Of a stretch of 64,000 nucleotides of DNA, positions 1 to 64,000 are shown piece by piece. The position numbers and the translations under genes were made by a program. The stretch covers positions 930,001 through 994,000 of the forward strand of contig NZ_AP023175.1 of NCBI RefSeq assembly GCF_013426895.1, read 5' to 3'. Position 1 is the stretch's first letter. Each line of letters begins with the position of its first letter. This DNA is from Paraburkholderia largidicola (lineage in GTDB: Bacteria; Pseudomonadota; Gammaproteobacteria; Burkholderiales; Burkholderiaceae). The notes under the pieces were generated by a model, which was given only the letters and a program-made list of their open reading frames with translations, ran no database searches and was not told the origin of the DNA.

Positions 1-293
1 ACAACTGCGCGTTGAACAGATTTCTTGCGCGCTGGCCAGAGCACCTTTTGCCGCACCCGGCAGCCCCGAGCATTCTACGGCGCGCACGGCATTTGATTGC
101 ACTCCTGGCGCGCAACAATCCATCTCGCACCAAGCAATACTCGACGTGGCGACAAGGCTTTTCACCGACAGACAAATGAAAGTAAGCGCACCGGCAGCAA
201 CAATGTTTTGCTTCTACATGGGGCGCCAAATGCATTTGCGTCTGAGATACTGATTTCGTGTTTAGCTTCCCCTGCAAACACAATGCTGTCTTG
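1..293. other. Left-edge stretch with no recognised gene
   Basis: I find no convincing coding region, tRNA or tmRNA here. An open frame runs from about position 97 into the next gene, but its first 84 codons lack a ribosome site and do not look like protein sequence of this genome. The stretch ends in a strong intrinsic terminator, so it may be the 3' part of an upstream transcript or a small RNA. No good sigma-70 promoter was found by eye. Confidence 0.5.
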
Positions 294-323
294 GACCCGC
301 CATCAAAACGGCGGGTCTTTTTT
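294..323 (+). terminator. Rho-independent terminator just upstream of a start codon
   Basis: A perfect 8-bp stem (GACCCGCC / GGCGGGTC) with an 8-nt loop is followed by six T residues. It lies only 25 bp before the ATG of the following gene. It either ends a transcript from the left or works as an attenuator in that gene's leader. Confidence 0.85.
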
Positions 324-348
324 AAAGTCAGACACAGGAATAACCAAA

Positions 349-750
349 ATGAACATGAACATCGACACGCTCTTTCCCGCGACCGAAGAAGCCGACGACA
401 TCGTTGTCACGGCGCTGAACCACCAGGACATCGTGCTGGCGATGTCGGCCGCACTCGCCTCGGAAAAAGTCGCCGTGCTGCACATGCTGTATCCGCGCAC
501 GGACGCGCGCACGCACCGCAGCCTCGATGAACTGGTCGACCGTCTGCATGGACATGGCCTGCATCAGGTCGCGCGGCTCGTTTCGCAGGAAGCGCACTAT
601 CTCGTGTTCAAGGAACCGGCCAAGGCGTGGAAGGCATTCAATGAAATCCGCCACGACTCGCTCGCGATCGGCGTGCATCTGTACTACTGCGGCCTGATCG
701 GTGAAGGCGCCGAGCGCGCGCTCGACATCGACGCGCACGCCAAGGACTGA
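349..750 (+). CDS. Small conserved-type hypothetical protein (133 aa)
   Basis: Function not recognised. The start is set by an AGGA ribosome site about 10 nt upstream of the second in-frame methionine cluster (MNMNID); the longer frame runs back through the terminator and is unlikely. The protein is acidic and soluble, with no signal peptide or membrane segment. It contains a single Cys late in the chain (YYCGL) and several helical stretches rich in His and Arg in the middle. Codon use matches the neighbours. It stands alone, convergent with the hydrolase on the other strand and only 15 bp from it. The intrinsic terminator just before the start suggests either its own promoter between terminator and ATG, or read-through control. 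Confidence 0.7.
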   Translation: MNMNIDTLFPATEEADDIVVTALNHQDIVLAMSAALASEKVAVLHMLYPRTDARTHRSLDELVDRLHGHGLHQVARLVSQEAHYLVFKEPAKAWKAFNEIRHDSLAIGVHLYYCGLIGEGAERALDIDAHAKD

Positions 751-765
751 CGCTTTACAAGAGGC

Positions 766-1617
766 TCAACGCGTGCCTTGAATGAACGCGTCGACGAAAC
801 GGTTGAAGGCGGCGGGATGCGCGAGGTTCATGCCATGCGATGCGCCCATCACCGTTTCGCGCCGCGCATCGGGCAACCATGACGCGAGCGTTTCGGCCGC
901 ACGCCGGAACATCAGCGGACTCTTCTCGCCGTCGATCAGCAGCACCGGGCACTTCACATCATTCGCGCTGTCGGGTGTATAAGCCGGCAGCGGATCGCGG
1001 AACTGGCGCGCGAGCGTATGCGCGTTATCCGTCGCCATGCGCCGGAAGCCCGGCGTGCTCTTCGCCCAGAAACCCGGGCGGCTCACGGAATCGACGAACA
1101 GTTGCAGGCCCGCGTCGACCTCGCCCTCTTCGATCAGTAGCGCGGCACGCGCGCGCAACGCGTTGACCGTCTCCGGCAAGCTCGCGGGTGCGCGCCCCGC
1201 AATCTGCAACGGCCCGCCGGGATCGGCGAGCGTCAGTGTCTTCACATGCTGGCCATGACGCCGCGCGAAGTGATACGCGACACAGCCGCCGCGCGAATGA
1301 CCCACGACATGCGCAGGTCCCGCGCCAAAGCGCTCGATGAATTGCGCGACTTCATCCGCATGATTGCTCCAGCTGAACGGGATCGTGGCAGGCGTATCGA
1401 CAGCCGGCCAGTAATGCGTGAGGCTCACGGCCACGCATCGAAAACGCTTCGACAAACCCGCGAGTTGCGGCTCCCAGTAGCGGTAATCGCACAGCGAGCC
1501 ATGCACGAAAAGCAGCAGTTCGCCTTCGCCCTGTTCGACGTACGGCATGCGCAAGCCGTTGGGCAGTTCGATGGAAAGTGCGGATGAAGCGGAAGTCTGA
1601 TTCACTGAAAGAGGCAA
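766..1617 (-). CDS. Alpha/beta-fold hydrolase (283 aa)
   Basis: A cytosolic serine hydrolase of the alpha/beta superfamily; the substrate cannot be told. The catalytic triad is visible: Ser108 in the nucleophile elbow GHSRGG, Asp229 in LLIDG, and His261 in GASHGM. The oxyanion-hole strand LLLFVHG is near residue 34-40. Length and motif spacing fit esterase, haloperoxidase-like or lactonase members. The start is uncertain: the longest frame begins with TTG without a clear ribosome site, GTG four codons later is equally possible, and the conserved domain begins near residue 15. It is a single gene, tail-to-tail with the small protein on its left, and no operon partner suggests a pathway. Confidence 0.85.
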   Translation of the reverse strand: MPLSVNQTSASSALSIELPNGLRMPYVEQGEGELLLFVHGSLCDYRYWEPQLAGLSKRFRCVAVSLTHYWPAVDTPATIPFSWSNHADEVAQFIERFGAGPAHVVGHSRGGCVAYHFARRHGQHVKTLTLADPGGPLQIAGRAPASLPETVNALRARAALLIEEGEVDAGLQLFVDSVSRPGFWAKSTPGFRRMATDNAHTLARQFRDPLPAYTPDSANDVKCPVLLIDGEKSPLMFRRAAETLASWLPDARRETVMGASHGMNLAHPAAFNRFVDAFIQGTR

Positions 1618-1732
1618 ATGAAAAGGCGCGCATTATGCACGATATGCGCGCCGTAAAAGCCTCATTGTCACATGACGCCGGCACAAACGCGCGCCACGGA
1701 AAGCGCGCTGTAAGCAATGTCAAACGATTGCG

Positions 1733-2785
1733 TCAGTCGTACGCGCCCATATCGAGCAGCCCTGCACTCGCCGCCGCACCGGCACCGCGCACGGCGCACG
1801 TGAGCGGCTCGTCGGCGACGCGCACCTCGAGACCCAGCTCGTTGCTGAAATAGCGCGCGAGATTGCCGAGCAGCGCGCCGCCGCCCGTCAGCACGATGCC
1901 TGCGTCCGCGATATCGGTGACGAGTTCGGGCGGCGCGTTTTCGAGCGCGGCCTTCACGGCGATCAGCACCTGGCGCAGCGGCGCGGCGATGGCGTCGACC
2001 ACATCCTGCGTCGACAGTTCGACCGTGCGCGGCAGGCCGTCGTCGACGCCGCGCCCCGTTGCGCGCATCGTATCCGGCGGCACGACGGCGAGCGCCGAGC
2101 CGATGGTCTTCTTCACGTGCTCGGCCGTCTGCTCGCCGAGCAGCACGCCGAAGTTGTTGCGCACGTGCTTGATGATGGCGGCATCGAACTGGTCGCCGCC
2201 GATGCGAATCGAGCCGTTGTACGCCGTGCCCCCCAGCGCGATCACGCCGATTTCCGTCGTGCCCCCGCCGATATCGACCACCATCGAGCCCGTTGCCGAC
2301 GACACCGGCAAACCCGCACCAACGGCCGACGCGAGCGACTCGTCGATCAGGTTGACCTTCCATGCGCCTGCCGCAGCAGCCGCCTCGCGGATCGCGCGGC
2401 GCTCCACCTGGGTCGCGCCGGACGGCACGCAGATCGTGAACGCGGCGCGGCGCGCGAAGAACGGACGCGGACGCGCCATATCGACGAACTGCCGGATCAT
2501 GTGCTCGGCGGCGGGGAAATTGGCGATCACGCCGTGGCGCATCGGCCGCACCGCTTCGAGGTTGACGGGCACGCGACCGAGCATCTGCTTGGCCTCGCTC
2601 CCGACCAGCGCGACGCGCTTGCGTCCCGGCGTCTCGTGCTTGTCGAAGCAGACCACGGAGGGTTCGTTGAGCACAATGCCGCCGTCGTCGGTATAGATCA
2701 GCGTATTGGCAGTGCCGAGATCGACCGCCACGGACGAGCGGAAAAGGCGTCCAAACAGCGATGACTGCGCATTCGATCTGGCCAT
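1733..2785 (-). CDS. mreB: Actin-like MreB paralogue (350 aa)
   Basis: A bacterial actin that binds ATP and polymerises under the membrane to guide cell-wall synthesis. Visible nucleotide-binding motifs are phosphate 1 VDLGTANT (residues 21-28), phosphate 2 DIGGGTTE (171-178) and the adenosine motif LTGGGALL (299-306). Length is normal for the family (about 345 residues). The basic, hydrophobic first 18 residues (LFGRLFRSS) could anchor the protein to the membrane. There is no mreC, mreD, pbp2 or rodA alongside, so this is probably a second, stand-alone copy; the canonical gene usually heads mreBCD elsewhere. An AAGAG sequence upstream of ATG supports the start. The isolated context suggests a specialised or conditional role. 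Confidence 0.88.
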   Translation of the reverse strand: MARSNAQSSLFGRLFRSSVAVDLGTANTLIYTDDGGIVLNEPSVVCFDKHETPGRKRVALVGSEAKQMLGRVPVNLEAVRPMRHGVIANFPAAEHMIRQFVDMARPRPFFARRAAFTICVPSGATQVERRAIREAAAAAGAWKVNLIDESLASAVGAGLPVSSATGSMVVDIGGGTTEIGVIALGGTAYNGSIRIGGDQFDAAIIKHVRNNFGVLLGEQTAEHVKKTIGSALAVVPPDTMRATGRGVDDGLPRTVELSTQDVVDAIAAPLRQVLIAVKAALENAPPELVTDIADAGIVLTGGGALLGNLARYFSNELGLEVRVADEPLTCAVRGAGAAASAGLLDMGAYD

Positions 2786-2950
2786 GTTCAGGCTCTTTTG
2801 AAAGAAGTGAGCTGCGTATGCTGCAGCGGAAATGTCAAACGTACAGCGCAGCCATGCTGCGCGTGCGTTCCTCGGAAACTTTTTCCGGGTATTGATCGCA
2901 TATCGGCAGATGCCCGGCGAACTTTAGGAGAATGAACTCGAAAACGTCTT

Positions 2951-2972
2951 ACGGCCGCTTACAGGCGGCCGT
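2951..2972 (-). terminator. Hairpin after the carboxylesterase gene
   Basis: A perfect 8-bp inverted repeat (ACGGCCGC / GCGGCCGT) with a 6-nt loop lies about 38 bp beyond the stop of the leftward esterase gene. In the leftward direction it is followed by AAGACGTTTT, a weak T-tract. It probably ends esterase transcription before the mreB promoter region. Confidence 0.55.
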
Positions 2973-3009
2973 TTCGACGTATCACGCAGAGGATTGGAAT
3001 GCGAAGGAC

Positions 3010-3669
3010 TTAGCGGCGGGCGAGCGGCGCAAGCGCGCGCACGAGGGCCTCGCGGCCCAGTGCGACGCCTTCGCCGGAAATCGTGTGGCCGACGCCCGGC
3101 AGTGCGAACGCTTCGACGTCGAAGCCCGCGTCGTGCAGCGCGATCGCGGCACGCTCGGTTTCATCGACGGAGATGACGGCGTCGTCTTCGCCATGGATCA
3201 GCGTCACAGGCGTGGCGCTCGTCGCGGTAACCGGCGACGCGAGCCGCCCCGAGAACGCGACCACGACGGCTGCGCCCTGTGGATTCGTCGCCACGTGATG
3301 CAGCGACATCATCGAGCCTTGCGAGAAACCGACCAGCGCCAGTTGCCCGTAGCCGAGGCCCTGATGCGCAAGCTCCGCGTCGAGCATCTTGTGTAGCGCG
3401 GGCCAGGCGGCCGTGACGCGTCCCGTGCGGTTCTGCTCATCGACATTGCGCAGGCTGAACCACTGACGCCCGCCGAAGCCGCCGTCGAACGGCTCGCTGC
3501 CGTCGAGCGACGTGAAGGCCGCCTGCGGCAGCGCTTCGCGCCAGATGTCCGCGAGCGGCACGAGGTCCTGAGCATTGCTGCCGACGCCATGCAGCAGCAC
3601 GACCAGCGAGGTCGCCGGTCCTTCGGCGGGTGCGAGCCGCCAGCCGTTGTCGAATTGTTCCCAGGCCAT
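3010..3669 (-). CDS. Phospholipase/carboxylesterase family protein (219 aa)
   Basis: A small serine esterase of the lysophospholipase/carboxylesterase-2 family (YpfH-like), probably cleaving short acyl esters in the cytosol. The triad is Ser116 in GFSQGS, Asp163 in HGEDDAV and His195 in GVGHT; the first strand carries LLHGVGSNAQDL. Length fits the family (about 220 residues). I chose the internal ATG because AAAGGATG lies 8-9 nt upstream of it; the longest frame would add 14 residues without a ribosome site. It is transcribed away from the divergent DHA2 transporter, with roughly 320 bp between them, and has no evident operon partner. Confidence 0.85.
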   Translation of the reverse strand: MAWEQFDNGWRLAPAEGPATSLVVLLHGVGSNAQDLVPLADIWREALPQAAFTSLDGSEPFDGGFGGRQWFSLRNVDEQNRTGRVTAAWPALHKMLDAELAHQGLGYGQLALVGFSQGSMMSLHHVATNPQGAAVVVAFSGRLASPVTATSATPVTLIHGEDDAVISVDETERAAIALHDAGFDVEAFALPGVGHTISGEGVALGREALVRALAPLARR

Positions 3670-3987
3670 CGCCTTCATCCTTTCATATTGCGCGGCGCAC
3701 ACCGCGGGCACTGCACCGCTGCCGTGTCACGCATGTCACGCGCAGGCGGGAGCATACGACGCGTCCCGCAATCTTGCGTGGATTTCACGCAAAACGTCGG
3801 TGGCGCCCAACACCTGATATCGGCGCGCGACGCGGCACTGGACAACACATTTCTGATTCGCTCTCCGCCTGCGTCTGTGCACGTGGCCGATGCCGTTCGG
3901 CGCTTGCGACTATCATCGGCATGTTGCGCCGCGCGAGCATGCCACGCAACGCATGTCGCGCGACACCTCTTCACCGACGGAGCCTGC
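3670..3987. other. Divergent intergenic region, esterase / DHA2 transporter
   Basis: A non-coding stretch holding the promoters of two divergent genes. I see no strong -35/-10 pair or operator palindrome by eye. Frames crossing it are extensions of the flanking genes and lack ribosome sites. Confidence 0.5.
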
Positions 3988-5592
3988 TTGAGCGAACCGA
4001 ACCAACCCGACGCGTCGTCCGCCCCTTCGAAGCCCGCCGGGCCGCCGGGCCCGCCCGCACAGCCGCCGCTGCAGGGCGGGCAGCTGGCGCTCGCGACCTT
4101 CGCCGTCGCGCTTGCGACCTTCATGAACGTGCTGGACACCTCGATCGCCAACGTTGCGATTCCAACCATCTCGGGCAACCTCGGCGTCTCCGTCGATGAA
4201 GGCACGTGGGTCATCACCGTGTTCGCTGCGTCGAACGCCGTGTCGATTCCGCTGACGGGCTGGTTCACGCAGCGCTTCGGGCAGATCAAGCTGTTCGTCG
4301 GCGCGATTCTCGGCTTTGTGATCGCATCGTGGCTGTGCGGCGTCGCGCCGTCGCTGCCCATTCTGCTGTTTGCGCGCGTATTGCAGGGCGTGGTCGCGGG
4401 TCCGCTGATTCCGCTGTCGCAAGCCATTCTGCTCAGCTCATGGCCGAAGGCGAAATCGTCGACGGCGCTCGCGTTATGGGCGATGACGGCGACCGTCGGC
4501 CCGATCGCGGGCCCCGCGCTCGGCGGCTGGATCACGGATAGTTACTCGTGGTCGTGGATCTTCTACATCAACATTCCCGTCGGCATTTTCGCGGCGGGCG
4601 TCACGTGGATGATCTACCGCACGCGCGAAACGCCGACCCGCAAGCTGCCCATCGACATTGTCGGCCTCGGCCTGCTCATCACGTGGGTCGCGTCGCTGCA
4701 GATCATGCTCGACAAGGGCAAGGATCTTGACTGGTTCGGCTCGCCCGTGATCGTCGCGCTCGCGGTCACGGCCGTCATCAGCTTCGCGTTTTTCCTGGTC
4801 TGGGAACTGACGGAGCCGAACCCGATCGTCGATTTGCGGCTCTTCACGCAGCGCAACTTCCTCGGCGGGACGATCGCGATTTCGGTCGCGTATGGCGTGT
4901 TCTTCGGCAACCTCGTGCTGTTGCCGCAATGGATGCAGGAATACCTGAACTACCGTTCCGTCGACGCGGGTCTCGTCACCGCGCCGCTCGGCATCTTCGC
5001 GGTGATCCTCGCGCCCGTGATGGGCCGCGTGCTGCCGCGCTCGGACGCGCGCATCATCGCGACGCTCGCCTTCGTCGGCTTCGCGATCGTGTTCTTCATG
5101 CGCTCGAACTACGTCGTCGAGATCGACACGTGGCATCTGGTGCTGCCCACCTTGCTGCAAGGCATTCCGATGGCGATGTTCTTCGTGCCGCTGACGGCCA
5201 TCATTCTGTCCGGGCAACCTGGGCCGAAGGTGCCGGCGGCGGCGGGTCTGTCGAACTTCGTGCGCGTGTTTTGCGGCGCAGTCGGCACGTCGATCGCGGG
5301 CACCGCGTGGAACAGCCGCACGATCCTGCATCACGAGCGCCTGACCGAGCAGGCCAACGCGAACAATCCCGTCTTCGCGCAGCAGATCGACAACACGCAG
5401 ACGCTGCTGCACGTCAGCCCATCGACGTCGAATGCACTGTTCGATTTCACCGTGAACACGCAGGCCGCAATGATGGGGCTGAACGACATCTTCTATGCGT
5501 CGGCGATCATCTTCGTGCTGATCATTCCGCTCATCTGGATCACGCGCCCCGCGCGCGGCGGCGGTGGCGCGGATGCGTCGGGCGCGCATTGA
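3988..5592 (+). CDS. DHA2-family MFS multidrug exporter, EmrB/QacA type (534 aa)
   Basis: A proton-driven drug or metabolite exporter of the inner membrane with about 14 predicted transmembrane helices. After a Pro-rich cytosolic tail (residues 1-30) come the family signature LDTSIANVAIP in helix 1, motif A-like GWFTQRFGQIKLF, and motif C GPIAGPALGGWI in helix 5. The length of 534 residues fits EmrB (about 510-530). The start is TTG, chosen because GGAG lies 5 nt upstream; the much longer open frame before it has no ribosome site and lies in the divergent promoter region. No EmrA-type membrane-fusion gene or TolC partner adjoins. The next gene is an AraC-type regulator on the other strand, convergent, which may or may not control it. 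Confidence 0.9.
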   Translation: MSEPNQPDASSAPSKPAGPPGPPAQPPLQGGQLALATFAVALATFMNVLDTSIANVAIPTISGNLGVSVDEGTWVITVFAASNAVSIPLTGWFTQRFGQIKLFVGAILGFVIASWLCGVAPSLPILLFARVLQGVVAGPLIPLSQAILLSSWPKAKSSTALALWAMTATVGPIAGPALGGWITDSYSWSWIFYINIPVGIFAAGVTWMIYRTRETPTRKLPIDIVGLGLLITWVASLQIMLDKGKDLDWFGSPVIVALAVTAVISFAFFLVWELTEPNPIVDLRLFTQRNFLGGTIAISVAYGVFFGNLVLLPQWMQEYLNYRSVDAGLVTAPLGIFAVILAPVMGRVLPRSDARIIATLAFVGFAIVFFMRSNYVVEIDTWHLVLPTLLQGIPMAMFFVPLTAIILSGQPGPKVPAAAGLSNFVRVFCGAVGTSIAGTAWNSRTILHHERLTEQANANNPVFAQQIDNTQTLLHVSPSTSNALFDFTVNTQAAMMGLNDIFYASAIIFVLIIPLIWITRPARGGGGADASGAH

Positions 5593-5636
5593 GGCCGATG
5601 TCAGCCGACAACGACCGTGTTGCGTGAGCCCTGACG

Positions 5637-6392
5637 CTAGCGGAAAAAGCGCGCGGGCGTCTCGCCCAGCGCGTCCTTGAACACCGCGATAAACGACGAC
5701 ACGTCGCTATAGCCGACCTCGAGCGCCACCTGCGTGACGCTCGCGCCTGAGCCGAGGCGCATCAGCGCCGTCAACAGGCGTAGTTGCTGGCGCCATTGGC
5801 CGAACGTCAGCTCTGTTTCCTTCGAGAAAAGTCGCGCCGCCGTGCGGGCGGTGATCGACGCCTGCTCAGCGAAATCGTCGAGCACGCCGGCGCGCGCCGG
5901 GTCGGCAGCGAGCGCATCGGCGATATGCCGCGCGCGCAGATCGCGCGGATAAATCAGCGACAGCGCCACCTCCGTCAGCCGCGGCACGCGGTCGGCGATC
6001 ACGGCCAGCAGGCGCAACTGCTCGGCATCGGCGGGCGCGCTCGCGTCGAATTGGGACGCCGCGCCGAGCAACTCGTCCATCAGACCGTTCACGGCCATGA
6101 CGCAACAGCGCGCGGGCATGGACAACGCGTCTTCGTCGGCGTACAGGATGCGCAGCACGACAGGCGCCGCCGACGACATCCTGTGCAACACGCCCGGCAG
6201 CATCCAGACAGCGTGATGCGAGGGCGCGACCCACAGCCCGTTCTCCGTATGCACGGCCAGCACGCCTTCCGTCACTTGCACGAACTGCGCGCGGCGCATG
6301 CTGCGCCATGGCTGATCGAGCGCGTCGTGACGCACAGCCAGCACGAAAGCCGAACGCGCGACAGAATCGGGATCGAGGGGACCGGCATTCAT
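5637..6392 (-). CDS. AraC-family transcriptional regulator with cupin domain (251 aa)
   Basis: A DNA-binding regulator. Residues about 25-90 form an AraC-ligand/cupin barrel (VTEGVLAVHT, then a proline- and His-containing PGVLHRM), and residues about 160-250 the double helix-turn-helix of the AraC/XylS type, including a second helix with VALEVGYSDVSSFIAVFK and the terminal GETPARFFR. Size and layout match the short cupin-AraC group that often controls efflux or detoxification genes. It is convergent with the DHA2 pump, 44 bp away. The effector is unknown. Confidence 0.88.
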   Translation of the reverse strand: MNAGPLDPDSVARSAFVLAVRHDALDQPWRSMRRAQFVQVTEGVLAVHTENGLWVAPSHHAVWMLPGVLHRMSSAAPVVLRILYADEDALSMPARCCVMAVNGLMDELLGAASQFDASAPADAEQLRLLAVIADRVPRLTEVALSLIYPRDLRARHIADALAADPARAGVLDDFAEQASITARTAARLFSKETELTFGQWRQQLRLLTALMRLGSGASVTQVALEVGYSDVSSFIAVFKDALGETPARFFR

Positions 6393-6785
6393 TGATGTGT
6401 CCGTTTAGCCCTGTTTGGGGACCGGAACCCATCAAGGCTAGCATGCGGCGGGCGTGCATGCTTCATCGCAGTGCAACGCGACGTTCCCGGGCAAATAGGG
6501 AGAAACGTCAAAGTCTGCGGGGGGAAATTGAACGGAAGGCCGCTATCCCTGTTGAAGGCTCATGCATGAGACAGGGTTAAGGTTCGCAGCAGCAACTCCG
6601 ATCTCTGAGACTGCATCGATTCCAGCTGCGCAAAGACGAACCGACTCAGAAACGCGGCTGCTCCGGCAGCAAAGTGTGGAATCAGACGCGCGTGCCGTAG
6701 CGCGCGCCTCCAGGCCAGGCCGTCAACAATCGATCCTGCCGTCCACCGGCTCGTCGGCATAGCCCAATGTCATCATCGCGGCAAG
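6393..6785. other. 393-bp intergenic region with no recognised feature
   Basis: It lies upstream of the AraC regulator and downstream of a small exported-protein gene. Short open frames on both strands lack ribosome sites and family features. The AraC promoter should lie at the left end, but no clear consensus is visible. Confidence 0.5.
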
Positions 6786-7070
6786 TTACGAGCCGAAATA
6801 CACCGGCTTCATTCCATCATTCGCGTCCGGGCGGATCGAGCCTTCGATCTTGTGCCCAACGCGGGCAACCGCGTTGCGGAACGAACGCAATTCGTGACGG
6901 GTGCCCGACGCCGTGCTGCCATCGGCAACGCCACCCGCGTCGGCCGCGGCAGCGTTCGTCTGCACGATCTGAGCATTGGCAGGCGCAGCTTCCTCGCTGG
7001 ATTGGGCGAACGACGACACAGCCGGAATTGCGAGGGCAGCAGCAACAACAAGCGATTGAACGAGTTTCAT
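6786..7070 (-). CDS. Small exported protein of unknown function (94 aa)
   Basis: Not recognised. Residues 1-23 are a clear Sec signal peptide (MKLVQSLVVAAALAIPAVSS, cleavage after SFAQ or SFA), much like that of DUF4148 proteins common in Burkholderia, but the mature part lacks the DUF4148 core. The mature region is Ala/Ser-rich and then ends with a basic segment (RHELRSFRNAVARVGHKIEGS). I chose the start after GGAGGTAGGA, a strong ribosome site 5-10 nt upstream; a longer frame adds 11 residues without support. Probably periplasmic. The gene is divergent from the yqjI-like repressor, with a shared 227-bp regulatory region. Confidence 0.7.
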   Translation of the reverse strand: MKLVQSLVVAAALAIPAVSSFAQSSEEAAPANAQIVQTNAAAADAGGVADGSTASGTRHELRSFRNAVARVGHKIEGSIRPDANDGMKPVYFGS

Positions 7071-7235
7071 GATTCCTACCTCCAGGCTTTGATATCTCCG
7101 CAAACACCCGTTTGCGTTTCAGTGCTTGCAGTGTAGGCCGGACGACTTGCGCAATTAAGCCGTTGCAGAACAATTGAATGTTGTTGGAATAGGTACAAAC
7201 CCTAAGTCGCAATGAAGATTTGATCGAGATTTGTC

Positions 7236-7280
7236 TTGACGAACTATCTTTAGATATATATCTTACGATACATCTTAAGA
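7236..7280 (+). promoter_or_regulatory. Promoter with palindromic operator for the PadR/YqjI-like gene
   Basis: A sigma-70-like promoter (TTGACG, 17 bp, TATCTT) is overlapped by a perfect 12-bp palindrome AGATATATATCT (7252-7263), with a second 8-bp palindrome TCTTAAGA (7273-7280) a little downstream. The AT-rich block stands out sharply in GC-rich DNA. Position over the -10 and start region suggests autorepression by the PadR protein encoded next. Confidence 0.6.
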
Positions 7281-7297
7281 CACTCGGAGATGCCAAC

Positions 7298-8083
7298 ATG
7301 CGTCATCACCACCACCGCTTTTCCCGTGACTTCGCCCGCGGCGCCGACTTTGCCCGCGACCCTTCGTTCTTCGGCTTTTACGAACGCTTCCAGATGTTCA
7401 GAGACGCAATCGGCCGCCACCCACGCGGCGGCGGCGGCCGGCATGGCGGCCCGTTCGGCGGCGGTGCGGGTGGTCCGTTCGGAGGCGGCTTCGGCGGAGG
7501 ATTCGGCGGCGAGGGCGACGGCTTCCCGCGCGGCCGCAAGTTCACGTCCGACGATCTGCAACTGCTGCTGCTCGCGCTGATCGACGAACAGCCGCGTCAC
7601 GGCTACGAGCTGATCAAGGCGCTCGAAGCACGCTCGAACGGCTTCTACACGCCGAGTCCCGGCATGGTCTACCCGGCGCTCACCTATCTGGAAGAGCTCG
7701 GCTATGTGACCGTGCAACTCGAAGGCAACCGCAAGCGCTACTCGCTCGCCGACGCGGGCCGCGAATACCTCGCCGGCAACCGCGAGCGCGCAGACCTGAT
7801 GCTCGCCAAGCTCTCGCATATCGCCCGCAAGATGGACTCCGTGCGCCGCGCGTTCGCGGGCGAAGGCCAACCGGGTGAAGCAGGCGACGACGCGAGCGAA
7901 TACGGCGGCTGGCTGCCCGAATTCGTGCAGGCGCGCCGCGCGCTGAAACATGCGCTGCTGCTGCGCGACAACGCATCGCCAGACGAGCAGCGGCGCATCG
8001 CGGCGATCCTCGCACGCGCCACGGCCGACATCGAAAGCAAACCGCGCGAAAACGGCGGCAAGACGTCGGGCGAACCTGCTTGA
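7298..8083 (+). CDS. PadR-family repressor, YqjI-like (261 aa)
   Basis: A winged-helix repressor. Residues 1-85 are a low-complexity head with a His cluster (MRHHHH) and long Gly/Phe/His repeats; residues about 88-165 are the PadR domain (LLLALIDEQPRHGYELIKAL, then SPGMVYPALTYLEELGYV); a helical dimerisation tail follows. E. coli YqjI has the same plan (a His-rich head before PadR), senses nickel or iron and represses yqjH. Here too the next gene is a YqjH-like ferric reductase, now co-directional. The start was chosen at the ATG after CGGAG; earlier codons lie within the operator. The metal-sensing role is inferred from homology and neighbourhood. Confidence 0.82.
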   Translation: MRHHHHRFSRDFARGADFARDPSFFGFYERFQMFRDAIGRHPRGGGGRHGGPFGGGAGGPFGGGFGGGFGGEGDGFPRGRKFTSDDLQLLLLALIDEQPRHGYELIKALEARSNGFYTPSPGMVYPALTYLEELGYVTVQLEGNRKRYSLADAGREYLAGNRERADLMLAKLSHIARKMDSVRRAFAGEGQPGEAGDDASEYGGWLPEFVQARRALKHALLLRDNASPDEQRRIAAILARATADIESKPRENGGKTSGEPA

Positions 8084-8118
8084 AGCAGCCGACCCCAACG
8101 ACATTGAGAGAACATCCT

Positions 8119-8937
8119 ATGCAAGCAACCCGAACCGATCTGACCGTGACGCGCGTGCGTCATCCGCTGAAATTCCGCCTCTTGCAGGTGAAACACGTCG
8201 AGGCCGTCACGCCGCATCTGATCCGCGTGACGCTGACGGGCGACGACCTGCACGACTTCGTGTCCGCGTCCTTCGACGATCACATCAAAGTGTTCTTCCC
8301 CGCGCCCGGCGAAGACAAACCGACCGTGCCGACGGCTGGCCCCGACGGCCCCGTATTTCCCGCCGACCGTCCGCGCCCCGTCGCGCGCGATTTCACGCCG
8401 AAGCGCTTCGACCGCGACGCGCGCGAACTCGACCTGGAGTTCGCGATGCACGAAGCTGGTCCCGCCGCCGAATGGGCGGCGCAGGCGAAGGCCGGGCAGT
8501 ATCTCGGCATCGGTGGGCCGCGTGGCTCGTTCGTGGTGCCGACGGGCTTCGACTGGCATCTGCTGATCGGCGACGATACCGCCCTGCCCGCCATCGGCCG
8601 GCGTCTCGCGGAATTGCCGCAAGGCGCGCGCGTCGCGGCCGTGATCGAAGTCGCCGATCGATCCGCGCGCATCGAGTTCGAGACGCAGACCGACCTGTAT
8701 ATCGAATGGCGCTATCGCAGCGAAGACGCGTATCGAGGCGCAGAGTTGCTGAAAGCGGTGCGCGAGACGTTCTTGCCGGACGGCGAAGGCTACGTGTGGG
8801 CAGCGGGCGAAGCGGCCACGATGCGCGCGGTGCGCGCGTTCCTCGTCAACGAACGCGGCATCGACAAATCGCGCATCCGCGCGTCCGCGTACTGGAAACA
8901 GGGCGAGCAGGCCGTCCACGAGAATCTCAACGACTGA
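8119..8937 (+). CDS. Siderophore-interacting protein / NAD(P)H ferric reductase, YqjH/ViuB-like (272 aa)
   Basis: A cytosolic flavoenzyme that reduces ferric siderophores to release iron. Residues about 20-130 form the FAD-binding barrel (HLIRVTLTGDDL; RDFTPKRFD, the FAD-binding R-x-[YF]-[ST]-like segment being TPKRF) and 140-265 the NAD(P)H domain (LLIGDDTALPAIGRRLAELP), ending with a helix typical of the SIP group (SAYWKQGEQAVHE). Length agrees with the family (about 250-280). It follows the YqjI-like repressor by 35 bp, so they likely form an operon under the palindromic operator; an MFS gene follows by 25 bp. A start closer to the repressor stop codon would be TTG and is less likely. Confidence 0.88.
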   Translation: MQATRTDLTVTRVRHPLKFRLLQVKHVEAVTPHLIRVTLTGDDLHDFVSASFDDHIKVFFPAPGEDKPTVPTAGPDGPVFPADRPRPVARDFTPKRFDRDARELDLEFAMHEAGPAAEWAAQAKAGQYLGIGGPRGSFVVPTGFDWHLLIGDDTALPAIGRRLAELPQGARVAAVIEVADRSARIEFETQTDLYIEWRYRSEDAYRGAELLKAVRETFLPDGEGYVWAAGEAATMRAVRAFLVNERGIDKSRIRASAYWKQGEQAVHENLND

Positions 8938-8962
8938 CGCCTCAATCGAACGGAGCCATGCA

Positions 8963-10228
8963 TTGCTCTCATTGAACGAATCACACGAGCGGCGCCTGTT
9001 GTGGCTGCTCGCGCTCACGCAATTCACGATCATCATGGATTTCATGGTGATGATGCCGCTCGGCCCGCAGATCATGCACGCGTTCCAGATCTCGCCCGCG
9101 CGGTTCGCGACGGCCGTTTCGGCGTATTCGTGGTGCTCCGGGCTATCGGGCCTGCTGGCCGCCACGTATATCGACCGTTTCGACCGGCGGCGTCTGCTGC
9201 TTGCCATTTACGCGCTGTTCGCGCTGTCGAACCTCGGCTGTGCGCTCGCGCCGAACTTTCCGCTGCTGCTGGTGGCGCGCGCGTTCGCGGGCATTACGGG
9301 TGGCGTGCTGGCTTCGGTGGTGATGGCGATCGTCGGCGACGTGATTCCCGTCGCGCGGCGCGGTGCGGCGACGGGCACGATCATGACGGCCTTCTCGCTG
9401 GCGGCGATCGCGGGCGTGCCGGCGGGCGTGATGCTCGGCGCGCATTTCGGCTGGGCATCGCCGTTCGTGTTGCTGGTCATATTGTCCTGCGTGATCTGGA
9501 TGGGCGGGCTGCGCATGGTGCCGTCGCTGACCGAGCATCTGCAGAGACAACGCGTGCCGCTCGCGCAGGTGTTGCCGGATCTGTGGAGTCTCTTCGCGAA
9601 TCCGCGGCATCTGAATGCGTTTGCGCTGACCTTCGTCGTGATGATTGGGCACATGCTGGTGATTCCGTTCATCGCGCCGACGCTCGTCGCGAATCACGGC
9701 ATCGCGCCCGCCAATCTGTCGTGGCTGTATATGGCCGGCGGTGCGGCAACCTTCTTCACGTCGCGCCGGGTTGGGGAACTTGCCGATCGCTACGGCAAGA
9801 AGCGCGTGTTCCGTATCGCTGCGTTGCTGTCGGTGTTGCCTGTGCTGTTCGTCACGCATCTGCCCGATGTGCCGTTTTATGTGATGGTGCTGTTCTTTCC
9901 CGTGTTCATGGTTGCGATGTCGTCGCGCATGGTGCCGATGCAGGCACTGCTCACGACGGTGCCGGCGCCGCAGACCCGGGGTGCGTTTCTTAGCGCTAAC
10001 AGCGCGGTGCAGGCGATGGGCACCGGTTGCGGGGCGTGGTTCGGCGGTCTGTTGCTGTCGACGACTGCGCAGGGGCAGATAGCGGGTTATGGGACTGTTG
10101 GATGGCTGGCGGCGGCTGCCGGGGTGCTCGCGTGTGTGTGGATTGGGCGCGTGAGTGGTGCGGGTGATGCCACCGCCGGTGGCGCGGTGAAGCCTGCGGC
10201 TGGGGCTGAGGTGGTTGGGGAGGTGTGA
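8963..10228 (+). CDS. MFS transporter, DHA1 type (421 aa)
   Basis: A 12-helix inner-membrane major facilitator of the drug:H+ antiporter-1 group. Helix 1 carries TIIMDFMVMMPLGPQI, and motif A-like loops follow (DRFDRRRLL; later ELADRYGKKRVF between helices 8 and 9). The start is TTG, with GGAG 7 nt upstream; a nearby ATG is out of frame. It lies 25 bp after the ferric reductase and probably shares its transcript, so export of a siderophore or metal chelate is possible but unproven. The 3' end is followed by a strong 19-bp-stem hairpin in the miniature palindrome. Confidence 0.85.
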   Translation: MLSLNESHERRLLWLLALTQFTIIMDFMVMMPLGPQIMHAFQISPARFATAVSAYSWCSGLSGLLAATYIDRFDRRRLLLAIYALFALSNLGCALAPNFPLLLVARAFAGITGGVLASVVMAIVGDVIPVARRGAATGTIMTAFSLAAIAGVPAGVMLGAHFGWASPFVLLVILSCVIWMGGLRMVPSLTEHLQRQRVPLAQVLPDLWSLFANPRHLNAFALTFVVMIGHMLVIPFIAPTLVANHGIAPANLSWLYMAGGAATFFTSRRVGELADRYGKKRVFRIAALLSVLPVLFVTHLPDVPFYVMVLFFPVFMVAMSSRMVPMQALLTTVPAPQTRGAFLSANSAVQAMGTGCGAWFGGLLLSTTAQGQIAGYGTVGWLAAAAGVLACVWIGRVSGAGDATAGGAVKPAAGAEVVGEV

Positions 10229-10322
10229 GGCTTCGTTTTCGCGGTTTGTCGGGCTTTTCTCGGGCGTCCGCGGTTTGGTTTTTTGCTTCAGGTTTTGCCG
10301 TTCGGTGCGTTTGGCTTTGCGG

Positions 10323-10406
10323 TGGCATCCGCGTGATGTTATTGGTTCGCAAGCGTTGCCCCTGTGCGGGGCAACGCTTGCGAACCAGAAGCAAATCGCG
10401 GATGCC
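10323..10406. repeat. Miniature copy of the long-palindrome element
   Basis: An 84-bp palindrome bounded by GGCATCCGCG and CGCGGATGCC. Inside is a perfect 19-bp stem (10344-10362 with 10368-10386) closing on the 5-nt loop TGTGC. The outer and next-inner motifs are those of the 650-bp elements elsewhere in the window, but the interior of about 570 bp is absent. It sits between two convergent genes, where the stem could also end transcription in both directions. Confidence 0.85.
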
Positions 10407-10435
10407 AGCGAATACACCAGCAAAAACCCCAAGCC

Positions 10436-12669
10436 CTATGCCTCCCCGGCAATCACATCCTCAATCATCACCGGCAACCTCCGCACTCTGACACCCGTCG
10501 CATGATGCACGGCATCCGTAATCGCCGCCGCGACCCCGGCCAGCCCGATCTCAGCAATCCCCCGCGCGCCAAGCTCGTTGAACACCGGATCGGGATAATC
10601 CAGAAACGTCACATCGAGCGCGGGCGTATCCGCATGCGAAGCAATGATGTAATCAGCAAAATTGCTATTGATAGGCGCACCGTTCTGCGCGTCATACATC
10701 GTATGCTCGAAGAGCGCCATACCGACACCCATCACTACCGCTCCTTCGATCTGATTGCGCCCGGCGCGCGGATTCAGAATCCGCCCCGCGTCGATCACCG
10801 TCACGATGCGGCTCACACGTAGCCGCGCCGTCTCCGGCTGCCACGTCACTTCGGCGAAATGCGCGCCATACGAGTAAATCGAATAATGCTTCTTCAACGG
10901 ATCGTCGAAGCCGCCCTGCGCGCTGCCCTTGCCTGACGCCGCGTGCATCTTCGCGGCCTGCAGGATCTCAGCGAACGGCACGCCCTTCTCCGCCGCATCC
11001 GTCTTGCGAAACACACGTCCCGCGCCGAACGCGAGCGCGTCCTTGTCCGCCCCTTAAATGGCGACTCGTCGATAGCGACGGCCCGCGCCAGCACCATGTC
11101 CGTTGCCGCGCGCGCCGCCTGCAGCACCGCGGGAATCACGGAAGCCGTCGCCGCCGAGCCGCCCGATATCGGTCCGACCGGCAGCATCGTGTCGCCGAGC
11201 ACGACTTCGATCTTGTCGAGCGGAATGCCCGTGTGCCCCGCGACCAGTTGCGCCAGAATCGTGTACGTGCCCGTGCCGATGTCCTGCGTGCCGCACACGA
11301 CGCGCGCCGTGCCGTCCGCGTGCAGATCGACCGTTGCCTCCGCCGAAAAACGCAGCCCCGGCCAGCCGCATGCGCCGACGCCCCAGCCGAGCGTCAGCCC
11401 GTCGCGCGTCATCGACCCGACTTCCGGCGTGCGCTGCGCCCAGCCGAACTTTTCCGCGCCTGTCGTCAGACACTCGACGAGATGCCGCGACGAAAACGGC
11501 AAGCCCGTCGATTCATCCACCTTCGGCTCGTTTCTCAAACGGAATTCGACGGGGTCGATATCGAGCTTGCGAGCGAGTTCGTTCATCGCCGATTCGAGCG
11601 CATACAAACCCGGCACCGCGCCCGGTCCGCGCATCGCCGTCGGCGAGCCGACGTTGCGTCGCACGAGACCTGAACTCACGCGCAGATTCGGCACGCTGTA
11701 CAAGAACGGCGTGATCTCGCCGCAGCTTTCTTCGTAGTCATCGGCGATCGCGGTGTGGTTCAGGTAGTCGTGGCGAATCGACGTGAGCTTGCCGCTGCGA
11801 TCGGCGGAAAGACGCATGCGCTGCTGCGTCGTCGGTCGATGGCCGACGTTCTGGAACATCATCTTGCGGCTCACGACCAGCTTCACCGGTTGCCCCGTGT
11901 GACGCGTCGCAGCCGCCGCGAGCAGCGAGTGCGGCCACATCCACAGCTTGCCGCCGAAGCCCGAGCCGAGATAGCGCGAGATCACGCGCACTTTCTCTTT
12001 GGGCAGGCCGAGCATCTGCATCAACGTGCCCTGATGGTTCGACACCGCCTGCGTGGTCTCGTAGAACGTGTAGCCCTCGCCGTCCCACTGCGCGACAGTC
12101 GCGTGCAGCTCGATCGGGTTGTGCGTTTCGACTGGCGTGACATAGGTCTCGTCAAGCGTCGTTTCGCTGGTGTCGAATGCGGATGCCGAATCGCCGCGCT
12201 CGCTCTGGACGTGCAACTCGTCCTTCGCTTCGAGTTTGTCGCTGACGTCATGCGCCGTCTTTTCATAGCCGACCTTCACGGCCGCCGCGGCGTTGCTTGC
12301 CGCCTCGAAGGTCTCGGCGACGACGGCGGCCACGTACTGTCCGTAATAGCGGATGACATCGTCCTCGAACGGCGGGCGCGCTTCATCGACGAAGCCCGTC
12401 TCCATCGAGTTGCCAGAAATGCGATAGAAGCGGCCAATGTTGCCGCGATGCAGAACCGCGCGCACGCCGGGCATCGCCTCTGCGGCAGCAAATTCCAGCG
12501 ACGTGACGCGGCCGCTCGCGATCGTCGCGCACACGGGCACCGCGTACAACATGTCGGGCAAGTCGATATCGGAGGTGTACTGCGCGCGCCCGGTCACTTT
12601 CAGCGGACCGTCGATGCGCGACTGCGGCTGCCCGATGATGGACAGCATTGAATCGGACACAGCTGACAT
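10436..12669 (-). pseudogene. Aldehyde dehydrogenase molybdopterin-binding subunit, PaoC/YagR-like, one-base frameshift
   Basis: The large subunit of a xanthine-dehydrogenase-family enzyme, holding the molybdenum cofactor. N-terminal features include IGQPQSRIDGPLKVTGRAQYTSD; the Mo-cofactor motifs RYLGSGFGGK and AMRGPGAVPGLYALE (Arg near the Mo site) follow; the C-terminal part carries GRNQIEGAVVMG and NELGARGIAEIG, with the catalytic Glu in GIAEIG. The frame breaks after DESPFKG: reading continues in the next frame at ADKDALAFGAG. Adding one G to a four-G run (complement of 11050-11053) restores a single 744-residue protein. It is followed on the same strand by nothing, and preceded by the FAD and 2Fe-2S subunits. 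It is either a genuine recent null allele or a homopolymer error in the sequence. Confidence 0.88.
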
Positions 12670-12692
12670 GGAAAGAAGTCCTCGAAAAGGTT

Positions 12693-13694
12693 TCAGACGG
12701 ACTGCATGACCTGCGTCAATGCATGTATCAGGCAGCGCCTCGATAGTTCGATCTTGAAGCCGTTCTGGCTCTGCGCTTTCGCATTCGCGAGCGCGGCGTC
12801 GGCGGCGCGCGCGAAGCTCGCTGCGTCGGGCACGGCCCCCGCGAGTTCGGCTTCGGCTTCGCGCGCGTGCCACGGCTTCGTACCGACACCGCCGAGCGCG
12901 ACATGGGCGCGCGTGATGCGCCCGTCGGCCACATTGACGACGACGGCCGCCGACGCCAGCGCGAACTCATACGACGCGCGGTCGCGCAGCTTCAGATACA
13001 GCGAGCGGCTGCCCGGAATCGGAGGCAACGTGACATGTGTGACGAGATCGCCAGGTTCGAGCACGGTTTCGCGCTCCGGCGTGTCGCCCGGCAGCAGGTA
13101 GAAATCGTCGATCGGAACGCTGCGCGCGCCCTTCGTCCCCTGAATCTGCACCGTCGCGCCGAGCGCCGCGAGCGCGACGTTCATATCCGACGGATTGGTC
13201 GCAATACATGCGTCGCTCGTACCGAGTATCGCCATCGTCCGGTTGAAGCCGGTGATGGCAGAACAGCCGGAACCGGGCACGCGCTTGTTGCACGGCATCG
13301 CCGTATCGCGGAAGTAGACGCAGCGCGTGCGCTGCAGCAGATTGCCGCCCGTCGTCGCCATGTTGCGCAACTGCGCGGATGCGCCCGCCAGCAGCGCCTG
13401 CGACAGCACAGCGTAGGGCTCGTGAATCAGCGGGTTCATCGCGAGGTCGGCGTTGCGCACCATTGCGCCGATTCGCACGCCGCCCTCGTCGGTCGTTTCG
13501 ACGCGGTCGAGTGGCAAGCGGCTGATATCGACCACGCGCGCCGGCTTCTCCACATCGAGTTTCATCAGATCGAGCAGCGTCGTGCCGCCCGCGAGAAAGC
13601 GCACCTGCGCGCCCTGTTGCGCCGTCTGCGACGCAGCGCCCGCGACGATCGCGTCGCGCATGTCGTCGGCGCGCGAAAGCTGGAACAGTTCCAT
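12693..13694 (-). CDS. Aldehyde dehydrogenase FAD-binding subunit with 4Fe-4S insert, PaoB/YagS-like (333 aa)
   Basis: The medium subunit that passes electrons from the 2Fe-2S clusters to FAD. FAD-binding motifs are FLAGGTTLLDLMK (near residue 33) and TTGGNLLQRTRC (near 113). The stretch after it holds extra cysteines (C-x-YFRDTAMPC-NKRVPGSG-C), the insert that in E. coli PaoB binds a 4Fe-4S cluster. The C-terminal CO-dehydrogenase-flavoprotein domain includes GVGTKPWHA. It is 9 bp from the upstream 2Fe-2S gene and 23 bp from the large-subunit gene, so the three form one operon transcribed leftwards. Confidence 0.92.
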   Translation of the reverse strand: MELFQLSRADDMRDAIVAGAASQTAQQGAQVRFLAGGTTLLDLMKLDVEKPARVVDISRLPLDRVETTDEGGVRIGAMVRNADLAMNPLIHEPYAVLSQALLAGASAQLRNMATTGGNLLQRTRCVYFRDTAMPCNKRVPGSGCSAITGFNRTMAILGTSDACIATNPSDMNVALAALGATVQIQGTKGARSVPIDDFYLLPGDTPERETVLEPGDLVTHVTLPPIPGSRSLYLKLRDRASYEFALASAAVVVNVADGRITRAHVALGGVGTKPWHAREAEAELAGAVPDAASFARAADAALANAKAQSQNGFKIELSRRCLIHALTQVMQSV

Positions 13695-13703
13695 CGTGGC
13701 CTC

Positions 13704-14255
13704 CTAGCGCTTGCCGCGCACGGTCTGGATGGCCGTCACGATGTTCTGGTAGGCGCCGCAGCGGCACAGGTTGCCGCTCATCGCTTCGCGCACGTCGGCG
13801 TCGTCGGGGCCGATCGCTTCGTCGAGCAGCGCGACGGCCGACATGATCTGACCGGACGTGCAGTAGCCGCACTGATAGCCGTCGCACTCGACGAACGCGG
13901 CCTGCATCGGGTGCAGCGCGTCGGGCTCGCCGATGCCTTCGATCGTCGTAATCGTGTCGCCTTCGTGCGTGGCCGCGAACGACAGACAGGCGTTCTGGCG
14001 GCGGCCGTTCACGTGCACGGTGCACGCGCCGCACTGGCCGTGGTCGCAGCCTTTTTTCGTGCCGGTCAGATGCAGATGCTCGCGCAACGCATCGAGCAGG
14101 GTCGTGCGCGGATCGAGCGACAGCGCGTAAGTCGTGCCGTTCACGTTCAGTTCGACGGGAATCGTGACGCTCGACGACGATTGCGTGTGTGGCGTACTGC
14201 CCGGCGGATTGGCGTCCTGCGGAGTGACTTCGGGTCGGGCGATGGTATGGGGCAT
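13704..14255 (-). CDS. Aldehyde dehydrogenase 2Fe-2S subunit, PaoA/YagT-like (183 aa)
   Basis: The small electron-transfer subunit with two 2Fe-2S clusters. The N-terminal plant-type site is seen in KKGCDHGQCGACTVHVNG plus a later Cys (QNAC); the second, helical site in GYQCGYCTSGQ and GNLCRCGAYQNIV. The start is the ATG after GGAGATTT. E. coli PaoA is exported by a long twin-arginine leader; here the first 35 residues contain no RR motif or hydrophobic segment, so the complex is probably cytosolic. It is the first gene of the paoABC-like operon and is divergent from the outer-membrane barrel gene. Confidence 0.92.
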   Translation of the reverse strand: MPHTIARPEVTPQDANPPGSTPHTQSSSSVTIPVELNVNGTTYALSLDPRTTLLDALREHLHLTGTKKGCDHGQCGACTVHVNGRRQNACLSFAATHEGDTITTIEGIGEPDALHPMQAAFVECDGYQCGYCTSGQIMSAVALLDEAIGPDDADVREAMSGNLCRCGAYQNIVTAIQTVRGKR

Positions 14256-14628
14256 CGGGAAATCTCCATGCAGCAATCGGAAGGGGACGATCGGAAGGAA
14301 GACTGTCGAATGCCAGATGGCGCTCGACACGACCGCGCGACACCGTCGCCGTGACGTGGAGCACCGATGGACAAGCGAAAAGTATAGGCGTCGATTCGCG
14401 GACGCGCCGGTGGCGTGCCGCCAACCTCCGCACCACAAACGCGATCCGCGCCTCTGACTATCCAGCCGTCTGATAGGTCAGATCGATCGACAGACTCATC
14501 AGACGAAGCAAGCGCGATACCCGGCCTCGCGTGCCCCGCTGCAAAAAACGGTAACCGTTACATCTGCCCCTTGCAGCGCACAAATCGCTCTACTGATTCA
14601 GAATGATTTCGATTCAAAGAGCATATCC
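14256..14628. other. Divergent promoter region, paoA-like / outer-membrane protein
   Basis: A 373-bp non-coding stretch. It contains a spaced inverted repeat GTCTGAT (14468-14474) and ATCAGAC (14498-14504) around a GATCGATC core, a possible operator. Near the right end TTGCAG (about 14572) may serve as a -35 for the barrel gene, but the -10 is not clear. Confidence 0.4.
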
Positions 14629-15633
14629 GTGAACACGATGAAGAAGAAACCGCGCCACCGTTGGAAACCGTTGCTGCTGGTGGGTATGGCCTGCGCGCTG
14701 TCGGCCCGCAGCGCGCAGGCGCAGGAAATCGCGCTGTACGGCGGCTGGCTCGGAGGCGCCAGCACGAACACCTACTCGTGGGCGATCGACTATACGGAAG
14801 GCTTTGGAAGATACGTCGCGGGCAGCATCACATGGCTGAACGAAGGGCATATGCCGGACCATCACCGCGACGGCCAGGCGGTGCAGATATGGGGGCGTCT
14901 GCCGCTTGCGCAGAACCGTTTCGTGTTTGCGCTCGGCGTCGGGCCGTATCGATACTTCGATACGGAGGCGGCCGAACAGGGCCAGGGCTATTCGAACACG
15001 CACGGCTGGGGCGGCCTGTTCAGCGCGCGGGCCACCTGGTACACGACGCGCCGCTGGACGACCAGCCTGCAACTCAACCGTATCCAGGTGTCGCGCGGAC
15101 CTTCGACGACGGCCGTACTGCTCGGCGTCGGCTATCAGCTCGACGCGCCCGACGAGCCGGGCCCGCGCGCCTGGGCGCTGCCGCGCACACATGACGTGAC
15201 GAACAACGAAGTCACGGTGATGGTCGGCCAGACCATTCTCAACAGCCTGGAATCGCAGACGTCCGTGGCCGAGTCGATTGAATACCGGCGCGGGCTCACG
15301 CATTGGCTCGACGGCACGCTCGGCTATCTGCACGAAGGCGGCGGCCTGAAAGCGCGCCGCGACGGGCTCACGGCGCAGTTATGGCTGACGCGCGCGTTTC
15401 TCGACGATCATTTGACGCTCGGTTTCGGTGCGGGCGCGTATGCCGCGATTCATCATGGCGAAGACCCAGACGAACGCTCGACGGGCGATGGCGTGCTGTC
15501 AGGCATCGTATCGGCGTCGGCGTCGTATCGCTTCACGCAGCACTGGGCGGCGCGCGTGACGTGGAATCGCGTCGTCACGCGCTACAGCCGCGATACGGAT
15601 GTGCTGATGGGCGGTATCGGTTATCGGTTCTAG
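14629..15633 (+). CDS. Outer-membrane beta-barrel protein with internal duplication (334 aa)
   Basis: An exported protein with a Sec signal peptide (residues 1-31, LLLVGMACALSARSAQA, cleavage before QEIAL). The mature part is rich in alternating aromatic/polar strands and ends in GGIGYRF, with the terminal Phe used for barrel assembly. The two halves (about 33-167 and 190-334) align with each other: RYVAGSITWLNEGH with HWLDGTLGYLHEGG, FALGVGPYRYFDTE with LGFGAGAYAAIHHGE, and VLLGVGYQL with VLMGGIGYRF. It therefore looks like a fused pair of small barrel repeats. The start may be the GTG given or the ATG three codons later. Function unknown; porin- or adhesin-like roles are possible. Confidence 0.8.
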   Translation: MNTMKKKPRHRWKPLLLVGMACALSARSAQAQEIALYGGWLGGASTNTYSWAIDYTEGFGRYVAGSITWLNEGHMPDHHRDGQAVQIWGRLPLAQNRFVFALGVGPYRYFDTEAAEQGQGYSNTHGWGGLFSARATWYTTRRWTTSLQLNRIQVSRGPSTTAVLLGVGYQLDAPDEPGPRAWALPRTHDVTNNEVTVMVGQTILNSLESQTSVAESIEYRRGLTHWLDGTLGYLHEGGGLKARRDGLTAQLWLTRAFLDDHLTLGFGAGAYAAIHHGEDPDERSTGDGVLSGIVSASASYRFTQHWAARVTWNRVVTRYSRDTDVLMGGIGYRF

Positions 15634-15646
15634 GCGCGGCGCGCGT

Positions 15647-16801
15647 TCATGCGAGCGCTTGCTCGACGCCGAGGTCAGCCAGAGGATGCGCCTGCGCGCG
15701 CCATGGCGACGACAGGAAATGCCGCACGCGCTCGGGCCGCACTTCAGCCAGCGTCGCGGGTGCCCAGCGCGGCTTGCGGTCCTTGTCGACCAGATGCGCG
15801 CGCACGCCTTCGCTGAAATCGCCCTCTTCGATCGCGCGCGTGACGATGCCCAGTTCCATCCGGAAACATTCGGCGAGCGTCATCTGACGGCCGCGCAACA
15901 ACGCGTCGCGCGTGACGTACAGCATGGTCGGCGAATGCGAGGTCAACGCTTCGTACGTTGCTTGCAGCCACTGACGGACCTCACGCGCGTGCTCGCGCTC
16001 CAGATCCTGACGCAGTGTCGCGACAATCCGTTCGACGCTCGAGCGCCGGTCGAAGTGACGCAAGATCAGCTGCGTGAATGCGCCGAGCCCCGCGTGCGGG
16101 ACGATATTGCACGGCGGCTCGAAGACGGTGCGCAAGGCGCGCAGCAGTTCGTCGTTGGCGACGTCGGCAGTGGTAATGCGCAACAGACGCTCTTCGAACG
16201 TATCGAGCCATTCGGACGGCACGCATAGATCCGCCAACTGGAAGCGCAAGGCTTCCGCGCCAGACAGCGTCACGCCCGTCAGCCCCACATACAGTTCGAT
16301 CTCCGCGGGCATCACGCTCAGAAAACGCGTCGCGCCGACGTCGGGCAGAAAGCCGATGCGCGTCTCCGGCATCGCGATCTTCGTACGCTCGGTGACGATG
16401 CGCAGCCGCGCCGCCTGGCCGAGCCCCATGCCGCCGCCCATCGTGATGCCGTCGAGCAGCGCGACAACGGGCTTCGGAAAGGTATGCAGCGCGTAGTCGA
16501 GCCGGTATTCGTCGATGAAGAACTGCTGCCAGCTTTTTTCGTTGCGCTGCCGCATGCCGAACAGCGCGCGCACATCGCCGCCCGCGCAGAAACCTTTCGC
16601 GCCCGCGCCGCGCAGGACGACAGCGACGATCTCGCTATCGGTGCGGCAGCGCTCGATCAGCACGGCCAGTTCGCGCACCATCTCGTGCGACAACGCGTTC
16701 AGCGCGGCCGGACGGTTCAGCGTGACGATGGCGACGCGATTGACGACGCGAAACAGCACGTCGGCTTCGTGCACGCTTTGCTCCTTGAGAACTGCGCTCA
16801 T
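15647..16801 (-). CDS. 3-Hydroxyisobutyryl-CoA hydrolase (384 aa)
   Basis: A crotonase-fold thioesterase that cleaves 3-hydroxyisobutyryl-CoA in valine breakdown. Motifs are FCAGGDVRALF (oxyanion hole, about residue 75), DGITMGGGMGLG (about 120) and AMPETRIGFLPDVGATRFLS (about 150), the last typical of the HIBCH group; the roughly 380-residue length with an extended C-terminal helical part also separates it from simple enoyl-CoA hydratases. Its ATG overlaps the stop of the upstream hydratase gene by 4 bp (ATGA), showing translational coupling. It is the last gene of the leftward valine cluster. Confidence 0.92.
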   Translation of the reverse strand: MSAVLKEQSVHEADVLFRVVNRVAIVTLNRPAALNALSHEMVRELAVLIERCRTDSEIVAVVLRGAGAKGFCAGGDVRALFGMRQRNEKSWQQFFIDEYRLDYALHTFPKPVVALLDGITMGGGMGLGQAARLRIVTERTKIAMPETRIGFLPDVGATRFLSVMPAEIELYVGLTGVTLSGAEALRFQLADLCVPSEWLDTFEERLLRITTADVANDELLRALRTVFEPPCNIVPHAGLGAFTQLILRHFDRRSSVERIVATLRQDLEREHAREVRQWLQATYEALTSHSPTMLYVTRDALLRGRQMTLAECFRMELGIVTRAIEEGDFSEGVRAHLVDKDRKPRWAPATLAEVRPERVRHFLSSPWRAQAHPLADLGVEQALA

Positions 16802-17595
16802 CGCTGCGACTCCTTCGATTGCGCGCCCTGCCACTTCGGCGGGCGCTTTTCGAGGAACGCGTTGACGCCCTCGCGCTGATCGGCGCCGTCGAACAGATCG
16901 ACGAAGCGCTCGCGCTCCACGGCCAGTGCCGCCTTGCGCGGTACGCCGTTGCGCGCCTGCTGGATCAGTTCCTTGCTGAACGTGACGGCCTGCGGACTCA
17001 GGCCCGCGACGCGCGCCGCCATCTGCAGCGCGAAGTCGCGCGCCGCGCCTTTCTCGACCACTTCCTCGACGAGCCCGATGCGCAGCGCCGTTGCCGCATC
17101 GACGCGCTCGCCCGTCAGCACGATGCGCTTCGCCCAGCCTTCGCCGACGAGCCACGGCAGCGTCTGCGTGCCGCAGCCGCACGGCAGCAGCCCGACGGCC
17201 GTTTCCGGCAAGGCCATCACCGCGTGCTGCTCGGCAATGCGGATATCGCACGCGAGCGCGCATTCGAGCCCGCCGCCCATCGCATAGCCGTTGATTGCCG
17301 CAATCACGACGGGCCGCGCGTTTTGCAGCGTCTCGAACGCCGCGCCGAAGCGCGATGCCGCTTGTCGCGCGATTTCCTTGTTGCCGTCGGCGAAGGTGTT
17401 GAGATCGGCGCCAGCGCTGAAGAATTTCGGGCCGTCGCCCGTGATCACGATGGCACGCACTTGCGCGTCGCCGTTCAGTCGTTCGATGGTGTGTTGCAGC
17501 TGCAATAGCCCTTCCGGCGTGAATGCGTTCGCGGGCGGGCGCTTCAGCGTCAGCACGGCGACGCTGCCGTCATGCGCGTAGTCGAGTTCGATCAT
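16798..17595 (-). CDS. Enoyl-CoA hydratase (methacrylyl-CoA hydratase role) (265 aa)
   Basis: A crotonase-family hydratase, probably adding water to methacrylyl-CoA in the valine pathway. Visible motifs are FFSAGADLNTF and NGYAMGGGLECALACDI, which form the oxyanion hole, and ALPETAVGLLPCGCGTQ for the active-site loop. Glu in this last segment is one catalytic acid. Length is that of the standard family. The ATG overlaps the TGA of the mmsB gene (TGATG) and GGAG precedes it; a GTG one codon earlier is possible. It sits between mmsB and the hydrolase, completing adjacent steps. Confidence 0.9.
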   Translation of the reverse strand: MIELDYAHDGSVAVLTLKRPPANAFTPEGLLQLQHTIERLNGDAQVRAIVITGDGPKFFSAGADLNTFADGNKEIARQAASRFGAAFETLQNARPVVIAAINGYAMGGGLECALACDIRIAEQHAVMALPETAVGLLPCGCGTQTLPWLVGEGWAKRIVLTGERVDAATALRIGLVEEVVEKGAARDFALQMAARVAGLSPQAVTFSKELIQQARNGVPRKAALAVERERFVDLFDGADQREGVNAFLEKRPPKWQGAQSKESQR

Positions 17596-18488
17596 CACGC
17601 GTCTCCATCCTTGCGATACAGCTTGATCACGGCTGAAAAGTCGAGCTTGCCGGCACCGTTCGCGCTCATCGTCTGATAGAGCTGTTGCGCGAGTGCGCCG
17701 AGGTAGACGGGTTGGCGGGCGAGTTTTGCTGCGTCCGTGGCGAGGCCCAGGTCCTTGAGCATGAGATCGGTGCCGAAGCCGCCGGTGTAGCCGCGCGTCG
17801 ACGGCGCGGTGTCGATGACGCCGGGGAACGGGTTATAGGTGTCCGAGCTCCAGCAACGGCCCGTCGATGTGTTGATGATCTTGCCCAGTACCTGGGGGTC
17901 GATGCCGAGCTTTTCGCCGAGTGCCATGGCCTCGGAGACGCCTGCCATCGTGATGCCTAGCACCAGGTTGTTGCAGATCTTGGCGACCTGGCCGGTCGAG
18001 GTTTCGCCGCAATGGACTATGTTTTTGCCCATTGCCGAGAGGACCGGTTTTATCTGTTCATATAGGTGTGTGGTGCTGCCGACCATGAAGGTCAGTGTGC
18101 CGGCTGTTGCGCCGCCAGTGCCGCCTGAGACGGGTGCGTCGACGAAGGTGTTGCCGTTTTGTGTTGCCAGTTCGGCGAAGGCTTTTACGCTGGCTGGGTC
18201 GATCGTGCTCGAGTCGATGATCGGGGTGTGCTTCGCGATGCCCGCGAGGATGCCTTCTTCGCCGGTTAGCACTGTTTTTACATGGGCTGAAGCCGGGAGC
18301 ATCGTGATGACGTATTCGACGTCCGTCGATGCTTCTTTGGGAGTTTTTGCCGGTCTTGCGCCTGCTTGTTTCAGTGTTTCTACTGCTTGCGCGTTCAGGT
18401 CGAAGACGTTCAATGCGTGGCCCGCTTTCAGCAGGTTCAGCGCCATCGGCGCACCCATGTTGCCTAGTCCTATGAAGCCGATTTTCAT
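17595..18488 (-). CDS. mmsB: 3-Hydroxyisobutyrate dehydrogenase (297 aa)
   Basis: NAD-dependent oxidation of 3-hydroxyisobutyrate to methylmalonate semialdehyde. The N-terminal Rossmann motif GFIGLGNMGAPM (4-15) binds NAD, VDAPVSGGTGGA (near 120) binds substrate, GQVAKICNN (near 170) carries the catalytic Lys, and the C-terminal helical domain contains RGYTGGFGTDLMLKDLGLA. Length matches MmsB (about 296). The start follows a strong AAAGGAGC site. Upstream on the same strand lies mmsA, but a 744-bp palindromic element separates them, so expression may depend on read-through or on a promoter inside or beside the element. It is translationally coupled to the hydratase gene. Confidence 0.95.
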   Translation of the reverse strand: MKIGFIGLGNMGAPMALNLLKAGHALNVFDLNAQAVETLKQAGARPAKTPKEASTDVEYVITMLPASAHVKTVLTGEEGILAGIAKHTPIIDSSTIDPASVKAFAELATQNGNTFVDAPVSGGTGGATAGTLTFMVGSTTHLYEQIKPVLSAMGKNIVHCGETSTGQVAKICNNLVLGITMAGVSEAMALGEKLGIDPQVLGKIINTSTGRCWSSDTYNPFPGVIDTAPSTRGYTGGFGTDLMLKDLGLATDAAKLARQPVYLGALAQQLYQTMSANGAGKLDFSAVIKLYRKDGDA

Positions 18489-18503
18489 GTTTGCTCCTTT
18501 TGG

Positions 18504-19247
18504 TTTTTTGTCTGCGACGCTGTTCGGTATGCTGGTTTGGTTTGCTGGCATCCGCGTGATGCCTGCGTGCTTCAAGCGTCGCCCCTGTGCGGGGCGGCAC
18601 CTACTTTTCTTTGCCGCCGCAAAGAAAAGTAGGCAAAAGAAAGCGGCTCACACCGCCAATCCTTGTGCCTGCCTGAGGGCCCCCAACGGGTCTTACACTT
18701 CACACGGCAACGCCCTGGTTCGCGTTCGTTGCCAACGTTCTCTCAGTACGCCTCACCCACTTCACGCGCCCGCACTACAGCACGCCGTGCCAGATAGTCC
18801 ACGGCCGCCCAGGTGGCAAACTGTGTGTAGGCCGGAGGGCCTCACACATCTCACTTCGGACCGATAGCACGCGCATACCGCCATGTAAGAGCGCCACGCT
18901 ATACGACGTGACAACCTACACACAGTTTGCCACCTGGGCGGCACTTACCATTCGTTGCCGCTGGCCCAGGTACGGGTATTCGGAGCGGGTGAGGCATTCA
19001 TTTGAAGCGTTAGCAACGAGAACCGGCCAGGGCACTGCCGTGTGAAGCGTAAGAACCTTTGGGGGCCCTCAGGCAAACACAAGAACTGGCGGTGTGAGCC
19101 GCTTTCTTTTGCCTACTTTTCTTTGCGGCGGCAAAGAAAAGTAGGTGCCGCCCCGCACAGGGGCAACGCTTGAAGCACGTAGGCAAAACGCGGATGCCAC
19201 CGCAAAGCCAAAGCAAAACCACCCCAGCGTCGCAGACAAACAAAAAA
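18504..19247. repeat. Long nested palindrome element, copy A (inside the mmsA-mmsB operon)
   Basis: The outermost inverted repeat is TTTTTTGTCTGCGACGCTG (18504) with CAGCGTCGCAGACA... (19225). Inside is the 652-bp core (18547-19198) bounded by GGCATCCGCG and its complement. Each arm contains GCCCCTGTGCGGGGC-like sequence, then a hairpin of 15 bp (CCTACTTTTCTTTGC, loop CGCC, at 18600-18633 in the left arm), AAAGAAAGCGGCTCACACCGCC, a TTCACACGGCAACG block, and GCCGCCCAGGTGGCAAACTG next to the centre. The asymmetric centre of about 84 bp holds CGGACCGATAGC. The element fills almost the whole gap, leaving 3 bp to the mmsA stop and 15 bp (with the ribosome site) to mmsB. No gene or transposase is present. 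Confidence 0.92.
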
Positions 19248-19250
19248 CCC

Positions 19251-20780
19251 CTACCGAAGGCTAATAGTCGTATTCACACCATCACTAACAGTCGCATCAT
19301 CAAACCACCGAGCAGTAACAGTCTTGGTCTGCGTATAAAACTGCACAACCTGCTTGCCATAAGGCCCAAGATCCCCAAGCTTGGACCCCCGAGAACCTGT
19401 AAAACTAAAAAACGGCACCGGCACGGGAATAGGAATGTTGATCCCCACCTGCCCAACATCGATCTCACTCTGAAACTTGCGAGCCGCCGCACCGCTCTGC
19501 GTGAAAAGTCCGACACCATTCCCCATCGGATTGCTATTCACCAGCGCAATGGCATCGTCCAGCGTCGGGACAGTCATCACACACAACACAGGACCAAAAA
19601 TCTCCGTCTTATAGACATCCATCTCAACGGCAACATCACTAAAAACCGTCGGACCGATAAAATTGCCAGCCTCGTAGCCAGGTACACCAACGCCACGTCC
19701 GTCGAGTGCAAGCGTCGCCCCCTCCTTAACACCCGCCTCGATGAGGCTCAAAATCCGCTCTTTCGCGGCACGCGAAACCACCGGCCCGATATCCGTGCCA
19801 GCCTCATGCCCGGCATTCACCTTCAAGGTCTTCGCCTTCGCAACAAGCTCGGGCAACCATTCCTTCGACGATCCCACCAGCACCACAACGGAAGTCGCCA
19901 TACACCGCTGCCCCGCCGCGCCAAAGCCGGCACCCACCAGCGCATTCAGCGTCTGCTCGCGGTTCGCATCCGGCAACACGACAGCATGATTCTTCGCGCC
20001 CATCATCGATTGCACACGCTTGCCGTGCTGGCTACCCAGGTTGTACACATGCGTCCCGACCGCCGTCGATCCAACAAACGAAATCGCCTTCACCAGTTCA
20101 TGCGTGCACAATCCATCGACAACTTCCTTGCCGCCATGCACCACGTTCAGCACGCCCTTCGGCACGCCCGCTTCGATGGCCAGCTCGACCAGTTGCATCG
20201 TCGATAACGGGTCCTGCTCCGACGGCTTGAGGACGAATGTGTTGCCGCATACGATCGCCATCGGGAACATCCACAGCGGAATCATCGCGGGGAAGTTGAA
20301 CGGTGTGATGCCCGCGCATACGCCGATCGGTTGACGCAGTGTATAGGTGTCGACGCTGCCCGCCACGTTCTCCGCGAACTCGCCCAGCTGCAACGTGCCG
20401 ATCGAACACGCATGCTCGACCACTTCGAGGCCCCGGAAAATGTCGCCCTCGGCGTCGGGCAAAGTCTTGCCCTGCTCGGCCGTCAAGGTCTTCGCAATGC
20501 GCGGCATGTGCTCGCGAACCAGCGCCTGGTACTTCAACATGATGCGCATGCGCGCGCCAATCGGTGTGTTCTTCCACGTCGCAAACGCGGCGTGCGCCGA
20601 GCGGATCGCCGCGTCCACTTCCGCTTTCGTCGCGAACGGCACGCGCGCCAGCACTTCCTGCGTCGCCGGATTCACAATGTCGCGCCAGTCGGTCGCGTTC
20701 GACTCGACAAATTCGCCGTTGATCAACAGCTTGACTGTGTCGACCTTGCGGTCAGCCAGAGTCGAAGGAATTGCGCTCAT
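19251..20780 (-). CDS. mmsA: Methylmalonate-semialdehyde dehydrogenase, CoA-acylating (509 aa)
   Basis: Converts methylmalonate semialdehyde to propionyl-CoA with NAD and CoA. An aldehyde-dehydrogenase fold: GVCAGITPFNFPAMIPLWM (near 150), nucleotide-binding KPSEQDPLS and FVGSTAVGTHVY, catalytic Cys in FGAAGQRCMATS (near 290), and FGPVLCVM near the end. PFNFPAM and the GQRCMA context identify the MMSDH branch. Length (509) agrees. It precedes mmsB on the same strand but is cut off from it by palindrome copy A. The last steps of valine (and thymine/inositol) catabolism are thus encoded here. Confidence 0.95.
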   Translation of the reverse strand: MSAIPSTLADRKVDTVKLLINGEFVESNATDWRDIVNPATQEVLARVPFATKAEVDAAIRSAHAAFATWKNTPIGARMRIMLKYQALVREHMPRIAKTLTAEQGKTLPDAEGDIFRGLEVVEHACSIGTLQLGEFAENVAGSVDTYTLRQPIGVCAGITPFNFPAMIPLWMFPMAIVCGNTFVLKPSEQDPLSTMQLVELAIEAGVPKGVLNVVHGGKEVVDGLCTHELVKAISFVGSTAVGTHVYNLGSQHGKRVQSMMGAKNHAVVLPDANREQTLNALVGAGFGAAGQRCMATSVVVLVGSSKEWLPELVAKAKTLKVNAGHEAGTDIGPVVSRAAKERILSLIEAGVKEGATLALDGRGVGVPGYEAGNFIGPTVFSDVAVEMDVYKTEIFGPVLCVMTVPTLDDAIALVNSNPMGNGVGLFTQSGAAARKFQSEIDVGQVGINIPIPVPVPFFSFTGSRGSKLGDLGPYGKQVVQFYTQTKTVTARWFDDATVSDGVNTTISLR

Positions 20781-20834
20781 TCTGCATGTCTCCTGAAGTA
20801 GATATCGGTGGCTCGCTTGCCGCTCAGTTGCCGC

Positions 20835-22541
20835 TCAGTTTCCGTTTCCGTTGCGAAGCTCGGGGAAATCCTCTTCCCAGTATTCGTCCTGTAGGCGCGC
20901 AGGCTCTGCCGTGCGCTCCAGTTCGCGCCGCCTCAGCTCGACGCGGCGAATCTTGCCGGAAATCGTCTTCGGTAACTCGCTGAATTGCAGGCGGCGAATG
21001 CGCTTGTATGGCGCGAGCTTCTCGCGCGAAAAGCGGAACACGTCGCGCGCGAGTTCGGGGCCCGCTTCGAATCCATACCGCACGGTCACGAAGGCCTTCG
21101 GCACCGACAGTCGCAGCGGATCGTTGCTCGGCACCACGGCCGCTTCGGCAATCGCTTCATGTTCGATCAGCACGCTCTCGAGTTCGAATGGACTCAGCCG
21201 GTAATCGGACGACTTGAACACGTCATCCGAGCGGCCGACGTACACGAGATAACCATCGTCACGCCGCATCGCGACATCCGACGTGTGGTAGTAGCCGTTG
21301 CGCATCGCGTATTCGGTGGCCTTCGCGTTGTTCGCGTAGCCCGTCATCAGGCCCAGCGGACGCGAATCAAGCGGCAGCGCGATTTCGCCCTCCGTCACGG
21401 GATGATCGTCGGCATCGACGAGTTCGACGCGGTAGCCCGGCAACGGACGTCCCATCGATCCCGGCACGACAGGCTGCCCAGGCGGGTTGCCGATCTGGCA
21501 CGTGGTTTCCGTCTGCCCATAACCGTCGCGGATCACGATGTTCCACGCATGCCGCACGCGCTCGATGATCTCCGGGTTCAACGGCTCGCCCGCGCCGACG
21601 ATCTCGCGCAGTTTCACGGGATACGACGCGAGCGGCTCCTGCACGAGCATGCGCCACACGGTGGGCGGCGCGCACAGCGTCGTGACGTTGTAGCGCACCA
21701 GCACGTCGAGCGTTTCTTTCGGGACGAAGCGCGCGAAGTTGTAGACGAACACGCATCCCTGCGCATTCCACGGCGCGAAGAAGCAGCTCCACGCATGCTT
21801 CGCCCAGCCGGGTGAGCTGATGTTCCAGTGGATGTCGCCAGGTTGCAGACCGATCCAGTACATCGTCGACAGATGGCCGACGGGGTAGCTCTCGTGCGTA
21901 TGCTCGACCAGTTTCGGCTTCGACGTCGTGCCCGACGTGAAGTAAAGCAGCATGGGATCGCTGGCGCGTGTGGCGCCCTCAGGCACGAAGGTCGGCGACG
22001 ATTCATACGCGGCTGCGATATCCGTCCAGCCTTCGCGCGGGGCGCCAACCGAGATGCGCTTCAACGGTGTATCGAGCGCGTCGAACTTGCCCGTCTCCGC
22101 GCTATCGACCACCACGAAATTCGCGCCGCCGATCTGCACGCGGTCGCGCACATCGTCGGGCGACAGTTGCGTCGTGGCGGGCAGCACGATCGCGCCGAGT
22201 TTCATCGCCGCGAGCATCACGTCCCACAGTTCAACGCGGTTCGGCAGCATCAGCAGCAGCCGGTCGCCGCGCCCTACGCCCAGCCCGCGCAGAAAATTCG
22301 CCATCCGCGACGAGCGCTCCGACATCTGCGCATACGAGAGCTTCAGCCCTTCTAGCGCCGGATCATCGACGATCCACAGCGCCGGGTTGTCGTTCCCTCT
22401 CGCGACAACGTCGAAATAATCGAGCGCCCAGTTGAACTCCGCGAGTTCCGGCCATCTGAACTCGCTGTACGCGCGCTCATAGTCGGTGCGATGGCGCAAC
22501 AACAGGTCGCGCGCGTCGAAAAAGCTCTGGGCTGCCGTCAT
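20835..22541 (-). CDS. AMP-dependent acyl-CoA synthetase (568 aa)
   Basis: Activates a carboxylic acid with ATP and CoA through an acyl-adenylate. Motifs: the P-loop YFTSGTTSKPKLVEHTH (near residue 200), GYGQTET (near 335), LGLMTGYANN, YHTSDVAMRRDDGYLVYVGRSDDVFKSSDYR (hinge), and the C-terminal catalytic Lys in LPKTISGKIRR (near 530). The layout resembles medium-chain/acetyl-CoA-synthetase-like members. The ATG four codons inside the longest frame is preferred because GGAGACG precedes it by 6 nt. Within the valine cluster it may activate isobutyrate or another short branched acid; that substrate is inferred only from context. Confidence 0.9.
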   Translation of the reverse strand: MTAAQSFFDARDLLLRHRTDYERAYSEFRWPELAEFNWALDYFDVVARGNDNPALWIVDDPALEGLKLSYAQMSERSSRMANFLRGLGVGRGDRLLLMLPNRVELWDVMLAAMKLGAIVLPATTQLSPDDVRDRVQIGGANFVVVDSAETGKFDALDTPLKRISVGAPREGWTDIAAAYESSPTFVPEGATRASDPMLLYFTSGTTSKPKLVEHTHESYPVGHLSTMYWIGLQPGDIHWNISSPGWAKHAWSCFFAPWNAQGCVFVYNFARFVPKETLDVLVRYNVTTLCAPPTVWRMLVQEPLASYPVKLREIVGAGEPLNPEIIERVRHAWNIVIRDGYGQTETTCQIGNPPGQPVVPGSMGRPLPGYRVELVDADDHPVTEGEIALPLDSRPLGLMTGYANNAKATEYAMRNGYYHTSDVAMRRDDGYLVYVGRSDDVFKSSDYRLSPFELESVLIEHEAIAEAAVVPSNDPLRLSVPKAFVTVRYGFEAGPELARDVFRFSREKLAPYKRIRRLQFSELPKTISGKIRRVELRRRELERTAEPARLQDEYWEEDFPELRNGNGN

Positions 22542-22609
22542 CGTCGTCTCCATTGTTGGCGCGTTTGCGCCCGGCGCGGAACGCGCTCTATTGGCGGATT
22601 ATTCTGCGC

Positions 22610-23743
22610 TCAAACGTGCCGCGCGATAACCATTCTTTGTACTTCGCTGGTGCCTTCGTAGATCTGCGTAATGCGTGCATCGCGATAATGCCGCTCGACG
22701 GCGTAGTCCTCCAGATACCCATAACCGCCGTGAATCTGAATCGCCTTCGAGCAGATCTCTTCGGCCACCTCCGACGCATACAGCTTCGCCTGCGACGCCT
22801 CCGACAGGCAAGGCTTGCCCGCGCTGCGCAGGCGCGCCGCGTGATGCACGAGCAGCCGCGCGGCGTTCAGGCGCGTCGCCATGTCGGCGAGCATATTGGC
22901 GATGGTCTGATGCTCCTTGAGTGCCTTGCCGAACTGGACGCGCTCGTTCGCATACAGACGGGCTGCATCGAAAGCCGCACGCGCGATGCCGATCGCCTGC
23001 GCCGCGATGCCGATGCGCCCGCCCTCGAGGTTCGACAGCGCGATGCGCAAGCCCTCGCCCGGCGCACCGAGCAGATTCGCTTCGGGCACGGCGCAATCGT
23101 CGAGCGAAATCGGGCAGGTATCGGAAGCCCGAATGCCGAGCTTGCTTTCCGGTCGCCCGACATTGAAGCCCGGCGTATCCGTCGGCACGATGAAGGCCGA
23201 GATGCCGCGTTTGCCCGCATCGGGATCGGTGACGGCGAACACGATCGCGATGCTGGCGCGCGCGCCGTTCGTCACGAACTGCTTGCTGCCGTTGATGATC
23301 CACTCGCCGTCGCGCAGCACGGCGCGCGTGCGGATGTTGTTCGCCTCGCTGCCCGCATGCGGCTCGGTCAGGCAGAACGCGCCGATGCGCTTGCCCATCG
23401 CAAGATCGGCGAGATAACGGTCCTTTTGAGCGTCAGTGCCGAAGTTGAGGATCGGCCCGCAGCCGACTGAGTTGTGCACGCTCATCAGCGTCGCGCAGGC
23501 GGCGCAGCCAGCCGCGATCTCTTCGAGGGCGAGCGCATAAGCGATGTAGTCGGTGTACGAGCCGCCCCACTCGGGCGGCACGATCATGCCGAGAAAGCCC
23601 AACTCGCCCATCTGCCCGACGACTTCGGCAGGCAACTGACCTTCGCGGTCCCATTGCGCCGCGTTCGGCGCAAGGCGTTCGACCGAGAAGTCGCGTGCCG
23701 CGTCGCGGATCATCCGCTGCTCGTCGGTGTAGAACTCGTCCAT
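22610..23743 (-). CDS. Acyl-CoA dehydrogenase, isobutyryl-CoA dehydrogenase-like (377 aa)
   Basis: FAD-dependent alpha,beta-dehydrogenation of a short branched acyl-CoA, here most likely isobutyryl-CoA. The N-terminal helical part starts [19 protein letters not shown]; the signature [19 protein letters not shown] (near 125) contacts flavin; [12 protein letters not shown] follows; the C-terminal [24 protein letters not shown] and YEGTSEVQR motifs are complete, with the catalytic Glu in YEGTSE. Length is normal. The start is the ATG after GGAGCGAGACAC; a long upstream frame crosses the regulatory region. It is the first gene of the leftward valine operon and divergent from the AraC regulator. 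Confidence 0.92.
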
Positions 23744-23860
23744 GTGTCTCGCTCCGTTTGTCCTCTGCACGCCTGCTGCACTGCACATGCGGCGCGTCTG
23801 CTGGAACCCAGTGTAGGCGGCGCGAAAGCGGGATTCGATGCCGCGTCCGATCAATTTGCA

Positions 23861-23965
23861 TGAGCGCATTTGCCATAACTGGATTTCGCGTCCGGCGCCA
23901 ATGCGGCAGAATGGCGGTTCCAGCAGGCGCTCCCGGCAAATTATGTGAGCGCATTTGCCAGAATT
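23861..23965. promoter_or_regulatory. Paired 20-bp direct repeats between the valine operon and its AraC regulator
   Basis: TGAGCGCATTTGCCATAACT at 23861-23880 recurs as TGAGCGCATTTGCCAGAATT at 23946-23965 (18 of 20 identical). The spacing is 85 bp, about eight helical turns, which would put both on the same DNA face. Direct repeats are the usual binding arrangement of AraC-family proteins, and both divergent promoters lie here. The right copy overlaps where a ribosome site for an upstream ATG would be, supporting the later regulator start. Confidence 0.75.
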
Positions 23966-24008
23966 CATGAAACGCCCACTTCCGGGCTACTCGAGAAACC
24001 ACGACCGG

Positions 24009-25085
24009 ATGAAAAGCGAAAGAGGCACGATCTCCGTGAGTCTCGTCGAAGAGACGCTGGCGCTCGCCCGCGCGCGCGGCGTCGACGTGACGCCGATCAT
24101 CGAGGCGGCAGGCATCGCGCCGCAGGTGCTCGCGAGCCCGAAGAGCCGCGTGACACCAGCGCAGTACGGCGCGCTGTGGGCCAACATCGCAAGAACGCTC
24201 GACGACGAATTCTTCGGTCAGGATGCCCACGCAATGAAGAGCGGCAGCTTCATCGCGATGACGCAGATGGCGCTGACGGCTCGCAACGGCGGCCAGGCGC
24301 TGACACGCGCCGTCAACTTCATGCGCCTCGTACTCGACGACATGCGCGCGCAGATCGTCATGCGCGACGACTGCGTGCGGCTCGTATTCACGCATCGCGA
24401 CGGCGCGCCCCAGCCGGCCATGTTTGCTTATGCAACGTACTTCATCCTCGTCTATGGACTCGTATGCTGGCTGGTCGGGCGGCGCATCCCGCTGATCGAG
24501 GCGCGCTTCCAATGCGCCGAGCCGCCCGCCGCGCACGAGTACCGGCTGATGTTCTGCGACGACCTTTCGTTCGAACAGAGCGAGTCGTATGTCGATCTCG
24601 CGCCGGATTTTCTGGAACTGCCCGTCGTGCAGACCACGAAATCCGTCAAGCCCTTCCTGCGCGACGCGCCTGCAAGCTTCATCATCAAGTACCGCAATCC
24701 CGGCTCGCTCGCGGCGCGGGTGCGCAAGACGCTGCGCGCGCTGCCGATGTCCGCCTGGCCCGGCTCCGACGAGATGGCGCAGCGCCTGCACGTCGCCGAG
24801 GCGACGATGCGGCGTCATCTGAAGCAGGAAGGCTATACGTACCAGTCGATCAAGGACGACTTGCGGCGCGACATCGCGATTTCGCAGTTGCAGCGCGGCG
24901 GCCAGTCGGTCGCCGACATCGCGGCGGCGCTCGGCTTCGCGGAGCCAAGCGCGTTTCATCGGGCGTTTCGCAAATGGACGGGGATGCGGCCGGCAGATTA
25001 CCGGGCGGTGAACGCGCACATGGCGGGCGCGCCCACGGCGAACACGGGTATCTCCCGCCGGGCGGAACGCGCGGAATCCGACTAA
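24009..25085 (+). CDS. AraC-family regulator with arabinose-binding-type N-domain, OruR-like (358 aa)
   Basis: A likely activator of the divergent isobutyryl-CoA/valine genes. The first 190 residues match the AraC N-terminal domain of the OruR/ArgR group (VEETLALARARGVDVTPIIEAAGI; a mid segment with FILVYGLVCWLVGRRIPL). The C-terminal 100 residues hold two helix-turn-helix units (MAQRLHVAEATMRRHLKQEG, then VADIAAALGFAEPSAFHRAF, ending WTGMRPADYR). An earlier ATG at 23967 overlaps a presumed operator, so the later ATG was chosen, although no strong ribosome site is seen at either. The inducer is unknown. Confidence 0.82.
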   Translation: MKSERGTISVSLVEETLALARARGVDVTPIIEAAGIAPQVLASPKSRVTPAQYGALWANIARTLDDEFFGQDAHAMKSGSFIAMTQMALTARNGGQALTRAVNFMRLVLDDMRAQIVMRDDCVRLVFTHRDGAPQPAMFAYATYFILVYGLVCWLVGRRIPLIEARFQCAEPPAAHEYRLMFCDDLSFEQSESYVDLAPDFLELPVVQTTKSVKPFLRDAPASFIIKYRNPGSLAARVRKTLRALPMSAWPGSDEMAQRLHVAEATMRRHLKQEGYTYQSIKDDLRRDIAISQLQRGGQSVADIAAALGFAEPSAFHRAFRKWTGMRPADYRAVNAHMAGAPTANTGISRRAERAESD

Positions 25086-25245
25086 GCTTAAGACAGGCCA
25101 GCTCTTTTCAGGCCTGGCGCGCCGCCATGCGAACGTGATCCGTCGCAGCGCGGCGCGCCGGCCGTCGACGATGGGAACGTACCGGCTTCTCCCGATCCGG
25201 CAAGCGGGTTCGCGACGCACGCTGCGCCGCGCGCGTGGCGCTTTC

Positions 25246-26826
25246 ATGGCCGCCGCTGCCCGTGCCGCATCGGCTCGCGCTCCGCGCGCCGTCTGCGGCG
25301 CGGCGGGAAGGCTGTTGCAGCGTGCGTTGCTGCTCGCACTGGCGTTCTGCGCTGTGGCCGGGTTCGTCCCTTCCGCCTACGCCGCGCAATCCAGGGTGGC
25401 GCCAGGCAGCGTCGTGGTGATTCCCGTCGCAGGCGCCATCGGCCCCGCCACCGCCGATTTCATCGTGCGCGGCCTCGCCCGCGCCGCCGACGATCACGCC
25501 CAGCTCGCCATCCTGCAACTCGACACGCCGGGCGGGCTGGACACGTCGATGCGGCAAATCATCAAGGCGATTCTGGCGTCGCCCATCCCCGTCGCGACGT
25601 ATATCGCGCCAGGCGGCGCGCGCGCGGCGAGCGCGGGCACCTATATCACGTATGCAAGCCACATCGCGGCAATGGCGCCGGGCACCAATCTGGGCGCGGC
25701 GTCGCCCGTGCAACTGGGCATCGGCGGGCAGGATGCGCCGAAACCCGGCCAGCCGCCCGCATTGCCGGGCGCGACGCCTGCGTCCGGACCGGCCCAGAAG
25801 GACAACGCTGCATCCGGCGCGCTCCCGCTCGACAGTCAATCGACGGAGTTGCGCAAGCAGCTTCACGACGCGCAGGCGTATATCCGCGGTCTCGCGCAAC
25901 TGCGCGGTCGCAACGTCGACTGGGCCGAGCGCGCGGTGCGCGAAGCCGTGAGCCTGTCGGCACGCGACGCGCTCGAACAGAAGGTCGTCGACCTGATTGC
26001 GCGCGATATTCCCGACCTGCTGCGGCAACTCGACGGCCGCACCTACGATACGGCCGCGGGCGCGAAGCATCTGACGACGGCACACGCGCCCGTCGTCACG
26101 CTCGAAGCGGACTGGCGCAGCCACTTCCTCGCCGTCATCACCGATCCGAACGTGGCCTTGATCTTGCTGATGATCGGCATGTATGGCCTGTTCTTCGAGT
26201 TCGCGAATCCCGGCTTCGTGCTGCCCGGCGTGGCGGGCGCGATCAGCCTGCTGCTGGGTTTGTTCGCGCTGCAATTGCTGCCCGTCAATTACGTGGGTCT
26301 CGGTCTGATCTTCCTCGGCCTCGCGTTTCTGATTGCCGAAGCCTTTCTGCCGACCTTCGGCACGCTGGGCTTCGGCGGCATCGTTGCGTTCGCGATCGGC
26401 GCGCTGATGCTGATCGATACCGATGTGCCCGGCTACGGCGTTCCGCTGCCGATGATCGCCGCCGTCATCGTGTTCAGCGTGCTGTTCATCTTCGGCGTGT
26501 CGGGCATGGTGCTGCGCTCGCGGCGGCGGCCCGTGGTGACGGGCGCCGAGGCGATGATCGGCAGCGTCGGCGTGGTGCTGGACGACGGCCTCGTCGCGGA
26601 TACCCCGCAAGCCCGCGCCGATGGTCCGCAGGACAGCCCGCTCGACAGCCTGTTGCACGGCGAGCCTGACCGCATCGGCTGGGCGCGCGTGCATGGCGAG
26701 CGCTGGCGGGTGCGCAGCACGGCGCCGCTCGCGGCGGGCCACGCCGTACGCGTGACTGGGCGGCGCGGCCTGATGCTGACCGTGGTTCCCGCAAGCAATT
26801 CATCACAAGAGGGAGAACACACATGA
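25246..26826 (+). CDS. NfeD-family membrane serine protease (526 aa)
   Basis: A membrane-bound ClpP-class protease of the NfeD/STOPP group that works with an SPFH protein in membrane quality control. A signal sequence ([19 protein letters not shown]) is followed by the protease domain: [34 protein letters not shown], and [12 protein letters not shown] with the nucleophile Ser; the Lys of the usual Ser-Lys dyad should lie downstream but is not certain. Four to five membrane helices ([19 protein letters not shown] onwards) and a C-terminal OB-fold ([10 protein letters not shown] ... GERWRVRS) complete the long NfeD form. The start is uncertain: in-frame GTG at 25135 and ATG at 25171 are alternatives. 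Its stop overlaps the SPFH gene start (ATGA). Confidence 0.9.
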
Positions 26827-27602
26827 TCGGTTTCACTTTCGGCTTCGGCAGCATCCTGATTGTTCTGGCGATCGTGCTGGTCGCGTCGTCGGTGCGCGTG
26901 TTTCGCGAGTACGAGCGCGGCGTGGTGTTCATGCTCGGCCGCTTCTGGAAAGTCAAGGGGCCGGGTCTCGTGCTGATCATTCCCATCGTGCAGCAGGCGG
27001 TGCGGATGGATCTGCGCACCGTCGTGTTCGACGTGCCGCCGCAGGACGTGATCACGCGCGACAACGTGTCCGTCAAGGTCAATGCCGTCGTGTACTTTCG
27101 CGTCGTCGATCCGGAGCGCGCGGTGATTCAGGTCGCGCGCTACTTCGAAGCGACCAGCCAGCTGTCGCAGACCACGCTGCGCGCGGTGCTCGGCAAGCAT
27201 GAACTCGACGAACTGCTGTCCGAGCGCGAGCAGCTCAATACCGATATCCAGCGCGTGCTCGATGCGCAAACGGATGCGTGGGGCATCAAGGTATCGAATG
27301 TGGAAATCAAGCATGTCGACATCAACGAGACGATGATCCGCGCGATTGCGCGTCAGGCCGAAGCCGAGCGCGAGCGCCGCGCCAAGATCATTCATGCCGA
27401 GGGCGAGTTGCAGGCGTCCGAGAAATTGCTGCAGGCGGCACAGATGCTCGCGCAACAACCGCAGGCAATGACGTTGCGGTATTTGCAGACACTGACAACC
27501 ATTGCCGCCGACAAGAATTCGACCATCGTGTTTCCGTTACCCGTCGATCTGTTGACGGCCGTGATCGACCGGATGACCAAGCCTTCTCAGCATATGGGCT
27601 AG
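26823..27602 (+). CDS. SPFH/Band 7 (slipin) membrane protein (259 aa)
   Basis: A stomatin-like scaffold protein anchored by one N-terminal helix (residues 5-24) and forming membrane assemblies, usually cleaved by or acting with the NfeD protease. The SPFH domain is clear: [70 protein letters not shown] coiled coil follows (residues about 165-215, [24 protein letters not shown]). Length fits slipins (about 255). It overlaps the protease gene by 4 bp, so the two are co-translated. Confidence 0.94.
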
Positions 27603-27728
27603 GCCGCGCCTGTCCGTGCGAATCTCGCTCAAACGTTCGAACACGAACGCGCCTGAAGCATGCATGAACCACGCCTCCAGCGCGGCGATAGATGCAAACT
27701 GAGCAACGGTTCATTTCAGTTCCGAACC

Positions 27729-27757
27729 TTACTCATTGCAAATACAGAACCTAGAAT
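27729..27757 (+). promoter_or_regulatory. Putative sigma-70 promoter of the DUF4148 gene
   Basis: TTACTC and TAGAAT are separated by 17 bp in an unusually AT-rich stretch, ending 33 bp before the ATG. The -10 box is good and the -35 box modest. Confidence 0.5.
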
Positions 27758-27790
27758 AAAAGGGTCATCCTAACTTTTCAGGCCCTTGCC

Positions 27791-28039
27791 ATGAAGCTGA
27801 TTCCTCGTATGGTTCTGGGCGCGCTTATCGGCGTCGCAGCCGTATCGTCCGCATTTGCGCAGACGCGCGTCTATGATCAGAACACCCCCAAGACCCGCGC
27901 CGAAGTGAAGGCGGATCTCGTCGAATGGCGCAAGGCGGGCTACGATCCGCTCGACTGGATCAACTACCCGGCCAACGCCATCGCCGCCGGCCGCGTCGTC
28001 GCGCAACGCCGCGCGCAGGCCCAAGGCACGCAACAGTAA
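27791..28039 (+). CDS. DUF4148 small exported protein (82 aa)
   Basis: A member of a family that is abundant and paralogous in Burkholderia; the function is unknown. Residues 1-23 are a Sec signal peptide ending in SSAFA-Q. The mature part has the family core TRAEVKADLVEWRKAGYDPLDW and a short Gln/Arg-rich tail. Probably periplasmic. It is a single gene with its own promoter, followed by a GC-rich hairpin. No Cys residues. Confidence 0.88.
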   Translation: MKLIPRMVLGALIGVAAVSSAFAQTRVYDQNTPKTRAEVKADLVEWRKAGYDPLDWINYPANAIAAGRVVAQRRAQAQGTQQ

Positions 28040-28049
28040 TACCGATGGA

Positions 28050-28082
28050 TGCGAGACGCGCTCATTCAACGCGCGCCTCGCA
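28050..28082 (+). terminator. GC-rich hairpin after the DUF4148 gene
   Basis: TGCGAGACGCGC (28050-28061) pairs with GCGCGCCTCGCA (28071-28082), 12 bp with one mismatch and a 9-nt loop. It starts 11 bp after the stop codon. There is no T-tract, so termination efficiency is uncertain. Confidence 0.5.
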
Positions 28083-28505
28083 TTGCATTGCCCGTTGAGA
28101 CGTTCAACACGGCTTTGCGCGCGGTGTTCGTCATGACATTGCGCAAGGCCGCTTTCGCCGCGCTTCCTTCCTTTCCGCTCCCCTCGCAATCCAACCTGAT
28201 GCGCCGCGTCAGGTATCATCACGCCCCTCGCCAGCAAAACGCACCCGGGCGCCGCCCGTTGCCGCGGCGCGCTCGCGCGCACGTCCAGACTGTTGCATGG
28301 GCTCCACGCGCACGCGGCAAATGCGGTATTTACTGACCAATCGTGATTAAATCCGCCCGTGGCGTCATGATGGTCGATGCAGCGGCGAGCCCGCGTGCGT
28401 CGCCATGCGGGACGGGGCGTCACCGCGTGGCAGATTGAGCGCGGCAGAGACGGCAACACGACAAGCAGTGACCAACGACATTTCAAACGACGAGAGACTC
28501 GGCTC
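28083..28505. other. Leader/intergenic region before the purine permease
   Basis: About 420 bp without a supported gene. Frames that cross it on both strands lack ribosome sites; I see no purine-riboswitch consensus. The permease promoter must be here but is not obvious. Confidence 0.45.
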
Positions 28506-29807
28506 ATGGACTCCGTAAAACGGTATTTCGGCTTTGACGAAGCGGGCACGACCCTGCGCGTGGAAGTGCTGGCAGGTGTGACCACCTTCCTCACGATGGC
28601 CTACATCATCTTCGTCAATCCGGCGATTCTCGGCGATGCCGGCATGCCGAAAGACTCGGTGTTCGTCGCGACCTGCCTGGTCGCAGCGCTCGCGTCGCTC
28701 ATCATGGGCTTCTATGCGAACTACCCGATTGCCTGCGCGCCGGGCATGGGCCTGAATGCGTACTTCGCGTACACGGTCGTCAAGGGGATGGGCTTCACAT
28801 GGCAGGCCGCGCTCGGCGCGGTGTTCATCTCCGGCTGCCTGTTCCTGATCGTGACGCTGTTCCGCGTGCGCGAGGTGATCGTCAACGGCATTCCGCATTC
28901 GATACGCGTCGCGATCACCGGCGGCATCGGTCTCTTTCTCGCGATCATCTCGTTGAAGACGGCGGGCATCGTGACGGGCAATCCGGCGACGCTCGTCACG
29001 CTCGGCAACCTGCACGACCCGCACGTGGTGCTGGCCATCATTGGCTTCTTCGCGATCGTCACGCTGGACGTTCTGCGCGTGCGCGGGGCGATACTGATCG
29101 GTATCGTCGGCGTGACGATCTTGAGCTTCTTCTTTGGCGGCAACCAGTTTCACGGCATCGTGTCGGTGCCGCCGTCGATCTCGCCGACGCTGTTCCAGCT
29201 CGACGTGAAGGCTGCGTTGTCGACGGGCGTGCTGAATGTGATTCTGGTGTTCTTCCTCGTCGAACTGTTCGATGCGACGGGCACGCTGATGGGTGTCGCG
29301 AATCGCGCGGGGTTGCTGGTGCATGGCAAGATGCATCGTTTGAACCGCGCACTGCTGGCGGATAGTACGGCGATCCTTGCAGGGTCGGTGCTGGGTACGT
29401 CGTCGACGACGGCTTATATCGAGAGCGCTTCGGGTGTGCAGGCGGGTGGACGCACGGGTGTCACCGCGATTACGGTTGCTGTGCTGTTCTTGCTGGCGCT
29501 GTTCTTTGCGCCGCTGGCGGGGGTCGTGCCGGGTTATGCCACGGCGCCGGCTTTGCTGTATGTGTCGTGTCTCATGCTGCGGGAGATGGCTGATCTGCCA
29601 TGGGATGATGCGACTGAAGTCGTGCCTGCGGCGCTGACTGCTCTGATGATGCCTTTCACCTATTCCATTGCTAATGGGGTGGCGTTTGGGTTTATTTCTT
29701 ATGCTGGGCTGAAGTTGCTGACTGGGCGTGCGCGGCAGGTGAAGCTCGTTGTGTGGGTTATTGCTGCTGTGTTTTTGTTCCGGTTTTTTTATCTTGGATC
29801 GGAGTGA
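28506..29807 (+). CDS. NCS2-family purine permease, AzgA/GhxP-like (433 aa)
   Basis: A proton-coupled importer of hypoxanthine, guanine or adenine in the inner membrane, with 12-14 predicted membrane segments. Characteristic of the AzgA branch are FGFDEAGTTLRVEVLAGVTTFLTMAYIIFVNP at the N-terminus (residues 7 onward), CAPGMGLNAYFAY, and LFDATGTLMGVANRAG in the middle, then SSTTAYIESASGVQAGGRTG near residue 300, which forms the substrate-binding region. Length is normal. An internal ATG is chosen; the longer frame begins within the non-coding leader. Palindrome copy B begins directly after its stop codon. Confidence 0.92.
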   Translation: MDSVKRYFGFDEAGTTLRVEVLAGVTTFLTMAYIIFVNPAILGDAGMPKDSVFVATCLVAALASLIMGFYANYPIACAPGMGLNAYFAYTVVKGMGFTWQAALGAVFISGCLFLIVTLFRVREVIVNGIPHSIRVAITGGIGLFLAIISLKTAGIVTGNPATLVTLGNLHDPHVVLAIIGFFAIVTLDVLRVRGAILIGIVGVTILSFFFGGNQFHGIVSVPPSISPTLFQLDVKAALSTGVLNVILVFFLVELFDATGTLMGVANRAGLLVHGKMHRLNRALLADSTAILAGSVLGTSSTTAYIESASGVQAGGRTGVTAITVAVLFLLALFFAPLAGVVPGYATAPALLYVSCLMLREMADLPWDDATEVVPAALTALMMPFTYSIANGVAFGFISYAGLKLLTGRARQVKLVVWVIAAVFLFRFFYLGSE

Positions 29808-30616
29808 GTTTTTTTGTCTGCGACGCTGGGGGAGACTTGCGCGGCTTCCGCGGTTTGCGGTTTGTACTTCACGCGTCGTTGTTTGATGTTCTGGCCTTTG
29901 CGCTGGCATCCGCGGCTTGACTTCTTGCTTTAGGCGTTGGTGTTCGGTGTGTTTGCCTTTGCGCTGGCATCCGCGTGATGTTATTGGTTCGCAAGCGTTG
30001 CCCCTGTGCGGGGCGGCACCTACTTTTCTTTGCCGCCGCAAAGAAAAGTAGGCAAAAGAAAGCGGCTCACACCGCCAGCCCATCTTCTTATCCACGGGCC
30101 CCCAACGTCCCCATCCTTCACTCGGCAGCATTTCTGTTGGCGTGCGTTGCCCACGCTTCGAATGACCGCCTCACCCACTTCGAACACCCGTGCCTGGGCC
30201 AGCGGCAGCGAATGGTATGTGCCGCCCAGGTGGCAAACTGTGTGTAGGTTGTCGCGCCGGATAGCCTGGCGCTCTTACAGCTTGGGGCGCATGCGCTATC
30301 GGTCCGAAGTGAGGCGGGTGGAGTACTTCGGCCTACACACAGTTTGCCACCTGGGCGGCGGTGGAATGTCTGGTGGGGAGTGATGTAACTCGGGTGCGTG
30401 AAGCGGGTGAGGCGCGCGACAAGAGCGCTGGCAACGAGCGTGGGTCACGTGGTTGCCGTGTGAAGCGTAAGAACCTGTGGGGGCCCTCAGGCAAACACTG
30501 GAACTGGCGGTGTGAGCCGCTTTCTTTTGCCTACTTTTCTTTGCGGCGGCAAAGAAAAGTAGGTGCCGCCCCGCACAGGGGCAACGCGTGAAGCACGCTA
30601 ACAAACCGCGGATGCC
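29808..30616. repeat. Long nested palindrome element, copy B (inverted)
   Basis: GTTTTTTTGTCTGCGACGCTG follows the permease stop directly. A tandem flank repeats CTTTGCGCTGGCATCCGCG (near 29897 and 29959), and the core spans 29966-30616 (651 bp). The central 84 bp and both inner arms read as the reverse complement of copies A, C and D (CTATCGGTCCG instead of CGGACCGATAG), so this copy is inverted. Its left end is of the GGTTCGCAAGCG type and its right end is like CGTGAAGCACG. It lies between convergent genes. Short open frames inside are repeat-derived and not listed as genes. Confidence 0.9.
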
Positions 30617-30697
30617 AGCGAAAAGGCAAACTGCGGATACGCGCGCAAAGCCCAGAACAACCAAAACCAAACCAAAGCACCGCGCCGCCAAGGCGCC

Positions 30698-30988
30698 CTA
30701 ATTCCGCCAATTAGCCTCATAAAACCGCACATACCCGCTACGCAAAACAACGCACTGAGCCCGCGTCTCAGACAGCAGACGCCTTGTAGCGGCCTCAATC
30801 CTTTCGCGATGCGTCGAAAACGCACCCATCATGTCTTCCAGGCGCGGAGACGCCGCCCCAAAGTGATCCTCCAGAGCCTCGGCGGTGATCATGCATTCCA
30901 CCCTTTGCCCATCGACCATAGCCGGAAACGCCAGAGTCAGCTCGCGCCCCGAGTACTCAGGGACTTCTTTCGGGAAATTGATCTGCAT
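30698..30988 (-). CDS. DUF1488-like small protein (96 aa)
   Basis: A small cytosolic protein resembling the DUF1488 family, of unknown function. The core pattern is visible: LTLAFPAMVDGQRVECMITAEALEDHFGA followed by AFSTHRERIEAATRRLL and a strand near the end (VVLRSGYVRFYE). I chose the ATG preceded by CCAAGGTG with 6 nt spacing; a GTG eight codons earlier is possible. It faces the end of palindrome copy B, which separates it from the convergent purine permease. Confidence 0.75.
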   Translation of the reverse strand: MQINFPKEVPEYSGRELTLAFPAMVDGQRVECMITAEALEDHFGAASPRLEDMMGAFSTHRERIEAATRRLLSETRAQCVVLRSGYVRFYEANWRN

Positions 30989-31296
30989 GGGAACACCTTG
31001 GTCGAACGACACCGCCGAGGACCGCGCGTGCCCCTGTTCAAGCCTCCGTTATGGATCGCAGCGCGGGCTGTCAACCGCGAACACGCGCCGCTATCGCGCG
31101 CGCCCACAGTTGATTTCAACACTGTAGACGACTTCCGGCGCGCCGCAAGTTTTGTTTCGCCACACGCCAGCATGGTGCCGCCATGCACTGCGAAACGGCA
31201 CCAAACCCGGACAAAAAGGCGTCACCAACCCCGAACCATCGCCCGCGCAACAGCCCCTCAAAATGCGGCAGCGCAGCGAAACGACGCGCCCAAAAC

Positions 31297-31563
31297 CTAA
31301 AACTGGGTCGGCAGATGCGGATGATGTTCGTGCGGGCCGATATCGTCGGCGGGATGCTCGGGTGGCGTCTTGTCAGGAAGGTCCCGCGGCCACAGCGTCA
31401 GCATCGTCACGCACCCCACGATGCCGATCACAATCGCGATCACGCCCGTCCAGATCTCGTTGTCCAGGTAGTTCAGCGAACCGTGGATCGACAGTCCAAT
31501 GCCGCCCAGTGCGATGAAGATCGCAAGCGTGGCGAGGACGACTCTCAATTCCATGCTCACCAT
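31297..31563 (-). CDS. Small two-helix membrane protein (88 aa)
   Basis: Function not recognised. Two hydrophobic segments (about residues 7-28, VVLATLAIFIALGGIGLSI, and 38-58, TGVIAIVIGIVGCVTMLTL) are joined by a short polar turn, with a hydrophilic, His/Pro-rich tail (PHEHHPHLP). The start is the ATG after CGAGGAGAACGTC, an excellent ribosome site. Probably inner membrane. The His-rich tail could bind metal, which would suit the iron-related genes nearby, but that is speculation. Confidence 0.7.
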   Translation of the reverse strand: MVSMELRVVLATLAIFIALGGIGLSIHGSLNYLDNEIWTGVIAIVIGIVGCVTMLTLWPRDLPDKTPPEHPADDIGPHEHHPHLPTQF

Positions 31564-31869
31564 GACGTTCTCCTCGAAATGGCGCTGTCCGGGACTCGTG
31601 AACATCGTCCCAGCGTCGGCACGCGGCGCGAACGCATGCCTGTCTACGATCATTGCACTTCTGTGCCAGAAGGCAAGCGGAACACGCGCCGCGCGTCCTC
31701 CTGTAAGATGGACCGGCATGAGCCGGCACAGACCGGTGGCCTTCCCGGCTGGCGCAGCCCGACTGCGCAGCTTTCATCAGGCAAGCGGTGCTGCACTGCA
31801 AGAGCGACATGCTCGCTCCCTTTCTCTGCGGAAAGCAGCACGCAGAATGCACAACATCGGAGACATGCA
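31564..31869. other. Divergent intergenic region, small membrane protein / AcoR-type regulator
   Basis: 306 bp holding the promoters of the two divergent genes. Long open frames extend the regulator backwards through it but have no ribosome site. No clear operator was seen. Confidence 0.45.
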
Positions 31870-33816
31870 GTGACCCAACGTTCCGTCACGCCGTCCGTCA
31901 CGGGCCGCGCCGATGTGCTCGCGCAGGCGCATGCGCGCTCGCGCCAGTTCGGCCTGCGCGCGTCCGAGGCGCCCGACTTCCATCCGCTGCGGCCGCTCGC
32001 GCTGCGCGATCTCGTCGACTGCAACCGCTCCCTGTACGCGCACGCCTTGCCCGTGATGGAAACACTGCATGCGCAGATCGTCGATACCGACAGCATGGTG
32101 CTGCTCACCGACAGCAACGGCGTGATCCTGCACAGTCTCGGCGATAGCGATTTCGTCGAGAAAGCCGAACGCGTCGCGCTGTGTCCGGGCGTGTCGTGGT
32201 CCGAAGCGCATCGCGGCACGAATGCCGTCGGCACCGCGCTCGCCGAAGGCCAGCCGACCGTCGTGCACGGCGGCGAACATTTTCTGCAGGCCAATCGCAT
32301 CCTGACCTGCTCGTGCGCGCCGATCGCCGATCCCTATGGCCGCACCATCGGCGCGCTCGACGTGAGCGGCGACCCGCGCGGCTTTCACAAGCACACGCTG
32401 GCGCTCGTGCGCATGTCGGCGCAGATCATCGAAAACCAGCTGTTCGCGAACCAGTTCGGCGATGCCGTGCGGGTGCGCTTTCATGCGCGCAGCGAGTTCA
32501 TCGGCACGCTGTTCGAAGGGCTCGCCGCATTCGGCGCGGACGGCGCGCTGCTCGCCGCGAACCGCAGCGCGCTGTTCCAGTTCGGCCGCCCACTCGACAC
32601 GCTGTTCGGCCAACCCTTCGAAATGCTGTTCGGCACGGCATTTCCGGCCGCGCTCCAGCAGGCGTTGCGCACACCAGGCGAATGTCTGACGCTGATGCTG
32701 CCAAGCGGCGTGCGCGTGCTCGCACGCGCGGAATACGCCGCGCGCCCCGCGTTTTCCGCCGATTCGAGCGGCCCACGCACCGCGACGCCGTCAGCTGTCG
32801 CGCCGGCCACGGCCAGGCCGCGCACCGCCGCCATCACCTTCGCCACGCTCGACACGGGCGACGCGCGGATGGCGGCCGTCCTCGATCGCGTCGAGAAGGT
32901 GCGAGGCCGCGACATTGCGCTGCTCGTGCTCGGCAAGACGGGCACCGGCAAGGAATGGCTCGCACGCGCCATGCACGAAGAATCACCGCGCCGCGACGCG
33001 CCGTTCGTCGCCGTCAATTGCGCCTCGCTGCCCGATACGCTGATCGAAGCGGAACTGTTCGGCTATGAGGACGGCGCCTTCACAGGCGCGAAAAAACGCG
33101 GCAACGTCGGCAAGATCGTGCAGGCCGACGGCGGCACGCTGTTTCTCGACGAAATCGGCGATATGCCGCTCGCGCAGCAGGTGCGTCTGATGCGCGTGCT
33201 GCAGGAACGCTGCGTCGTGCCGCTCGGCGGCACGCGCGCGGTGCCCGTCGACGTGCGGATCGTCTGCGCGACGCACCGCAACCTGCGCGCAATGATCGAA
33301 GAAGGCACGTTCCGCGAAGACCTGTATTACCGGATCAACGGCCTCGTCGTCACGCTGCCCGCGCTCGCCGAACGTACGGATCTGCCCGTGCTCGTCGAGC
33401 GGATTCTGTCGCGGCTGCGTAACGACGAGCCCGACAACGAACGCATGCCCACGCGCGTATCGGCGGACGTGCTCGAATTTTTCGCGCGCTGCCGCTGGCC
33501 GGGCAATCTGCGCCAGCTGGCAAACGTGCTGCGCACGGCGAGCATCATGGCCGAAGGCGCCGCCGAAATCGACGTCGAACATTTGCCCGACGATTTCCTG
33601 CACGACTGCGAGCCCGCACGCGACGAGCCGCTGCACGCGCTGTCAGCCGTCGAATCCTCCGCGCCGTCGCGGCCCGCGCGCATGGAAGAGTTGCAAGCGA
33701 CGCTGATCGAGCAGACGCTCGCGCGCAACAACGGCAATATCTCGGCGGCAGCGCGTGAGCTTGGACTCGCGCGCAACACGGTCTACCGCTACATGCGCAT
33801 CCGCACGACCCACTGA
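31870..33816 (+). CDS. Sigma-54-dependent activator, AcoR family (648 aa)
   Basis: An enhancer-binding protein that opens sigma-54 promoters by ATP hydrolysis. The N-terminal 300 residues hold a GAF-type sensor (TDSNGVILHSLGD; VSWSEAHRGTNAVGTALAEGQP; SCSCAPIADPYGRTIGALDVSG is typical of AcoR). The AAA+ domain follows with Walker A GKTGTGKEW, the sigma-54 contact loop GAFTGA, Walker B GGTLFLDEIGDMP, and the arginine finger segment FREDLYYRINGL. A Fis-type helix-turn-helix ends the protein (NNGNISAAARELGLARNTVYRY). The GTG start follows CGGAGAC; there is no in-frame ATG with a ribosome site. The target is unknown: no acetoin or alcohol genes adjoin. Confidence 0.92.
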   Translation: MTQRSVTPSVTGRADVLAQAHARSRQFGLRASEAPDFHPLRPLALRDLVDCNRSLYAHALPVMETLHAQIVDTDSMVLLTDSNGVILHSLGDSDFVEKAERVALCPGVSWSEAHRGTNAVGTALAEGQPTVVHGGEHFLQANRILTCSCAPIADPYGRTIGALDVSGDPRGFHKHTLALVRMSAQIIENQLFANQFGDAVRVRFHARSEFIGTLFEGLAAFGADGALLAANRSALFQFGRPLDTLFGQPFEMLFGTAFPAALQQALRTPGECLTLMLPSGVRVLARAEYAARPAFSADSSGPRTATPSAVAPATARPRTAAITFATLDTGDARMAAVLDRVEKVRGRDIALLVLGKTGTGKEWLARAMHEESPRRDAPFVAVNCASLPDTLIEAELFGYEDGAFTGAKKRGNVGKIVQADGGTLFLDEIGDMPLAQQVRLMRVLQERCVVPLGGTRAVPVDVRIVCATHRNLRAMIEEGTFREDLYYRINGLVVTLPALAERTDLPVLVERILSRLRNDEPDNERMPTRVSADVLEFFARCRWPGNLRQLANVLRTASIMAEGAAEIDVEHLPDDFLHDCEPARDEPLHALSAVESSAPSRPARMEELQATLIEQTLARNNGNISAAARELGLARNTVYRYMRIRTTH

Positions 33817-33913
33817 ACGCCCATTCCGCTCTTCTGCCCGCAGCGCGCCGCCCCGCGCTGCGTTAAGCTTCGTCCTGACCCCACGAATATCGACTCTGGT
33901 CGCGCATCGACGG

Positions 33914-35050
33914 ATGGCCTCCCGGCACGAACTCAAACGCTATCGCACGAACCTCGCCGACGAACTCGACAGCGCCGCGCTGTACGAAACGCTGTCGCGC
34001 GTCGAAAAAGATCCGCAGCGCCGCACGCTGTTCACGCAGCTCGCGAGCGCGGAGCGCGTGCACGCGAACCTCTGGGCCAACAAGCTGCACGCGAACGGCG
34101 CGCGCGTGCCGCCGCACCGCTACAGCCTCAAGACACATCTGATGCGCGGCCTGATTCATACGCTCGGGCCGAAGTTCGTGCTGCCGTCGCTGGCCGCCGC
34201 CGAATATGCAGACCGCGACAAGTACGCGAACCAGCCCGACGCCGCGCAGCTGTCGAAGGACGAGCAGCATCACGCCGCCCTGATGCAGCAGATCGTCGCC
34301 GATGTCAAAGGGCCGCAGACATCGCCCTCGAAAGGCGCGCAGATCGCAGCCGCCGAGTCGTGGCATCGCAACGTGACGTCGGGCAACGATCTGCGCGCGG
34401 CCGTGCTCGGCGCGAACGACGGTCTGGTGTCGAACTTCTGCCTGATCATGGGCGTCGCGGGTGCGGGCACAGGAAACAAGGCGATCCTGCTGACGGCGCT
34501 GGCCGGGCTGATTGCGGGCGCGTGCTCGATGGCGCTCGGCGAGTGGCTGTCGGTGACGAATGCGCGCGAACTGGCGCGCACCCAGATCGCGAAAGAAGCC
34601 GACGAAATCGAACACACGCCCGAAGCCGAACAGCATGAACTGGCGCTGATCTTCCAGTCGAAAGGCATCGATGCCGACGAGGCGAAGCGCGTCGCCGAAC
34701 AGCTGATGCGTGACAAGCAGAAAGCCCTCGACACGCTGACGCGCGAAGAACTCGGTCTCGATCCTTCGGAACTGGGCGGCAATCCGTGGACGGCGGCGGG
34801 CGTGTCGTTCTGCCTGTTCTCGCTGGGCGCGATTTTTCCGGCGATGCCCTTTCTGTGGACGCACGGCACGGCGGCAATCGTGCAGTGCGTCGCGTTGAGC
34901 GCGTTCGGGCTGGCGGCCGTCGGCGTCTTCACGTCGCTCTTCAACGGACGCGGCGCCGCGTTCTCGGCCTCCCGTCAGATCGTGATCGGGTTGATCGCGG
35001 CCGCCTTCACGTTCGGCGTCGGGCGGATTCTGGGCGTATCCATTTCGTGA
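33914..35050 (+). CDS. MbfA-type membrane-bound ferritin / VIT1-like iron exporter (378 aa)
   Basis: A two-domain protein: an N-terminal ferritin-like domain (residues about 5-140) with di-iron ligands in ELDSAALYETL, ERVHANLW (ExxH), LAAAEYADRD and DEQHHAAL (ExxH), then a CCC1/VIT1 membrane domain (SGNDLRAAVLGANDGLVSNFCLIMG; GACSMALGEWLSV; three further helices to the C-terminus). In Agrobacterium and Bradyrhizobium MbfA exports iron and protects against peroxide stress under Irr control. I chose the ATG at the beginning of the domain because the longer frame overlaps the previous gene. A ferredoxin gene follows at once. Confidence 0.88.
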   Translation: MASRHELKRYRTNLADELDSAALYETLSRVEKDPQRRTLFTQLASAERVHANLWANKLHANGARVPPHRYSLKTHLMRGLIHTLGPKFVLPSLAAAEYADRDKYANQPDAAQLSKDEQHHAALMQQIVADVKGPQTSPSKGAQIAAAESWHRNVTSGNDLRAAVLGANDGLVSNFCLIMGVAGAGTGNKAILLTALAGLIAGACSMALGEWLSVTNARELARTQIAKEADEIEHTPEAEQHELALIFQSKGIDADEAKRVAEQLMRDKQKALDTLTREELGLDPSELGGNPWTAAGVSFCLFSLGAIFPAMPFLWTHGTAAIVQCVALSAFGLAAVGVFTSLFNGRGAAFSASRQIVIGLIAAAFTFGVGRILGVSIS

Positions 35051-35055
35051 GCGCC

Positions 35056-35430
35056 ATGTCCAGCGAAGAACCGTCCCGCAGCGTGCCGCTGCCTGAATCG
35101 AATGAAGAGCGAACCTTCACGGTGCGCGTCGAGCCGCTCGGCCGCACCTTCGACGCGCCCGAATCGCTCACCGTTCTCGAAGCCGCGGGTTTCGCGAACC
35201 TGCATCTGCCGCGCATGTGCCGCAACGGCACATGCCGGACCTGCCTGTGCAGGCTGGAATCGGGCAGCGTGCGCTACACGATCGAATGGCCGGGCGTCAG
35301 CGCCGAAGAAAAGGCACAGGGCTACATTCTGCCGTGCGTGGCCGTCGCGCAGAGCGATCTCGTGCTCGACGCGCCCGACGCCGCCGAGTTGCCACCTGCG
35401 CCGACTACGCCGCCCGTCAGGCGGTTCTAG
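35056..35430 (+). CDS. 2Fe-2S ferredoxin-like protein (124 aa)
   Basis: A small electron carrier of the plant-type ferredoxin fold. The cluster cysteines are arranged C-x4-C-x2-C (CRNGTCRTC, near residue 55-63) with a fourth in ILPC about 35 residues later. A Pro-rich tail follows. It begins only 5 bp after the MbfA stop; a GTG at 35047 would overlap that stop (GTGA) and may be the true start, which suggests translational coupling. Close pairing with an iron exporter suggests it may supply electrons for iron reduction, but that is inference. Confidence 0.82.
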   Translation: MSSEEPSRSVPLPESNEERTFTVRVEPLGRTFDAPESLTVLEAAGFANLHLPRMCRNGTCRTCLCRLESGSVRYTIEWPGVSAEEKAQGYILPCVAVAQSDLVLDAPDAAELPPAPTTPPVRRF

Positions 35431-35439
35431 CGCAAGGGG

Positions 35440-35637
35440 CTAGTTGATGGGAGCAAATCGCGGCACGGTCTGACCATCGTGCTCGATCATCTCGAAGAAG
35501 ACCGACGACGGCCGCGTCCAGATGGTGCCGTTGTCGGCGCGATAGACGATCATCGTGACGCCCGGGTCCGATTCGAGCGTCGCCTCGCAGATGAATTCGT
35601 AAATGCCGCCTTTGTAGTGTCGATAGCGTACGGTCAC
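35440..35637 (-). CDS. DUF1653 family protein (65 aa)
   Basis: A very small cytosolic protein of unknown function. The family pattern YRHYKGGIYEFICEA, then VYRADNGTIWTRPSSVFFE, is clear and covers nearly the whole protein. The GTG start lies 5-8 nt after GAGGAAACGACT; a longer frame adds 20 residues without support. The stop lies 9 bp from the end of the convergent ferredoxin gene. It is separated from the YheO/DauR-like gene by about 60 bp on the same strand and may be its last cotranscribed partner. Confidence 0.8.
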   Translation of the reverse strand: MTVRYRHYKGGIYEFICEATLESDPGVTMIVYRADNGTIWTRPSSVFFEMIEHDGQTVPRFAPIN

Positions 35638-35700
35638 AGTCGTTTCCTCACAGATGCATGATTGGACAAAAGCAGCGCGAGCGGCACGCAGCCGCACGCG

Positions 35701-36345
35701 TCAGCTTGCGCCCTCTTTCATCTGCTTCAGGTGCTTATAGACTGTTGCACGCCCCATGCCAAGTACGTTCGCGACATAGTTCGCCGAACTCTTGCCGCGA
35801 AACGCGCCTTCCGCGTAGAGCGCCTCGACCAGTTCGCGCCGATGCTCGCGCGTGAGTCCGTTCAGACCGATCTGCCGTTCGCGCAGCCAGCCGTGCAGGA
35901 ACGTGTTGATGCGCTCCTGCCAGTCGTCGCGGAACAGCTCTTCCGGCTGCGCGACGACGCCCGCGCCCTTGATGAACAGATCGAGCGTCGAGCGCACGTC
36001 GTCGAACACGGCGATGTTGAAATTGATGCACAGCATGCCCGCCGGCTGGCCGTTGTCGTCGAACAGCACGTTGCTGACGCAGCGCATCCGGCGGCCGTCC
36101 CAGTTGAGCTTCTCGTACGGGCCGATCACGCGCTCCCGCGCCGAATGCTCAGTCTCTTCCAGCGCGGAATCATCGCCGATTTCCCGCTTCGACAGATTGT
36201 TCGCCAGATACAGCACGGTCTGATCATGCAGGTCGTGAATCACGACCTCTGCATAGGGGAAGAACAGTGCAGCGATGCCGTCCGCGATGGGCGCATAGCG
36301 GGTCAGCAGCAGATCCTTGACGGGGGAAGCATTCTTCTTGCGCAT
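35701..36345 (-). CDS. YheO/DauR-family transcriptional regulator (214 aa)
   Basis: A PAS-like ligand domain (residues about 10-125; YAPIADGIAALFFPYAEVVIHDL at the start, then VSNVLFDDNGQPAGMLCINFN) and a C-terminal helix-turn-helix (about 165-210; FRGKSSANYVANVLGMGRATVYKHLKQ). In Pseudomonas DauR has this layout and represses the D-arginine operon dauBAR. Here the next gene on the same strand is a DauB-like enzyme, and a DauA-like FAD enzyme lies across the divergent promoter, so it probably controls that cluster through the inverted repeats upstream. Confidence 0.85.
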   Translation of the reverse strand: MRKKNASPVKDLLLTRYAPIADGIAALFFPYAEVVIHDLHDQTVLYLANNLSKREIGDDSALEETEHSARERVIGPYEKLNWDGRRMRCVSNVLFDDNGQPAGMLCINFNIAVFDDVRSTLDLFIKGAGVVAQPEELFRDDWQERINTFLHGWLRERQIGLNGLTREHRRELVEALYAEGAFRGKSSANYVANVLGMGRATVYKHLKQMKEGAS

Positions 36346-36435
36346 CGGCGGGCAGTGGCTGTGTTCGCGGGTGTGTTCGTGATGCCGCTGCGGTCGTTAC
36401 GCTCGCCCCGCAGCGGCGGCTGACCGCCATTGTAG

Positions 36436-37401
36436 CTATTGTGCCTGGCCTCTACGATCCGTCAGATGCCGGTACAGCTCGCTCGCGATCGCGACGTCTT
36501 CGAGGCCCAGGCCGATCGAGCGGAAGAACGCGTGCCGCTCGTACGCTGGCTTCTCGCACGTGCCCGCCAGCAGCGACGGCAGATCGCCCTTCACTTTCTG
36601 CGGCGACCAGCCGTGCTGCGCGGCGAGCTTCATCTCGCCGGCGCTCGCGGGCGTGGTCGCGCGGTAGTCGCAGTAGACATCCATCTCCGGCAGCCACGCC
36701 GGATCGATTTCGTGCGCGTTCACGGCATTCGTGCTGATCGACGTGATGAGCGCGGGTTTCGTCAGCGCGTCGCGCGGCAGCACGGGCGTGCCCGACGACG
36801 TGCACAGCATCACCACGTCCGCGTCCTTCACGCACGCCTCGATGCTTGCGCTCGTTTCGGCGCGCGCGTCGGCGGCCTGGACGGCGGCGCGCTTTGCGTC
36901 GCTGGCGGTGAGATCGGGCGAATACACGCGAATCGATTCCCACGCGCGCAGCGGCGCGACATGCCGCAGATGCGCGAGGCCGACAGCGCCCGCGCCGATG
37001 ATCGAAAGCCGCTTCGCATCGGCGGGCGCGAGCTGGTCGACGGCGAGCGCCGTGGTGCCTGCCGTGCGCTCGGTGGTGAGCAGAGCGGCGTCGCACCACA
37101 TCAGCGGCTGACCCGTTTCCATCGACATCAGCGCCGTCCACGCGGTAATCACCGGCTTCGCGCCCGTCACGATATACGGCGACAGCTTCGCGCCGAACAC
37201 CTTCGCGTCGGCGAGCACACCGAGATAGGTAATGAAGTCGCCCGCGCCGTTCGGGAACAGCGTCAGCGATTGCGGCGGCTGCACCGCCCCGGCAGAAGCG
37301 AGCGCGCGAAACATCGCGCTCAGCGCGCGGCGCACATCGAGCGCGGGCAGCGCGGCGCGGACAGCCTGTTCGTCAACGGCGAGTGGCAAGGCGGTCATCA
37401 T
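36436..37401 (-). CDS. Ornithine cyclodeaminase / mu-crystallin family protein, DauB-like (321 aa)
   Basis: An NAD(P)-dependent enzyme of the OCD/mu-crystallin family, which includes ketimine reductases, ornithine cyclodeaminase and the L-arginine-forming DauB. The N-terminal half binds the substrate (LTLFPNGAGDFITYLGVL, later GAKLSPYIVTGAKP), and the Rossmann motif IIGAGAVGLAHLRHV (near 140) binds the cofactor, followed by ATLVMLCTSSGTP-like VVMLCTSSGTPV. The ATG chosen lies 9 nt after CAGGAG; the outermost ATG has no spacer. A role in turning a 2-keto or imino acid into an L-amino acid is inferred from the DauA/DauR-like neighbours. Confidence 0.82.
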   Translation of the reverse strand: MMTALPLAVDEQAVRAALPALDVRRALSAMFRALASAGAVQPPQSLTLFPNGAGDFITYLGVLADAKVFGAKLSPYIVTGAKPVITAWTALMSMETGQPLMWCDAALLTTERTAGTTALAVDQLAPADAKRLSIIGAGAVGLAHLRHVAPLRAWESIRVYSPDLTASDAKRAAVQAADARAETSASIEACVKDADVVMLCTSSGTPVLPRDALTKPALITSISTNAVNAHEIDPAWLPEMDVYCDYRATTPASAGEMKLAAQHGWSPQKVKGDLPSLLAGTCEKPAYERHAFFRSIGLGLEDVAIASELYRHLTDRRGQAQ

Positions 37402-37472
37402 CGAAATCATCTCCTGAGCGACGCGTGACGCGTCAATTGCAATTCCTTTCCGATCGACGATCCGACCGAAGC

Positions 37473-37658
37473 GTAGACTTGTAGTCTACTTGAGACTTTG
37501 CAGATTTGGACAAAAAAGTCTCGTTTTGGGCGTGTGCATCGTGCGCAAGAAGATCCGGACAGACAGGCTTTTCGCGCCTCTCGCCCTTTCTTTAAAAGAC
37601 TTCGAAGGAAACCGCGCGGCATTTTTGATCACTGGACTATCGTATTCCCTATAGTCCA
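37473..37658. promoter_or_regulatory. Two inverted repeats in the divergent dau-like promoter region
   Basis: GTAGACT-TGT-AGTCTAC (37473-37489) is a perfect 7-bp inverted repeat, and TGGACTAT/ATAGTCCA (37633-37658) an 8-bp repeat with a 10-bp gap. Related TGGACT and AGTCTA half-sites follow (TGGACTTTCAGTCTA, about 37662). They share an AGTC/GACT core and lie between the OCD-family and binding-protein genes, so they probably bind the YheO/DauR-like regulator. Confidence 0.65.
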
Positions 37659-37734
37659 TACTGGACTTTCAGTCTATATTTCAACTGCGCCGCCGCCGTC
37701 GCGCGTGGCCCGATCATCAACGACAGGAACCGTC

Positions 37735-38514
37735 ATGAACCTGAAGCTCTCCTTCGCCGCCGCCGTCTTTGCCATGACGGCGGGCGCCGCCTGCGCGCAA
37801 TCGTCCGATACGTTGCGCTTCGGCATCGAAGCCGCCTATCCTCCGTTCGAAAGCAAGACCGCGTCGGGCCAGCTCGAAGGCTTCGACGTGGACGTCGGCA
37901 ACGCGGTCTGCGCGAAAATGAAGGTGAAGTGCGTGTGGGTCGAGAACGCGTTCGACGGTCTGATTCCCGCGCTGCAGGCGCGCAAGTTCGACGTGATCAA
38001 CTCGGCGATGAACATCACGGTCAAGCGCAAGGAAAGCATCGCATTCACGCCGCCCATCTATGTGGTGCCCATCGTGATGATCGCGAAGCGCGGCTCCAAT
38101 CTGCTGCCGGATGTGAAGACGCTGCAAGGCAAGCGTGTCGGCGTGTTGCAGGGGTCGTCGCAGGAAGACTTCCTGAAGAAGCACTGGGCGAATGCGGGCG
38201 TGCAGATCGTCTCGTATCAGGACCAGGATCAGGTCTACGCGGACCTCGCCGCGGGACGTCTGGACGCCGCCGTGCAGGAAGCGCAGACCGCGCACGATGG
38301 TTTCCTGAGCAAGCCGGCGGGCGCGGGCTTCGACATGGTCGGCGAGCCGCTGAAAGACCCGGCCACGCTCGGCGAAGGCACGGGCTTCGGTCTGCGCAAG
38401 GGCGACAAGGCGCTGCAGGCGAAAGTCGATGCCGCGCTCGCCGAACTGAAGAAGGATGGCACGCTGACGGCGCTGTCGCAGAAGTACTTCAAGCGCGACA
38501 TCATCGCGAAGTGA
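37735..38514 (+). CDS. Periplasmic amino-acid-binding protein, lysine/arginine/ornithine type (259 aa)
   Basis: The solute receptor of an ABC amino-acid importer. A Sec signal (residues 1-21, ending AACA-Q), then the bacterial extracellular solute-binding family-3 fold: TLRFGIEAAYPPFESKTASGQLEGFDVDVGNAVC, NAFDGLIPALQARKFDVI, and a hinge region GVLQGSSQEDFLKKH. The aromatic YPPFE with the aspartate of FDVDV suggests basic amino acids, as in HisJ/ArgT. The ATG follows CAGGAACC. It heads the rightward arm of the cluster, but no permease or ATPase gene follows, so those must be shared or elsewhere. Confidence 0.88.
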   Translation: MNLKLSFAAAVFAMTAGAACAQSSDTLRFGIEAAYPPFESKTASGQLEGFDVDVGNAVCAKMKVKCVWVENAFDGLIPALQARKFDVINSAMNITVKRKESIAFTPPIYVVPIVMIAKRGSNLLPDVKTLQGKRVGVLQGSSQEDFLKKHWANAGVQIVSYQDQDQVYADLAAGRLDAAVQEAQTAHDGFLSKPAGAGFDMVGEPLKDPATLGEGTGFGLRKGDKALQAKVDAALAELKKDGTLTALSQKYFKRDIIAK

Positions 38515-38648
38515 TACGCTGCTGAGCCGGAGCCGGCAGCAGCGAAGACGGCCTGGTCGAAGACGGCCCCGTCGGTTCGATACGCGAGCGCGTGGCGACA
38601 CGCGCTCGTTGCGCTTTTAAAGCATCAACAAACACACTTTCGATCGTT

Positions 38649-39893
38649 ATGGATTTCGACGTCATCGTGCTGGGCGCGGGCATCGTCGGCGTGTCGTCGG
38701 CGCTGCATCTGCAGGATCGCGGGCGGCGCGTCGCGCTGGTCGACCGGCGAGCACCCGGCGAGGAGACGAGCTTCGGCAACGCGGGGCTGATCGAGCGCTC
38801 GTCGCTCGTGCCGTACGGCTTTCCGCGCAAGCTCGGCACGCTGCTGCGCTACGCGCGCAACCAGTCGACCGATCTCTACTGGGACTACAAGGCGCTGCCC
38901 GCGTACGCGGGGTGGCTCGCGCGCTTCTGGTGGGAATCATCGCCGCAGCGGCTCGCGGCCGCGGCGCGCGACCTGATGCCGTTGATCGCCGCATGCGTCG
39001 ACGAGCACGACAAGCTGATCGCGCGCGCGGGCGTCGGCCAGCTCGTGCACGACGGCGGCTGGATCGAGGCGTTTCGCACGCGTGAGGCTTTCGAGCGCGA
39101 AGCGAAAGCATCGGAAGACGCGATCCGCGAGCATGGGTTGCATGTGAGCGTGCTCGATGCAGCAGCGCTGCGTGCGCAGGAAGCGTCGGTGGGCGAAGGC
39201 ATCTGCGGCGCGATTCACTGGAAGGACCCGATGAGCGTGCTCAATCCAGGCGCGCTGGTGAAAGGCTATGCGCGGCTGTTCGAAGCGAACGGGGGCACGT
39301 TCGTCACTGGCGATGCGACGACCTTGCGTTCATCGGGCGATGTGTGGACGGTAGAAACACAACAAGGCACGCTGAGCGCGAAAGAAGTCGTGCTCGCGCT
39401 CGGGCCCTGGTCCGATACCGTGTTCGGGCCGCTCGGCTATCGGATTCCGTTGCGCGCGAAGCGCGGTTATCACATGCACTATCGGCCGGGGCGGCAGATG
39501 TTGTCCGTGCCGATCGTCGATACGGAACGCGGGTATGTGATTGCGCCGATGGAAGGCAATCGCCTGCGGCTGACGACGGGCGTCGAGATCGCGGAGCGCG
39601 GCGCGCCGCCGACGGGCATTCAGCTAGAGCGCGTCGAGCCGCTCGCGCGTGTGACTTTTGGTCTCGGCGAGCGCGTCGATGAGAAGCCGTGGCTCGGCAT
39701 GCGGCCCTGCACGCCGGACATGCGGCCCGTGATCGGGCCGGCGCCGCGGCATCGCGGGTTGTGGTTCGCGTTTGGGCATAACCATCACGGGCTCACGCTT
39801 GGGCCCGTTACCGGGCGGCTGCTTGCGGAGATGATGACGGGGGAGACGCCGTTTGCCGATTCGAGGCCGTTTCGGGTGGAGAGGTTTGGGTGA
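38649..39893 (+). CDS. FAD-dependent D-amino-acid dehydrogenase, DadA/DauA-like (414 aa)
   Basis: A flavoprotein that oxidises the D-isomer of an amino acid to its imino/keto acid and feeds electrons to the respiratory chain. The Rossmann FAD motif VIVLGAGIVGVSSALHL begins at residue 4; LVDRRAPGEETSFGNAGLIE follows, as in DadA; the C-terminal FAD contacts are LGMRPCTPDMRPVIGPAP and GHNHHGLTLGP. Length is that of DadA (about 415-430). Together with the DauB-like reductase and DauR-like regulator it suggests a two-enzyme D-to-L conversion. The substrate is unproven; D-arginine, D-lysine or D-proline are candidates. Confidence 0.86.
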   Translation: MDFDVIVLGAGIVGVSSALHLQDRGRRVALVDRRAPGEETSFGNAGLIERSSLVPYGFPRKLGTLLRYARNQSTDLYWDYKALPAYAGWLARFWWESSPQRLAAAARDLMPLIAACVDEHDKLIARAGVGQLVHDGGWIEAFRTREAFEREAKASEDAIREHGLHVSVLDAAALRAQEASVGEGICGAIHWKDPMSVLNPGALVKGYARLFEANGGTFVTGDATTLRSSGDVWTVETQQGTLSAKEVVLALGPWSDTVFGPLGYRIPLRAKRGYHMHYRPGRQMLSVPIVDTERGYVIAPMEGNRLRLTTGVEIAERGAPPTGIQLERVEPLARVTFGLGERVDEKPWLGMRPCTPDMRPVIGPAPRHRGLWFAFGHNHHGLTLGPVTGRLLAEMMTGETPFADSRPFRVERFG

Positions 39894-39930
39894 ACGGTGT
39901 TGTTCGTTAGGGGTGTTTCGGCTTTGCGCT

Positions 39931-40644
39931 GGCATCCGCGTTTTGCCTTCGTGCCTCAGGCGTTGCCGTTCGGTGTTTTGGTCTTTTCGCTGGCATCCGC
40001 GTGATTTTATTGGTCCGCTAGCGTTGCCCCTGTGCGGGGCGGCACCTACTTTTCTTTGCCGCCGCAAAGAAAAGTAGGCAAAAGAAAGCGGCTCACACCG
40101 CCAATCCTTGTGTTTGCCTGAGGGCCCTCACAGGGTCTTACGCTTCACACGGCAACGCCCTGGTTCGGGTCCGTTGCCAACGTTCTCTCTGTACGCCTCA
40201 CCCACTTCACGCACCTGCACTACAGCCCGCTGTGCCAGACAGTCCACGGCCGCCCAGGTGGCAAACTGTGTGTAGGCCCCTGGTGCGCCGCACGCCTCAC
40301 TCCGGACCGATAGCGCACGCGTTCCACCCTGTAAGAGCGCCAGGCTATACGACGCGACAACCTGCACACAGTTTGCCACCTGGGCGGCACAAGCCGTTCG
40401 CTGCCGCTGGCCCGAGTACGGGTATTCGAAGCGGGTGAGGCATCTGTTCGAAGCGTTGGCAACGAGCGCCAGCAGAGACGTTGCCGTGTGAAGCATAAGA
40501 CCCGTTGGGGGCCCTCAGGCAGACACAAGAGCTGGCGGTGTGAGCCGCTTTCTTTTGCCTACTTTTCTTTGCGGCGGCAAAGAAAAGTAGGTGCCGCCCC
40601 GCACAGGGGCAACGCTTGCGAACCAATAACATCACGCGGATGCC
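39931..40644. repeat. Long nested palindrome element, copy C
   Basis: A preliminary flank repeat GGCATCCGCG (39931) precedes the 653-bp core (39992-40644). The centre has the copy-A orientation (CGGACCGATAGC). Both ends are of the second type, GGTCCGCTAGCG on the left and CGCTTGCGAACC on the right, which are largely complementary. All internal landmarks of copy A recur, including the two 15-bp CCTACTTTTCTTTGC hairpins. It lies between the ends of two convergent genes, the DadA-like dehydrogenase and the chemoreceptor. Confidence 0.9.
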
Positions 40645-40667
40645 AGCGAAAAGCACCAGCAAACCAC

Positions 40668-42227
40668 CTATACACCCAAACCTTCCACCCCCACCCTGAA
40701 CGCCGCCGTCAACTCACTCAACCGTTTAGCCTCATCGGCCAGCGCGGCCGCCGTCGCCGCATTCTCCTCGACCAGCGCCGCGTTCTGCTGCGTCACCTCA
40801 TCCATCTGCGTGACGGCGAGGCTCACTTCCTTGATGCCGTCGCTTTGCTGCCGCGACGCGGTCGCAATCTCACCCACAATCTTCGCGACACGCGAAATAG
40901 CACTCTCGATATCGCGAATCGTATCGCCCGCACCCGTCGCAATCTGCGCGCCCTGCGCGACCCGCGACGTCGAATCCGCGATCAGCACGCCGATCTCCTT
41001 CGCCGCCGCAGCCGAACGTTGCGCAAGACTGCGCACCTCACCCGCGACGACGGCAAAGCCGCGCCCTTCCTCGCCCGCGCGCGCCGCCTCGACGGCCGCG
41101 TTCAGCGCCAGAATATTCGTCTGAAACGCAATCCCTTCGATTGCCGTGATGATGCCCGTCATCTTCGACGAGCCGGCGTCGATGGCATGCATCGTCTCGA
41201 CCAGGCTGCCGACGGCTTCGCGCCCGTGCGCCGTCATCGACGATGCATCTTCGGCGAGCTTGCTCGCGTGCTGCGCGTTCTCGGCGTTCAACTGCACGGT
41301 CGACGTCAGTTCGTCCATCGCGGCAGCCGTCTGTTCGAGCGACGCGGCCTGCTCCTCCGTGCGCTGCGACAAATCGAGGTTGCCCGCCGCGATCTGCTGC
41401 GTCGCGGCTGCAATCGAATCGGAACCCTTGCGCACCGTCGTGATCGTCGCGCCGAGCTTGTCCTGCATCGTCGCGAGGCCGTGGAGCAGCGTGCCCATTT
41501 CGTCCTCGGAACGGATCTCGACGCGCGTGCGCAGTTCGCCCGATGCAATCGCGTCGAACTGCCCAAGCGCATCGCGCATCGGCGACATGATCGCGCGGCG
41601 CAGCGCCCGCCAGCTGAGAAACGCGACGCCCAGCCCGACGGCGATGCTCGCGATGCACGCCGTCAGCAGTGTTTTGAACGTCGCGGACGAATGCTCGGCG
41701 GCGGCCTGCGCAGCGTCGTCGAGATACTTTTCCAGCGCGCCCTGGCTCGCGTTCATCGCCGAATACAGTCCGATCAGATGATTCGCACGGCTCTCGTCCA
41801 TCCAGCTGGTGTCGCCGCTGCCGATCGCCTGGATCAACTGGTCGATGCCGTCGCGCAGGACAGCCGTGCGTTTGACATCGAGATCGTCGGTGAGGCGTTG
41901 CAGTTCGGGCGTCTTCGGCAGCGCGCGGAAGTCGCTCCATGCCTTGTCGGCGTCGCCGAGCAGACGCTTCGCCCGGTTCAACTGCTCGCCGAGCTGCGGC
42001 GAATGCGGATTGCTCATCGCCCAGTCGAGGCCGAAGCGCGCCCGCGACATCGCCGTCCCCGAGCGCCCAAGCGCGACCACCGATGCAAAGTTGACCTCGT
42101 ATGCCTCCCGCTGCGCCCGGTTGCTCTTCGCCATGCCGAAGATGCCGAGCGCGCCCGTCGCGATCAGCAGCACGCCAAGGAAAGCGATCGTCGTCGCGAT
42201 CCGGGCGTTGATGGTCAAGCTCTTCAT
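40668..42227 (-). CDS. Methyl-accepting chemotaxis protein (519 aa)
   Basis: A transmembrane chemoreceptor. Helix 1 is at residues about 10-32 ([20 protein letters not shown]), a periplasmic four-helix-bundle sensor of about 150 residues follows (Tar/Tsr type 4HB), helix 2 is near 188-210, then HAMP, and the signalling domain holds [43 protein letters not shown], the conserved hairpin tip. Helices with QQ and EE pairs are methylation sites. The C-terminus lacks the NWETF-type CheR/CheB tether. The internal ATG is chosen since the longer frame adds hydrophilic residues before helix 1. The ligand is unknown. Confidence 0.94.
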
Positions 42228-42409
42228 ATTGTCTGGTCTCTCGCTGTCTGCCTGTTTTCGCCGAGATAAATCGGTCGTCTTTTTGTTCCATATATAAAAC
42301 ATGTGTCCTTATATGGAACTTATGCCGAGTGTAAGGCGAAAAAAATGAGCAGACCACTGCTCATTCGACGCGCGTTGCGAGGCCGCGACAACGGATCAAC
42401 CGCACGCGA

Positions 42410-43360
42410 TCACCCCGGCGCGTGCATATAGAACAGCAGCAGCGACAGCGAAACCAGCGACCCCAGCGTCGACAGCAGAATGGTCTGCGACGTGATGTGC
42501 GCCTCGCGTTCATAGAACTCGGCGAGCATGTAAGGGCCTGTGCCCGTCGGCAGCGCGGCGAGCAGCACGGCCATATCGACCATCGGCGCGGGCAGCGCGA
42601 ACACGCGCGCGGCGATCCACCATGCGAGCGCAGGCTGTGCGATCAGCTTGATCGCCGTCAGCACGAACGACGTGACCGGTTCGGCCGCTTCCTCGGCAGG
42701 CGTGCGCTTTTCCGCGAGAAAGAGCCCCAGACTCACCAGTGCGCACGGGCTAGCCGCGCCACTCAGCAGCTTCAGGAACGTTTCGACGCTGTGCGGCAGC
42801 GTGACGTCGGCGCTCGCTGCCAGCACACCGAGGATCGGCGACGCGATCAACGGATTTCTCAGCAGTCGCCACACCACTTTCGCGCCGAGCTTGTGCGGCG
42901 TGCGTTCGGTCTGCAAGCCGATCTCGATGAGCACGATCGCCAGCGCGAACAGCACGCAGGCGACGATGATCGTCGCGATGGTGGTCGGCGTGAGACTCGC
43001 CTTGCCGAACGCGAGCAGCCCGAGCGGAAAGCCGATATAGCCCGTGTTCGGATACGACGCCGCAATCGCGTCGACGCTGGCATCGGCGAGATGCCGGCCG
43101 CTCGCGAGGCGAGCCAGCAGCACGACCAGAAACACCCCCGCGCAGGCAATCGAAAACGTCGCGATAAAGGCTGGCTGATCGAGCTGACGCCAGGTCGAAT
43201 GGGCCATCGTGTCGAACAGCAGCGCGGGCAGCGCGAGCCACACGACGAAGCGGTTCAGTTCGGAAGCGGCCGTGGGGCCGAGCAGATTGCGCCGGCGGCA
43301 GAAAAAGCCCGCGAAGATCAGCGCAAAGACAGGCAGCAGGATTTCGAGCGTAGACAGCAT
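42410..43360 (-). CDS. AEC-family transporter (auxin efflux carrier type) (316 aa)
   Basis: A membrane transporter of the auxin-efflux-carrier/malonate-transporter family with about ten helices. Features include the N-terminal LEILLPVFALIFAGFFCRRR, RFVVWLALPALLFDTMA, SYPNTGYIGFPLGLLAFG (crossover motif) and GVLAASADVTLPHSVETFLKLLSGAASPCALVSLG in the second half. Length matches YfdV/MdcF (about 310). It is divergent from a LysR regulator with about 107 bp between starts, the common arrangement for a regulator and its transporter target. The substrate is unknown. Confidence 0.88.
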   Translation of the reverse strand: MLSTLEILLPVFALIFAGFFCRRRNLLGPTAASELNRFVVWLALPALLFDTMAHSTWRQLDQPAFIATFSIACAGVFLVVLLARLASGRHLADASVDAIAASYPNTGYIGFPLGLLAFGKASLTPTTIATIIVACVLFALAIVLIEIGLQTERTPHKLGAKVVWRLLRNPLIASPILGVLAASADVTLPHSVETFLKLLSGAASPCALVSLGLFLAEKRTPAEEAAEPVTSFVLTAIKLIAQPALAWWIAARVFALPAPMVDMAVLLAALPTGTGPYMLAEFYEREAHITSQTILLSTLGSLVSLSLLLFYMHAPG

Positions 43361-43467
43361 GAAGTTGCGGCAACGAAGAGAAGGAGGACAGAAACGCGCA
43401 AGGGTAAGCGTTTACACCTATACAATCCAATGCCGAATCAAACCTGTGACGATACCTTTTTCGCATC

Positions 43468-44418
43468 ATGCTCGACGTCAAGCCGCTTCGCTATTTCGTC
43501 GCGCTCGCCGAAACGCGCCATTTCGGGCGCGCGGCCGCGCGGCTGAACCTGTCGCAGCCGCCACTGAGCCGGCAACTGGCCGCGCTCGAAGCATCGCTCG
43601 GCGTCACGCTGATCGAGCGCAGTCCGCGCAGCGTCGCGCTCACGGCAGCGGGCGAACGTTTCTATGAGGATGCGAAGGCGATTCTCGCGTCGATCGAGCA
43701 GGCGGCGAAAAATGCGCGCGCGGCATCCGTCGGCGACAGCGGCCACTTGACCATCGGCTTCACGATGTGCGCCGCTTACAGCGTGCTGCCCGCCTATGCG
43801 CGCGCGTACGGCGACGCCTGGCCCGACGTGACGCTGAACCTGCGCGAGGTCGTATCGAACGATCTGGCCTCGCAGGTGCTGAGCGGGCAGATCGACGCTG
43901 CGATCATGTTTCCGGGCGCGCAAAGCAAGGACCTCGACACCCGCGCGATCTTCACCGAGCCGCTATGCGTCGCGCTGTCGCGCGCGCATCCGCTCGCCGA
44001 TGCGCGTCAACTGTCGATCGCCCAGCTCGCGCACGAGCCGTTCGTGATGGCGTCGGAAGCCGTGTCGCCGAGCCTGCGCGCGACCATCGTCGATCATTGC
44101 GCGCAAGGCGGCTTCGCGCCCGATGTACGGTTCGAAGTGCAGTTGCAGCAGACGGTGTTGAGTCTCGTGAACGAAGGCGTGGGAATCGCGCTGGTGCCGG
44201 AGTCGATGCGCAAGGCGCAACTGGCGGGCGTCGTGTTCAGGCCGCTCGCCGGCGCGCCGACGATTTCGCAGATGCTCGTCTGGTCGCCGTCGAACCGCAA
44301 TCCGTGCCTGGCGCGGTTTCTGGACATTGCCGGGAAGCGGCGAACCGCACGAGATGAAGAAGCGAGCCGCGCGCCTGCCCATTCGGGTGCAGGCGCGGGA
44401 AAGCAGCGTTACAGATAA
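43468..44418 (+). CDS. LysR-family transcriptional regulator (316 aa)
   Basis: Residues 1-60 are the winged helix-turn-helix (PLRYFVALAETRHFGRAAARLNLSQPPLSRQLAALE), and residues about 90-295 the periplasmic-binding-like effector domain (GHLTIGFTMCAAYSVLP; SGQIDAAIMFPG; NEGVGIALVPES). The N-terminal wording PLRYFVALAETRHFGRAA is typical of the BenM/CatM-like subgroup. It most likely controls the divergent AEC transporter. Its last 10 bp overlap the end of the convergent cbtA gene. The effector is unknown. Confidence 0.9.
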   Translation: MLDVKPLRYFVALAETRHFGRAAARLNLSQPPLSRQLAALEASLGVTLIERSPRSVALTAAGERFYEDAKAILASIEQAAKNARAASVGDSGHLTIGFTMCAAYSVLPAYARAYGDAWPDVTLNLREVVSNDLASQVLSGQIDAAIMFPGAQSKDLDTRAIFTEPLCVALSRAHPLADARQLSIAQLAHEPFVMASEAVSPSLRATIVDHCAQGGFAPDVRFEVQLQQTVLSLVNEGVGIALVPESMRKAQLAGVVFRPLAGAPTISQMLVWSPSNRNPCLARFLDIAGKRRTARDEEASRAPAHSGAGAGKQRYR

Positions 44419-45179
44419 GCCGAGTTGCGCGCCGCCGCAGCCGACGCGCGCGCGATGCGTTCGCTGCGCTCGACCAGCGCGCCGAACAGCAGGCCGATCG
44501 TCGCCCACATGATTGCCTGCATGCCGAGCGCAGTGAAGCGGAACTTCCACAGCACGACGGCCGGGAACGCATCAGGCACTTCGTTGACCGTCGGCAGCGC
44601 GATCTGGATCGCGGCGATGATCGCGACGAACACGATCCCGCCCACGATCGACGCGTTCCACAGCCCGAGGCGCGGCACCAGATGCTTGCGGACTTTCATC
44701 GCGAACACCGACACGACGAGCGACGTGACGATCATCAGAAAGAACAGCCCGGTGCGCATGCCGATCGTATCCGGGTCGCCGACGGAAGGCGGATTCGCCG
44801 GGTACTTGATGGTCGGCACCAGCACGACGGCGACGTAGGCGCCCACGGCGAGCCACGCGGACAACGCGCGCGCGCTGAGCCGGCCGACGCGTCCGTGCAG
44901 ATACGCGAAGGTCAGCGAGAACAGCCCGCCGAACGCCATCCCATACGCGACGACGCCCGTCAGCAGTCCGAGGCCCGCCTGCGTGCCGCGGCTCACGAGT
45001 TCTTCTTCGTGATCGTGACCGCCGCTCGCGTCGCCGTGATCGTGCGCGGCTTGCATCTTTTCTTCGAACGAGATCGCCGTATCGACGAGCGGCTCGCCTG
45101 CGACCCGCGCGAACGCGAACGTGAGCAGACCCGCGACGATGCCTGCGAGCATCCCTCGCATCAACAACTTGCCAACCAT
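44409..45179 (-). CDS. cbtA: Cobalt transporter subunit CbtA (256 aa)
   Basis: A membrane protein predicted to import cobalt for cobalamin synthesis. Five or so helices are seen; the first (LMRGMLAGIVAGLLTFAFARVAG) starts at residue 6. A His/Asp-rich loop (HDHGDASGGHDHEEE, about residues 46-60) is a typical metal-binding feature. The family segments TGLFFLMIVTSLVV and ALGMQAIMWATIGLLFGALVER are present. It follows cbtB by 21 bp on the same strand under a cobalamin riboswitch, which strongly supports the assignment. Confidence 0.92.
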   Translation of the reverse strand: MVGKLLMRGMLAGIVAGLLTFAFARVAGEPLVDTAISFEEKMQAAHDHGDASGGHDHEEELVSRGTQAGLGLLTGVVAYGMAFGGLFSLTFAYLHGRVGRLSARALSAWLAVGAYVAVVLVPTIKYPANPPSVGDPDTIGMRTGLFFLMIVTSLVVSVFAMKVRKHLVPRLGLWNASIVGGIVFVAIIAAIQIALPTVNEVPDAFPAVVLWKFRFTALGMQAIMWATIGLLFGALVERSERIARASAAAARNSAYL

Positions 45180-45200
45180 GGTGATGACTCCCTTACGCGA

Positions 45201-45425
45201 TCAGTGGCAAGGAAAGCCGAGCAGGTGGCGGCCGTCGTGCACGAACTCATGCACGTACATGCCGGAAAACAGCGATGTCGCGCCCTGTTCGGCGCCGACG
45301 AAATACAGCGCAAGCAGCATCAGCAGGCCGCCGAAGACGACCCACGGCAGCAGTTCGCGCAGCGGAATGGGGGTGATGGCGGGTTGATCGGCCTGACGGG
45401 CGTGGTCGATAACGGCGTCGTTCAT
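45201..45425 (-). CDS. cbtB: Cobalt transporter subunit CbtB (74 aa)
   Basis: A one-helix protein that accompanies CbtA. The helix is at residues about 27-45 (LLPWVVFGGLLMLLALYFVG), and the C-terminal tail has the family's metal-binding motif HEFVHDGRHLLGFPCH. The ATG chosen is 9 nt after CAGGAG; earlier methionines lie in the leader. It is the first gene of the cbtBA operon and is preceded by the riboswitch. Confidence 0.92.
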   Translation of the reverse strand: MNDAVIDHARQADQPAITPIPLRELLPWVVFGGLLMLLALYFVGAEQGATSLFSGMYVHEFVHDGRHLLGFPCH

Positions 45426-45485
45426 GACGGACATCTCCTGGGGGATACGCGCCCCGATAGTCGAATGATGAGGGAAGTCGAAGCT

Positions 45486-45600
45486 TGGGTCTGGCTTCCG
45501 GCTTGTGTACAGCATGTTTGTGTACGCATTGACTGCCGATTACAGTGGCGCGACCGCGCCGGGCTTGCACCGGCTTCCGCGCTTCGAGTGGCAACTATTC
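45486..45600 (-). promoter_or_regulatory. Cobalamin (B12) riboswitch before cbtBA
   Basis: On the minus strand the conserved core is seen: GGAAGCCGGTGCAAGCC, then GGCGCGGTCGCGCCACTGTAA, and the B12-box-like GCCGGAAGCCAGACC near the end. The arrangement and spacing match the classic element. Downstream a GGGGCGCGTATCCCC stem lies right before the CAGGAG ribosome site of cbtB, consistent with ribosome-site occlusion when coenzyme B12 is bound. CbtAB genes are commonly controlled in this way. Confidence 0.93.
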
Positions 45601-45660
45601 TACGGCTAAACTGCGGAACGCTCTCCTCTTTCTTCCCATTTCCCCAACCCAGGGCCGTCG

Positions 45661-46236
45661 ATGCAAACACGCCTGTTGTTGATCAGCCACCCGGCGACAG
45701 CCGCGCAGCGCAAGGGCACGTTTCCCGCAGACGACCCCCTCGATGCGCGCGCGGTCGAAGAAGCCACGGCGTTTCGCGCATCGCACGCCGGATTGTTGAA
45801 CGCCGATGTGGCGCTCAGCAGCCCCGCTGCGTGCGCGCGGGAAACGGCGCAGGCGCTCGGGCTCGTGGCGAAGACCGTGCCGGATCTCGCCGATGCCGAT
45901 TTCGGCCGCTGGCGTGGCCGCCGTCTGCTCGACGTGGCCAATGAGGAAACAGACGCGCTCGATACGTGGACGCGCGATCCGTCATCCGCGCCGCATGGGG
46001 GCGAATCGTTCGATGCGCTGAACTTGCGCGTCGGCGGCTGGCTCGACGCGTTCCAGCATCACGGCACGGTCATCGCCGTCACGCATGCGAGCGTGATCCG
46101 CGCGGCGCTCATGCATGTGCTGCAAGCGCCGTCCGCGACATTCGCGCGCATCGAGGTTCCGCCCCTTTCCGTCGTCGAACTGCAACGCAACGAGCGCGGC
46201 TGGGCGTGGTGGCCTGCGCCCGAGCATCGCGCCTGA
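45661..46236 (+). CDS. Histidine phosphatase family protein, CobC-like, variant RHG motif (191 aa)
   Basis: A phosphoglycerate-mutase-fold protein. The N-terminal catalytic stretch reads LLLISHPATAA, so the usual Arg-His-Gly becomes Ser-His-Pro: the phosphate-accepting His remains but the Arg is missing. The second His is present in VIAVTHASVIR (near residue 140) and the acid FGRWRGRRL block near 80. FPADDPLDARA follows the first motif. It is divergent from the B12-riboswitch-controlled cbtBA, which suggests a link to cobalamin (CobC removes phosphate from alpha-ribazole phosphate), though activity is uncertain. Confidence 0.78.
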   Translation: MQTRLLLISHPATAAQRKGTFPADDPLDARAVEEATAFRASHAGLLNADVALSSPAACARETAQALGLVAKTVPDLADADFGRWRGRRLLDVANEETDALDTWTRDPSSAPHGGESFDALNLRVGGWLDAFQHHGTVIAVTHASVIRAALMHVLQAPSATFARIEVPPLSVVELQRNERGWAWWPAPEHRA

Positions 46237-46261
46237 GACACCCGCCGACGCCCACGGGCGC

Positions 46262-46672
46262 TCACAGCGTCGGACACGACAGCACCTGCTGCGGATTGAG
46301 GGTCGTGCCCGGCATGCCGTCGGTGGCGGGCGTGCCTTGGGCCGGCGTCGCGATCAGGCGCACGGCATCCGTACCCGCATTCGCGAGCACGTAGCGCTCG
46401 GGGCGGCCTTGCGGCTGCCAGTACGCGCGATAGACGCCGCCATCCTTCAGCACATGGAGCGTGCCGCGCACCGTCTTGCCGCCCGCGATGAAATCGACGG
46501 GCTCGCCGTCGCGCAACGCGAAGCCGCTTGCCGCCGACACGCTCGATGCGCCCGACGCCTCCGCGCCGCCACCTGCGCCAGACAGTACGCCGCAGGATGC
46601 ATCGGCCGATGCTGCGATCGCCAGCTGGGCGACGGTCCATAGCGCGAGCGGCGCGATCGTTCTGAGTGTCAT
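46262..46672 (-). CDS. Small secreted protein of unknown function (136 aa)
   Basis: Not recognised. Residues 1-25 form a Sec signal peptide (LWTVAQLAIAASADA, cleavage before SCGVL). The mature protein has a Gly/Ser/Ala-rich linker, then a compact beta-rich part (PVDFIAGGKTVRGTLHVLKDGGVYRAYWQPQGRPERYVLANAG). It has two Cys residues, near the new N-terminus and near the C-terminus (LSCPTL), which may form a disulphide. It is convergent with the phosphatase gene, 25 bp away, without evident partners. Confidence 0.7.
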   Translation of the reverse strand: MTLRTIAPLALWTVAQLAIAASADASCGVLSGAGGGAEASGASSVSAASGFALRDGEPVDFIAGGKTVRGTLHVLKDGGVYRAYWQPQGRPERYVLANAGTDAVRLIATPAQGTPATDGMPGTTLNPQQVLSCPTL

Positions 46673-46876
46673 GGAGAACCTCGTGTCGTCTGGAATCGTC
46701 TGGAATGGCGAGCCACGTCAAGCCTTCTGCGCGTCGCAAAGCGCATACCCAGCACGGCACACGGATAGGAAGCGACGTGAATTTTGACCGCATGGCACCG
46801 CGCTTTTTGATGTGCGATAAAAGGTAAGACTCAAGAGTCAGATCTTTCACTAGCGTTCACCGAAAAGAGGCAACCG

Positions 46877-47095
46877 ATGGCTACGCTCGAAGCGTTTCGT
46901 ACCGTGCTCGACGATGCACGCACGCCCGAGATCATCCGCAATCACATCATCGATTCGCTGCAGTACGCGCTGCGCAATCACGGCCAGGTTTTCACGTCGA
47001 AGGAAGTCGAATGGCTCGCGAAGTGGGACGACGCGCGCATACCGCTCGCGGCCAGCCGCGAACTGCAAAAACGCCTGACGCAGACCACGGACTGA
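46877..47095 (+). CDS. Small soluble hypothetical protein (72 aa)
   Basis: Not recognised. A short helical protein with Arg/Asp/Gln-rich repeats (VLDDARTPEIIRNHIIDSLQYALRN) and a second helix (TSKEVEWLAKWDDARIPLAASRELQKRL). The start has a good ribosome site (AGAGG, 7 nt upstream). No Cys, no signal peptide. The pattern of two amphipathic helices suggests a small binding or dimerising protein, but nothing more can be said. Confidence 0.68.
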   Translation: MATLEAFRTVLDDARTPEIIRNHIIDSLQYALRNHGQVFTSKEVEWLAKWDDARIPLAASRELQKRLTQTTD

Positions 47096-47609
47096 GCAAG
47101 CGGAGCGGGCGCGCGCAGCCGCCGCGCGCCAGACGGGCATGCTCCACGAAAGCGGTCAAGGGAAAGTTTCTGCTACCCAAAGCCCTGTTTTTAGGGCATA
47201 ATATATTTAACGCAGCGCTCTGCCCGCATCACCCGTCAACTTCTTCACCGTAACGCGTCAACGTCTTCTCGTCTTCGCCGCGTTGCACTGATTGCATTGC
47301 ATCCCAGCCGTCCCGTTATCGCGCAACATCATGCAGCGGCAACCCGGCGGTATCCGTCACTCCGGCCACGCGCTGCACGCCTGAACCCGACGGGGTGACA
47401 TTCGCTACGTTCGTTGCCCGCGCGGCATCAGCGTATTTTTCTCCATCCGTTCCGCGTTGATCGCGGTTGCGTTCGAGCCAGCGCATACGGCTCGCGCGAG
47501 ACTTTTTCCATTGCGGCGCGCCCGATGGCGCTGCGCCGCCCGCTGCCTATTCGCCGCGCCTGCACGTTGCAGTGACGCGCGCCGGCAGCCGTATCACAGG
47601 ACTTTGTAT
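47096..47609. other. 514-bp region with AT-rich promoter-like island and long leader
   Basis: A short AT-rich island stands out near 47182-47210: a GCCCT/AGGGC hairpin with a GTTTTT loop, then CATAAT (47197-47202), a fair -10 box, but no convincing -35. Transcription from there would give a leader of about 400 nt before the next ATG. Such long leaders occur in cold-shock or RNA-regulated genes; nothing specific is recognised in it. Confidence 0.45.
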
Positions 47610-47897
47610 ATGACGACTCAAAGCATCAAGACCTACAAGGGCTACGAGATTCATCCGCTGATCTATCCGCGCCGCACGGCGAACGGCGTGGCGCACCGCA
47701 ATTCGATCGACAGCGGCTACGACGCGTCGGTTCGCATCTGCCGTGTCGGCGCGAACGCCGCTGCCGACGGCCGCGTGTTCCGCCTGTCGTATTTCCGGCC
47801 GTTCGAAGGCGCGGGCAAGGCACGCATGGCCTGCATGGAACATGCAGCACAAGTGATCGATGGCCGGATCGACGGACAGACCGTTTCCGATCTCTGA
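47610..47897 (+). CDS. Small hypothetical protein (95 aa)
   Basis: Not recognised as a named family. Compact, probably cytosolic: starts MTTQSIKTYKGYEIHPLIYPRR, then an SGYDASVRICRVG strand, FRLSYFRPFEGAG and a terminal helix (ARMACMEHAAQVIDGRIDG). Two Cys residues. The start ATG lacks a clear Shine-Dalgarno sequence; a longer frame without support extends it by 51 codons. It lies 127 bp before the accessory IF-1 gene in the same direction, which may be cotranscribed. Confidence 0.7.
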   Translation: MTTQSIKTYKGYEIHPLIYPRRTANGVAHRNSIDSGYDASVRICRVGANAAADGRVFRLSYFRPFEGAGKARMACMEHAAQVIDGRIDGQTVSDL

Positions 47898-48024
47898 TCA
47901 CACGCGCGCCGCAAAAGGCGCGTATCACTGTCTCACCGCATCGCCGCGGCAGCCTTCGTGCTGCCGCGCAAGTTAAGCTGCGCGCCGCGCGCGGCACCCT
48001 TCCCTCATCGACCAGGAGTAATGC

Positions 48025-48288
48025 ATGGCGAAAGAAGAACTGCTTGAACTGGACGGCATCGTCGACGAAGTGCTGCCCGATAGCCGCTACCGCGTCACGC
48101 TGGATAACGGCGTGGTCGTGGGCGCGTACGCGTCGGGACGCATGCGCAAGAATCACATCCGTATCCTCGCGGGCGACCGCGTCACGCTGGAACTGTCGGT
48201 CTATGACCTGACCAAAGGCCGCATCAACTTCCGTCACAAGGACGAACGCAGCAGCGGCCCGCGTAGCGCACCGATGCGCCGCCGCTAA
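48025..48288 (+). CDS. infA: Translation initiation factor IF-1, second copy type (87 aa)
   Basis: An OB-fold protein that binds the ribosomal A-site during initiation. The sequence [29 protein letters not shown] and [33 protein letters not shown] covers the whole IF-1 domain. It exceeds the usual 72 residues by a basic tail ([13 protein letters not shown]). Burkholderia carry two infA genes; the main copy sits in the ribosomal-protein spc operon, and no ribosomal genes are found here, so this is the accessory one. The ATG follows CAGGAGTA. Confidence 0.93.
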
Positions 48289-48411
48289 CGTAGCGGCAAA
48301 CCACTGAAGCGTCCCGCGCTCGAAACCGGCGCGACGCAATCGTGAATCGACGTACCGGGCAGTCGTCGATCACAGCAAAAGATGCGGCATGTGCAATGCA
48401 TGCCGATCGAC

Positions 48412-49119
48412 TCATCCGCGAAAGACCGTACGCGGATCGTCACTCGCACTGGACTGCATACGCGTCACGACGCGTTCTTCCAGTTCCGCGAGATGCGCGC
48501 GCATCGCTCCGAGCGCCGCGTTCAAGTCTCCCCCATACAGAGCCTCGATGAGTTGCGCGTGTTCGTCGGCGGAGCATGTCGTGCCCTTCGACGGATCGTA
48601 AAGCGCCTTGTACAGTTCCGTCTTCGCGACGAGTTGCGCGACGAAACCCTGCAATTCCGCGCTCCCCGCAATCTGCGTCAGCAGCACATGAAAGTGCCCC
48701 GCGAGCCGCACCTGCTCATCGACACGCCCTTCCTTCAGCGCCTTTTTTTCGCCGGCGATATGCGCCTTCAGCACCCGCCGGTCCTGTGACGACAGCGCGC
48801 CGCATAGCGCGGTGACGATCCCCGCCTCGACGATCTGCCGCGCGCGGTAGACCTGCCGCACATCCTCTTCCGACGGCGCCGGCACGAACGCGCCGCGATT
48901 CGCTTCCAGCACCAGCTTGCCTTCGAAGCCGAGCCGCGCCAGCACCTTGCGCAGCGCGCCGCGCGTGCAGTTGAACGCGGCCGCGAGATCGCGCTCGACG
49001 AGTTGCGCGCCCGGCCGCAGTCGGCCTTCGAGCAGCGCCGTGGTGATCGATGCGTAGATGCGGTCCTCGACGTTGTCTTCATCCGCGGCAGGCGGCGGTG
49101 TGTTCGGGCGTGTGGCCAT
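48412..49119 (-). CDS. GntR-family regulator, FadR/FCD subfamily (235 aa)
   Basis: A DNA-binding regulator with winged helix at residues about 20-80 (DRIYASITTALLEGRLRPGAQLVERDLAAAFNCTRGALRKVLARL) and a helical FCD effector domain (VRQVYRARQIVEAGIV; AGHFHVLLTQIAGS with a His typical of metal-bound FCD sites; YGGDLNAALGAMRAHL). It is divergent from the CynX-type MFS gene. The region between contains twin TGGTTAACCA palindromes, the expected FCD-type operator. The start was placed at the ATG nearest the domain; an upstream ATG would add 21 residues. Confidence 0.88.
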   Translation of the reverse strand: MATRPNTPPPAADEDNVEDRIYASITTALLEGRLRPGAQLVERDLAAAFNCTRGALRKVLARLGFEGKLVLEANRGAFVPAPSEEDVRQVYRARQIVEAGIVTALCGALSSQDRRVLKAHIAGEKKALKEGRVDEQVRLAGHFHVLLTQIAGSAELQGFVAQLVAKTELYKALYDPSKGTTCSADEHAQLIEALYGGDLNAALGAMRAHLAELEERVVTRMQSSASDDPRTVFRG

Positions 49120-49233
49120 GTTGTGCGATTGGGAAGGTTGCGGCGGCGGCCGTATTTTAGCGGCGCGCGGCCTTGCACGCATGAAGCGTCGACACTATCC
49201 GCCAAATACCGGCGATAGCGGATCGGCACCGAA

Positions 49234-49266
49234 TGGTTAACCATTTTACGATATTATGGTTAACCA
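49234..49266. promoter_or_regulatory. Twin TGGTTAACCA operators of the GntR regulator
   Basis: Two identical perfect 10-bp palindromes lie at 49234-49243 and 49257-49266, with centres 23 bp apart (about two helical turns). The form TGGT-N2-ACCA fits FadR-subfamily operators. They lie 30 bp before the MFS start and 114 bp before the regulator start, so they can control both genes. Confidence 0.8.
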
Positions 49267-49296
49267 AACGCATTCGACTCATCCGCAGGATACCCC

Positions 49297-50556
49297 GTGA
49301 ACCAGACTCCCGGCATCGATACCCCGCGCATTTCGCGTCGCACGACGACCTCGGCCCTGTCATGGCAGGACGGGCTCTGGCTCTCAGTCATCGTCGCGAT
49401 CGGCATCAATCTGCGGCCGCTGCTGACGTCCGTGAGCCCATTGATGGCGACGATCCGCGCGGCCACGGGCCTCAGTTTCTCGGGCGCTTCGCTGCTGACG
49501 AGCTTGCCCGTCGTCGCGATGGGAATCGGCGCGTTCGGCGCGGGCTTGCTGACACGCGCGGTCGGCGAAACGCGCGGCGTCGCGCTGGGGCTGCTGGCGA
49601 TAGCCGTTGCGTGCAGCGCGCGTCTGGCCGCGTCGAGCGGCACGGCGTTGCTGACGACGGCGCTCGTGGCGGGCATCGGCGTGGCCGTCATTCAGGCGCT
49701 GCTGCCGGGTGTGATGAAGCAGCGCTTTCATGCACGCGTGCCGCTTGCGATGGGCCTGTTCTCCGCGTCGATCATGGGCGGCGGCGGGCTCGGCGCGAGC
49801 CTTAGCCCCTATGTCGCGAAAGCATCCGGTTCGTGGCACGCGGGCCTCGCGATGTGGGCCGTGCCTGCGGCGCTCGCGTGTGTGTGCTGGCTCGCGCTGC
49901 AACGCCGCGCATCGGCTTTCGATGGAAGAGCCGCAGCGCACGTTGCCGCGAGCCCGGCGCACCCGCATGTGGCGATCTGGAAGAAGCGGCGCGCGTGGGC
50001 GTTGGGTCTGCACTTCGGTCTCGTCAATGGCGGCTACACGACGCTGGTTGCGTGGCTGCCCGCGTATTACCAGCAGCGCGGCGCGAGCGTCGCGCACAGC
50101 GGCTCGCTGCTCGCGGCGATGACCGTCTTCCAGGCGGCTTCGGCGTTGCTGCTGCCGCTCGCGGCAGCGTCGTTCCGCGACCGCCGGCCATGGCTCGTCG
50201 CAGGGCTGTCCGCGCAACTCATCGGGATCGTCGGACTGCTCGCGTTGCCGGATGCGCTGCCGCTCGCGTGGGTCGGGATTGCAGGCGCGGGACTCGGCGG
50301 GACATTTTCGCTGACGCTCGTCACGGCACTCGATCATGCCGACGATCATCGCCTCGCTGGAAGGCTCGTTGCATTCGTGCAGGGCGTCGGTTTCATCGTG
50401 GCGGCGATTTCGCCCATCGTCGCGGGACGTTTGCGCGATCTGACGGGCAGCTTCACGGCCGCGTGGATCATGCTCGCGGCTTGCATCGCCGCGATGATCG
50501 CGTTGACCTTCGCTTTCTCGCCGCGCAGTTACGCGCGCTGGCCCGGCACGCGGTAA
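49297..50556 (+). CDS. MFS transporter, CynX/NimT-like (419 aa)
   Basis: A 12-helix inner-membrane major facilitator related to cyanate/2-nitroimidazole transporter CynX. The N-terminal cytosolic tail is 22 residues; INLRPLLTSVSPLMATIRAATGLSF in helix 1 is typical of the group, then VIQALLPGVMKQRFHARVPLAMGLFSASIMGGGGLGASLSP, and in the second half LVNGGYTTLVAWLPAYYQQRG. Its GTG/ATG start region carries the twin GntR operators. Controlled by the divergent GntR protein, it most likely imports the latter's ligand. Confidence 0.86.
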   Translation: MNQTPGIDTPRISRRTTTSALSWQDGLWLSVIVAIGINLRPLLTSVSPLMATIRAATGLSFSGASLLTSLPVVAMGIGAFGAGLLTRAVGETRGVALGLLAIAVACSARLAASSGTALLTTALVAGIGVAVIQALLPGVMKQRFHARVPLAMGLFSASIMGGGGLGASLSPYVAKASGSWHAGLAMWAVPAALACVCWLALQRRASAFDGRAAAHVAASPAHPHVAIWKKRRAWALGLHFGLVNGGYTTLVAWLPAYYQQRGASVAHSGSLLAAMTVFQAASALLLPLAAASFRDRRPWLVAGLSAQLIGIVGLLALPDALPLAWVGIAGAGLGGTFSLTLVTALDHADDHRLAGRLVAFVQGVGFIVAAISPIVAGRLRDLTGSFTAAWIMLAACIAAMIALTFAFSPRSYARWPGTR

Positions 50557-50636
50557 AACGCTTCGCGCAAGCCGACCGTTCACTGCCGGCGCTGCAGTCA
50601 CTTCTTCGCGCCAAACAGGTGCAGCATATTCGGGCA

Positions 50637-50653
50637 CGCACTGTCGCGGTGCA
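50637..50653 (+). promoter_or_regulatory. NtrC-like enhancer site upstream of nasT
   Basis: CGCACTGTCGCGGTGCA matches the NtrC consensus TGCAC-N7-GTGCA with one mismatch. It lies 67 bp before the sigma-54 -24 box. Confidence 0.6.
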
Positions 50654-50719
50654 CCGGCGGCATGCCGCCTTGAGGGCTCGAAGCTGTGCGCAGCAAACGT
50701 CAGGGCGATTCCCATTCGA

Positions 50720-50735
50720 TGGCACACAAGTTGCA
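50720..50735 (+). promoter_or_regulatory. Sigma-54 promoter of nasTS
   Basis: TGGCAC-N5-TTGCA, with GG and GC exactly 10 bp apart, fits the -24/-12 consensus. The predicted start lies near 50746, giving a leader of about 120 nt to nasT. The -12 box runs into the palindrome GCAGTAATACTGC. Nitrogen-limitation control via NtrC is the natural reading for a nitrate-sensing operon. Confidence 0.82.
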
Positions 50736-50868
50736 GTAATACTGCACGCCTCCGCGCGGGTCACGGCAGAACGCGACTGCTGCCGTCACCCGGCGCGAAG
50801 CGTCATGCAGAACCCGCAATCCAACGAATGAAGCTGCGTAACTCCCCCTACTCCATACCGGGCAATCC

Positions 50869-51444
50869 ATGCTGCGTGTTTTGCTCGTAACCGATACCGA
50901 CAAGCCCATCGGCGAGTTGCGCGATACGCTTGCGCGGCTCGGCTACTACATGCTCGCCGCCACGGCCTCGCCGCAAGCGCTGCACAAAGCTGTCGAAAGC
51001 GAACGGCCCGACGTGATCATCGTCGACACGGAATCGCCTTCGCGCGATACGCTCGAACAGCTCGCCGTGATGAACGCGACCGCGCCGCGCCCGGTGCTGA
51101 TGTTCAGCAACGACGCGAACCAGCAACTGATACGCGATGCCGTCGGCGCGGGCGTGACGGCGTATCTCGTCGAAGGTCTGGCGACGGAACGCCTCGCGCC
51201 GATTCTCGAAGTGGCGCTGGCGCGCTTCGCGCAGGAATCGCAACTGCGCGAGCGGCTCGCGCAGGCCGAGAACGAACTGGCCGAGCGCAAGCTGATCGAC
51301 CGCGCGAAGCGCATGCTGATGGATTCGCAAAAGATGACCGAACATGCCGCCTACGCGACGATGCGCAAGCGCGCGATGAACCAGGGCGTGAAGCTCGCCG
51401 AAGTCGCGCGCCAGATCGTCGCCGCAGCCGACTTGCCAGATTGA
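50869..51444 (+). CDS. nasT: NasT-type ANTAR response regulator (191 aa)
   Basis: An RNA-binding antiterminator controlling nitrate-assimilation transcripts. The receiver domain (residues 1-120; LLVTDTD, acceptor-position Asp53 in IIVDTES) precedes a coiled coil (ARFAQESQLRERLAQAENELAERK) and the C-terminal ANTAR domain (IDRAKRMLMDSQKMTEHAAYATMRKRAMNQG). The MLRVLLVTDTDKPIGEL start matches other NasT proteins. NasS follows 10 bp downstream; without nitrate NasS holds NasT inactive. The nitrate-reductase genes are not in this window. Confidence 0.93.
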   Translation: MLRVLLVTDTDKPIGELRDTLARLGYYMLAATASPQALHKAVESERPDVIIVDTESPSRDTLEQLAVMNATAPRPVLMFSNDANQQLIRDAVGAGVTAYLVEGLATERLAPILEVALARFAQESQLRERLAQAENELAERKLIDRAKRMLMDSQKMTEHAAYATMRKRAMNQGVKLAEVARQIVAAADLPD

Positions 51445-51454
51445 TGCGCCGCTC

Positions 51455-52597
51455 ATGAACTCACCTGCCTACACCTCATCCTCCGACCCATCCGGCAAGC
51501 TCGAGAAGACGCACTTGCGCCTCGGGTTCGTCGCACTCAGCGATGCCGCGCCGCTGGTGGCCGCGAAGCTGCTCGAATTCGGCCATGCGCACGGACTGAC
51601 GATCGAACTGCTGAAGCAGCCATCGTGGGCTGCGATACGCGACAAGCTGTTGTCGGGCGATCTCGACGCCGCGCATTCGCTTTACGGCCTCGTGTATGGC
51701 GTGCAGCTCGGCATCGGCGGTCCGCAAACGGATATGGCCGTGCTGATGGTGCTGAACCGCAATGGCCAGGCGATCACCGTGTCGAACCGTCTCGCCGCTG
51801 CGCTCGACGAGCACAAGACGCTGCCCGCCGCGCTCGCGACGCTCGGCCGCAAGCCCGTGTTCGCGCAGACTTTCCCGACGGGCACGCATGCGATGTGGCT
51901 GTATTACTGGCTCGCTTCGCAGGGTGTGCATCCTTTGCGCGATATCGAGGGCGTGGTGATTCCCCCGCCGCAGATGGTCGATGCGCTCGCGCAGGACCGG
52001 CTCGATGGGCTGTGTGTTGGAGAGCCGTGGAATGCTGTTGCGCAGGAGCGCGGTGTTGGCAGAACGATTGCGTATTCGAGCGAGGTGTGGCCCGATCATC
52101 CCGAGAAGGTGCTGGCGAGTCGGCGCGATTTTGTGACGCGGTATCCGAATACTGCGCGGGCGCTCGTGCAGACGATGCTTGAGGCGTGTCGATGGCTCGA
52201 TGATGATGTGCATCGGGTGGAGATTTCGCGTCGGCTCGCTGCGGATGAGTTTGTTGGCGTGCCCGCCGGGTTGATTGCGCCACGGTTGATTGCTGCGGGT
52301 TCTGATGAGAAGCGACGGGCTGTGAAGTTTTTTGCAGACGGTGTCGTGAATTATCCGCATCCCGCGGAGGGGGTTTGGTTTTTTGCGCAGTACGCGCGGT
52401 GGGGGATGGCTGAGTGGCGGGATGATTTTGCACGCATTGCGAGTGAGGTTAATCAGGTTGAGCTCTATTGCGAGGCTGCTGCTAATGTTGGTGTGAGCGT
52501 GTGTGCCGATTCGCCGTCGGCGGTGCTCGTTGATGGGCGGGTTTGGGATGGGAAGGCTGATCTGGCTTATATGCAGGGGTTTTCGATCCGGGCCTGA
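51455..52597 (+). CDS. nasS: NasS-type nitrate sensor (NrtA-like binding protein) (380 aa)
   Basis: A cytosolic relative of the nitrate-binding protein NrtA that binds nitrate/nitrite and releases NasT. The fold begins LRLGFVALSDAAPLVAAKLLEFG, with KQPSWAAIRDKLLSGDLDAAHSLYGLVYGVQLG and GTHAMWLYYWLASQGVHPLRDI later, GEPWNAVAQERGVGRT near the middle. It lacks the signal peptide of NrtA, as expected for NasS. The 3' part shows lower GC and more T-ending codons, a shift near residue 180 that does not break the frame. Palindrome copy D starts 6 bp after the stop. Confidence 0.92.
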   Translation: MNSPAYTSSSDPSGKLEKTHLRLGFVALSDAAPLVAAKLLEFGHAHGLTIELLKQPSWAAIRDKLLSGDLDAAHSLYGLVYGVQLGIGGPQTDMAVLMVLNRNGQAITVSNRLAAALDEHKTLPAALATLGRKPVFAQTFPTGTHAMWLYYWLASQGVHPLRDIEGVVIPPPQMVDALAQDRLDGLCVGEPWNAVAQERGVGRTIAYSSEVWPDHPEKVLASRRDFVTRYPNTARALVQTMLEACRWLDDDVHRVEISRRLAADEFVGVPAGLIAPRLIAAGSDEKRRAVKFFADGVVNYPHPAEGVWFFAQYARWGMAEWRDDFARIASEVNQVELYCEAAANVGVSVCADSPSAVLVDGRVWDGKADLAYMQGFSIRA

Positions 52598-52603
52598 CGG
52601 GCG

Positions 52604-53369
52604 TTTTTTGTCTGCGACGGTGGTTGGCTTTTGCTCAGGCGTTGCCGTTTGGTGTTTTTTTTGTTTTCACTGGCATCCGCGCTATGCCTACGTGCTTCAA
52701 GCGTTGCCCCTGTGCGGGGCGGCACCTACTTTTCTTTGCCGCCGCAAAGAAAAGTAGGCAAAAGAAAGCGGCTCACACCGCCAGTTCTTGTGTTCGCCTG
52801 AGGGCCCCAAAAGGGTCTTACGCTTCACACGGCAACGCGCGTGTTCGCGTGCGTTGCCAACGTTCTCTCTGTACGCCTCACCCGCTTCGCGCGCCCGAAT
52901 TACCGCATGCCGCACAAGATAGTCCACCGCCGCCCAGGTGGTAAACAGTGTGTAGGCCGAAGTACTCCACCCGCCTCACTTCGGACCGATAGCGCATGCG
53001 TTCCACCCTGTAGGAGCGCCAGGTTATGCGACGCGAAAACCTACACACAGTTTGCCACCTGGGCGGCGCATATAATTCGCTGCCGCTGGCCCTTGTGCAG
53101 GTGTCTGGAGCGGGTGAGGCATCTGTTCGAAGCGCTGGCAACGCTCGCAAACAAGGACGTTGCCGTGTGAAGCGCGGGGACGTTGGGGGCCCGTGGATAG
53201 GGACACGGGCTGGCGGTGTGAGCCGCTTTCTTTTGCCTACTTTTCTTTGCGGCGGCAAAGAAAAGTAGGTGCCGCCCCGCACAGGGGCAACGCTTGCGAA
53301 CCAATAACATCACGCGGATGCCAGCGCAAAGCCCCCCAAAAAACCCGAACAGCCTCGCAAACAAAAAAA
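52604..53369. repeat. Long nested palindrome element, copy D
   Basis: The outer motif TTTTTTGTCTGCGACG (52604) begins 6 bp after the nasS stop, and AGCCTCGCAAACAAAAAAA ends the element 7 bp before the choX-type gene's end. The core is 52672-53322 (651 bp), in copy-A orientation. The left end is of type 1 (CGTGCTTCAAGCG) and the right end of type 2 (CGCTTGCGAACC), a mixed pair. The arms contain the 15-bp CCTACTTTTCTTTGC hairpins and the GCCGCCCAGGTGG blocks. It fills the whole gap between convergent genes. Confidence 0.9.
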
Positions 53370-53376
53370 CCCGCCC

Positions 53377-54318
53377 TCAATGCGCCGCAATATAAGCCTT
53401 AACAGCCGGCAGACCATCTTTACCATCAATCGTCTGCACTCCCGCCAGCCACTTATCCAAAGCCTGAGGATTAGCCTTCAACCAGGCCAGCGCAGCCTTA
53501 TTTGCATCTTCCTTGTTCATGATAGGCACCATCACATGATTCTCGATAGCCGTCGTGAACTGCAGATTAGAAACAAACTTCGCCGCATTCGGGCAACGCG
53601 CAGCGTAATCGGGCGGCGTCGCCGTAAACACCTTCGCCTCGCCATAGTTAGGCCCGAACACATCATCCCCACCAGACAGATAATCGATCTTCATCTGCAC
53701 ATTCATGGGATGCGGCTCCCAGCCCAGAAACACGATCCACTTCTTGTCACGAACCGCACGGTTCACCTCGACCAGCATCCCCGCCTCGCTCGACTCCACC
53801 AGCTTGAACTTGCCAAGCCCGAACTGATTGCCGTCGATCATCTTCTTGATCAACGCGTTGCCGTCATTACCGGGCTCGATGCCATAAACCTTCCCATCAA
53901 GCTTGTCCGCATACTTTGCAATATCGCTGAAGTTCTTCAGCCCGCCGTTGTACACATAATCCGGCACAGCAAGCGTATATTTCGCGCCCGTCAGGTTCGG
54001 CGTCGCCAGCACCTTGATCGTGCCGGCCTTCACGAACGGCTGGATGATCGGGTCCATCGTCGGTGCCCAATAGCCGAGAAACACGTCGATCTGCTTGCTC
54101 TTGATGCCTGCGAACGTAATCGGCACTGAAGCAATCGTCTTCGTCGGGTTGTAGCCGAGCCCCTGGAAGATCGTCGATGCGAGGCCCGTCGTCGCGGCAA
54201 TATCGGTCCAGCCGACATCGGCGAAACGGACGTTGCGGCACACGGCGGGATCGGCGGCGTGCGCGGTCCCGGCAGCCGTCGCGCACAGCGCGGCCGCCAT
54301 CATCAGCTTGCGTTTCAT
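53377..54318 (-). CDS. choX: Choline/glycine-betaine-binding protein, ChoX-like (313 aa)
   Basis: A periplasmic receptor of an ABC importer of choline or betaine. Sec signal at residues 1-21 (MMAAALCATAAGTAHA-A). The mature protein starts PAVCRNVRFADVGWTDI, typical of ChoX (the WTDI Trp belongs to the aromatic ligand box), with FLGYWAPTMDP and a later FLGWEPHPMN adding aromatic residues for the trimethylammonium group. The ATG follows GAGGAGAATCTG. The gene is 40 bp downstream of the GbdR-like regulator, though choW and choV lie further upstream on the same strand. Confidence 0.9.
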   Translation of the reverse strand: MKRKLMMAAALCATAAGTAHAADPAVCRNVRFADVGWTDIAATTGLASTIFQGLGYNPTKTIASVPITFAGIKSKQIDVFLGYWAPTMDPIIQPFVKAGTIKVLATPNLTGAKYTLAVPDYVYNGGLKNFSDIAKYADKLDGKVYGIEPGNDGNALIKKMIDGNQFGLGKFKLVESSEAGMLVEVNRAVRDKKWIVFLGWEPHPMNVQMKIDYLSGGDDVFGPNYGEAKVFTATPPDYAARCPNAAKFVSNLQFTTAIENHVMVPIMNKEDANKAALAWLKANPQALDKWLAGVQTIDGKDGLPAVKAYIAAH

Positions 54319-54358
54319 CAGATTCTCCTCGGAATAATTTTGCTTGCCGCTCGACGGC

Positions 54359-55336
54359 CTAGCTCGCGTGGCGGCGCTCGACGCTCGGCGCATGACCGAA
54401 CTGCGCGCGATAAGCCTTGCTGAAATGACACGGTGAATGAAATCCGCACACGGTCGTCACGCGCGCAATCGATGCGTCCGTCGTGCGCAGCAGATCGCGC
54501 GCGCGCCGCAAACGCAGCGACAGGTAGTAATGCGTCGGCGACACACTCAGATAAACCTTGAACATGCGCTGTAAATGGCGTTGCGACAATTGCACGAGCC
54601 GCGCGAGTTCTTCGAGCGACAAAGGCTCTTCGATATTCGCTTCCATCAGCCGCACCACTTCGATCAGTTCGGCACGCGAGAAACCGACGCGCGCATCGAC
54701 GGGAATCGGCTGCGGATCGCTCGCGCTGCGGATGCGCTCGAGAATGAACTGCTCGGACACTTGCGCCGCAAGGGTCTGCCCGAAGCGGGAACTGACCAGA
54801 TCGAGCATCAGATCGAGCGGCGCCGTGCCGCCCGTGCAGGTCAGGCGATCGCGATCGATCACGAACAGCTCGTCGGCGAATTGCACATGCGGATATTCCT
54901 TGTGCAGCGCCGACAGGTCTTCCCAATGCACCGAACAGCGATAACCGTCGAGCAGCCCCGCCGCCATCAACGCATAAGCGCCCGTGCAAACGCCGCCCAA
55001 CGGCACGCCCTGCGATGCGGCATCCGCGAGCAGTGTCTTCACGTTGGTATCGACGGCATTGCGTATCTGCGTGCCGCCGCACACGATCAGCACATCCGGC
55101 ATGCCCGCCTCTTCGAGCGTGCGCGTCGGCTTGACCGTCAGGCCATTGCTCGCCCGCACGGGCACGCCGTCGGTCGTAATCACAGACCAGCGATAGTGCT
55201 GCGCGCGCGAAACGTAATTCGCCATGCGCAGCACTTCGACCGCGCTCGTGAACGCGATCATCGAAAAACTGGGCAAAGTCAGAAAGCCCACATGCGCAAG
55301 ATTCGACAACGGCGTTTCAGCCCTGATAGACGTCAC
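54359..55336 (-). CDS. GlxA-type AraC regulator, GbdR-like (325 aa)
   Basis: An N-terminal DJ-1/PfpI-like amidotransferase-type domain (residues about 15-190; VGFLTLPSFSMIAFTSAVEVLRMANYV, the Cys elbow GGVCTGAYALMAAGLLDG) and a C-terminal AraC double helix-turn-helix (SLEELARLVQLSQRHLQRMFK; VTTVCGFHSPCHFSKAYRAQFG). GbdR of Pseudomonas, regulator of choline/betaine catabolism, has this form. The GTG start follows GGAGCGCGAC; the longest frame adds 25 residues. Located between choW and choX, it most likely responds to glycine betaine or dimethylglycine. Confidence 0.85.
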   Translation of the reverse strand: MTSIRAETPLSNLAHVGFLTLPSFSMIAFTSAVEVLRMANYVSRAQHYRWSVITTDGVPVRASNGLTVKPTRTLEEAGMPDVLIVCGGTQIRNAVDTNVKTLLADAASQGVPLGGVCTGAYALMAAGLLDGYRCSVHWEDLSALHKEYPHVQFADELFVIDRDRLTCTGGTAPLDLMLDLVSSRFGQTLAAQVSEQFILERIRSASDPQPIPVDARVGFSRAELIEVVRLMEANIEEPLSLEELARLVQLSQRHLQRMFKVYLSVSPTHYYLSLRLRRARDLLRTTDASIARVTTVCGFHSPCHFSKAYRAQFGHAPSVERRHAS

Positions 55337-55376
55337 GTCGCGCTCCGTGATGCACAAAGAAGAATGTGTTTGGCCA

Positions 55377-55402
55377 CCGCGAAAGCCCGAAGGCTCTCGC
55401 GG
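55377..55402. terminator. Hairpin between choW and the GbdR-like gene
   Basis: CCGCGAAAGCC (55377-55387) pairs with GGCTCTCGCGG (55392-55402) over 11 bp with one mismatch, closing on a CGAA loop. It lies about 70 bp after the choW stop in the leftward direction. It may lower read-through from choVW into the regulator; no T-tract is present. Confidence 0.45.
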
Positions 55403-55469
55403 GACGACCACTATTGGTTCTATTGCAGACGCGCCAGAAAGTCAGCGCTTGATCGAATACGACAAAGAC

Positions 55470-56375
55470 TTAGCTTTGCGCGACGGCCGGCTGTTCGCGG
55501 CGCACGCGCATCACGTTGCGCAGGCCTGCGAAGCGCGGCGCAGTGGCCGAGCCAGGCGAGCGGCCAAAGCTCTCGGTGATACGGTCCAGAATGATCGCCA
55601 GCAACACGACGGAAAGACCGCTTTCGAAACCCAGCCCGATATCGAGCCGCTGAATACTCGCGAGCACATCGTTGCCGAGACCGCCCGCGCCCACCATCGA
55701 CGCGATGATCACCATCGACAGCGCCATCATGATGGTCTGGTTCACGCCCTGCATAATCGACGGCAAGGCGTTCGGGAATTGCACCTTGTACAGCAACTGC
55801 CACGGCGTGCAACCGAATGCCTGCCCCGCTTCGACGATCTCGCGGTTCACATGCCTGATGCCGAGACTCGTCAGACGCACGGCAGGCGGCATCGCGAAGA
55901 TCACGGTAGAGAGAATCCCCGGCACGCGGCCAAGACCGAACAGCATCGCCGCGGGAATCAGGTAGACGAATGCGGGCATCGTCTGCATCAGGTCGAGAAT
56001 CGGGCGCACGATCATCTGCACATGCTTGTTCTTCGCGGTCCAGATGCCGAGCGGAATGCCGAACACGAGACTGATCAACGTCGACGACAGCGTGAGGCCC
56101 AGCGTGATGACCGTCTGGTCCCAGAAGCCGGTTGCGTAAATCAGCAGTAGCGAAGCCGTGGCGAAAATTGCAAAACGCCAGCCCACGCGCCACAGGCCGA
56201 TGCCGATGAAGAACGCCATCAGCGCCCACATCGGAATGGCCTGCAAGCCATGCTCGATCAGCGCGGCGAAGCTCTCGATTGCCTTGCCGATCGAATCGAA
56301 GGTGCTCGCGTCGTGATCGAGCAGATAGTGAACGGACTGGTCGACCCAACGGCCGAGTGGAATCATCTCAGACAT
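55470..56375 (-). CDS. choW: Choline/betaine ABC transporter permease, ChoW/ProW-like (301 aa)
   Basis: An inner-membrane permease of the ABC importer with about six helices. Family features include the N-terminal WVDQSVHYLLDHDASTFDSIGKAI, LMAFFIGIGLWRVGWRF, and the EAA-like cytosolic loop VEAGQAFGCTPWQLLYKVQFPNALPSIMQGVNQ that contacts the ATPase. The ATG chosen has AGAGGTGG before it; it overlaps the end of choV by 8 bp, so the two are coupled. It pairs with ChoV and ChoX. Confidence 0.92.
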   Translation of the reverse strand: MSEMIPLGRWVDQSVHYLLDHDASTFDSIGKAIESFAALIEHGLQAIPMWALMAFFIGIGLWRVGWRFAIFATASLLLIYATGFWDQTVITLGLTLSSTLISLVFGIPLGIWTAKNKHVQMIVRPILDLMQTMPAFVYLIPAAMLFGLGRVPGILSTVIFAMPPAVRLTSLGIRHVNREIVEAGQAFGCTPWQLLYKVQFPNALPSIMQGVNQTIMMALSMVIIASMVGAGGLGNDVLASIQRLDIGLGFESGLSVVLLAIILDRITESFGRSPGSATAPRFAGLRNVMRVRREQPAVAQS

Positions 56376-57540
56376 GGGCACCACCTCTGTTGCGCGTAAT
56401 CACCTTGAGGACCGCGGCCTGATCGACGGAACCGCAATAGCGGTCTTCGTCGTCGACCACGGGCAGAGCCGTCGTGCTCGCGCACACGCGCGACACGACA
56501 TGTTCGAGCGGCGCGCCGCGCGAAATGCATTCGACCTTGTTCAGCGACGGCGACGCATTGCCGATCGCATCGCGTGTGACGAAGCCGCGGATACGGCGCT
56601 CGGCATCCAGCACGAACGCGTATTCCGCGCTGCCGTTGAGCGACTCGGCAACGCTGGACTGATCCAGATTGCGCACCAGCGGCACGCCGTTCGCCTGCAT
56701 CAGATCACCCGCCGTCAGATAGCGGCTCGTATCGACGCCTTCGAAGAACGCGCGCACGTAGTCGTCCGCCGGGTTCGCGATGATGTCCTGCGGCGTGCCG
56801 ATCTGCACGACTCGCCCCCCTTCCATGATCGCGATGCGCGTGCCGATGCGCAGCGCCTCTTCCAGATCGTGGGACACGAACAGGATCGTGCGCTGCTGGT
56901 TCTTCTGCAATTCCAGCAGCACGTTCTGCATTTCCTTGCGCTTGAGCGGGTCGAGCGCGGAGAACGCTTCATCCATGATCATCAGCGAGGGGTTCACCGC
57001 CAGCGCACGCGCGAGACCGACGCGCTGCTGCATGCCGCCCGACAATTCCGACGGCAGCTTGCCGGCGAAGGTCGCGAGGCCCACCTGTTCGAGCACTTCG
57101 AGCGCGCGCTTCTCACGTTGCTTGCGTCCCATGCCGCCGACTTCGAGGCCGAACGCCGCATTCGACAGCACCGTGCGTTGCGGCATCAGCGCGAACGACT
57201 GGAACACCATGCTCATGTCGGTGCGACGCAGCGAGGTCAGCTCCGAGCGCTTGATGGCGGCAACATCGCGGCCATCGATGATCACCTTCCCGGCCGTCGG
57301 TTCGACCAGCCGATTGATGAGACGGATCAGCGTGGACTTGCCGGAACCCGACAGGCCCATCAGCACGAAAATCTCGCCTTCCTGCACGTCGAAGGAGACG
57401 TTGTGGACGCCGACCACGTGCCCCGTCTTGGCGAATACTTCGTCCTTCGACGCGCCTCGCGAGAGCATGTCCTGCGCCAACTTCGGGTTAGGCCCGAATA
57501 CCTTACATAATCCTTCGACCACGACCTTTGGGGATTTCAT
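56368..57540 (-). CDS. choV: Choline/betaine ABC transporter ATPase with CBS domains, ChoV/ProV-like (390 aa)
   Basis: The ATP-hydrolysing subunit. The ABC domain includes Walker A GLSGSGKST (residues 62-70), signature LSGGMQQRVGLARAL, Walker B LMIMDEAFSALDPL and the H-loop FVSHDLEE. Two CBS motifs occupy the C-terminal 110 residues (VPLVRNLDQSSVAESLNGS; VVSRVCASTTALPVVDDEDRYCG), as in OpuA/ProV ionic-strength sensors. The ATG three codons inside the longest frame has GAGGAG 9 nt before it. It is the first gene of the leftward cho operon and divergent from the sugar-acid dehydratase. Confidence 0.93.
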   Translation of the reverse strand: MKSPKVVVEGLCKVFGPNPKLAQDMLSRGASKDEVFAKTGHVVGVHNVSFDVQEGEIFVLMGLSGSGKSTLIRLINRLVEPTAGKVIIDGRDVAAIKRSELTSLRRTDMSMVFQSFALMPQRTVLSNAAFGLEVGGMGRKQREKRALEVLEQVGLATFAGKLPSELSGGMQQRVGLARALAVNPSLMIMDEAFSALDPLKRKEMQNVLLELQKNQQRTILFVSHDLEEALRIGTRIAIMEGGRVVQIGTPQDIIANPADDYVRAFFEGVDTSRYLTAGDLMQANGVPLVRNLDQSSVAESLNGSAEYAFVLDAERRIRGFVTRDAIGNASPSLNKVECISRGAPLEHVVSRVCASTTALPVVDDEDRYCGSVDQAAVLKVITRNRGGAHV

Positions 57541-57988
57541 TGAGTCCATCTCCTCGTGGTGCAGGCGCCGGCCTGCACATGTGTGACTACATAGTTGCCA
57601 GAAAAAACCCCGACTAGCCGACTAATTGCGACAGACGCTTGCGGAAATGCGACACGATGAAAAACGAACGGACGTTAGCGGATGCGTGTAACCCTTGTGC
57701 AGCAAGGATTCGCGAGGATGTTGCAATGCGTGATGAGTGGTCGCGCGTGTCGCTTATTGGAAGGTCGGCGTCCGCGGAATGACGCATTTGCGGCGCGTAG
57801 CGACATGCCCCGTCAAGGGTTCTCCCTGCCCTGCGGCGCAAACGCTGCCTTTCATCGCTTCTGTTGCGCTGCAACCGCAATGCGTCGCGCCCTTCGCAGC
57901 CCTTGCAACGAACGCCATCTCATGCGACGAATGGGCTAAGCTGATCGACAACGGACGCACGAAGAACGAAGCCAAAACAGGAGACCCC
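57541..57988. other. Divergent promoter region, choV / dehydratase
   Basis: A 448-bp stretch of non-coding DNA. Open frames that extend the dehydratase upstream lack ribosome sites. No clear promoter or operator is visible by eye; a site for the GbdR-like protein would be expected in the left part. Confidence 0.4.
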
Positions 57989-59701
57989 ATGCGCAAACTC
58001 CGCTCGCAAAGCTGGTTCGGCCGCAACGACAAGGACGGCTTCATCCATCGTTCGTGGATGAAAAACCAGGGCATTCCGCACGATGAATTCGACGGCCGTC
58101 CTGTCGTCGGCATTTGCAATACGTGGTCGGAGCTGACGCCCTGCAACGCTCACTTTCGCGAACTCGCCGAGTACGTGAAACGCGGCGTGCGTGAAGCGGG
58201 TGGCCTGCCGCTCGAATTCCCCGTGATGTCGCTCGGCGAATCGAACCTGCGGCCCACGGCGATGCTGTTTCGCAATCTGGCTTCGATGGATGTCGAGGAG
58301 TCGATACGCGGCAATCCGCTCGACGGCGTGATCCTGCTCGTCGGCTGCGACAAGACTACGCCGGCGCTCCTGATGGGCGCGGCGTCATGCAATCTGCCCG
58401 CGCTCGCCGTGTCGGGCGGCCCGATGCTCAATGGCCGCTTCCGCGGCCGCACGATCGGTTCGGGTACGGGCGTATGGCAGATGTCCGAGGAAGTGCGCGC
58501 GGGCACGATGAGCCAGCAGGAGTTCATCGATGCCGAATCGTGCATGAACCGCTCGCGCGGTCATTGCATGACGATGGGTACGGCATCGACGATGGCGTCG
58601 ATGGTCGAATCGCTCGGCATCGGTCTGCCGCACAACGCGGCGATTCCCGCTGTCGATGCGCGCCGCCAGGTGCTTGCGCATCTCGCTGGCCGGCGCATCG
58701 TCGAGATGGTCCGCGACGATGTGACGATGGACAAGATCCTCACGCGCCAGGCCTTCGAAAACGCGATCCGCACGAACGCCGCGATCGGCGGATCGACGAA
58801 TGCCGTCGTGCATCTGATCGCGCTCGCGCGGCGCATCGGCGTCGATCTCGCGCTCGACGACTGGGAACTCGGCTCGGATGTGCCGTGCCTCGTCAACCTG
58901 CAGCCATCGGGCGAGTACCTGATGGAAGATTTCTACTACGCAGGCGGCCTGCCTGCCGTGTTGAAGCAACTCGGCGAGCAGGGGCTGCTGCATCGCGATG
59001 CGCTGACCGTCAACGGCAAAACCATCTGGGACAACGTCTGCGATGCGCCCAACTACGATCAGAAGGTGATCACGACTTTCGCCGAGCCGTTCAAGCCGCA
59101 CGCGGGCATCGCCGTGCTGCGCGGCAATCTCGCGCCGAATGGCGCCGTCATCAAGCCCTCGGCGGCGACGGCTTCGCTGTTGAAGCATCGCGGGCGTGCC
59201 GTCGTGTTCGAGAACGTCGAAGAACTGCACGCGAAGGTCGACGACGAATCGCTCGATATCGACGAGCATTGCGTGATGGTGCTCAAGGGCGCGGGGCCAA
59301 AGGGCTATCCCGGTTTCGCCGAGGTCGGCAACATGCCGCTGCCGAAAAAGGTCCTGCAAAAAGGCATTACCGACATGGTGCGCATCTCCGATGGCCGCAT
59401 GAGCGGCACGGCCTATGGCGCCGTCGTGCTGCACGTCTCGCCCGAAGCGGCGGCAGGCGGCCCGCTCGCGCTCGTGCAGACGGGCGACATGATCGAACTC
59501 GACGTCGCCGCGCGGCGCCTGCATCTGGACGTATCCGACGAAGAACTGGAACGGCGCCGCGCCGCATGGCGTGCGCCAGAACTGCCGGCGCGCGGCTATT
59601 ACCGGCTCTATGTCGAGCATGTGTTGCAGGCCGATCAGGGCGCCGATCTCGACTTCCTGGTGGGCGCGAGCGGCGCCCACGTGCCGCGCGATTCGCATTG
59701 A
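57989..59701 (+). CDS. Dihydroxy-acid/sugar-acid dehydratase (IlvD/Edd family), L-arabonate dehydratase-like (570 aa)
   Basis: An iron-sulphur dehydratase removing water from a sugar acid. The cluster cysteines are visible in WSELTPCNAHF (near residue 54), VGCDKTTPA (near 120, the KTTPA motif with the Mg-site Lys) and ESCMNRSRGHCMTMGTASTMA (near 185). Serine of the SGGPM and SDGRMSGT blocks completes the site. The 570-residue length, the RKLRSQSWFG beginning and the missing IlvD-type extension fit the L-arabonate/D-xylonate group. The ATG follows CAGGAGACCCC. The next gene 2 bp on encodes a DHDPS-like enzyme, as in the non-phosphorylated pentose pathway. Confidence 0.9.
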   Translation: MRKLRSQSWFGRNDKDGFIHRSWMKNQGIPHDEFDGRPVVGICNTWSELTPCNAHFRELAEYVKRGVREAGGLPLEFPVMSLGESNLRPTAMLFRNLASMDVEESIRGNPLDGVILLVGCDKTTPALLMGAASCNLPALAVSGGPMLNGRFRGRTIGSGTGVWQMSEEVRAGTMSQQEFIDAESCMNRSRGHCMTMGTASTMASMVESLGIGLPHNAAIPAVDARRQVLAHLAGRRIVEMVRDDVTMDKILTRQAFENAIRTNAAIGGSTNAVVHLIALARRIGVDLALDDWELGSDVPCLVNLQPSGEYLMEDFYYAGGLPAVLKQLGEQGLLHRDALTVNGKTIWDNVCDAPNYDQKVITTFAEPFKPHAGIAVLRGNLAPNGAVIKPSAATASLLKHRGRAVVFENVEELHAKVDDESLDIDEHCVMVLKGAGPKGYPGFAEVGNMPLPKKVLQKGITDMVRISDGRMSGTAYGAVVLHVSPEAAAGGPLALVQTGDMIELDVAARRLHLDVSDEELERRRAAWRAPELPARGYYRLYVEHVLQADQGADLDFLVGASGAHVPRDSH

Positions 59702-59703
59702 TC

Positions 59704-60633
59704 ATGACGCGCCCCGCCCCGTTCTCGCCACGCGGCATGTGGCCCGTGCTCTACGCCTACTTCGACGCGAACAATGTGCTCGACCGGCGAGCGATCGACA
59801 CACAGATCGACGCGACGATCGATGCGGGCGCAAGCGGCATCGTGATTCTCGGTCTTGCGACGGAAGTGAACCGTTTGACGCTCGACGAGAAGCAGCGCTT
59901 TATCGAATGGACGGGCGCGCACATCGCCGGACGCGTGCCGTTCGCCGTCACGATCACGGGCGACACTGCCGATGCGCAACTCGCATTGGCGGATTACGCA
60001 GCGGACCACGGCGCGTCGTCGCTGATCCTGCAACCGCCATCCGTTCGCGACAAGCCCGAATCGTTCTACTTCGATTTTTTCGCCGAAGTCATGCAGCGCG
60101 TGCGCGTGCCGGTCGGCATCCAGAATGCGCCCGAATATCTGGGCGTCGGGTTGTCGGTTGAATCGCTTGTCACGCTCGCCGCGCAATGCGGGCAGTTTCA
60201 GTGGCTCAAGGGCGAAGGGCCGGCCACGATCATTCATTCGACGATCGAACGGCTGCGCGAGCGTGGTAGTCCGTTCCCTGTGTTCAATGGGCGCGGAGGC
60301 CAGGAACTGATCGACAATCTGCGCGCCGGTTGCGCGGGGCTGATCGTCGCGCCTGATTCGTTCGACTGGCAAGCCGCGATTCACAGCGCTTTCATAGCCG
60401 GCGATCAGACCAACGCGCAAGCGCTTTACGAACGTATTCTGCCGTCCATCGTCTTCGTGATGCAATCGCTCGATGCGTTGACCTGCTACGGCAAACGGAT
60501 CGCGGCGTGGCGCATGGGTTTCGATGTCGCGCACGACCGGGGCATGCGTCCGACTGCATTTGGTCTGTCATGCGCACGCCGTTTTGCCGCGGCGCTGGGT
60601 CCGTTTGCCGATCAGCGCAACACGGCCCGTTGA
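59704..60633 (+). CDS. DHDPS-family enzyme, 2-keto-3-deoxy-sugar-acid dehydratase/aldolase type (309 aa)
   Basis: A class-I Schiff-base aldolase/dehydratase acting after the sugar-acid dehydratase, probably on 2-keto-3-deoxy-L-arabonate. Motifs: GMWPVLYAYFDANN at the start (barrel strand 1), GASGIVILGLATEVNRLT (pyruvate-binding GxxxE-like), VTITGDTADAQLALADYA, and the Schiff-base Lys in QFQWLKGEGP (near 175). The usual Tyr-containing YNRP motif is replaced by IQNAPEYLG. It begins 2 bp after the upstream gene, so they are one operon. Whether it is dehydratase (AraD) or aldolase is not certain from sequence alone. Confidence 0.85.
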   Translation: MTRPAPFSPRGMWPVLYAYFDANNVLDRRAIDTQIDATIDAGASGIVILGLATEVNRLTLDEKQRFIEWTGAHIAGRVPFAVTITGDTADAQLALADYAADHGASSLILQPPSVRDKPESFYFDFFAEVMQRVRVPVGIQNAPEYLGVGLSVESLVTLAAQCGQFQWLKGEGPATIIHSTIERLRERGSPFPVFNGRGGQELIDNLRAGCAGLIVAPDSFDWQAAIHSAFIAGDQTNAQALYERILPSIVFVMQSLDALTCYGKRIAAWRMGFDVAHDRGMRPTAFGLSCARRFAAALGPFADQRNTAR

Positions 60634-60641
60634 AGCAAAAA

Positions 60642-60672
60642 AGAGGAAGGCGGTTCACAACCGCGCTTCCTC
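60642..60672. terminator. Bidirectional terminator-type hairpin
   Basis: GAGGAAGGCGGTT (60642-60654) pairs with AACCGCGCTTCCTC (ending 60672) with one bulged base and a 4-nt loop. It is flanked by AAAAAA on the left, so leftward transcripts gain a U-tract, and by CTCCTTC on the right. It separates the convergent DHDPS-like and small-protein genes. Confidence 0.7.
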
Positions 60673-60700
60673 CTTCGACATCAGCGCGGAGCGCTAAGCC

Positions 60701-60919
60701 TTACTGTGCTGCCGATGCTGCTTCATCGCTGGCTGCCTTGGCGGGCGCTGCCTTCTTGTGCGCGTGCTTCTTCGCGTGATGCTTCCTGGCATGATGCTTG
60801 GCAGCGGGTGCCGATGCTGCTGCGGGCGCTTCTTCCGTTGCTGCGGGAGCCGATGCCTGCGCGAATGCGGCGATCGAGAACAGACCTGCCAGAGCGGCGG
60901 CGATGATGTGCTTGTTCAT
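60701..60919 (-). CDS. Small exported His/Lys/Ala-rich protein (72 aa)
   Basis: Residues 1-20 are a Sec signal peptide (IIAAALAGLFSIAAFAQA). The mature part has an Ala/Pro/Glu stretch and then a strongly basic histidine-rich block (KHHARKHHAKKHAHKKAAPAK) followed by an acidic Ala-rich end. No Cys. Such His/Lys-rich periplasmic proteins are common in Burkholderia and may bind metals or nucleic acids; the function is not established. The ATG follows GAGGATTCAAGCA; another five residues upstream are possible. Convergent with the aldolase gene. Confidence 0.75.
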   Translation of the reverse strand: MNKHIIAAALAGLFSIAAFAQASAPAATEEAPAAASAPAAKHHARKHHAKKHAHKKAAPAKAASDEAASAAQ

Positions 60920-61096
60920 TGCTTGAATCCTCAAACCTTGGGTTGTTGACTGACGGCTCGGTGGCCGTCTGACCGGATAGTGGTCATCGCTCTAAACGCG
61001 CAGGCCGATGAAGCGTTGACGCGCTTTCTGCTGCCTTCTGCATTCTTGACAGTTCTTTACGAGAGCCGCTCATTGCGCTTCAAATCCGTGCATTTT

Positions 61097-62395
61097 TCAA
61101 TGCAGTACCGCGTTGATTTGCACGACATCCGAGAGGCTCAGCATCGACGCGTCCGCCTTCAGCTGGATCAACGCGACGAGAGCGTCGTATCGCGCGGCCG
61201 ACAGGTCGCGTTGCGTGGCGTAGAGCATGTCGATGGCGCGCAACACGTCGGTGCTCGTACGCGTGCCGACCTTGTAACCCACGCGCGTTGCCGCCAGCGT
61301 CTCGCGACACGACACGAGCAGATGCGTCAGCATTTCCACCCGCGCTCGCCCCTGTTGATAGCGCGCGTAGTTGTCGCGCGCCGACGCATAAGCGGCACGC
61401 GCTGCCGCCGCTAGCGCATCGCGGGCCTTGTCCTGCAGCGCCTGCGTTTCACGCACCTTCGACTGCATCGCGCCACCCGCAAACAGCGGAATCGAGATGG
61501 AGAGCATGCCCGTCGCGGTCGTGGTCGGCCGCGCGTAGCCGGATGCGGCGCCCGCAGGCGTGTAACTGCCCGTCGCATAAACAGTGGGATAGTGCGCGCC
61601 TTCGGCCTTGCTGACGTCGAGCTTCGCAATCTCCCAATCGAGTTTTCGTTGCTGCACAGCGTAGCCAGTCTCCTTCGCCTGTGTCGCCCAGGCGTCGCTA
61701 TCTTCCGGCACGAGGCGCGGCAACGCGAGCGCGTCGGGAAGTCCAGCAAGCGCGTCGAACGGCACGCCTGTCATCTGTTCGAGCGCGCGGCGCTTCGCCT
61801 GCAACGCGCTTTGCGCGTCGGTCTGTTGCAGCGCGACTTGCTCACGGGTCGTCATGGCCTCGCGCAGATCGACGATGGTCGCCTCGCCCGCCGCGCGATT
61901 GCGCTGCAGGATCTGCATATGCGCATCGACAGCGGCAGCGTAGCCGGCCGCCCGCCTGATCTCGTCCTCCGCCGCGAGCTCGTCGAAATACGCGCGCACC
62001 CCGCGCAATAGCACGCTTTGCTGAGCAAGGTCGACATCGACGGCGCCGCGCGCTTCAACGAAGTCCGCCTGACGGTAGGCCGACAATTTAGTCCAGTCGA
62101 ACAACGGCTGTGTCAGCGAGACCGTCCAGCCGTTCTGCCAGTACGACGTCCTCGGGAAGCCTTGCGTCGCGATGCTGTTGTAGCTACGCCCCCAGCCGCC
62201 CGACACTTGCGGCAACAATCCCGCGCGCGCCTGTGGCACGGCCTCTTTCGCCGCTTCATACGCGGCGCGCGCCTGCGCAAGATCGGCGTCGTAGCCGAGC
62301 GATTGCTGAACGACGGTCACGAGATCGGCAGCATGCGCGCCGATGCTCGTCACGCCTAGCGCCGCCGAAACGAGACAAGCTCTGAATCTACGCAT
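61097..62395 (-). CDS. TolC-family outer-membrane efflux protein (432 aa)
   Basis: A trimeric outer-membrane channel of a type I secretion or efflux system. Signal peptide residues 1-20 (LVSAALGVTSIGAHA-A). The family's two long coiled-coil repeats are visible: DLVTVVQQSLGYDADLAQARAAYEAAKEA and the equivalent second half (RETQALQDKARDALAAAARAAYASARDNYARYQQG; YKVGTRTSTDVLRAIDMLYATQRDL). The start codon overlaps the end of the upstream ABC exporter gene by 8 bp, so both are translated together. This supports a three-component exporter with a membrane-fusion protein outside the window. Confidence 0.92.
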   Translation of the reverse strand: MRRFRACLVSAALGVTSIGAHAADLVTVVQQSLGYDADLAQARAAYEAAKEAVPQARAGLLPQVSGGWGRSYNSIATQGFPRTSYWQNGWTVSLTQPLFDWTKLSAYRQADFVEARGAVDVDLAQQSVLLRGVRAYFDELAAEDEIRRAAGYAAAVDAHMQILQRNRAAGEATIVDLREAMTTREQVALQQTDAQSALQAKRRALEQMTGVPFDALAGLPDALALPRLVPEDSDAWATQAKETGYAVQQRKLDWEIAKLDVSKAEGAHYPTVYATGSYTPAGAASGYARPTTTATGMLSISIPLFAGGAMQSKVRETQALQDKARDALAAAARAAYASARDNYARYQQGRARVEMLTHLLVSCRETLAATRVGYKVGTRTSTDVLRAIDMLYATQRDLSAARYDALVALIQLKADASMLSLSDVVQINAVLH

Positions 62396-64000
62396 GTGAC
62401 GGCTCGGCTGCAGCGGAGTGATCGGGACTGTACGACTCGCGCACCAGCGCGCCATCGACGAGCCGGTAACGATGCTCGAACGTCGACGCGAGCGACATGT
62501 CATGCGTGATGACGACGACCGTGCAATTGAGTCGTTGCAGCAGTTCGCCGATGCGCCTGACGGAAACGGGATCGAGATTCGACGTGGGCTCGTCGAGCAA
62601 CAGCAGGCTACGGCCCTGATAAAGCGCACGGGCAAGCAATAAACGCTGCCGCTGGCCTGCCGAGATGTTGGCGATGGTGTCGCTGATGATCGTGCGGGTG
62701 CGCATCGGCAGATGCATCACATCGTTCCATAGACCCACGTCTTCGAGCACCGCTTGCAGGCGGGTTTCATCGACGCTTGCCGAAAACAGCGACACGTTGT
62801 CCGCGATCGAACCATGCAGGATCAGATCGCCTTGCCGCATATGCGCGGCATGTCGACGGATCTCGTCGACGGTGAGGTTCGGCCATGCGATGCCGTTCAG
62901 CGACATGTGTCCATGCTGAAGCGGCTCGGCTGCCGAAATCAACTTGAAAAGCGTCGATTTGCCCGCTCCCGATGGGCCCGTGATCGCAATCTTGTCGCCT
63001 GCGCGAATGGCAATGCTGGCATTGTTCAGCACCGGCTGATCCGACACGCCGTAGCTGAACGTGACGTCGCGAATGTCGATACGCTCGAACGTACGGACTT
63101 CCGTCGCGCGCTGGGTGTCGGCAGCAGGCGTATAGCGTTCGCCCTCGCATTCGACGATGTCATCCACGCGAGCAACAGGCACGCTCAGCATGAAATATGA
63201 GAACACGCCGTTGACGGTATGTGCGAAACGGTCCGACATCAGCGACTTGTAGATCAGAAACGAATAAAACACGCCAACCGAAATCTTTCCGCCGAGCATC
63301 AGCCGCGCCGCCACCCACGTGACCGCGATAGTGTCCGCATATTGCACGGCCTTCAGGAAGGCATCGCGCGCGCTCGTCAGACGGTTGCCCATCAGCAACG
63401 CCGCCACGTACTCGCGATATTTCGTCAGGAAGATTGCCGTGCGCCGCGTTTCGCCCTGCGCGAGCTTGATCAGCGAAGCAGCGCGAATGGTTTCTATCAG
63501 GGCGTCGTCGCAACGCGCCGAGGTCTCCAGCACGAGCGCGTGGTTGTCGCGCATGCTCGCGAACATGCCGACCGCAATCGACAGATAGATGGCGAACATC
63601 CCGAGAGCCACGGCCGTGAGCATCCGGCTCTGGATCAACATGAGCGCGAGCGCCAGCAAACCGACCGTCGTATCGACACACATCTGCGTGAATGTGCGCG
63701 TCGCCTGCAGGCTGATTTCGTCATGCGCCTTGACGCGCGCAAACACATCGCCGACATGCCGCTTCTCGAACCATGAAATGGGATTGCGCAGCAAATGCCC
63801 CAGCAGCCCTTCCGTCGCGGTCACCCTCACGCGCTGGTGCAGCAATTCGAGGAGCCGCGCCTCGACATACTGGCTCAGCGCGCCGACTGCGAAAATGCCC
63901 GTGAACGTCAACACGAGCACGTTCAGCAGATTGACGTTGTCCGCTGCGACGACGTAGTCGAGCGTCAGATTGCCGAGGTAAGGCGCAGCGAGAATCGCGA
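62388..64000 (-). CDS. CvaB/LapB-type ABC exporter, 5' end beyond window (at least 537 codons)
   Basis: The ATPase/permease of a type I exporter for bacteriocin- or RTX-like substrates. The visible membrane part has the family sequence LLGHLLRNPISWFEKRHVGDVFARVKAHDEI, followed by five helices. The ATPase has Walker A ITGPSGAGKST, signature ISAGQRQRLLLARAL (normally LSGGQ), Walker B LLLLDEPTSNLD and H-loop VITHD. The frame is open to the edge, so an N-terminal C39 peptidase domain, if present, is outside. Coupled to the TolC-family gene. No double-glycine substrate gene is seen here. Confidence 0.88.
   Translation of the reverse strand, partial: AILAAPYLGNLTLDYVVAADNVNLLNVLVLTFTGIFAVGALSQYVEARLLELLHQRVRVTATEGLLGHLLRNPISWFEKRHVGDVFARVKAHDEISLQATRTFTQMCVDTTVGLLALALMLIQSRMLTAVALGMFAIYLSIAVGMFASMRDNHALVLETSARCDDALIETIRAASLIKLAQGETRRTAIFLTKYREYVAALLMGNRLTSARDAFLKAVQYADTIAVTWVAARLMLGGKISVGVFYSFLIYKSLMSDRFAHTVNGVFSYFMLSVPVARVDDIVECEGERYTPAADTQRATEVRTFERIDIRDVTFSYGVSDQPVLNNASIAIRAGDKIAITGPSGAGKSTLFKLISAAEPLQHGHMSLNGIAWPNLTVDEIRRHAAHMRQGDLILHGSIADNVSLFSASVDETRLQAVLEDVGLWNDVMHLPMRTRTIISDTIANISAGQRQRLLLARALYQGRSLLLLDEPTSNLDPVSVRRIGELLQRLNCTVVVITHDMSLASTFEHRYRLVDGALVRESYSPDHSAAAEPSHA

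Follow-up and report, generated by a model that had tools for sequence, protein, structure and literature searches.

How does an intergenic repeat keep a length of about 650 bp and a nearly palindromic form at many places of one genome, with copies that are ~17% diverged from one another? The usual description of such repeats in bacteria is that they transpose and afterwards decay where they have landed. The question is raised by the genome of Paraburkholderia largidicola, where intergenic near-palindromes of ~650 bp are found in probably well over a hundred copies, four of them in the window, that is, the whole stretch of 64,000 nucleotides analyzed here:

18547..19198, + strand: element copy 1, 652 bp, flanked by an mmsB-like gene (17595-18488, -) and an mmsA-like gene (19251-20780, -)
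29966..30616, - strand: element copy 2, 651 bp, with a Xan_ur_permease gene (28377-29807, +) on its left and a sigma-54 activator gene (31315-33816, +) on its right
39992..40644, + strand: element copy 3, 653 bp, flanked by two convergent genes, one for a DAO oxidoreductase (+, end at 39893) and one for a chemotaxis receptor (-, end at 40668)
52672..53322, + strand: element copy 4, 651 bp, flanked by two convergent genes, an NMT1-like one (+, end at 52597) and an OpuAC one (-, end at 53377)

The genes beside copy 1 were assigned to Pfam families, and their names are tentative. Copy 2 is oriented opposite to copies 1, 3, and 4, and a whole-length alignment of the four copies succeeds. In copy 1, the main arms (18546-18761 and 18984-19199) are 216 nt long and 86% complementary, and its other parts are the following:

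18504..18522, + strand: outermost imperfect repeat, left
18576..18657, + strand: left end block, common to much of the genus and at least 90% conserved in almost every column of the family
18600..18633, no strand: 34-bp hairpin of the left end, 15-bp stem and 4-nt loop
18804..18831, + strand: left inner inverted arm, 28 nt, 100% complementary to the right one
18832..18914, + strand: asymmetric centre, 83 nt, containing CGGACCGATAGC
18915..18942, - strand: right inner inverted arm, 28 nt
19088..19169, - strand: right end block, inverted
19112..19145, no strand: 34-bp hairpin of the right end, 15-bp stem and 4-nt loop
19225..19243, - strand: outermost imperfect repeat, right

Each end of the element (~90 bp) is composed of a GC stem, the 34-bp hairpin, and a second GC stem with T-rich tails. 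GTAG adjoins the GC stem in the end units, and tandem end units of ~104 bp start at this GTAG. Shorter forms and additional units are located in the same window:

10297..10431, no strand: mini version, two outer ends joined into one short hairpin, without interior
29810..29939, no strand: extra end-type units outside copy 2
39914..39967, no strand: extra end-type unit outside copy 3
52604..52645, no strand: extra end-type unit outside copy 4

A strict pattern of the end hairpin matched 338 times in the genome, and the reversed control pattern had no match; the 338 exact hairpins suggest a total of ~169 copies in this genome. Of the family, 98 distinct copies (~58% of the estimated total), found either through the centre motif or by similarity to copy 1, were taken and aligned. 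In a first scoring of 40 out of 220 candidate places, copy 1 itself was retrieved together with 39 others at 84-88% identity, each match extending over 624-652 bp. The length of the copies was measured on landmarks, since the ends of partial matches had been extended by query coordinates. Both end landmarks (with at most two mismatches) are present in 92 of the 98 copies, of which 89 measure 649-654 bp and the other 3 measure 661-662 bp. Both hairpins are found in 91 copies, 509-514 bp apart, and a single hairpin in the remaining 7. The closest pair is 95.0% identical, that is, there are no recent twins.

The preliminary description of this DNA had reported the four palindromes, with arms of several inverted blocks around a centre of 84 bp, and all four copies were found again at their positions. 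The nearly constant length, the conserved landmarks, and the lack of a gene inside, which it had also put forward, hold as well; the two ORFs checked within the element (60 and 77 aa) gave no Pfam match. The family is genome-wide and present in related genomes. The ~90-bp ends are common to much of the genus Paraburkholderia and the interior is confined to one clade, with 16 of 144 Paraburkholderia genomes having no match to the element. Across 399 genomes of the order, a sample with few near relatives, the strict hairpin pattern was found in this genome only. The literature search, whose scope left out most subscription journals, gave no description of the element, including by the letters of the hairpin.

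The variation among the 98 copies is an indication of how the family is maintained. Across 124 variable sites, linkage disequilibrium reaches background by ~80 bp, with a mean r2 of 0.33 for sites 1 bp apart and 0.016 for those 80-159 bp apart (1/n = 0.010). At 24 of the 25 sites variable in both arms, left and right arm share one pair of alleles, and the arms assort independently between copies. No replicon structure was detected among the copies (within minus between 0.001, p=0.28). Orthologues are no closer than paralogues at the two sites compared. The orthologues of copy 3 score 0.847 (G047) and 0.828 (G106) against a paralogue mean of 0.839; those of copy 4 in four near species score 0.803-0.829 against 0.838 for the paralogues, with flanking DNA 88-93% identical, and those in two more distant species 0.683 and 0.752. 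The nearest neighbor lies in the same genome for 92 of the 98 copies, in a comparison that is biased, as the copies compared were mostly best matches to window positions 36000-55900.

Pairs of strains were compared as well. Between P. caribensis MWAP64 and 852011, the identity of the element (88.2-98.6%) is below that of both its flanks (97.3-99.7%) in all 17 pairs with both flanks matched, and one of the 17 is inverted in place. Divergence is 6.47% in the element, 1.30% in other intergenic DNA, and 0.77% in coding DNA (16 pairs, the inverted one omitted). Both alleles are present in other copies for 661 of the 732 differences (90.3%), compared with 57% for random change with the three other bases weighted alike. 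Similarly, adjacent haplotypes are found in other copies in 88.7% of cases, compared with 64.1% for swapped haplotypes. The allele test omits 5 of the 22 strain pairs, in which a flank is missing, the divergence test these 5 and the inverted pair, and partial elements at L230, L231, and L233 were left out of the comparison. In strains F2 and 22B1P, the element falls short of each flank by over 2 points in 5 of the 13 pairs with both flanks and stays within ~1 point of them in the other 8, a pattern as for separate events.

Thus, the copies cluster by genome over position, and carry tracts with alleles of paralogous donors between untouched flanks, both being features of concerted evolution. 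The comparisons show that dispersed copies swap short tracts faster than point mutation acts, and that they evolve as one common pool and not as separate sites.

The positions of the copies relative to genes are also not even. Convergent gaps hold 50 of 97 copies and 19 of 179 background gaps of at least 80 bp (odds ratio 9.0), divergent gaps 7 of 97 copies and 58 of 179 background gaps; these counts include open-ended ORFs from an approximate gene finder, which had miscalled the gene to the right of copy 4. Among the copies with long flanks, 32 of 53 are convergent. The elements thus favor gaps between convergent genes and are rare in divergent gaps. A scan of copy 3 for stems followed by T-runs gave 4 sites compared with 1.4 +/- 1.3 in shuffles, a weak excess, including the following:

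40023..40043, + strand: terminator-like stem-loop encountered when copy 3 is entered from its left side, with a mirror copy at 40613-40593 on the - strand
40534..40549, + strand: terminator-like stem-loop encountered when copy 3 is exited on its right side, with a mirror copy at 40102-40087 on the - strand

From position and sequence, the elements are probably terminators for the flanking genes. The explanation that we favor, and regard as fairly probable, is that they are old fold-back repeats, once mobile as judged from the site of copy 3, which is empty in relatives, homogenized by short-tract ectopic gene conversion and kept mostly 3′ of genes, presumably as terminators. The exchange would be of the RecA type, favored by the large number of end blocks that are almost identical and by hairpins or cruciforms arising at replication forks. 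Since both arms belong to one pool, conversion would keep palindrome and length alike without selection on the RNA structure of each copy. The conserved ends may act as transcription terminators or 3′-end stabilizers for the flanking genes, which would be the reason why copies persist 3′ of genes, and the original mobilizer has perhaps been lost.

In a more far-reaching form, proposed here with less confidence and at somewhat below even chances, the ~170 palindromes would constitute a freely recombining population within the genome. Fold-back would itself provoke ectopic exchange across loci and replicons without SbcCD, and the result would be a self-homogenizing network whose conserved ends serve as 3′ signals for flanking genes. 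If true, alleles would be common to sites separated by hundreds of kilobases, as they are to the individuals of a sexual species.

The alternative that survives best, although we consider it unlikely, is that of the preliminary description, i.e., a structured non-coding RNA family with a long stem and an apical domain, maintained by selection on base pairing. In its favor, the predicted RNA fold of copy 3 is very stable, with -486 kcal/mol compared with -252 +/- 6 in 20 dinucleotide shuffles (z -36.6). Mismatches in the arms are biased to G-T over A-C (1764 vs 843 cells; by pairs 39 vs 20, p=0.018), which also speaks for an RNA. In co-directional gaps, the orientation of the element agrees with the genes in 30 of 40 cases and is opposite in 10 (p=0.002), a bias not expected of a symmetrical two-way terminator, which would also fit a transcribed, structured RNA. 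Between species, pairs changed on both sides number 11-29 compared with 3.4-11.4 expected, and 7-19 of these are still paired; however, such an excess is also expected from arm-to-arm conversion and from fast and slow blocks shared by the arms.

On the contrary, the test for compensatory changes within the genome was negative. Watson-Crick pairing within a copy is 0.8344, compared with 0.8343 +/- 0.0015 after shuffling of the right arms among copies (98 copies, 252 arm pairs), and with G-U counted it is 0.9059 compared with 0.9056 +/- 0.0010. Covariation of paired positions within the genome thus shows no excess over arm shuffles in the 98 copies. The apical domain with CGGACCGATAGC, described as conserved, is not so in ten aligned copies from other species; the centre is conserved among the copies of this genome, many of which were found through it, but belongs to the least conserved parts between species. 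No Rfam family matched in the window at the gathering score. Of the preliminary description, the large real family, its nearly constant length, its landmarks, and the lack of a gene stand, whereas structural selection is not supported. Exchange among copies, together with the conservation of the ends, accounts better for the constant size and the landmarks, and complementary arms with constant length should not be taken as evidence for selection on RNA structure.

An active giant REPIN or MITE, spread by a trans-acting transposase and varying through repeated re-insertion, seems less probable still. The site of copy 3, the one examined, is occupied in three species and empty in four (G011, G096, G107, and G069), which would fit such an element as well; the site was thus reached through insertion, unless, as a less simple course, several losses took place. 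What is left of the intergenic DNA at the empty sites has diverged too far for an alignment that could reveal a target-site duplication. The GTAG beside the GC stem, the ~104-bp tandem units starting with it, and the mini and multi-unit forms of the window are also in favor of such an element. Nevertheless, recent twins are lacking among the 98 copies, and strains differ by partial tracts and not by whole replacements. Furthermore, the RAYT-like protein scanned reached 53 bits where the NCBIfam cut-off is 80, and by eye the HUH motif is absent from both Y1_Tnp proteins of this genome. No match to the element lies within ~1.5 kb on either side of their genes, and a RAYT-like gene is present in 143 of 144 genomes, among them all 16 that have no match to the element.

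A RAYT was accordingly rejected as the mobilizer, its relative being genus-wide and unlinked to the element. Judged from its SbcD subunit, SbcCD, the classical palindrome nuclease, was likewise rejected as a general driver of breakage. SbcD (TIGR00619) is above the cut-off in 15 of 144 Paraburkholderia genomes, among which are the element carriers G084, G107, and G137, and below it in this genome as well as in G047, G134, G106, and G021. Neither its presence nor its absence fits. Among the SbcD and RAYT candidates, no enzyme driving exchange or spread was identified.

Local hypermutation or a plain lack of constraint, without exchange between copies, would suit elements that are intergenic and variable, but it is very improbable, as other intergenic DNA at the same loci differs by just 1.30%, 90% of the alleles are already in other copies with local haplotypes preserved, and decay of linkage disequilibrium with distance is not expected of independent mutation. 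Equally improbable is a mixing up of copies by assemblers, conceivable with many repeats of one family per genome, because the pattern recurs in independent assemblies of few contigs (5 for this genome, and four named plasmid records called complete), 8 of the 13 F2/22B1P elements agree with their flanks to ~1 point, and the repeats are short and ~17% diverged.

The elements are of the REP/REPIN/MITE-like kind, in a new variant. GTAG-tagged REPs and BIMEs are similarly high-copy intergenic palindromes, often in inverted dimers, located in co-directional and convergent gaps and with GT pairing in their stems (PMC3733652), and the GTAG beside the GC stem is shared. However, REPs are 20-40 bp and small repeats 20-300 bp long (PMC3733652, whose main text does not contain the word "Burkholderia"), whereas the element here reaches ~650 bp, each of its ends bearing a hairpin with a 15-bp stem and its palindromic interior being specific to one clade. 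Like REPINs, it has two inverted end units around a spacer and forms a population of copies in one genome (PMC3116915, PMC8049555), but the GI doublets of SBW25 have a distance of 71 bp (PMC3116915, PMC8049555) compared with 649-662 bp here, and no HUH-bearing RAYT was found linked to it. It also differs in the evidence for exchange between copies, "recombination" having no match in the main text of PMC3116915; gene conversion had already been proposed for REPs, by the title of Higgins et al. 1988, cited in PMC3116915. MITEs such as ERIC, NEMIS, RUP, and Bcr1 are likewise non-coding, with inverted ends and empty sites in relatives; they are 70-300 bp long with TIRs of 15-30 bp (PMC3733652), whereas here nearly the whole length is inverted. 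Homogenization of dispersed bacterial copies by ectopic conversion resembles that of rRNA operons, which in E. coli are seven and nearly identical (PMC8022953), compared with probably well over 100 non-coding copies that remain ~17% diverged while recombining as a pool.

The variation of the elements shows a large dispersed family that trades short tracts between replicons, and even strains of one species have lost part of the positional identity. Strain pairs and reporters thus make it possible to ask whether REP-type repeats owe their spread to transposition or to conversion, and by what means palindromes stay symmetrical. Where flanks are 99% identical, an element of this type can be a hot spot of difference between strains. 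As separate observations, insertions of the IS30 and IS481 families into the hairpins were seen in two cases, and the left flank of copy 3 has its counterpart in G021 at a distance of ~1.05 Mb and reversed.

The four palindromes of the window, which the preliminary description had taken as one family of constant size with a conserved centre, were confirmed in existence and description by sequence analysis and alignment. The genome (9.47 Mb, five contigs) is placed near P. caribensis by the closest named plasmid matches of the window, located at G000:C2:930001-994000; these are Paraburkholderia sp. PGU19, P. caribensis and others, with 84-86% identity. The best 40 of 220 candidate places in the DNA search were copy 1 and 39 others (84-88% identity, matches of 624-652 bp), and the centre motif was found exactly in at least 76 places among the matches listed for this genome. 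In total, 98 distinct copies, located through the centre motif or similarity to copy 1, were extracted from the fetched loci. The strict hairpin pattern had 338 matches in the genome (reversed control, 0), which, at two hairpins per copy, corresponds to about 169 pairs, and thus the 98 copies are the majority of the family. Both end landmarks were present in 92/98 copies, with a length of 649-654 bp in 89 and 661-662 bp in three, and both hairpins in 91/98, spaced by 509-514 bp.

From the outside inward, the element shows a weak outer repeat, GGCATCCGCG, a GC stem, a 34-bp hairpin and a second GC stem, followed by graded inner blocks, a perfect inner arm of 28 nt and an asymmetric centre (83 nt in copy 1). 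In the consensus of the genome's own copies, nearly all columns of the end block are at least 90% conserved and the inner arms are patchy. End-type units are also located outside elements, for instance as tandem units of ~104 bp starting at GTAG (locus L025) and within the window:
10297-10431, mini hairpin made of ends alone

The surprising part of the finding is the rapid exchange between copies, for which pairs of strains provide direct evidence. P. caribensis MWAP64 and 852011 share 22 orthologous element pairs. Matches on both sides are available for 17 of them, and in each of these, identity is lower in the element than in either flank. In detail, divergence is 0.77% in coding sequence, 1.30% in other intergenic sequence and 6.47% in the element, the differences are clustered in tracts, and one element is inverted in place (74.9% identity direct, 91.5% reversed). 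Both alleles occur in other copies for 661 of 732 differences vs 57% expected for random change, counted over the other copies on that replicon in both strains and with base changes weighted alike. Adjacent haplotypes were found elsewhere in 1121 of 1264 cases vs 64% for swapped haplotypes. Strains F2 and 22B1P have 19 element pairs, 13 with both flanks; five of the 13 elements fall short of both flanks by over 2 points, and the other eight stay within about 1 point. One orthologous element of this pair (L257:1824 / L278:3738) differs by 21% between flanks 99% identical, and matches nearly equally in either orientation (78.8 vs 77.4).

Within the genome, linkage disequilibrium among copies falls from an r2 of 0.33 at 1 bp to 0.09 at 10-19 bp and 0.016 at 80-159 bp, and the likeness of copies is equal across three replicons. 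For copies 3 and 4, orthologues of near species are no closer than paralogues of the same genome, the flanks being 88-93% identical. Copy 4 is found at the same place in genome G047, in reversed orientation.

Selection on RNA structure, the reason first offered for the family's constancy, was examined with 252 arm pairs of the consensus fold across the 98 copies. Watson-Crick cells made up 83.4% within copies vs 83.4 +/- 0.15% after dealing right arms to other copies, and this comparison was unchanged when G-U was counted as pairing. The alleles of the left and right arm therefore assort independently, and although the observation of a palindrome family stands, its explanation by structural selection does not hold within the genome. 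Of 25 sites that vary in the left as well as the right arm, 24 have the same pair of alleles in each arm, with 16 more left-arm sites uncounted since their mirror site varies too little. When 10 single copies from other species were compared with the own consensus, 11-29 pairs had changed on both sides vs 3.4-11.4 expected, and 7-19 of these were still paired. Taken together, symmetry is maintained over long times, not copy by copy. Sequence sharing among arms and copies explains both this symmetry and the independent assortment, whereas selection on each copy's RNA fold explains the former only.

Genes around 97 copies were classified with a codon-usage gene finder, counting genes that run off the locus; it is approximate, with a wrong call right of copy 4, where Pfam gives OpuAC on the - strand. 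There were 50 convergent, 40 co-directional and seven divergent placements, vs 19, 102 and 58, respectively, in 179 background gaps (minimum length 80 bp) from long own loci (convergent excess, odds ratio 9.0, p 2e-13). Among 53 copies with long flanks, 32 were convergent and five divergent. Terminator-like stems are found at both element ends in both directions, and the ends probably terminate transcription. In co-directional gaps, 30 elements follow the gene orientation and 10 oppose it (p=0.002), which the symmetrical ends do not account for. Together with the G-T bias, this suggests that the + strand is usually the transcribed one, or else a role of the asymmetric part at the RNA level. 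Because of this result, a role as a transcribed structured RNA was raised slightly, yet is still unlikely, and exchanging fold-back repeats with putative terminator ends, lowered by as little, is on the whole the probable explanation. As an intergenic palindromic repeat the element is an ordinary kind of object; its size and copy behaviour are unusual.

As to the mechanism of exchange, RecA-type repair at hairpin-stalled forks would be the simplest guess. No SbcD was found above the cut-off in this genome or its nearest element carriers. A RAYT-like gene is genus-wide and unlinked to the elements. Its protein (L144:1126-1833, own C1), found in 143/144 Paraburkholderia genomes with best matches 84-100% identical, has by eye no HUH motif and is apparently a domesticated relative of Y1 transposases.

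At least 128 of 144 Paraburkholderia genomes carry some element match (up to four candidates scored per genome). Among the matches listed, those spanning most of the element come from 14 other species, and the remaining ones cover the ~90-bp end block only (91-99% identity).

Matches spanning most of the element, among the matches listed (identity; genomes)
85-89%; G047, G134, G106, G021
73-78%; G011, G096, G077, G107, G069
about 68-72%; G034, G023, G071, G014, G109

In G002, G084, G016, G059, G137 and G033, the same ends enclose a different, likewise palindromic interior, the difference being judged by eye and from end-only matches. The relaxed hairpin pattern occurs in 16/299 genomes and 2/25 genera of the family; the own genome has 340 matches and the next-highest 96. 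In another genus (L153, G699:C1:543535-545247), three hairpins in a row with 493-bp spacing and a fourth ~700 bp on form a partly tandem array.

The site of copy 3 is occupied by the element in G047, G106 and G134. In G011, G096, G107 and G069, just 15-45 bp separate the matched flanks between the same two convergent genes, and clean boundaries or a target duplication are not readable at these empty sites. In G077, the gap is filled by a toxin-antitoxin-like Gp49/HTH pair (L123:771-1427). The flanks of copy 3 lie ~1.05 Mb apart in G021:C2 (around 951755 and 2008992; L127), one of them inverted, as would result from a large inversion with one breakpoint at the element. In P. caribensis and relatives (L211 vs L212-L215), the element is at the edge of large between-strain indels, and in MBA4 it is reversed relative to the others at the matching place.

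Insertion sequences at element hairpins were seen in two cases. In G134, an IS481-family transposase gene (L124:1131-2270; 303 bits, cut-off 224) occupies the loop of the copy 3 orthologue's right 34-bp hairpin. In the own genome, an IS30-family transposase gene (L151:1770-2786, from C1:486000-491000; 306.6 bits, cut-off 80) has inserted next to a copy's left hairpin.
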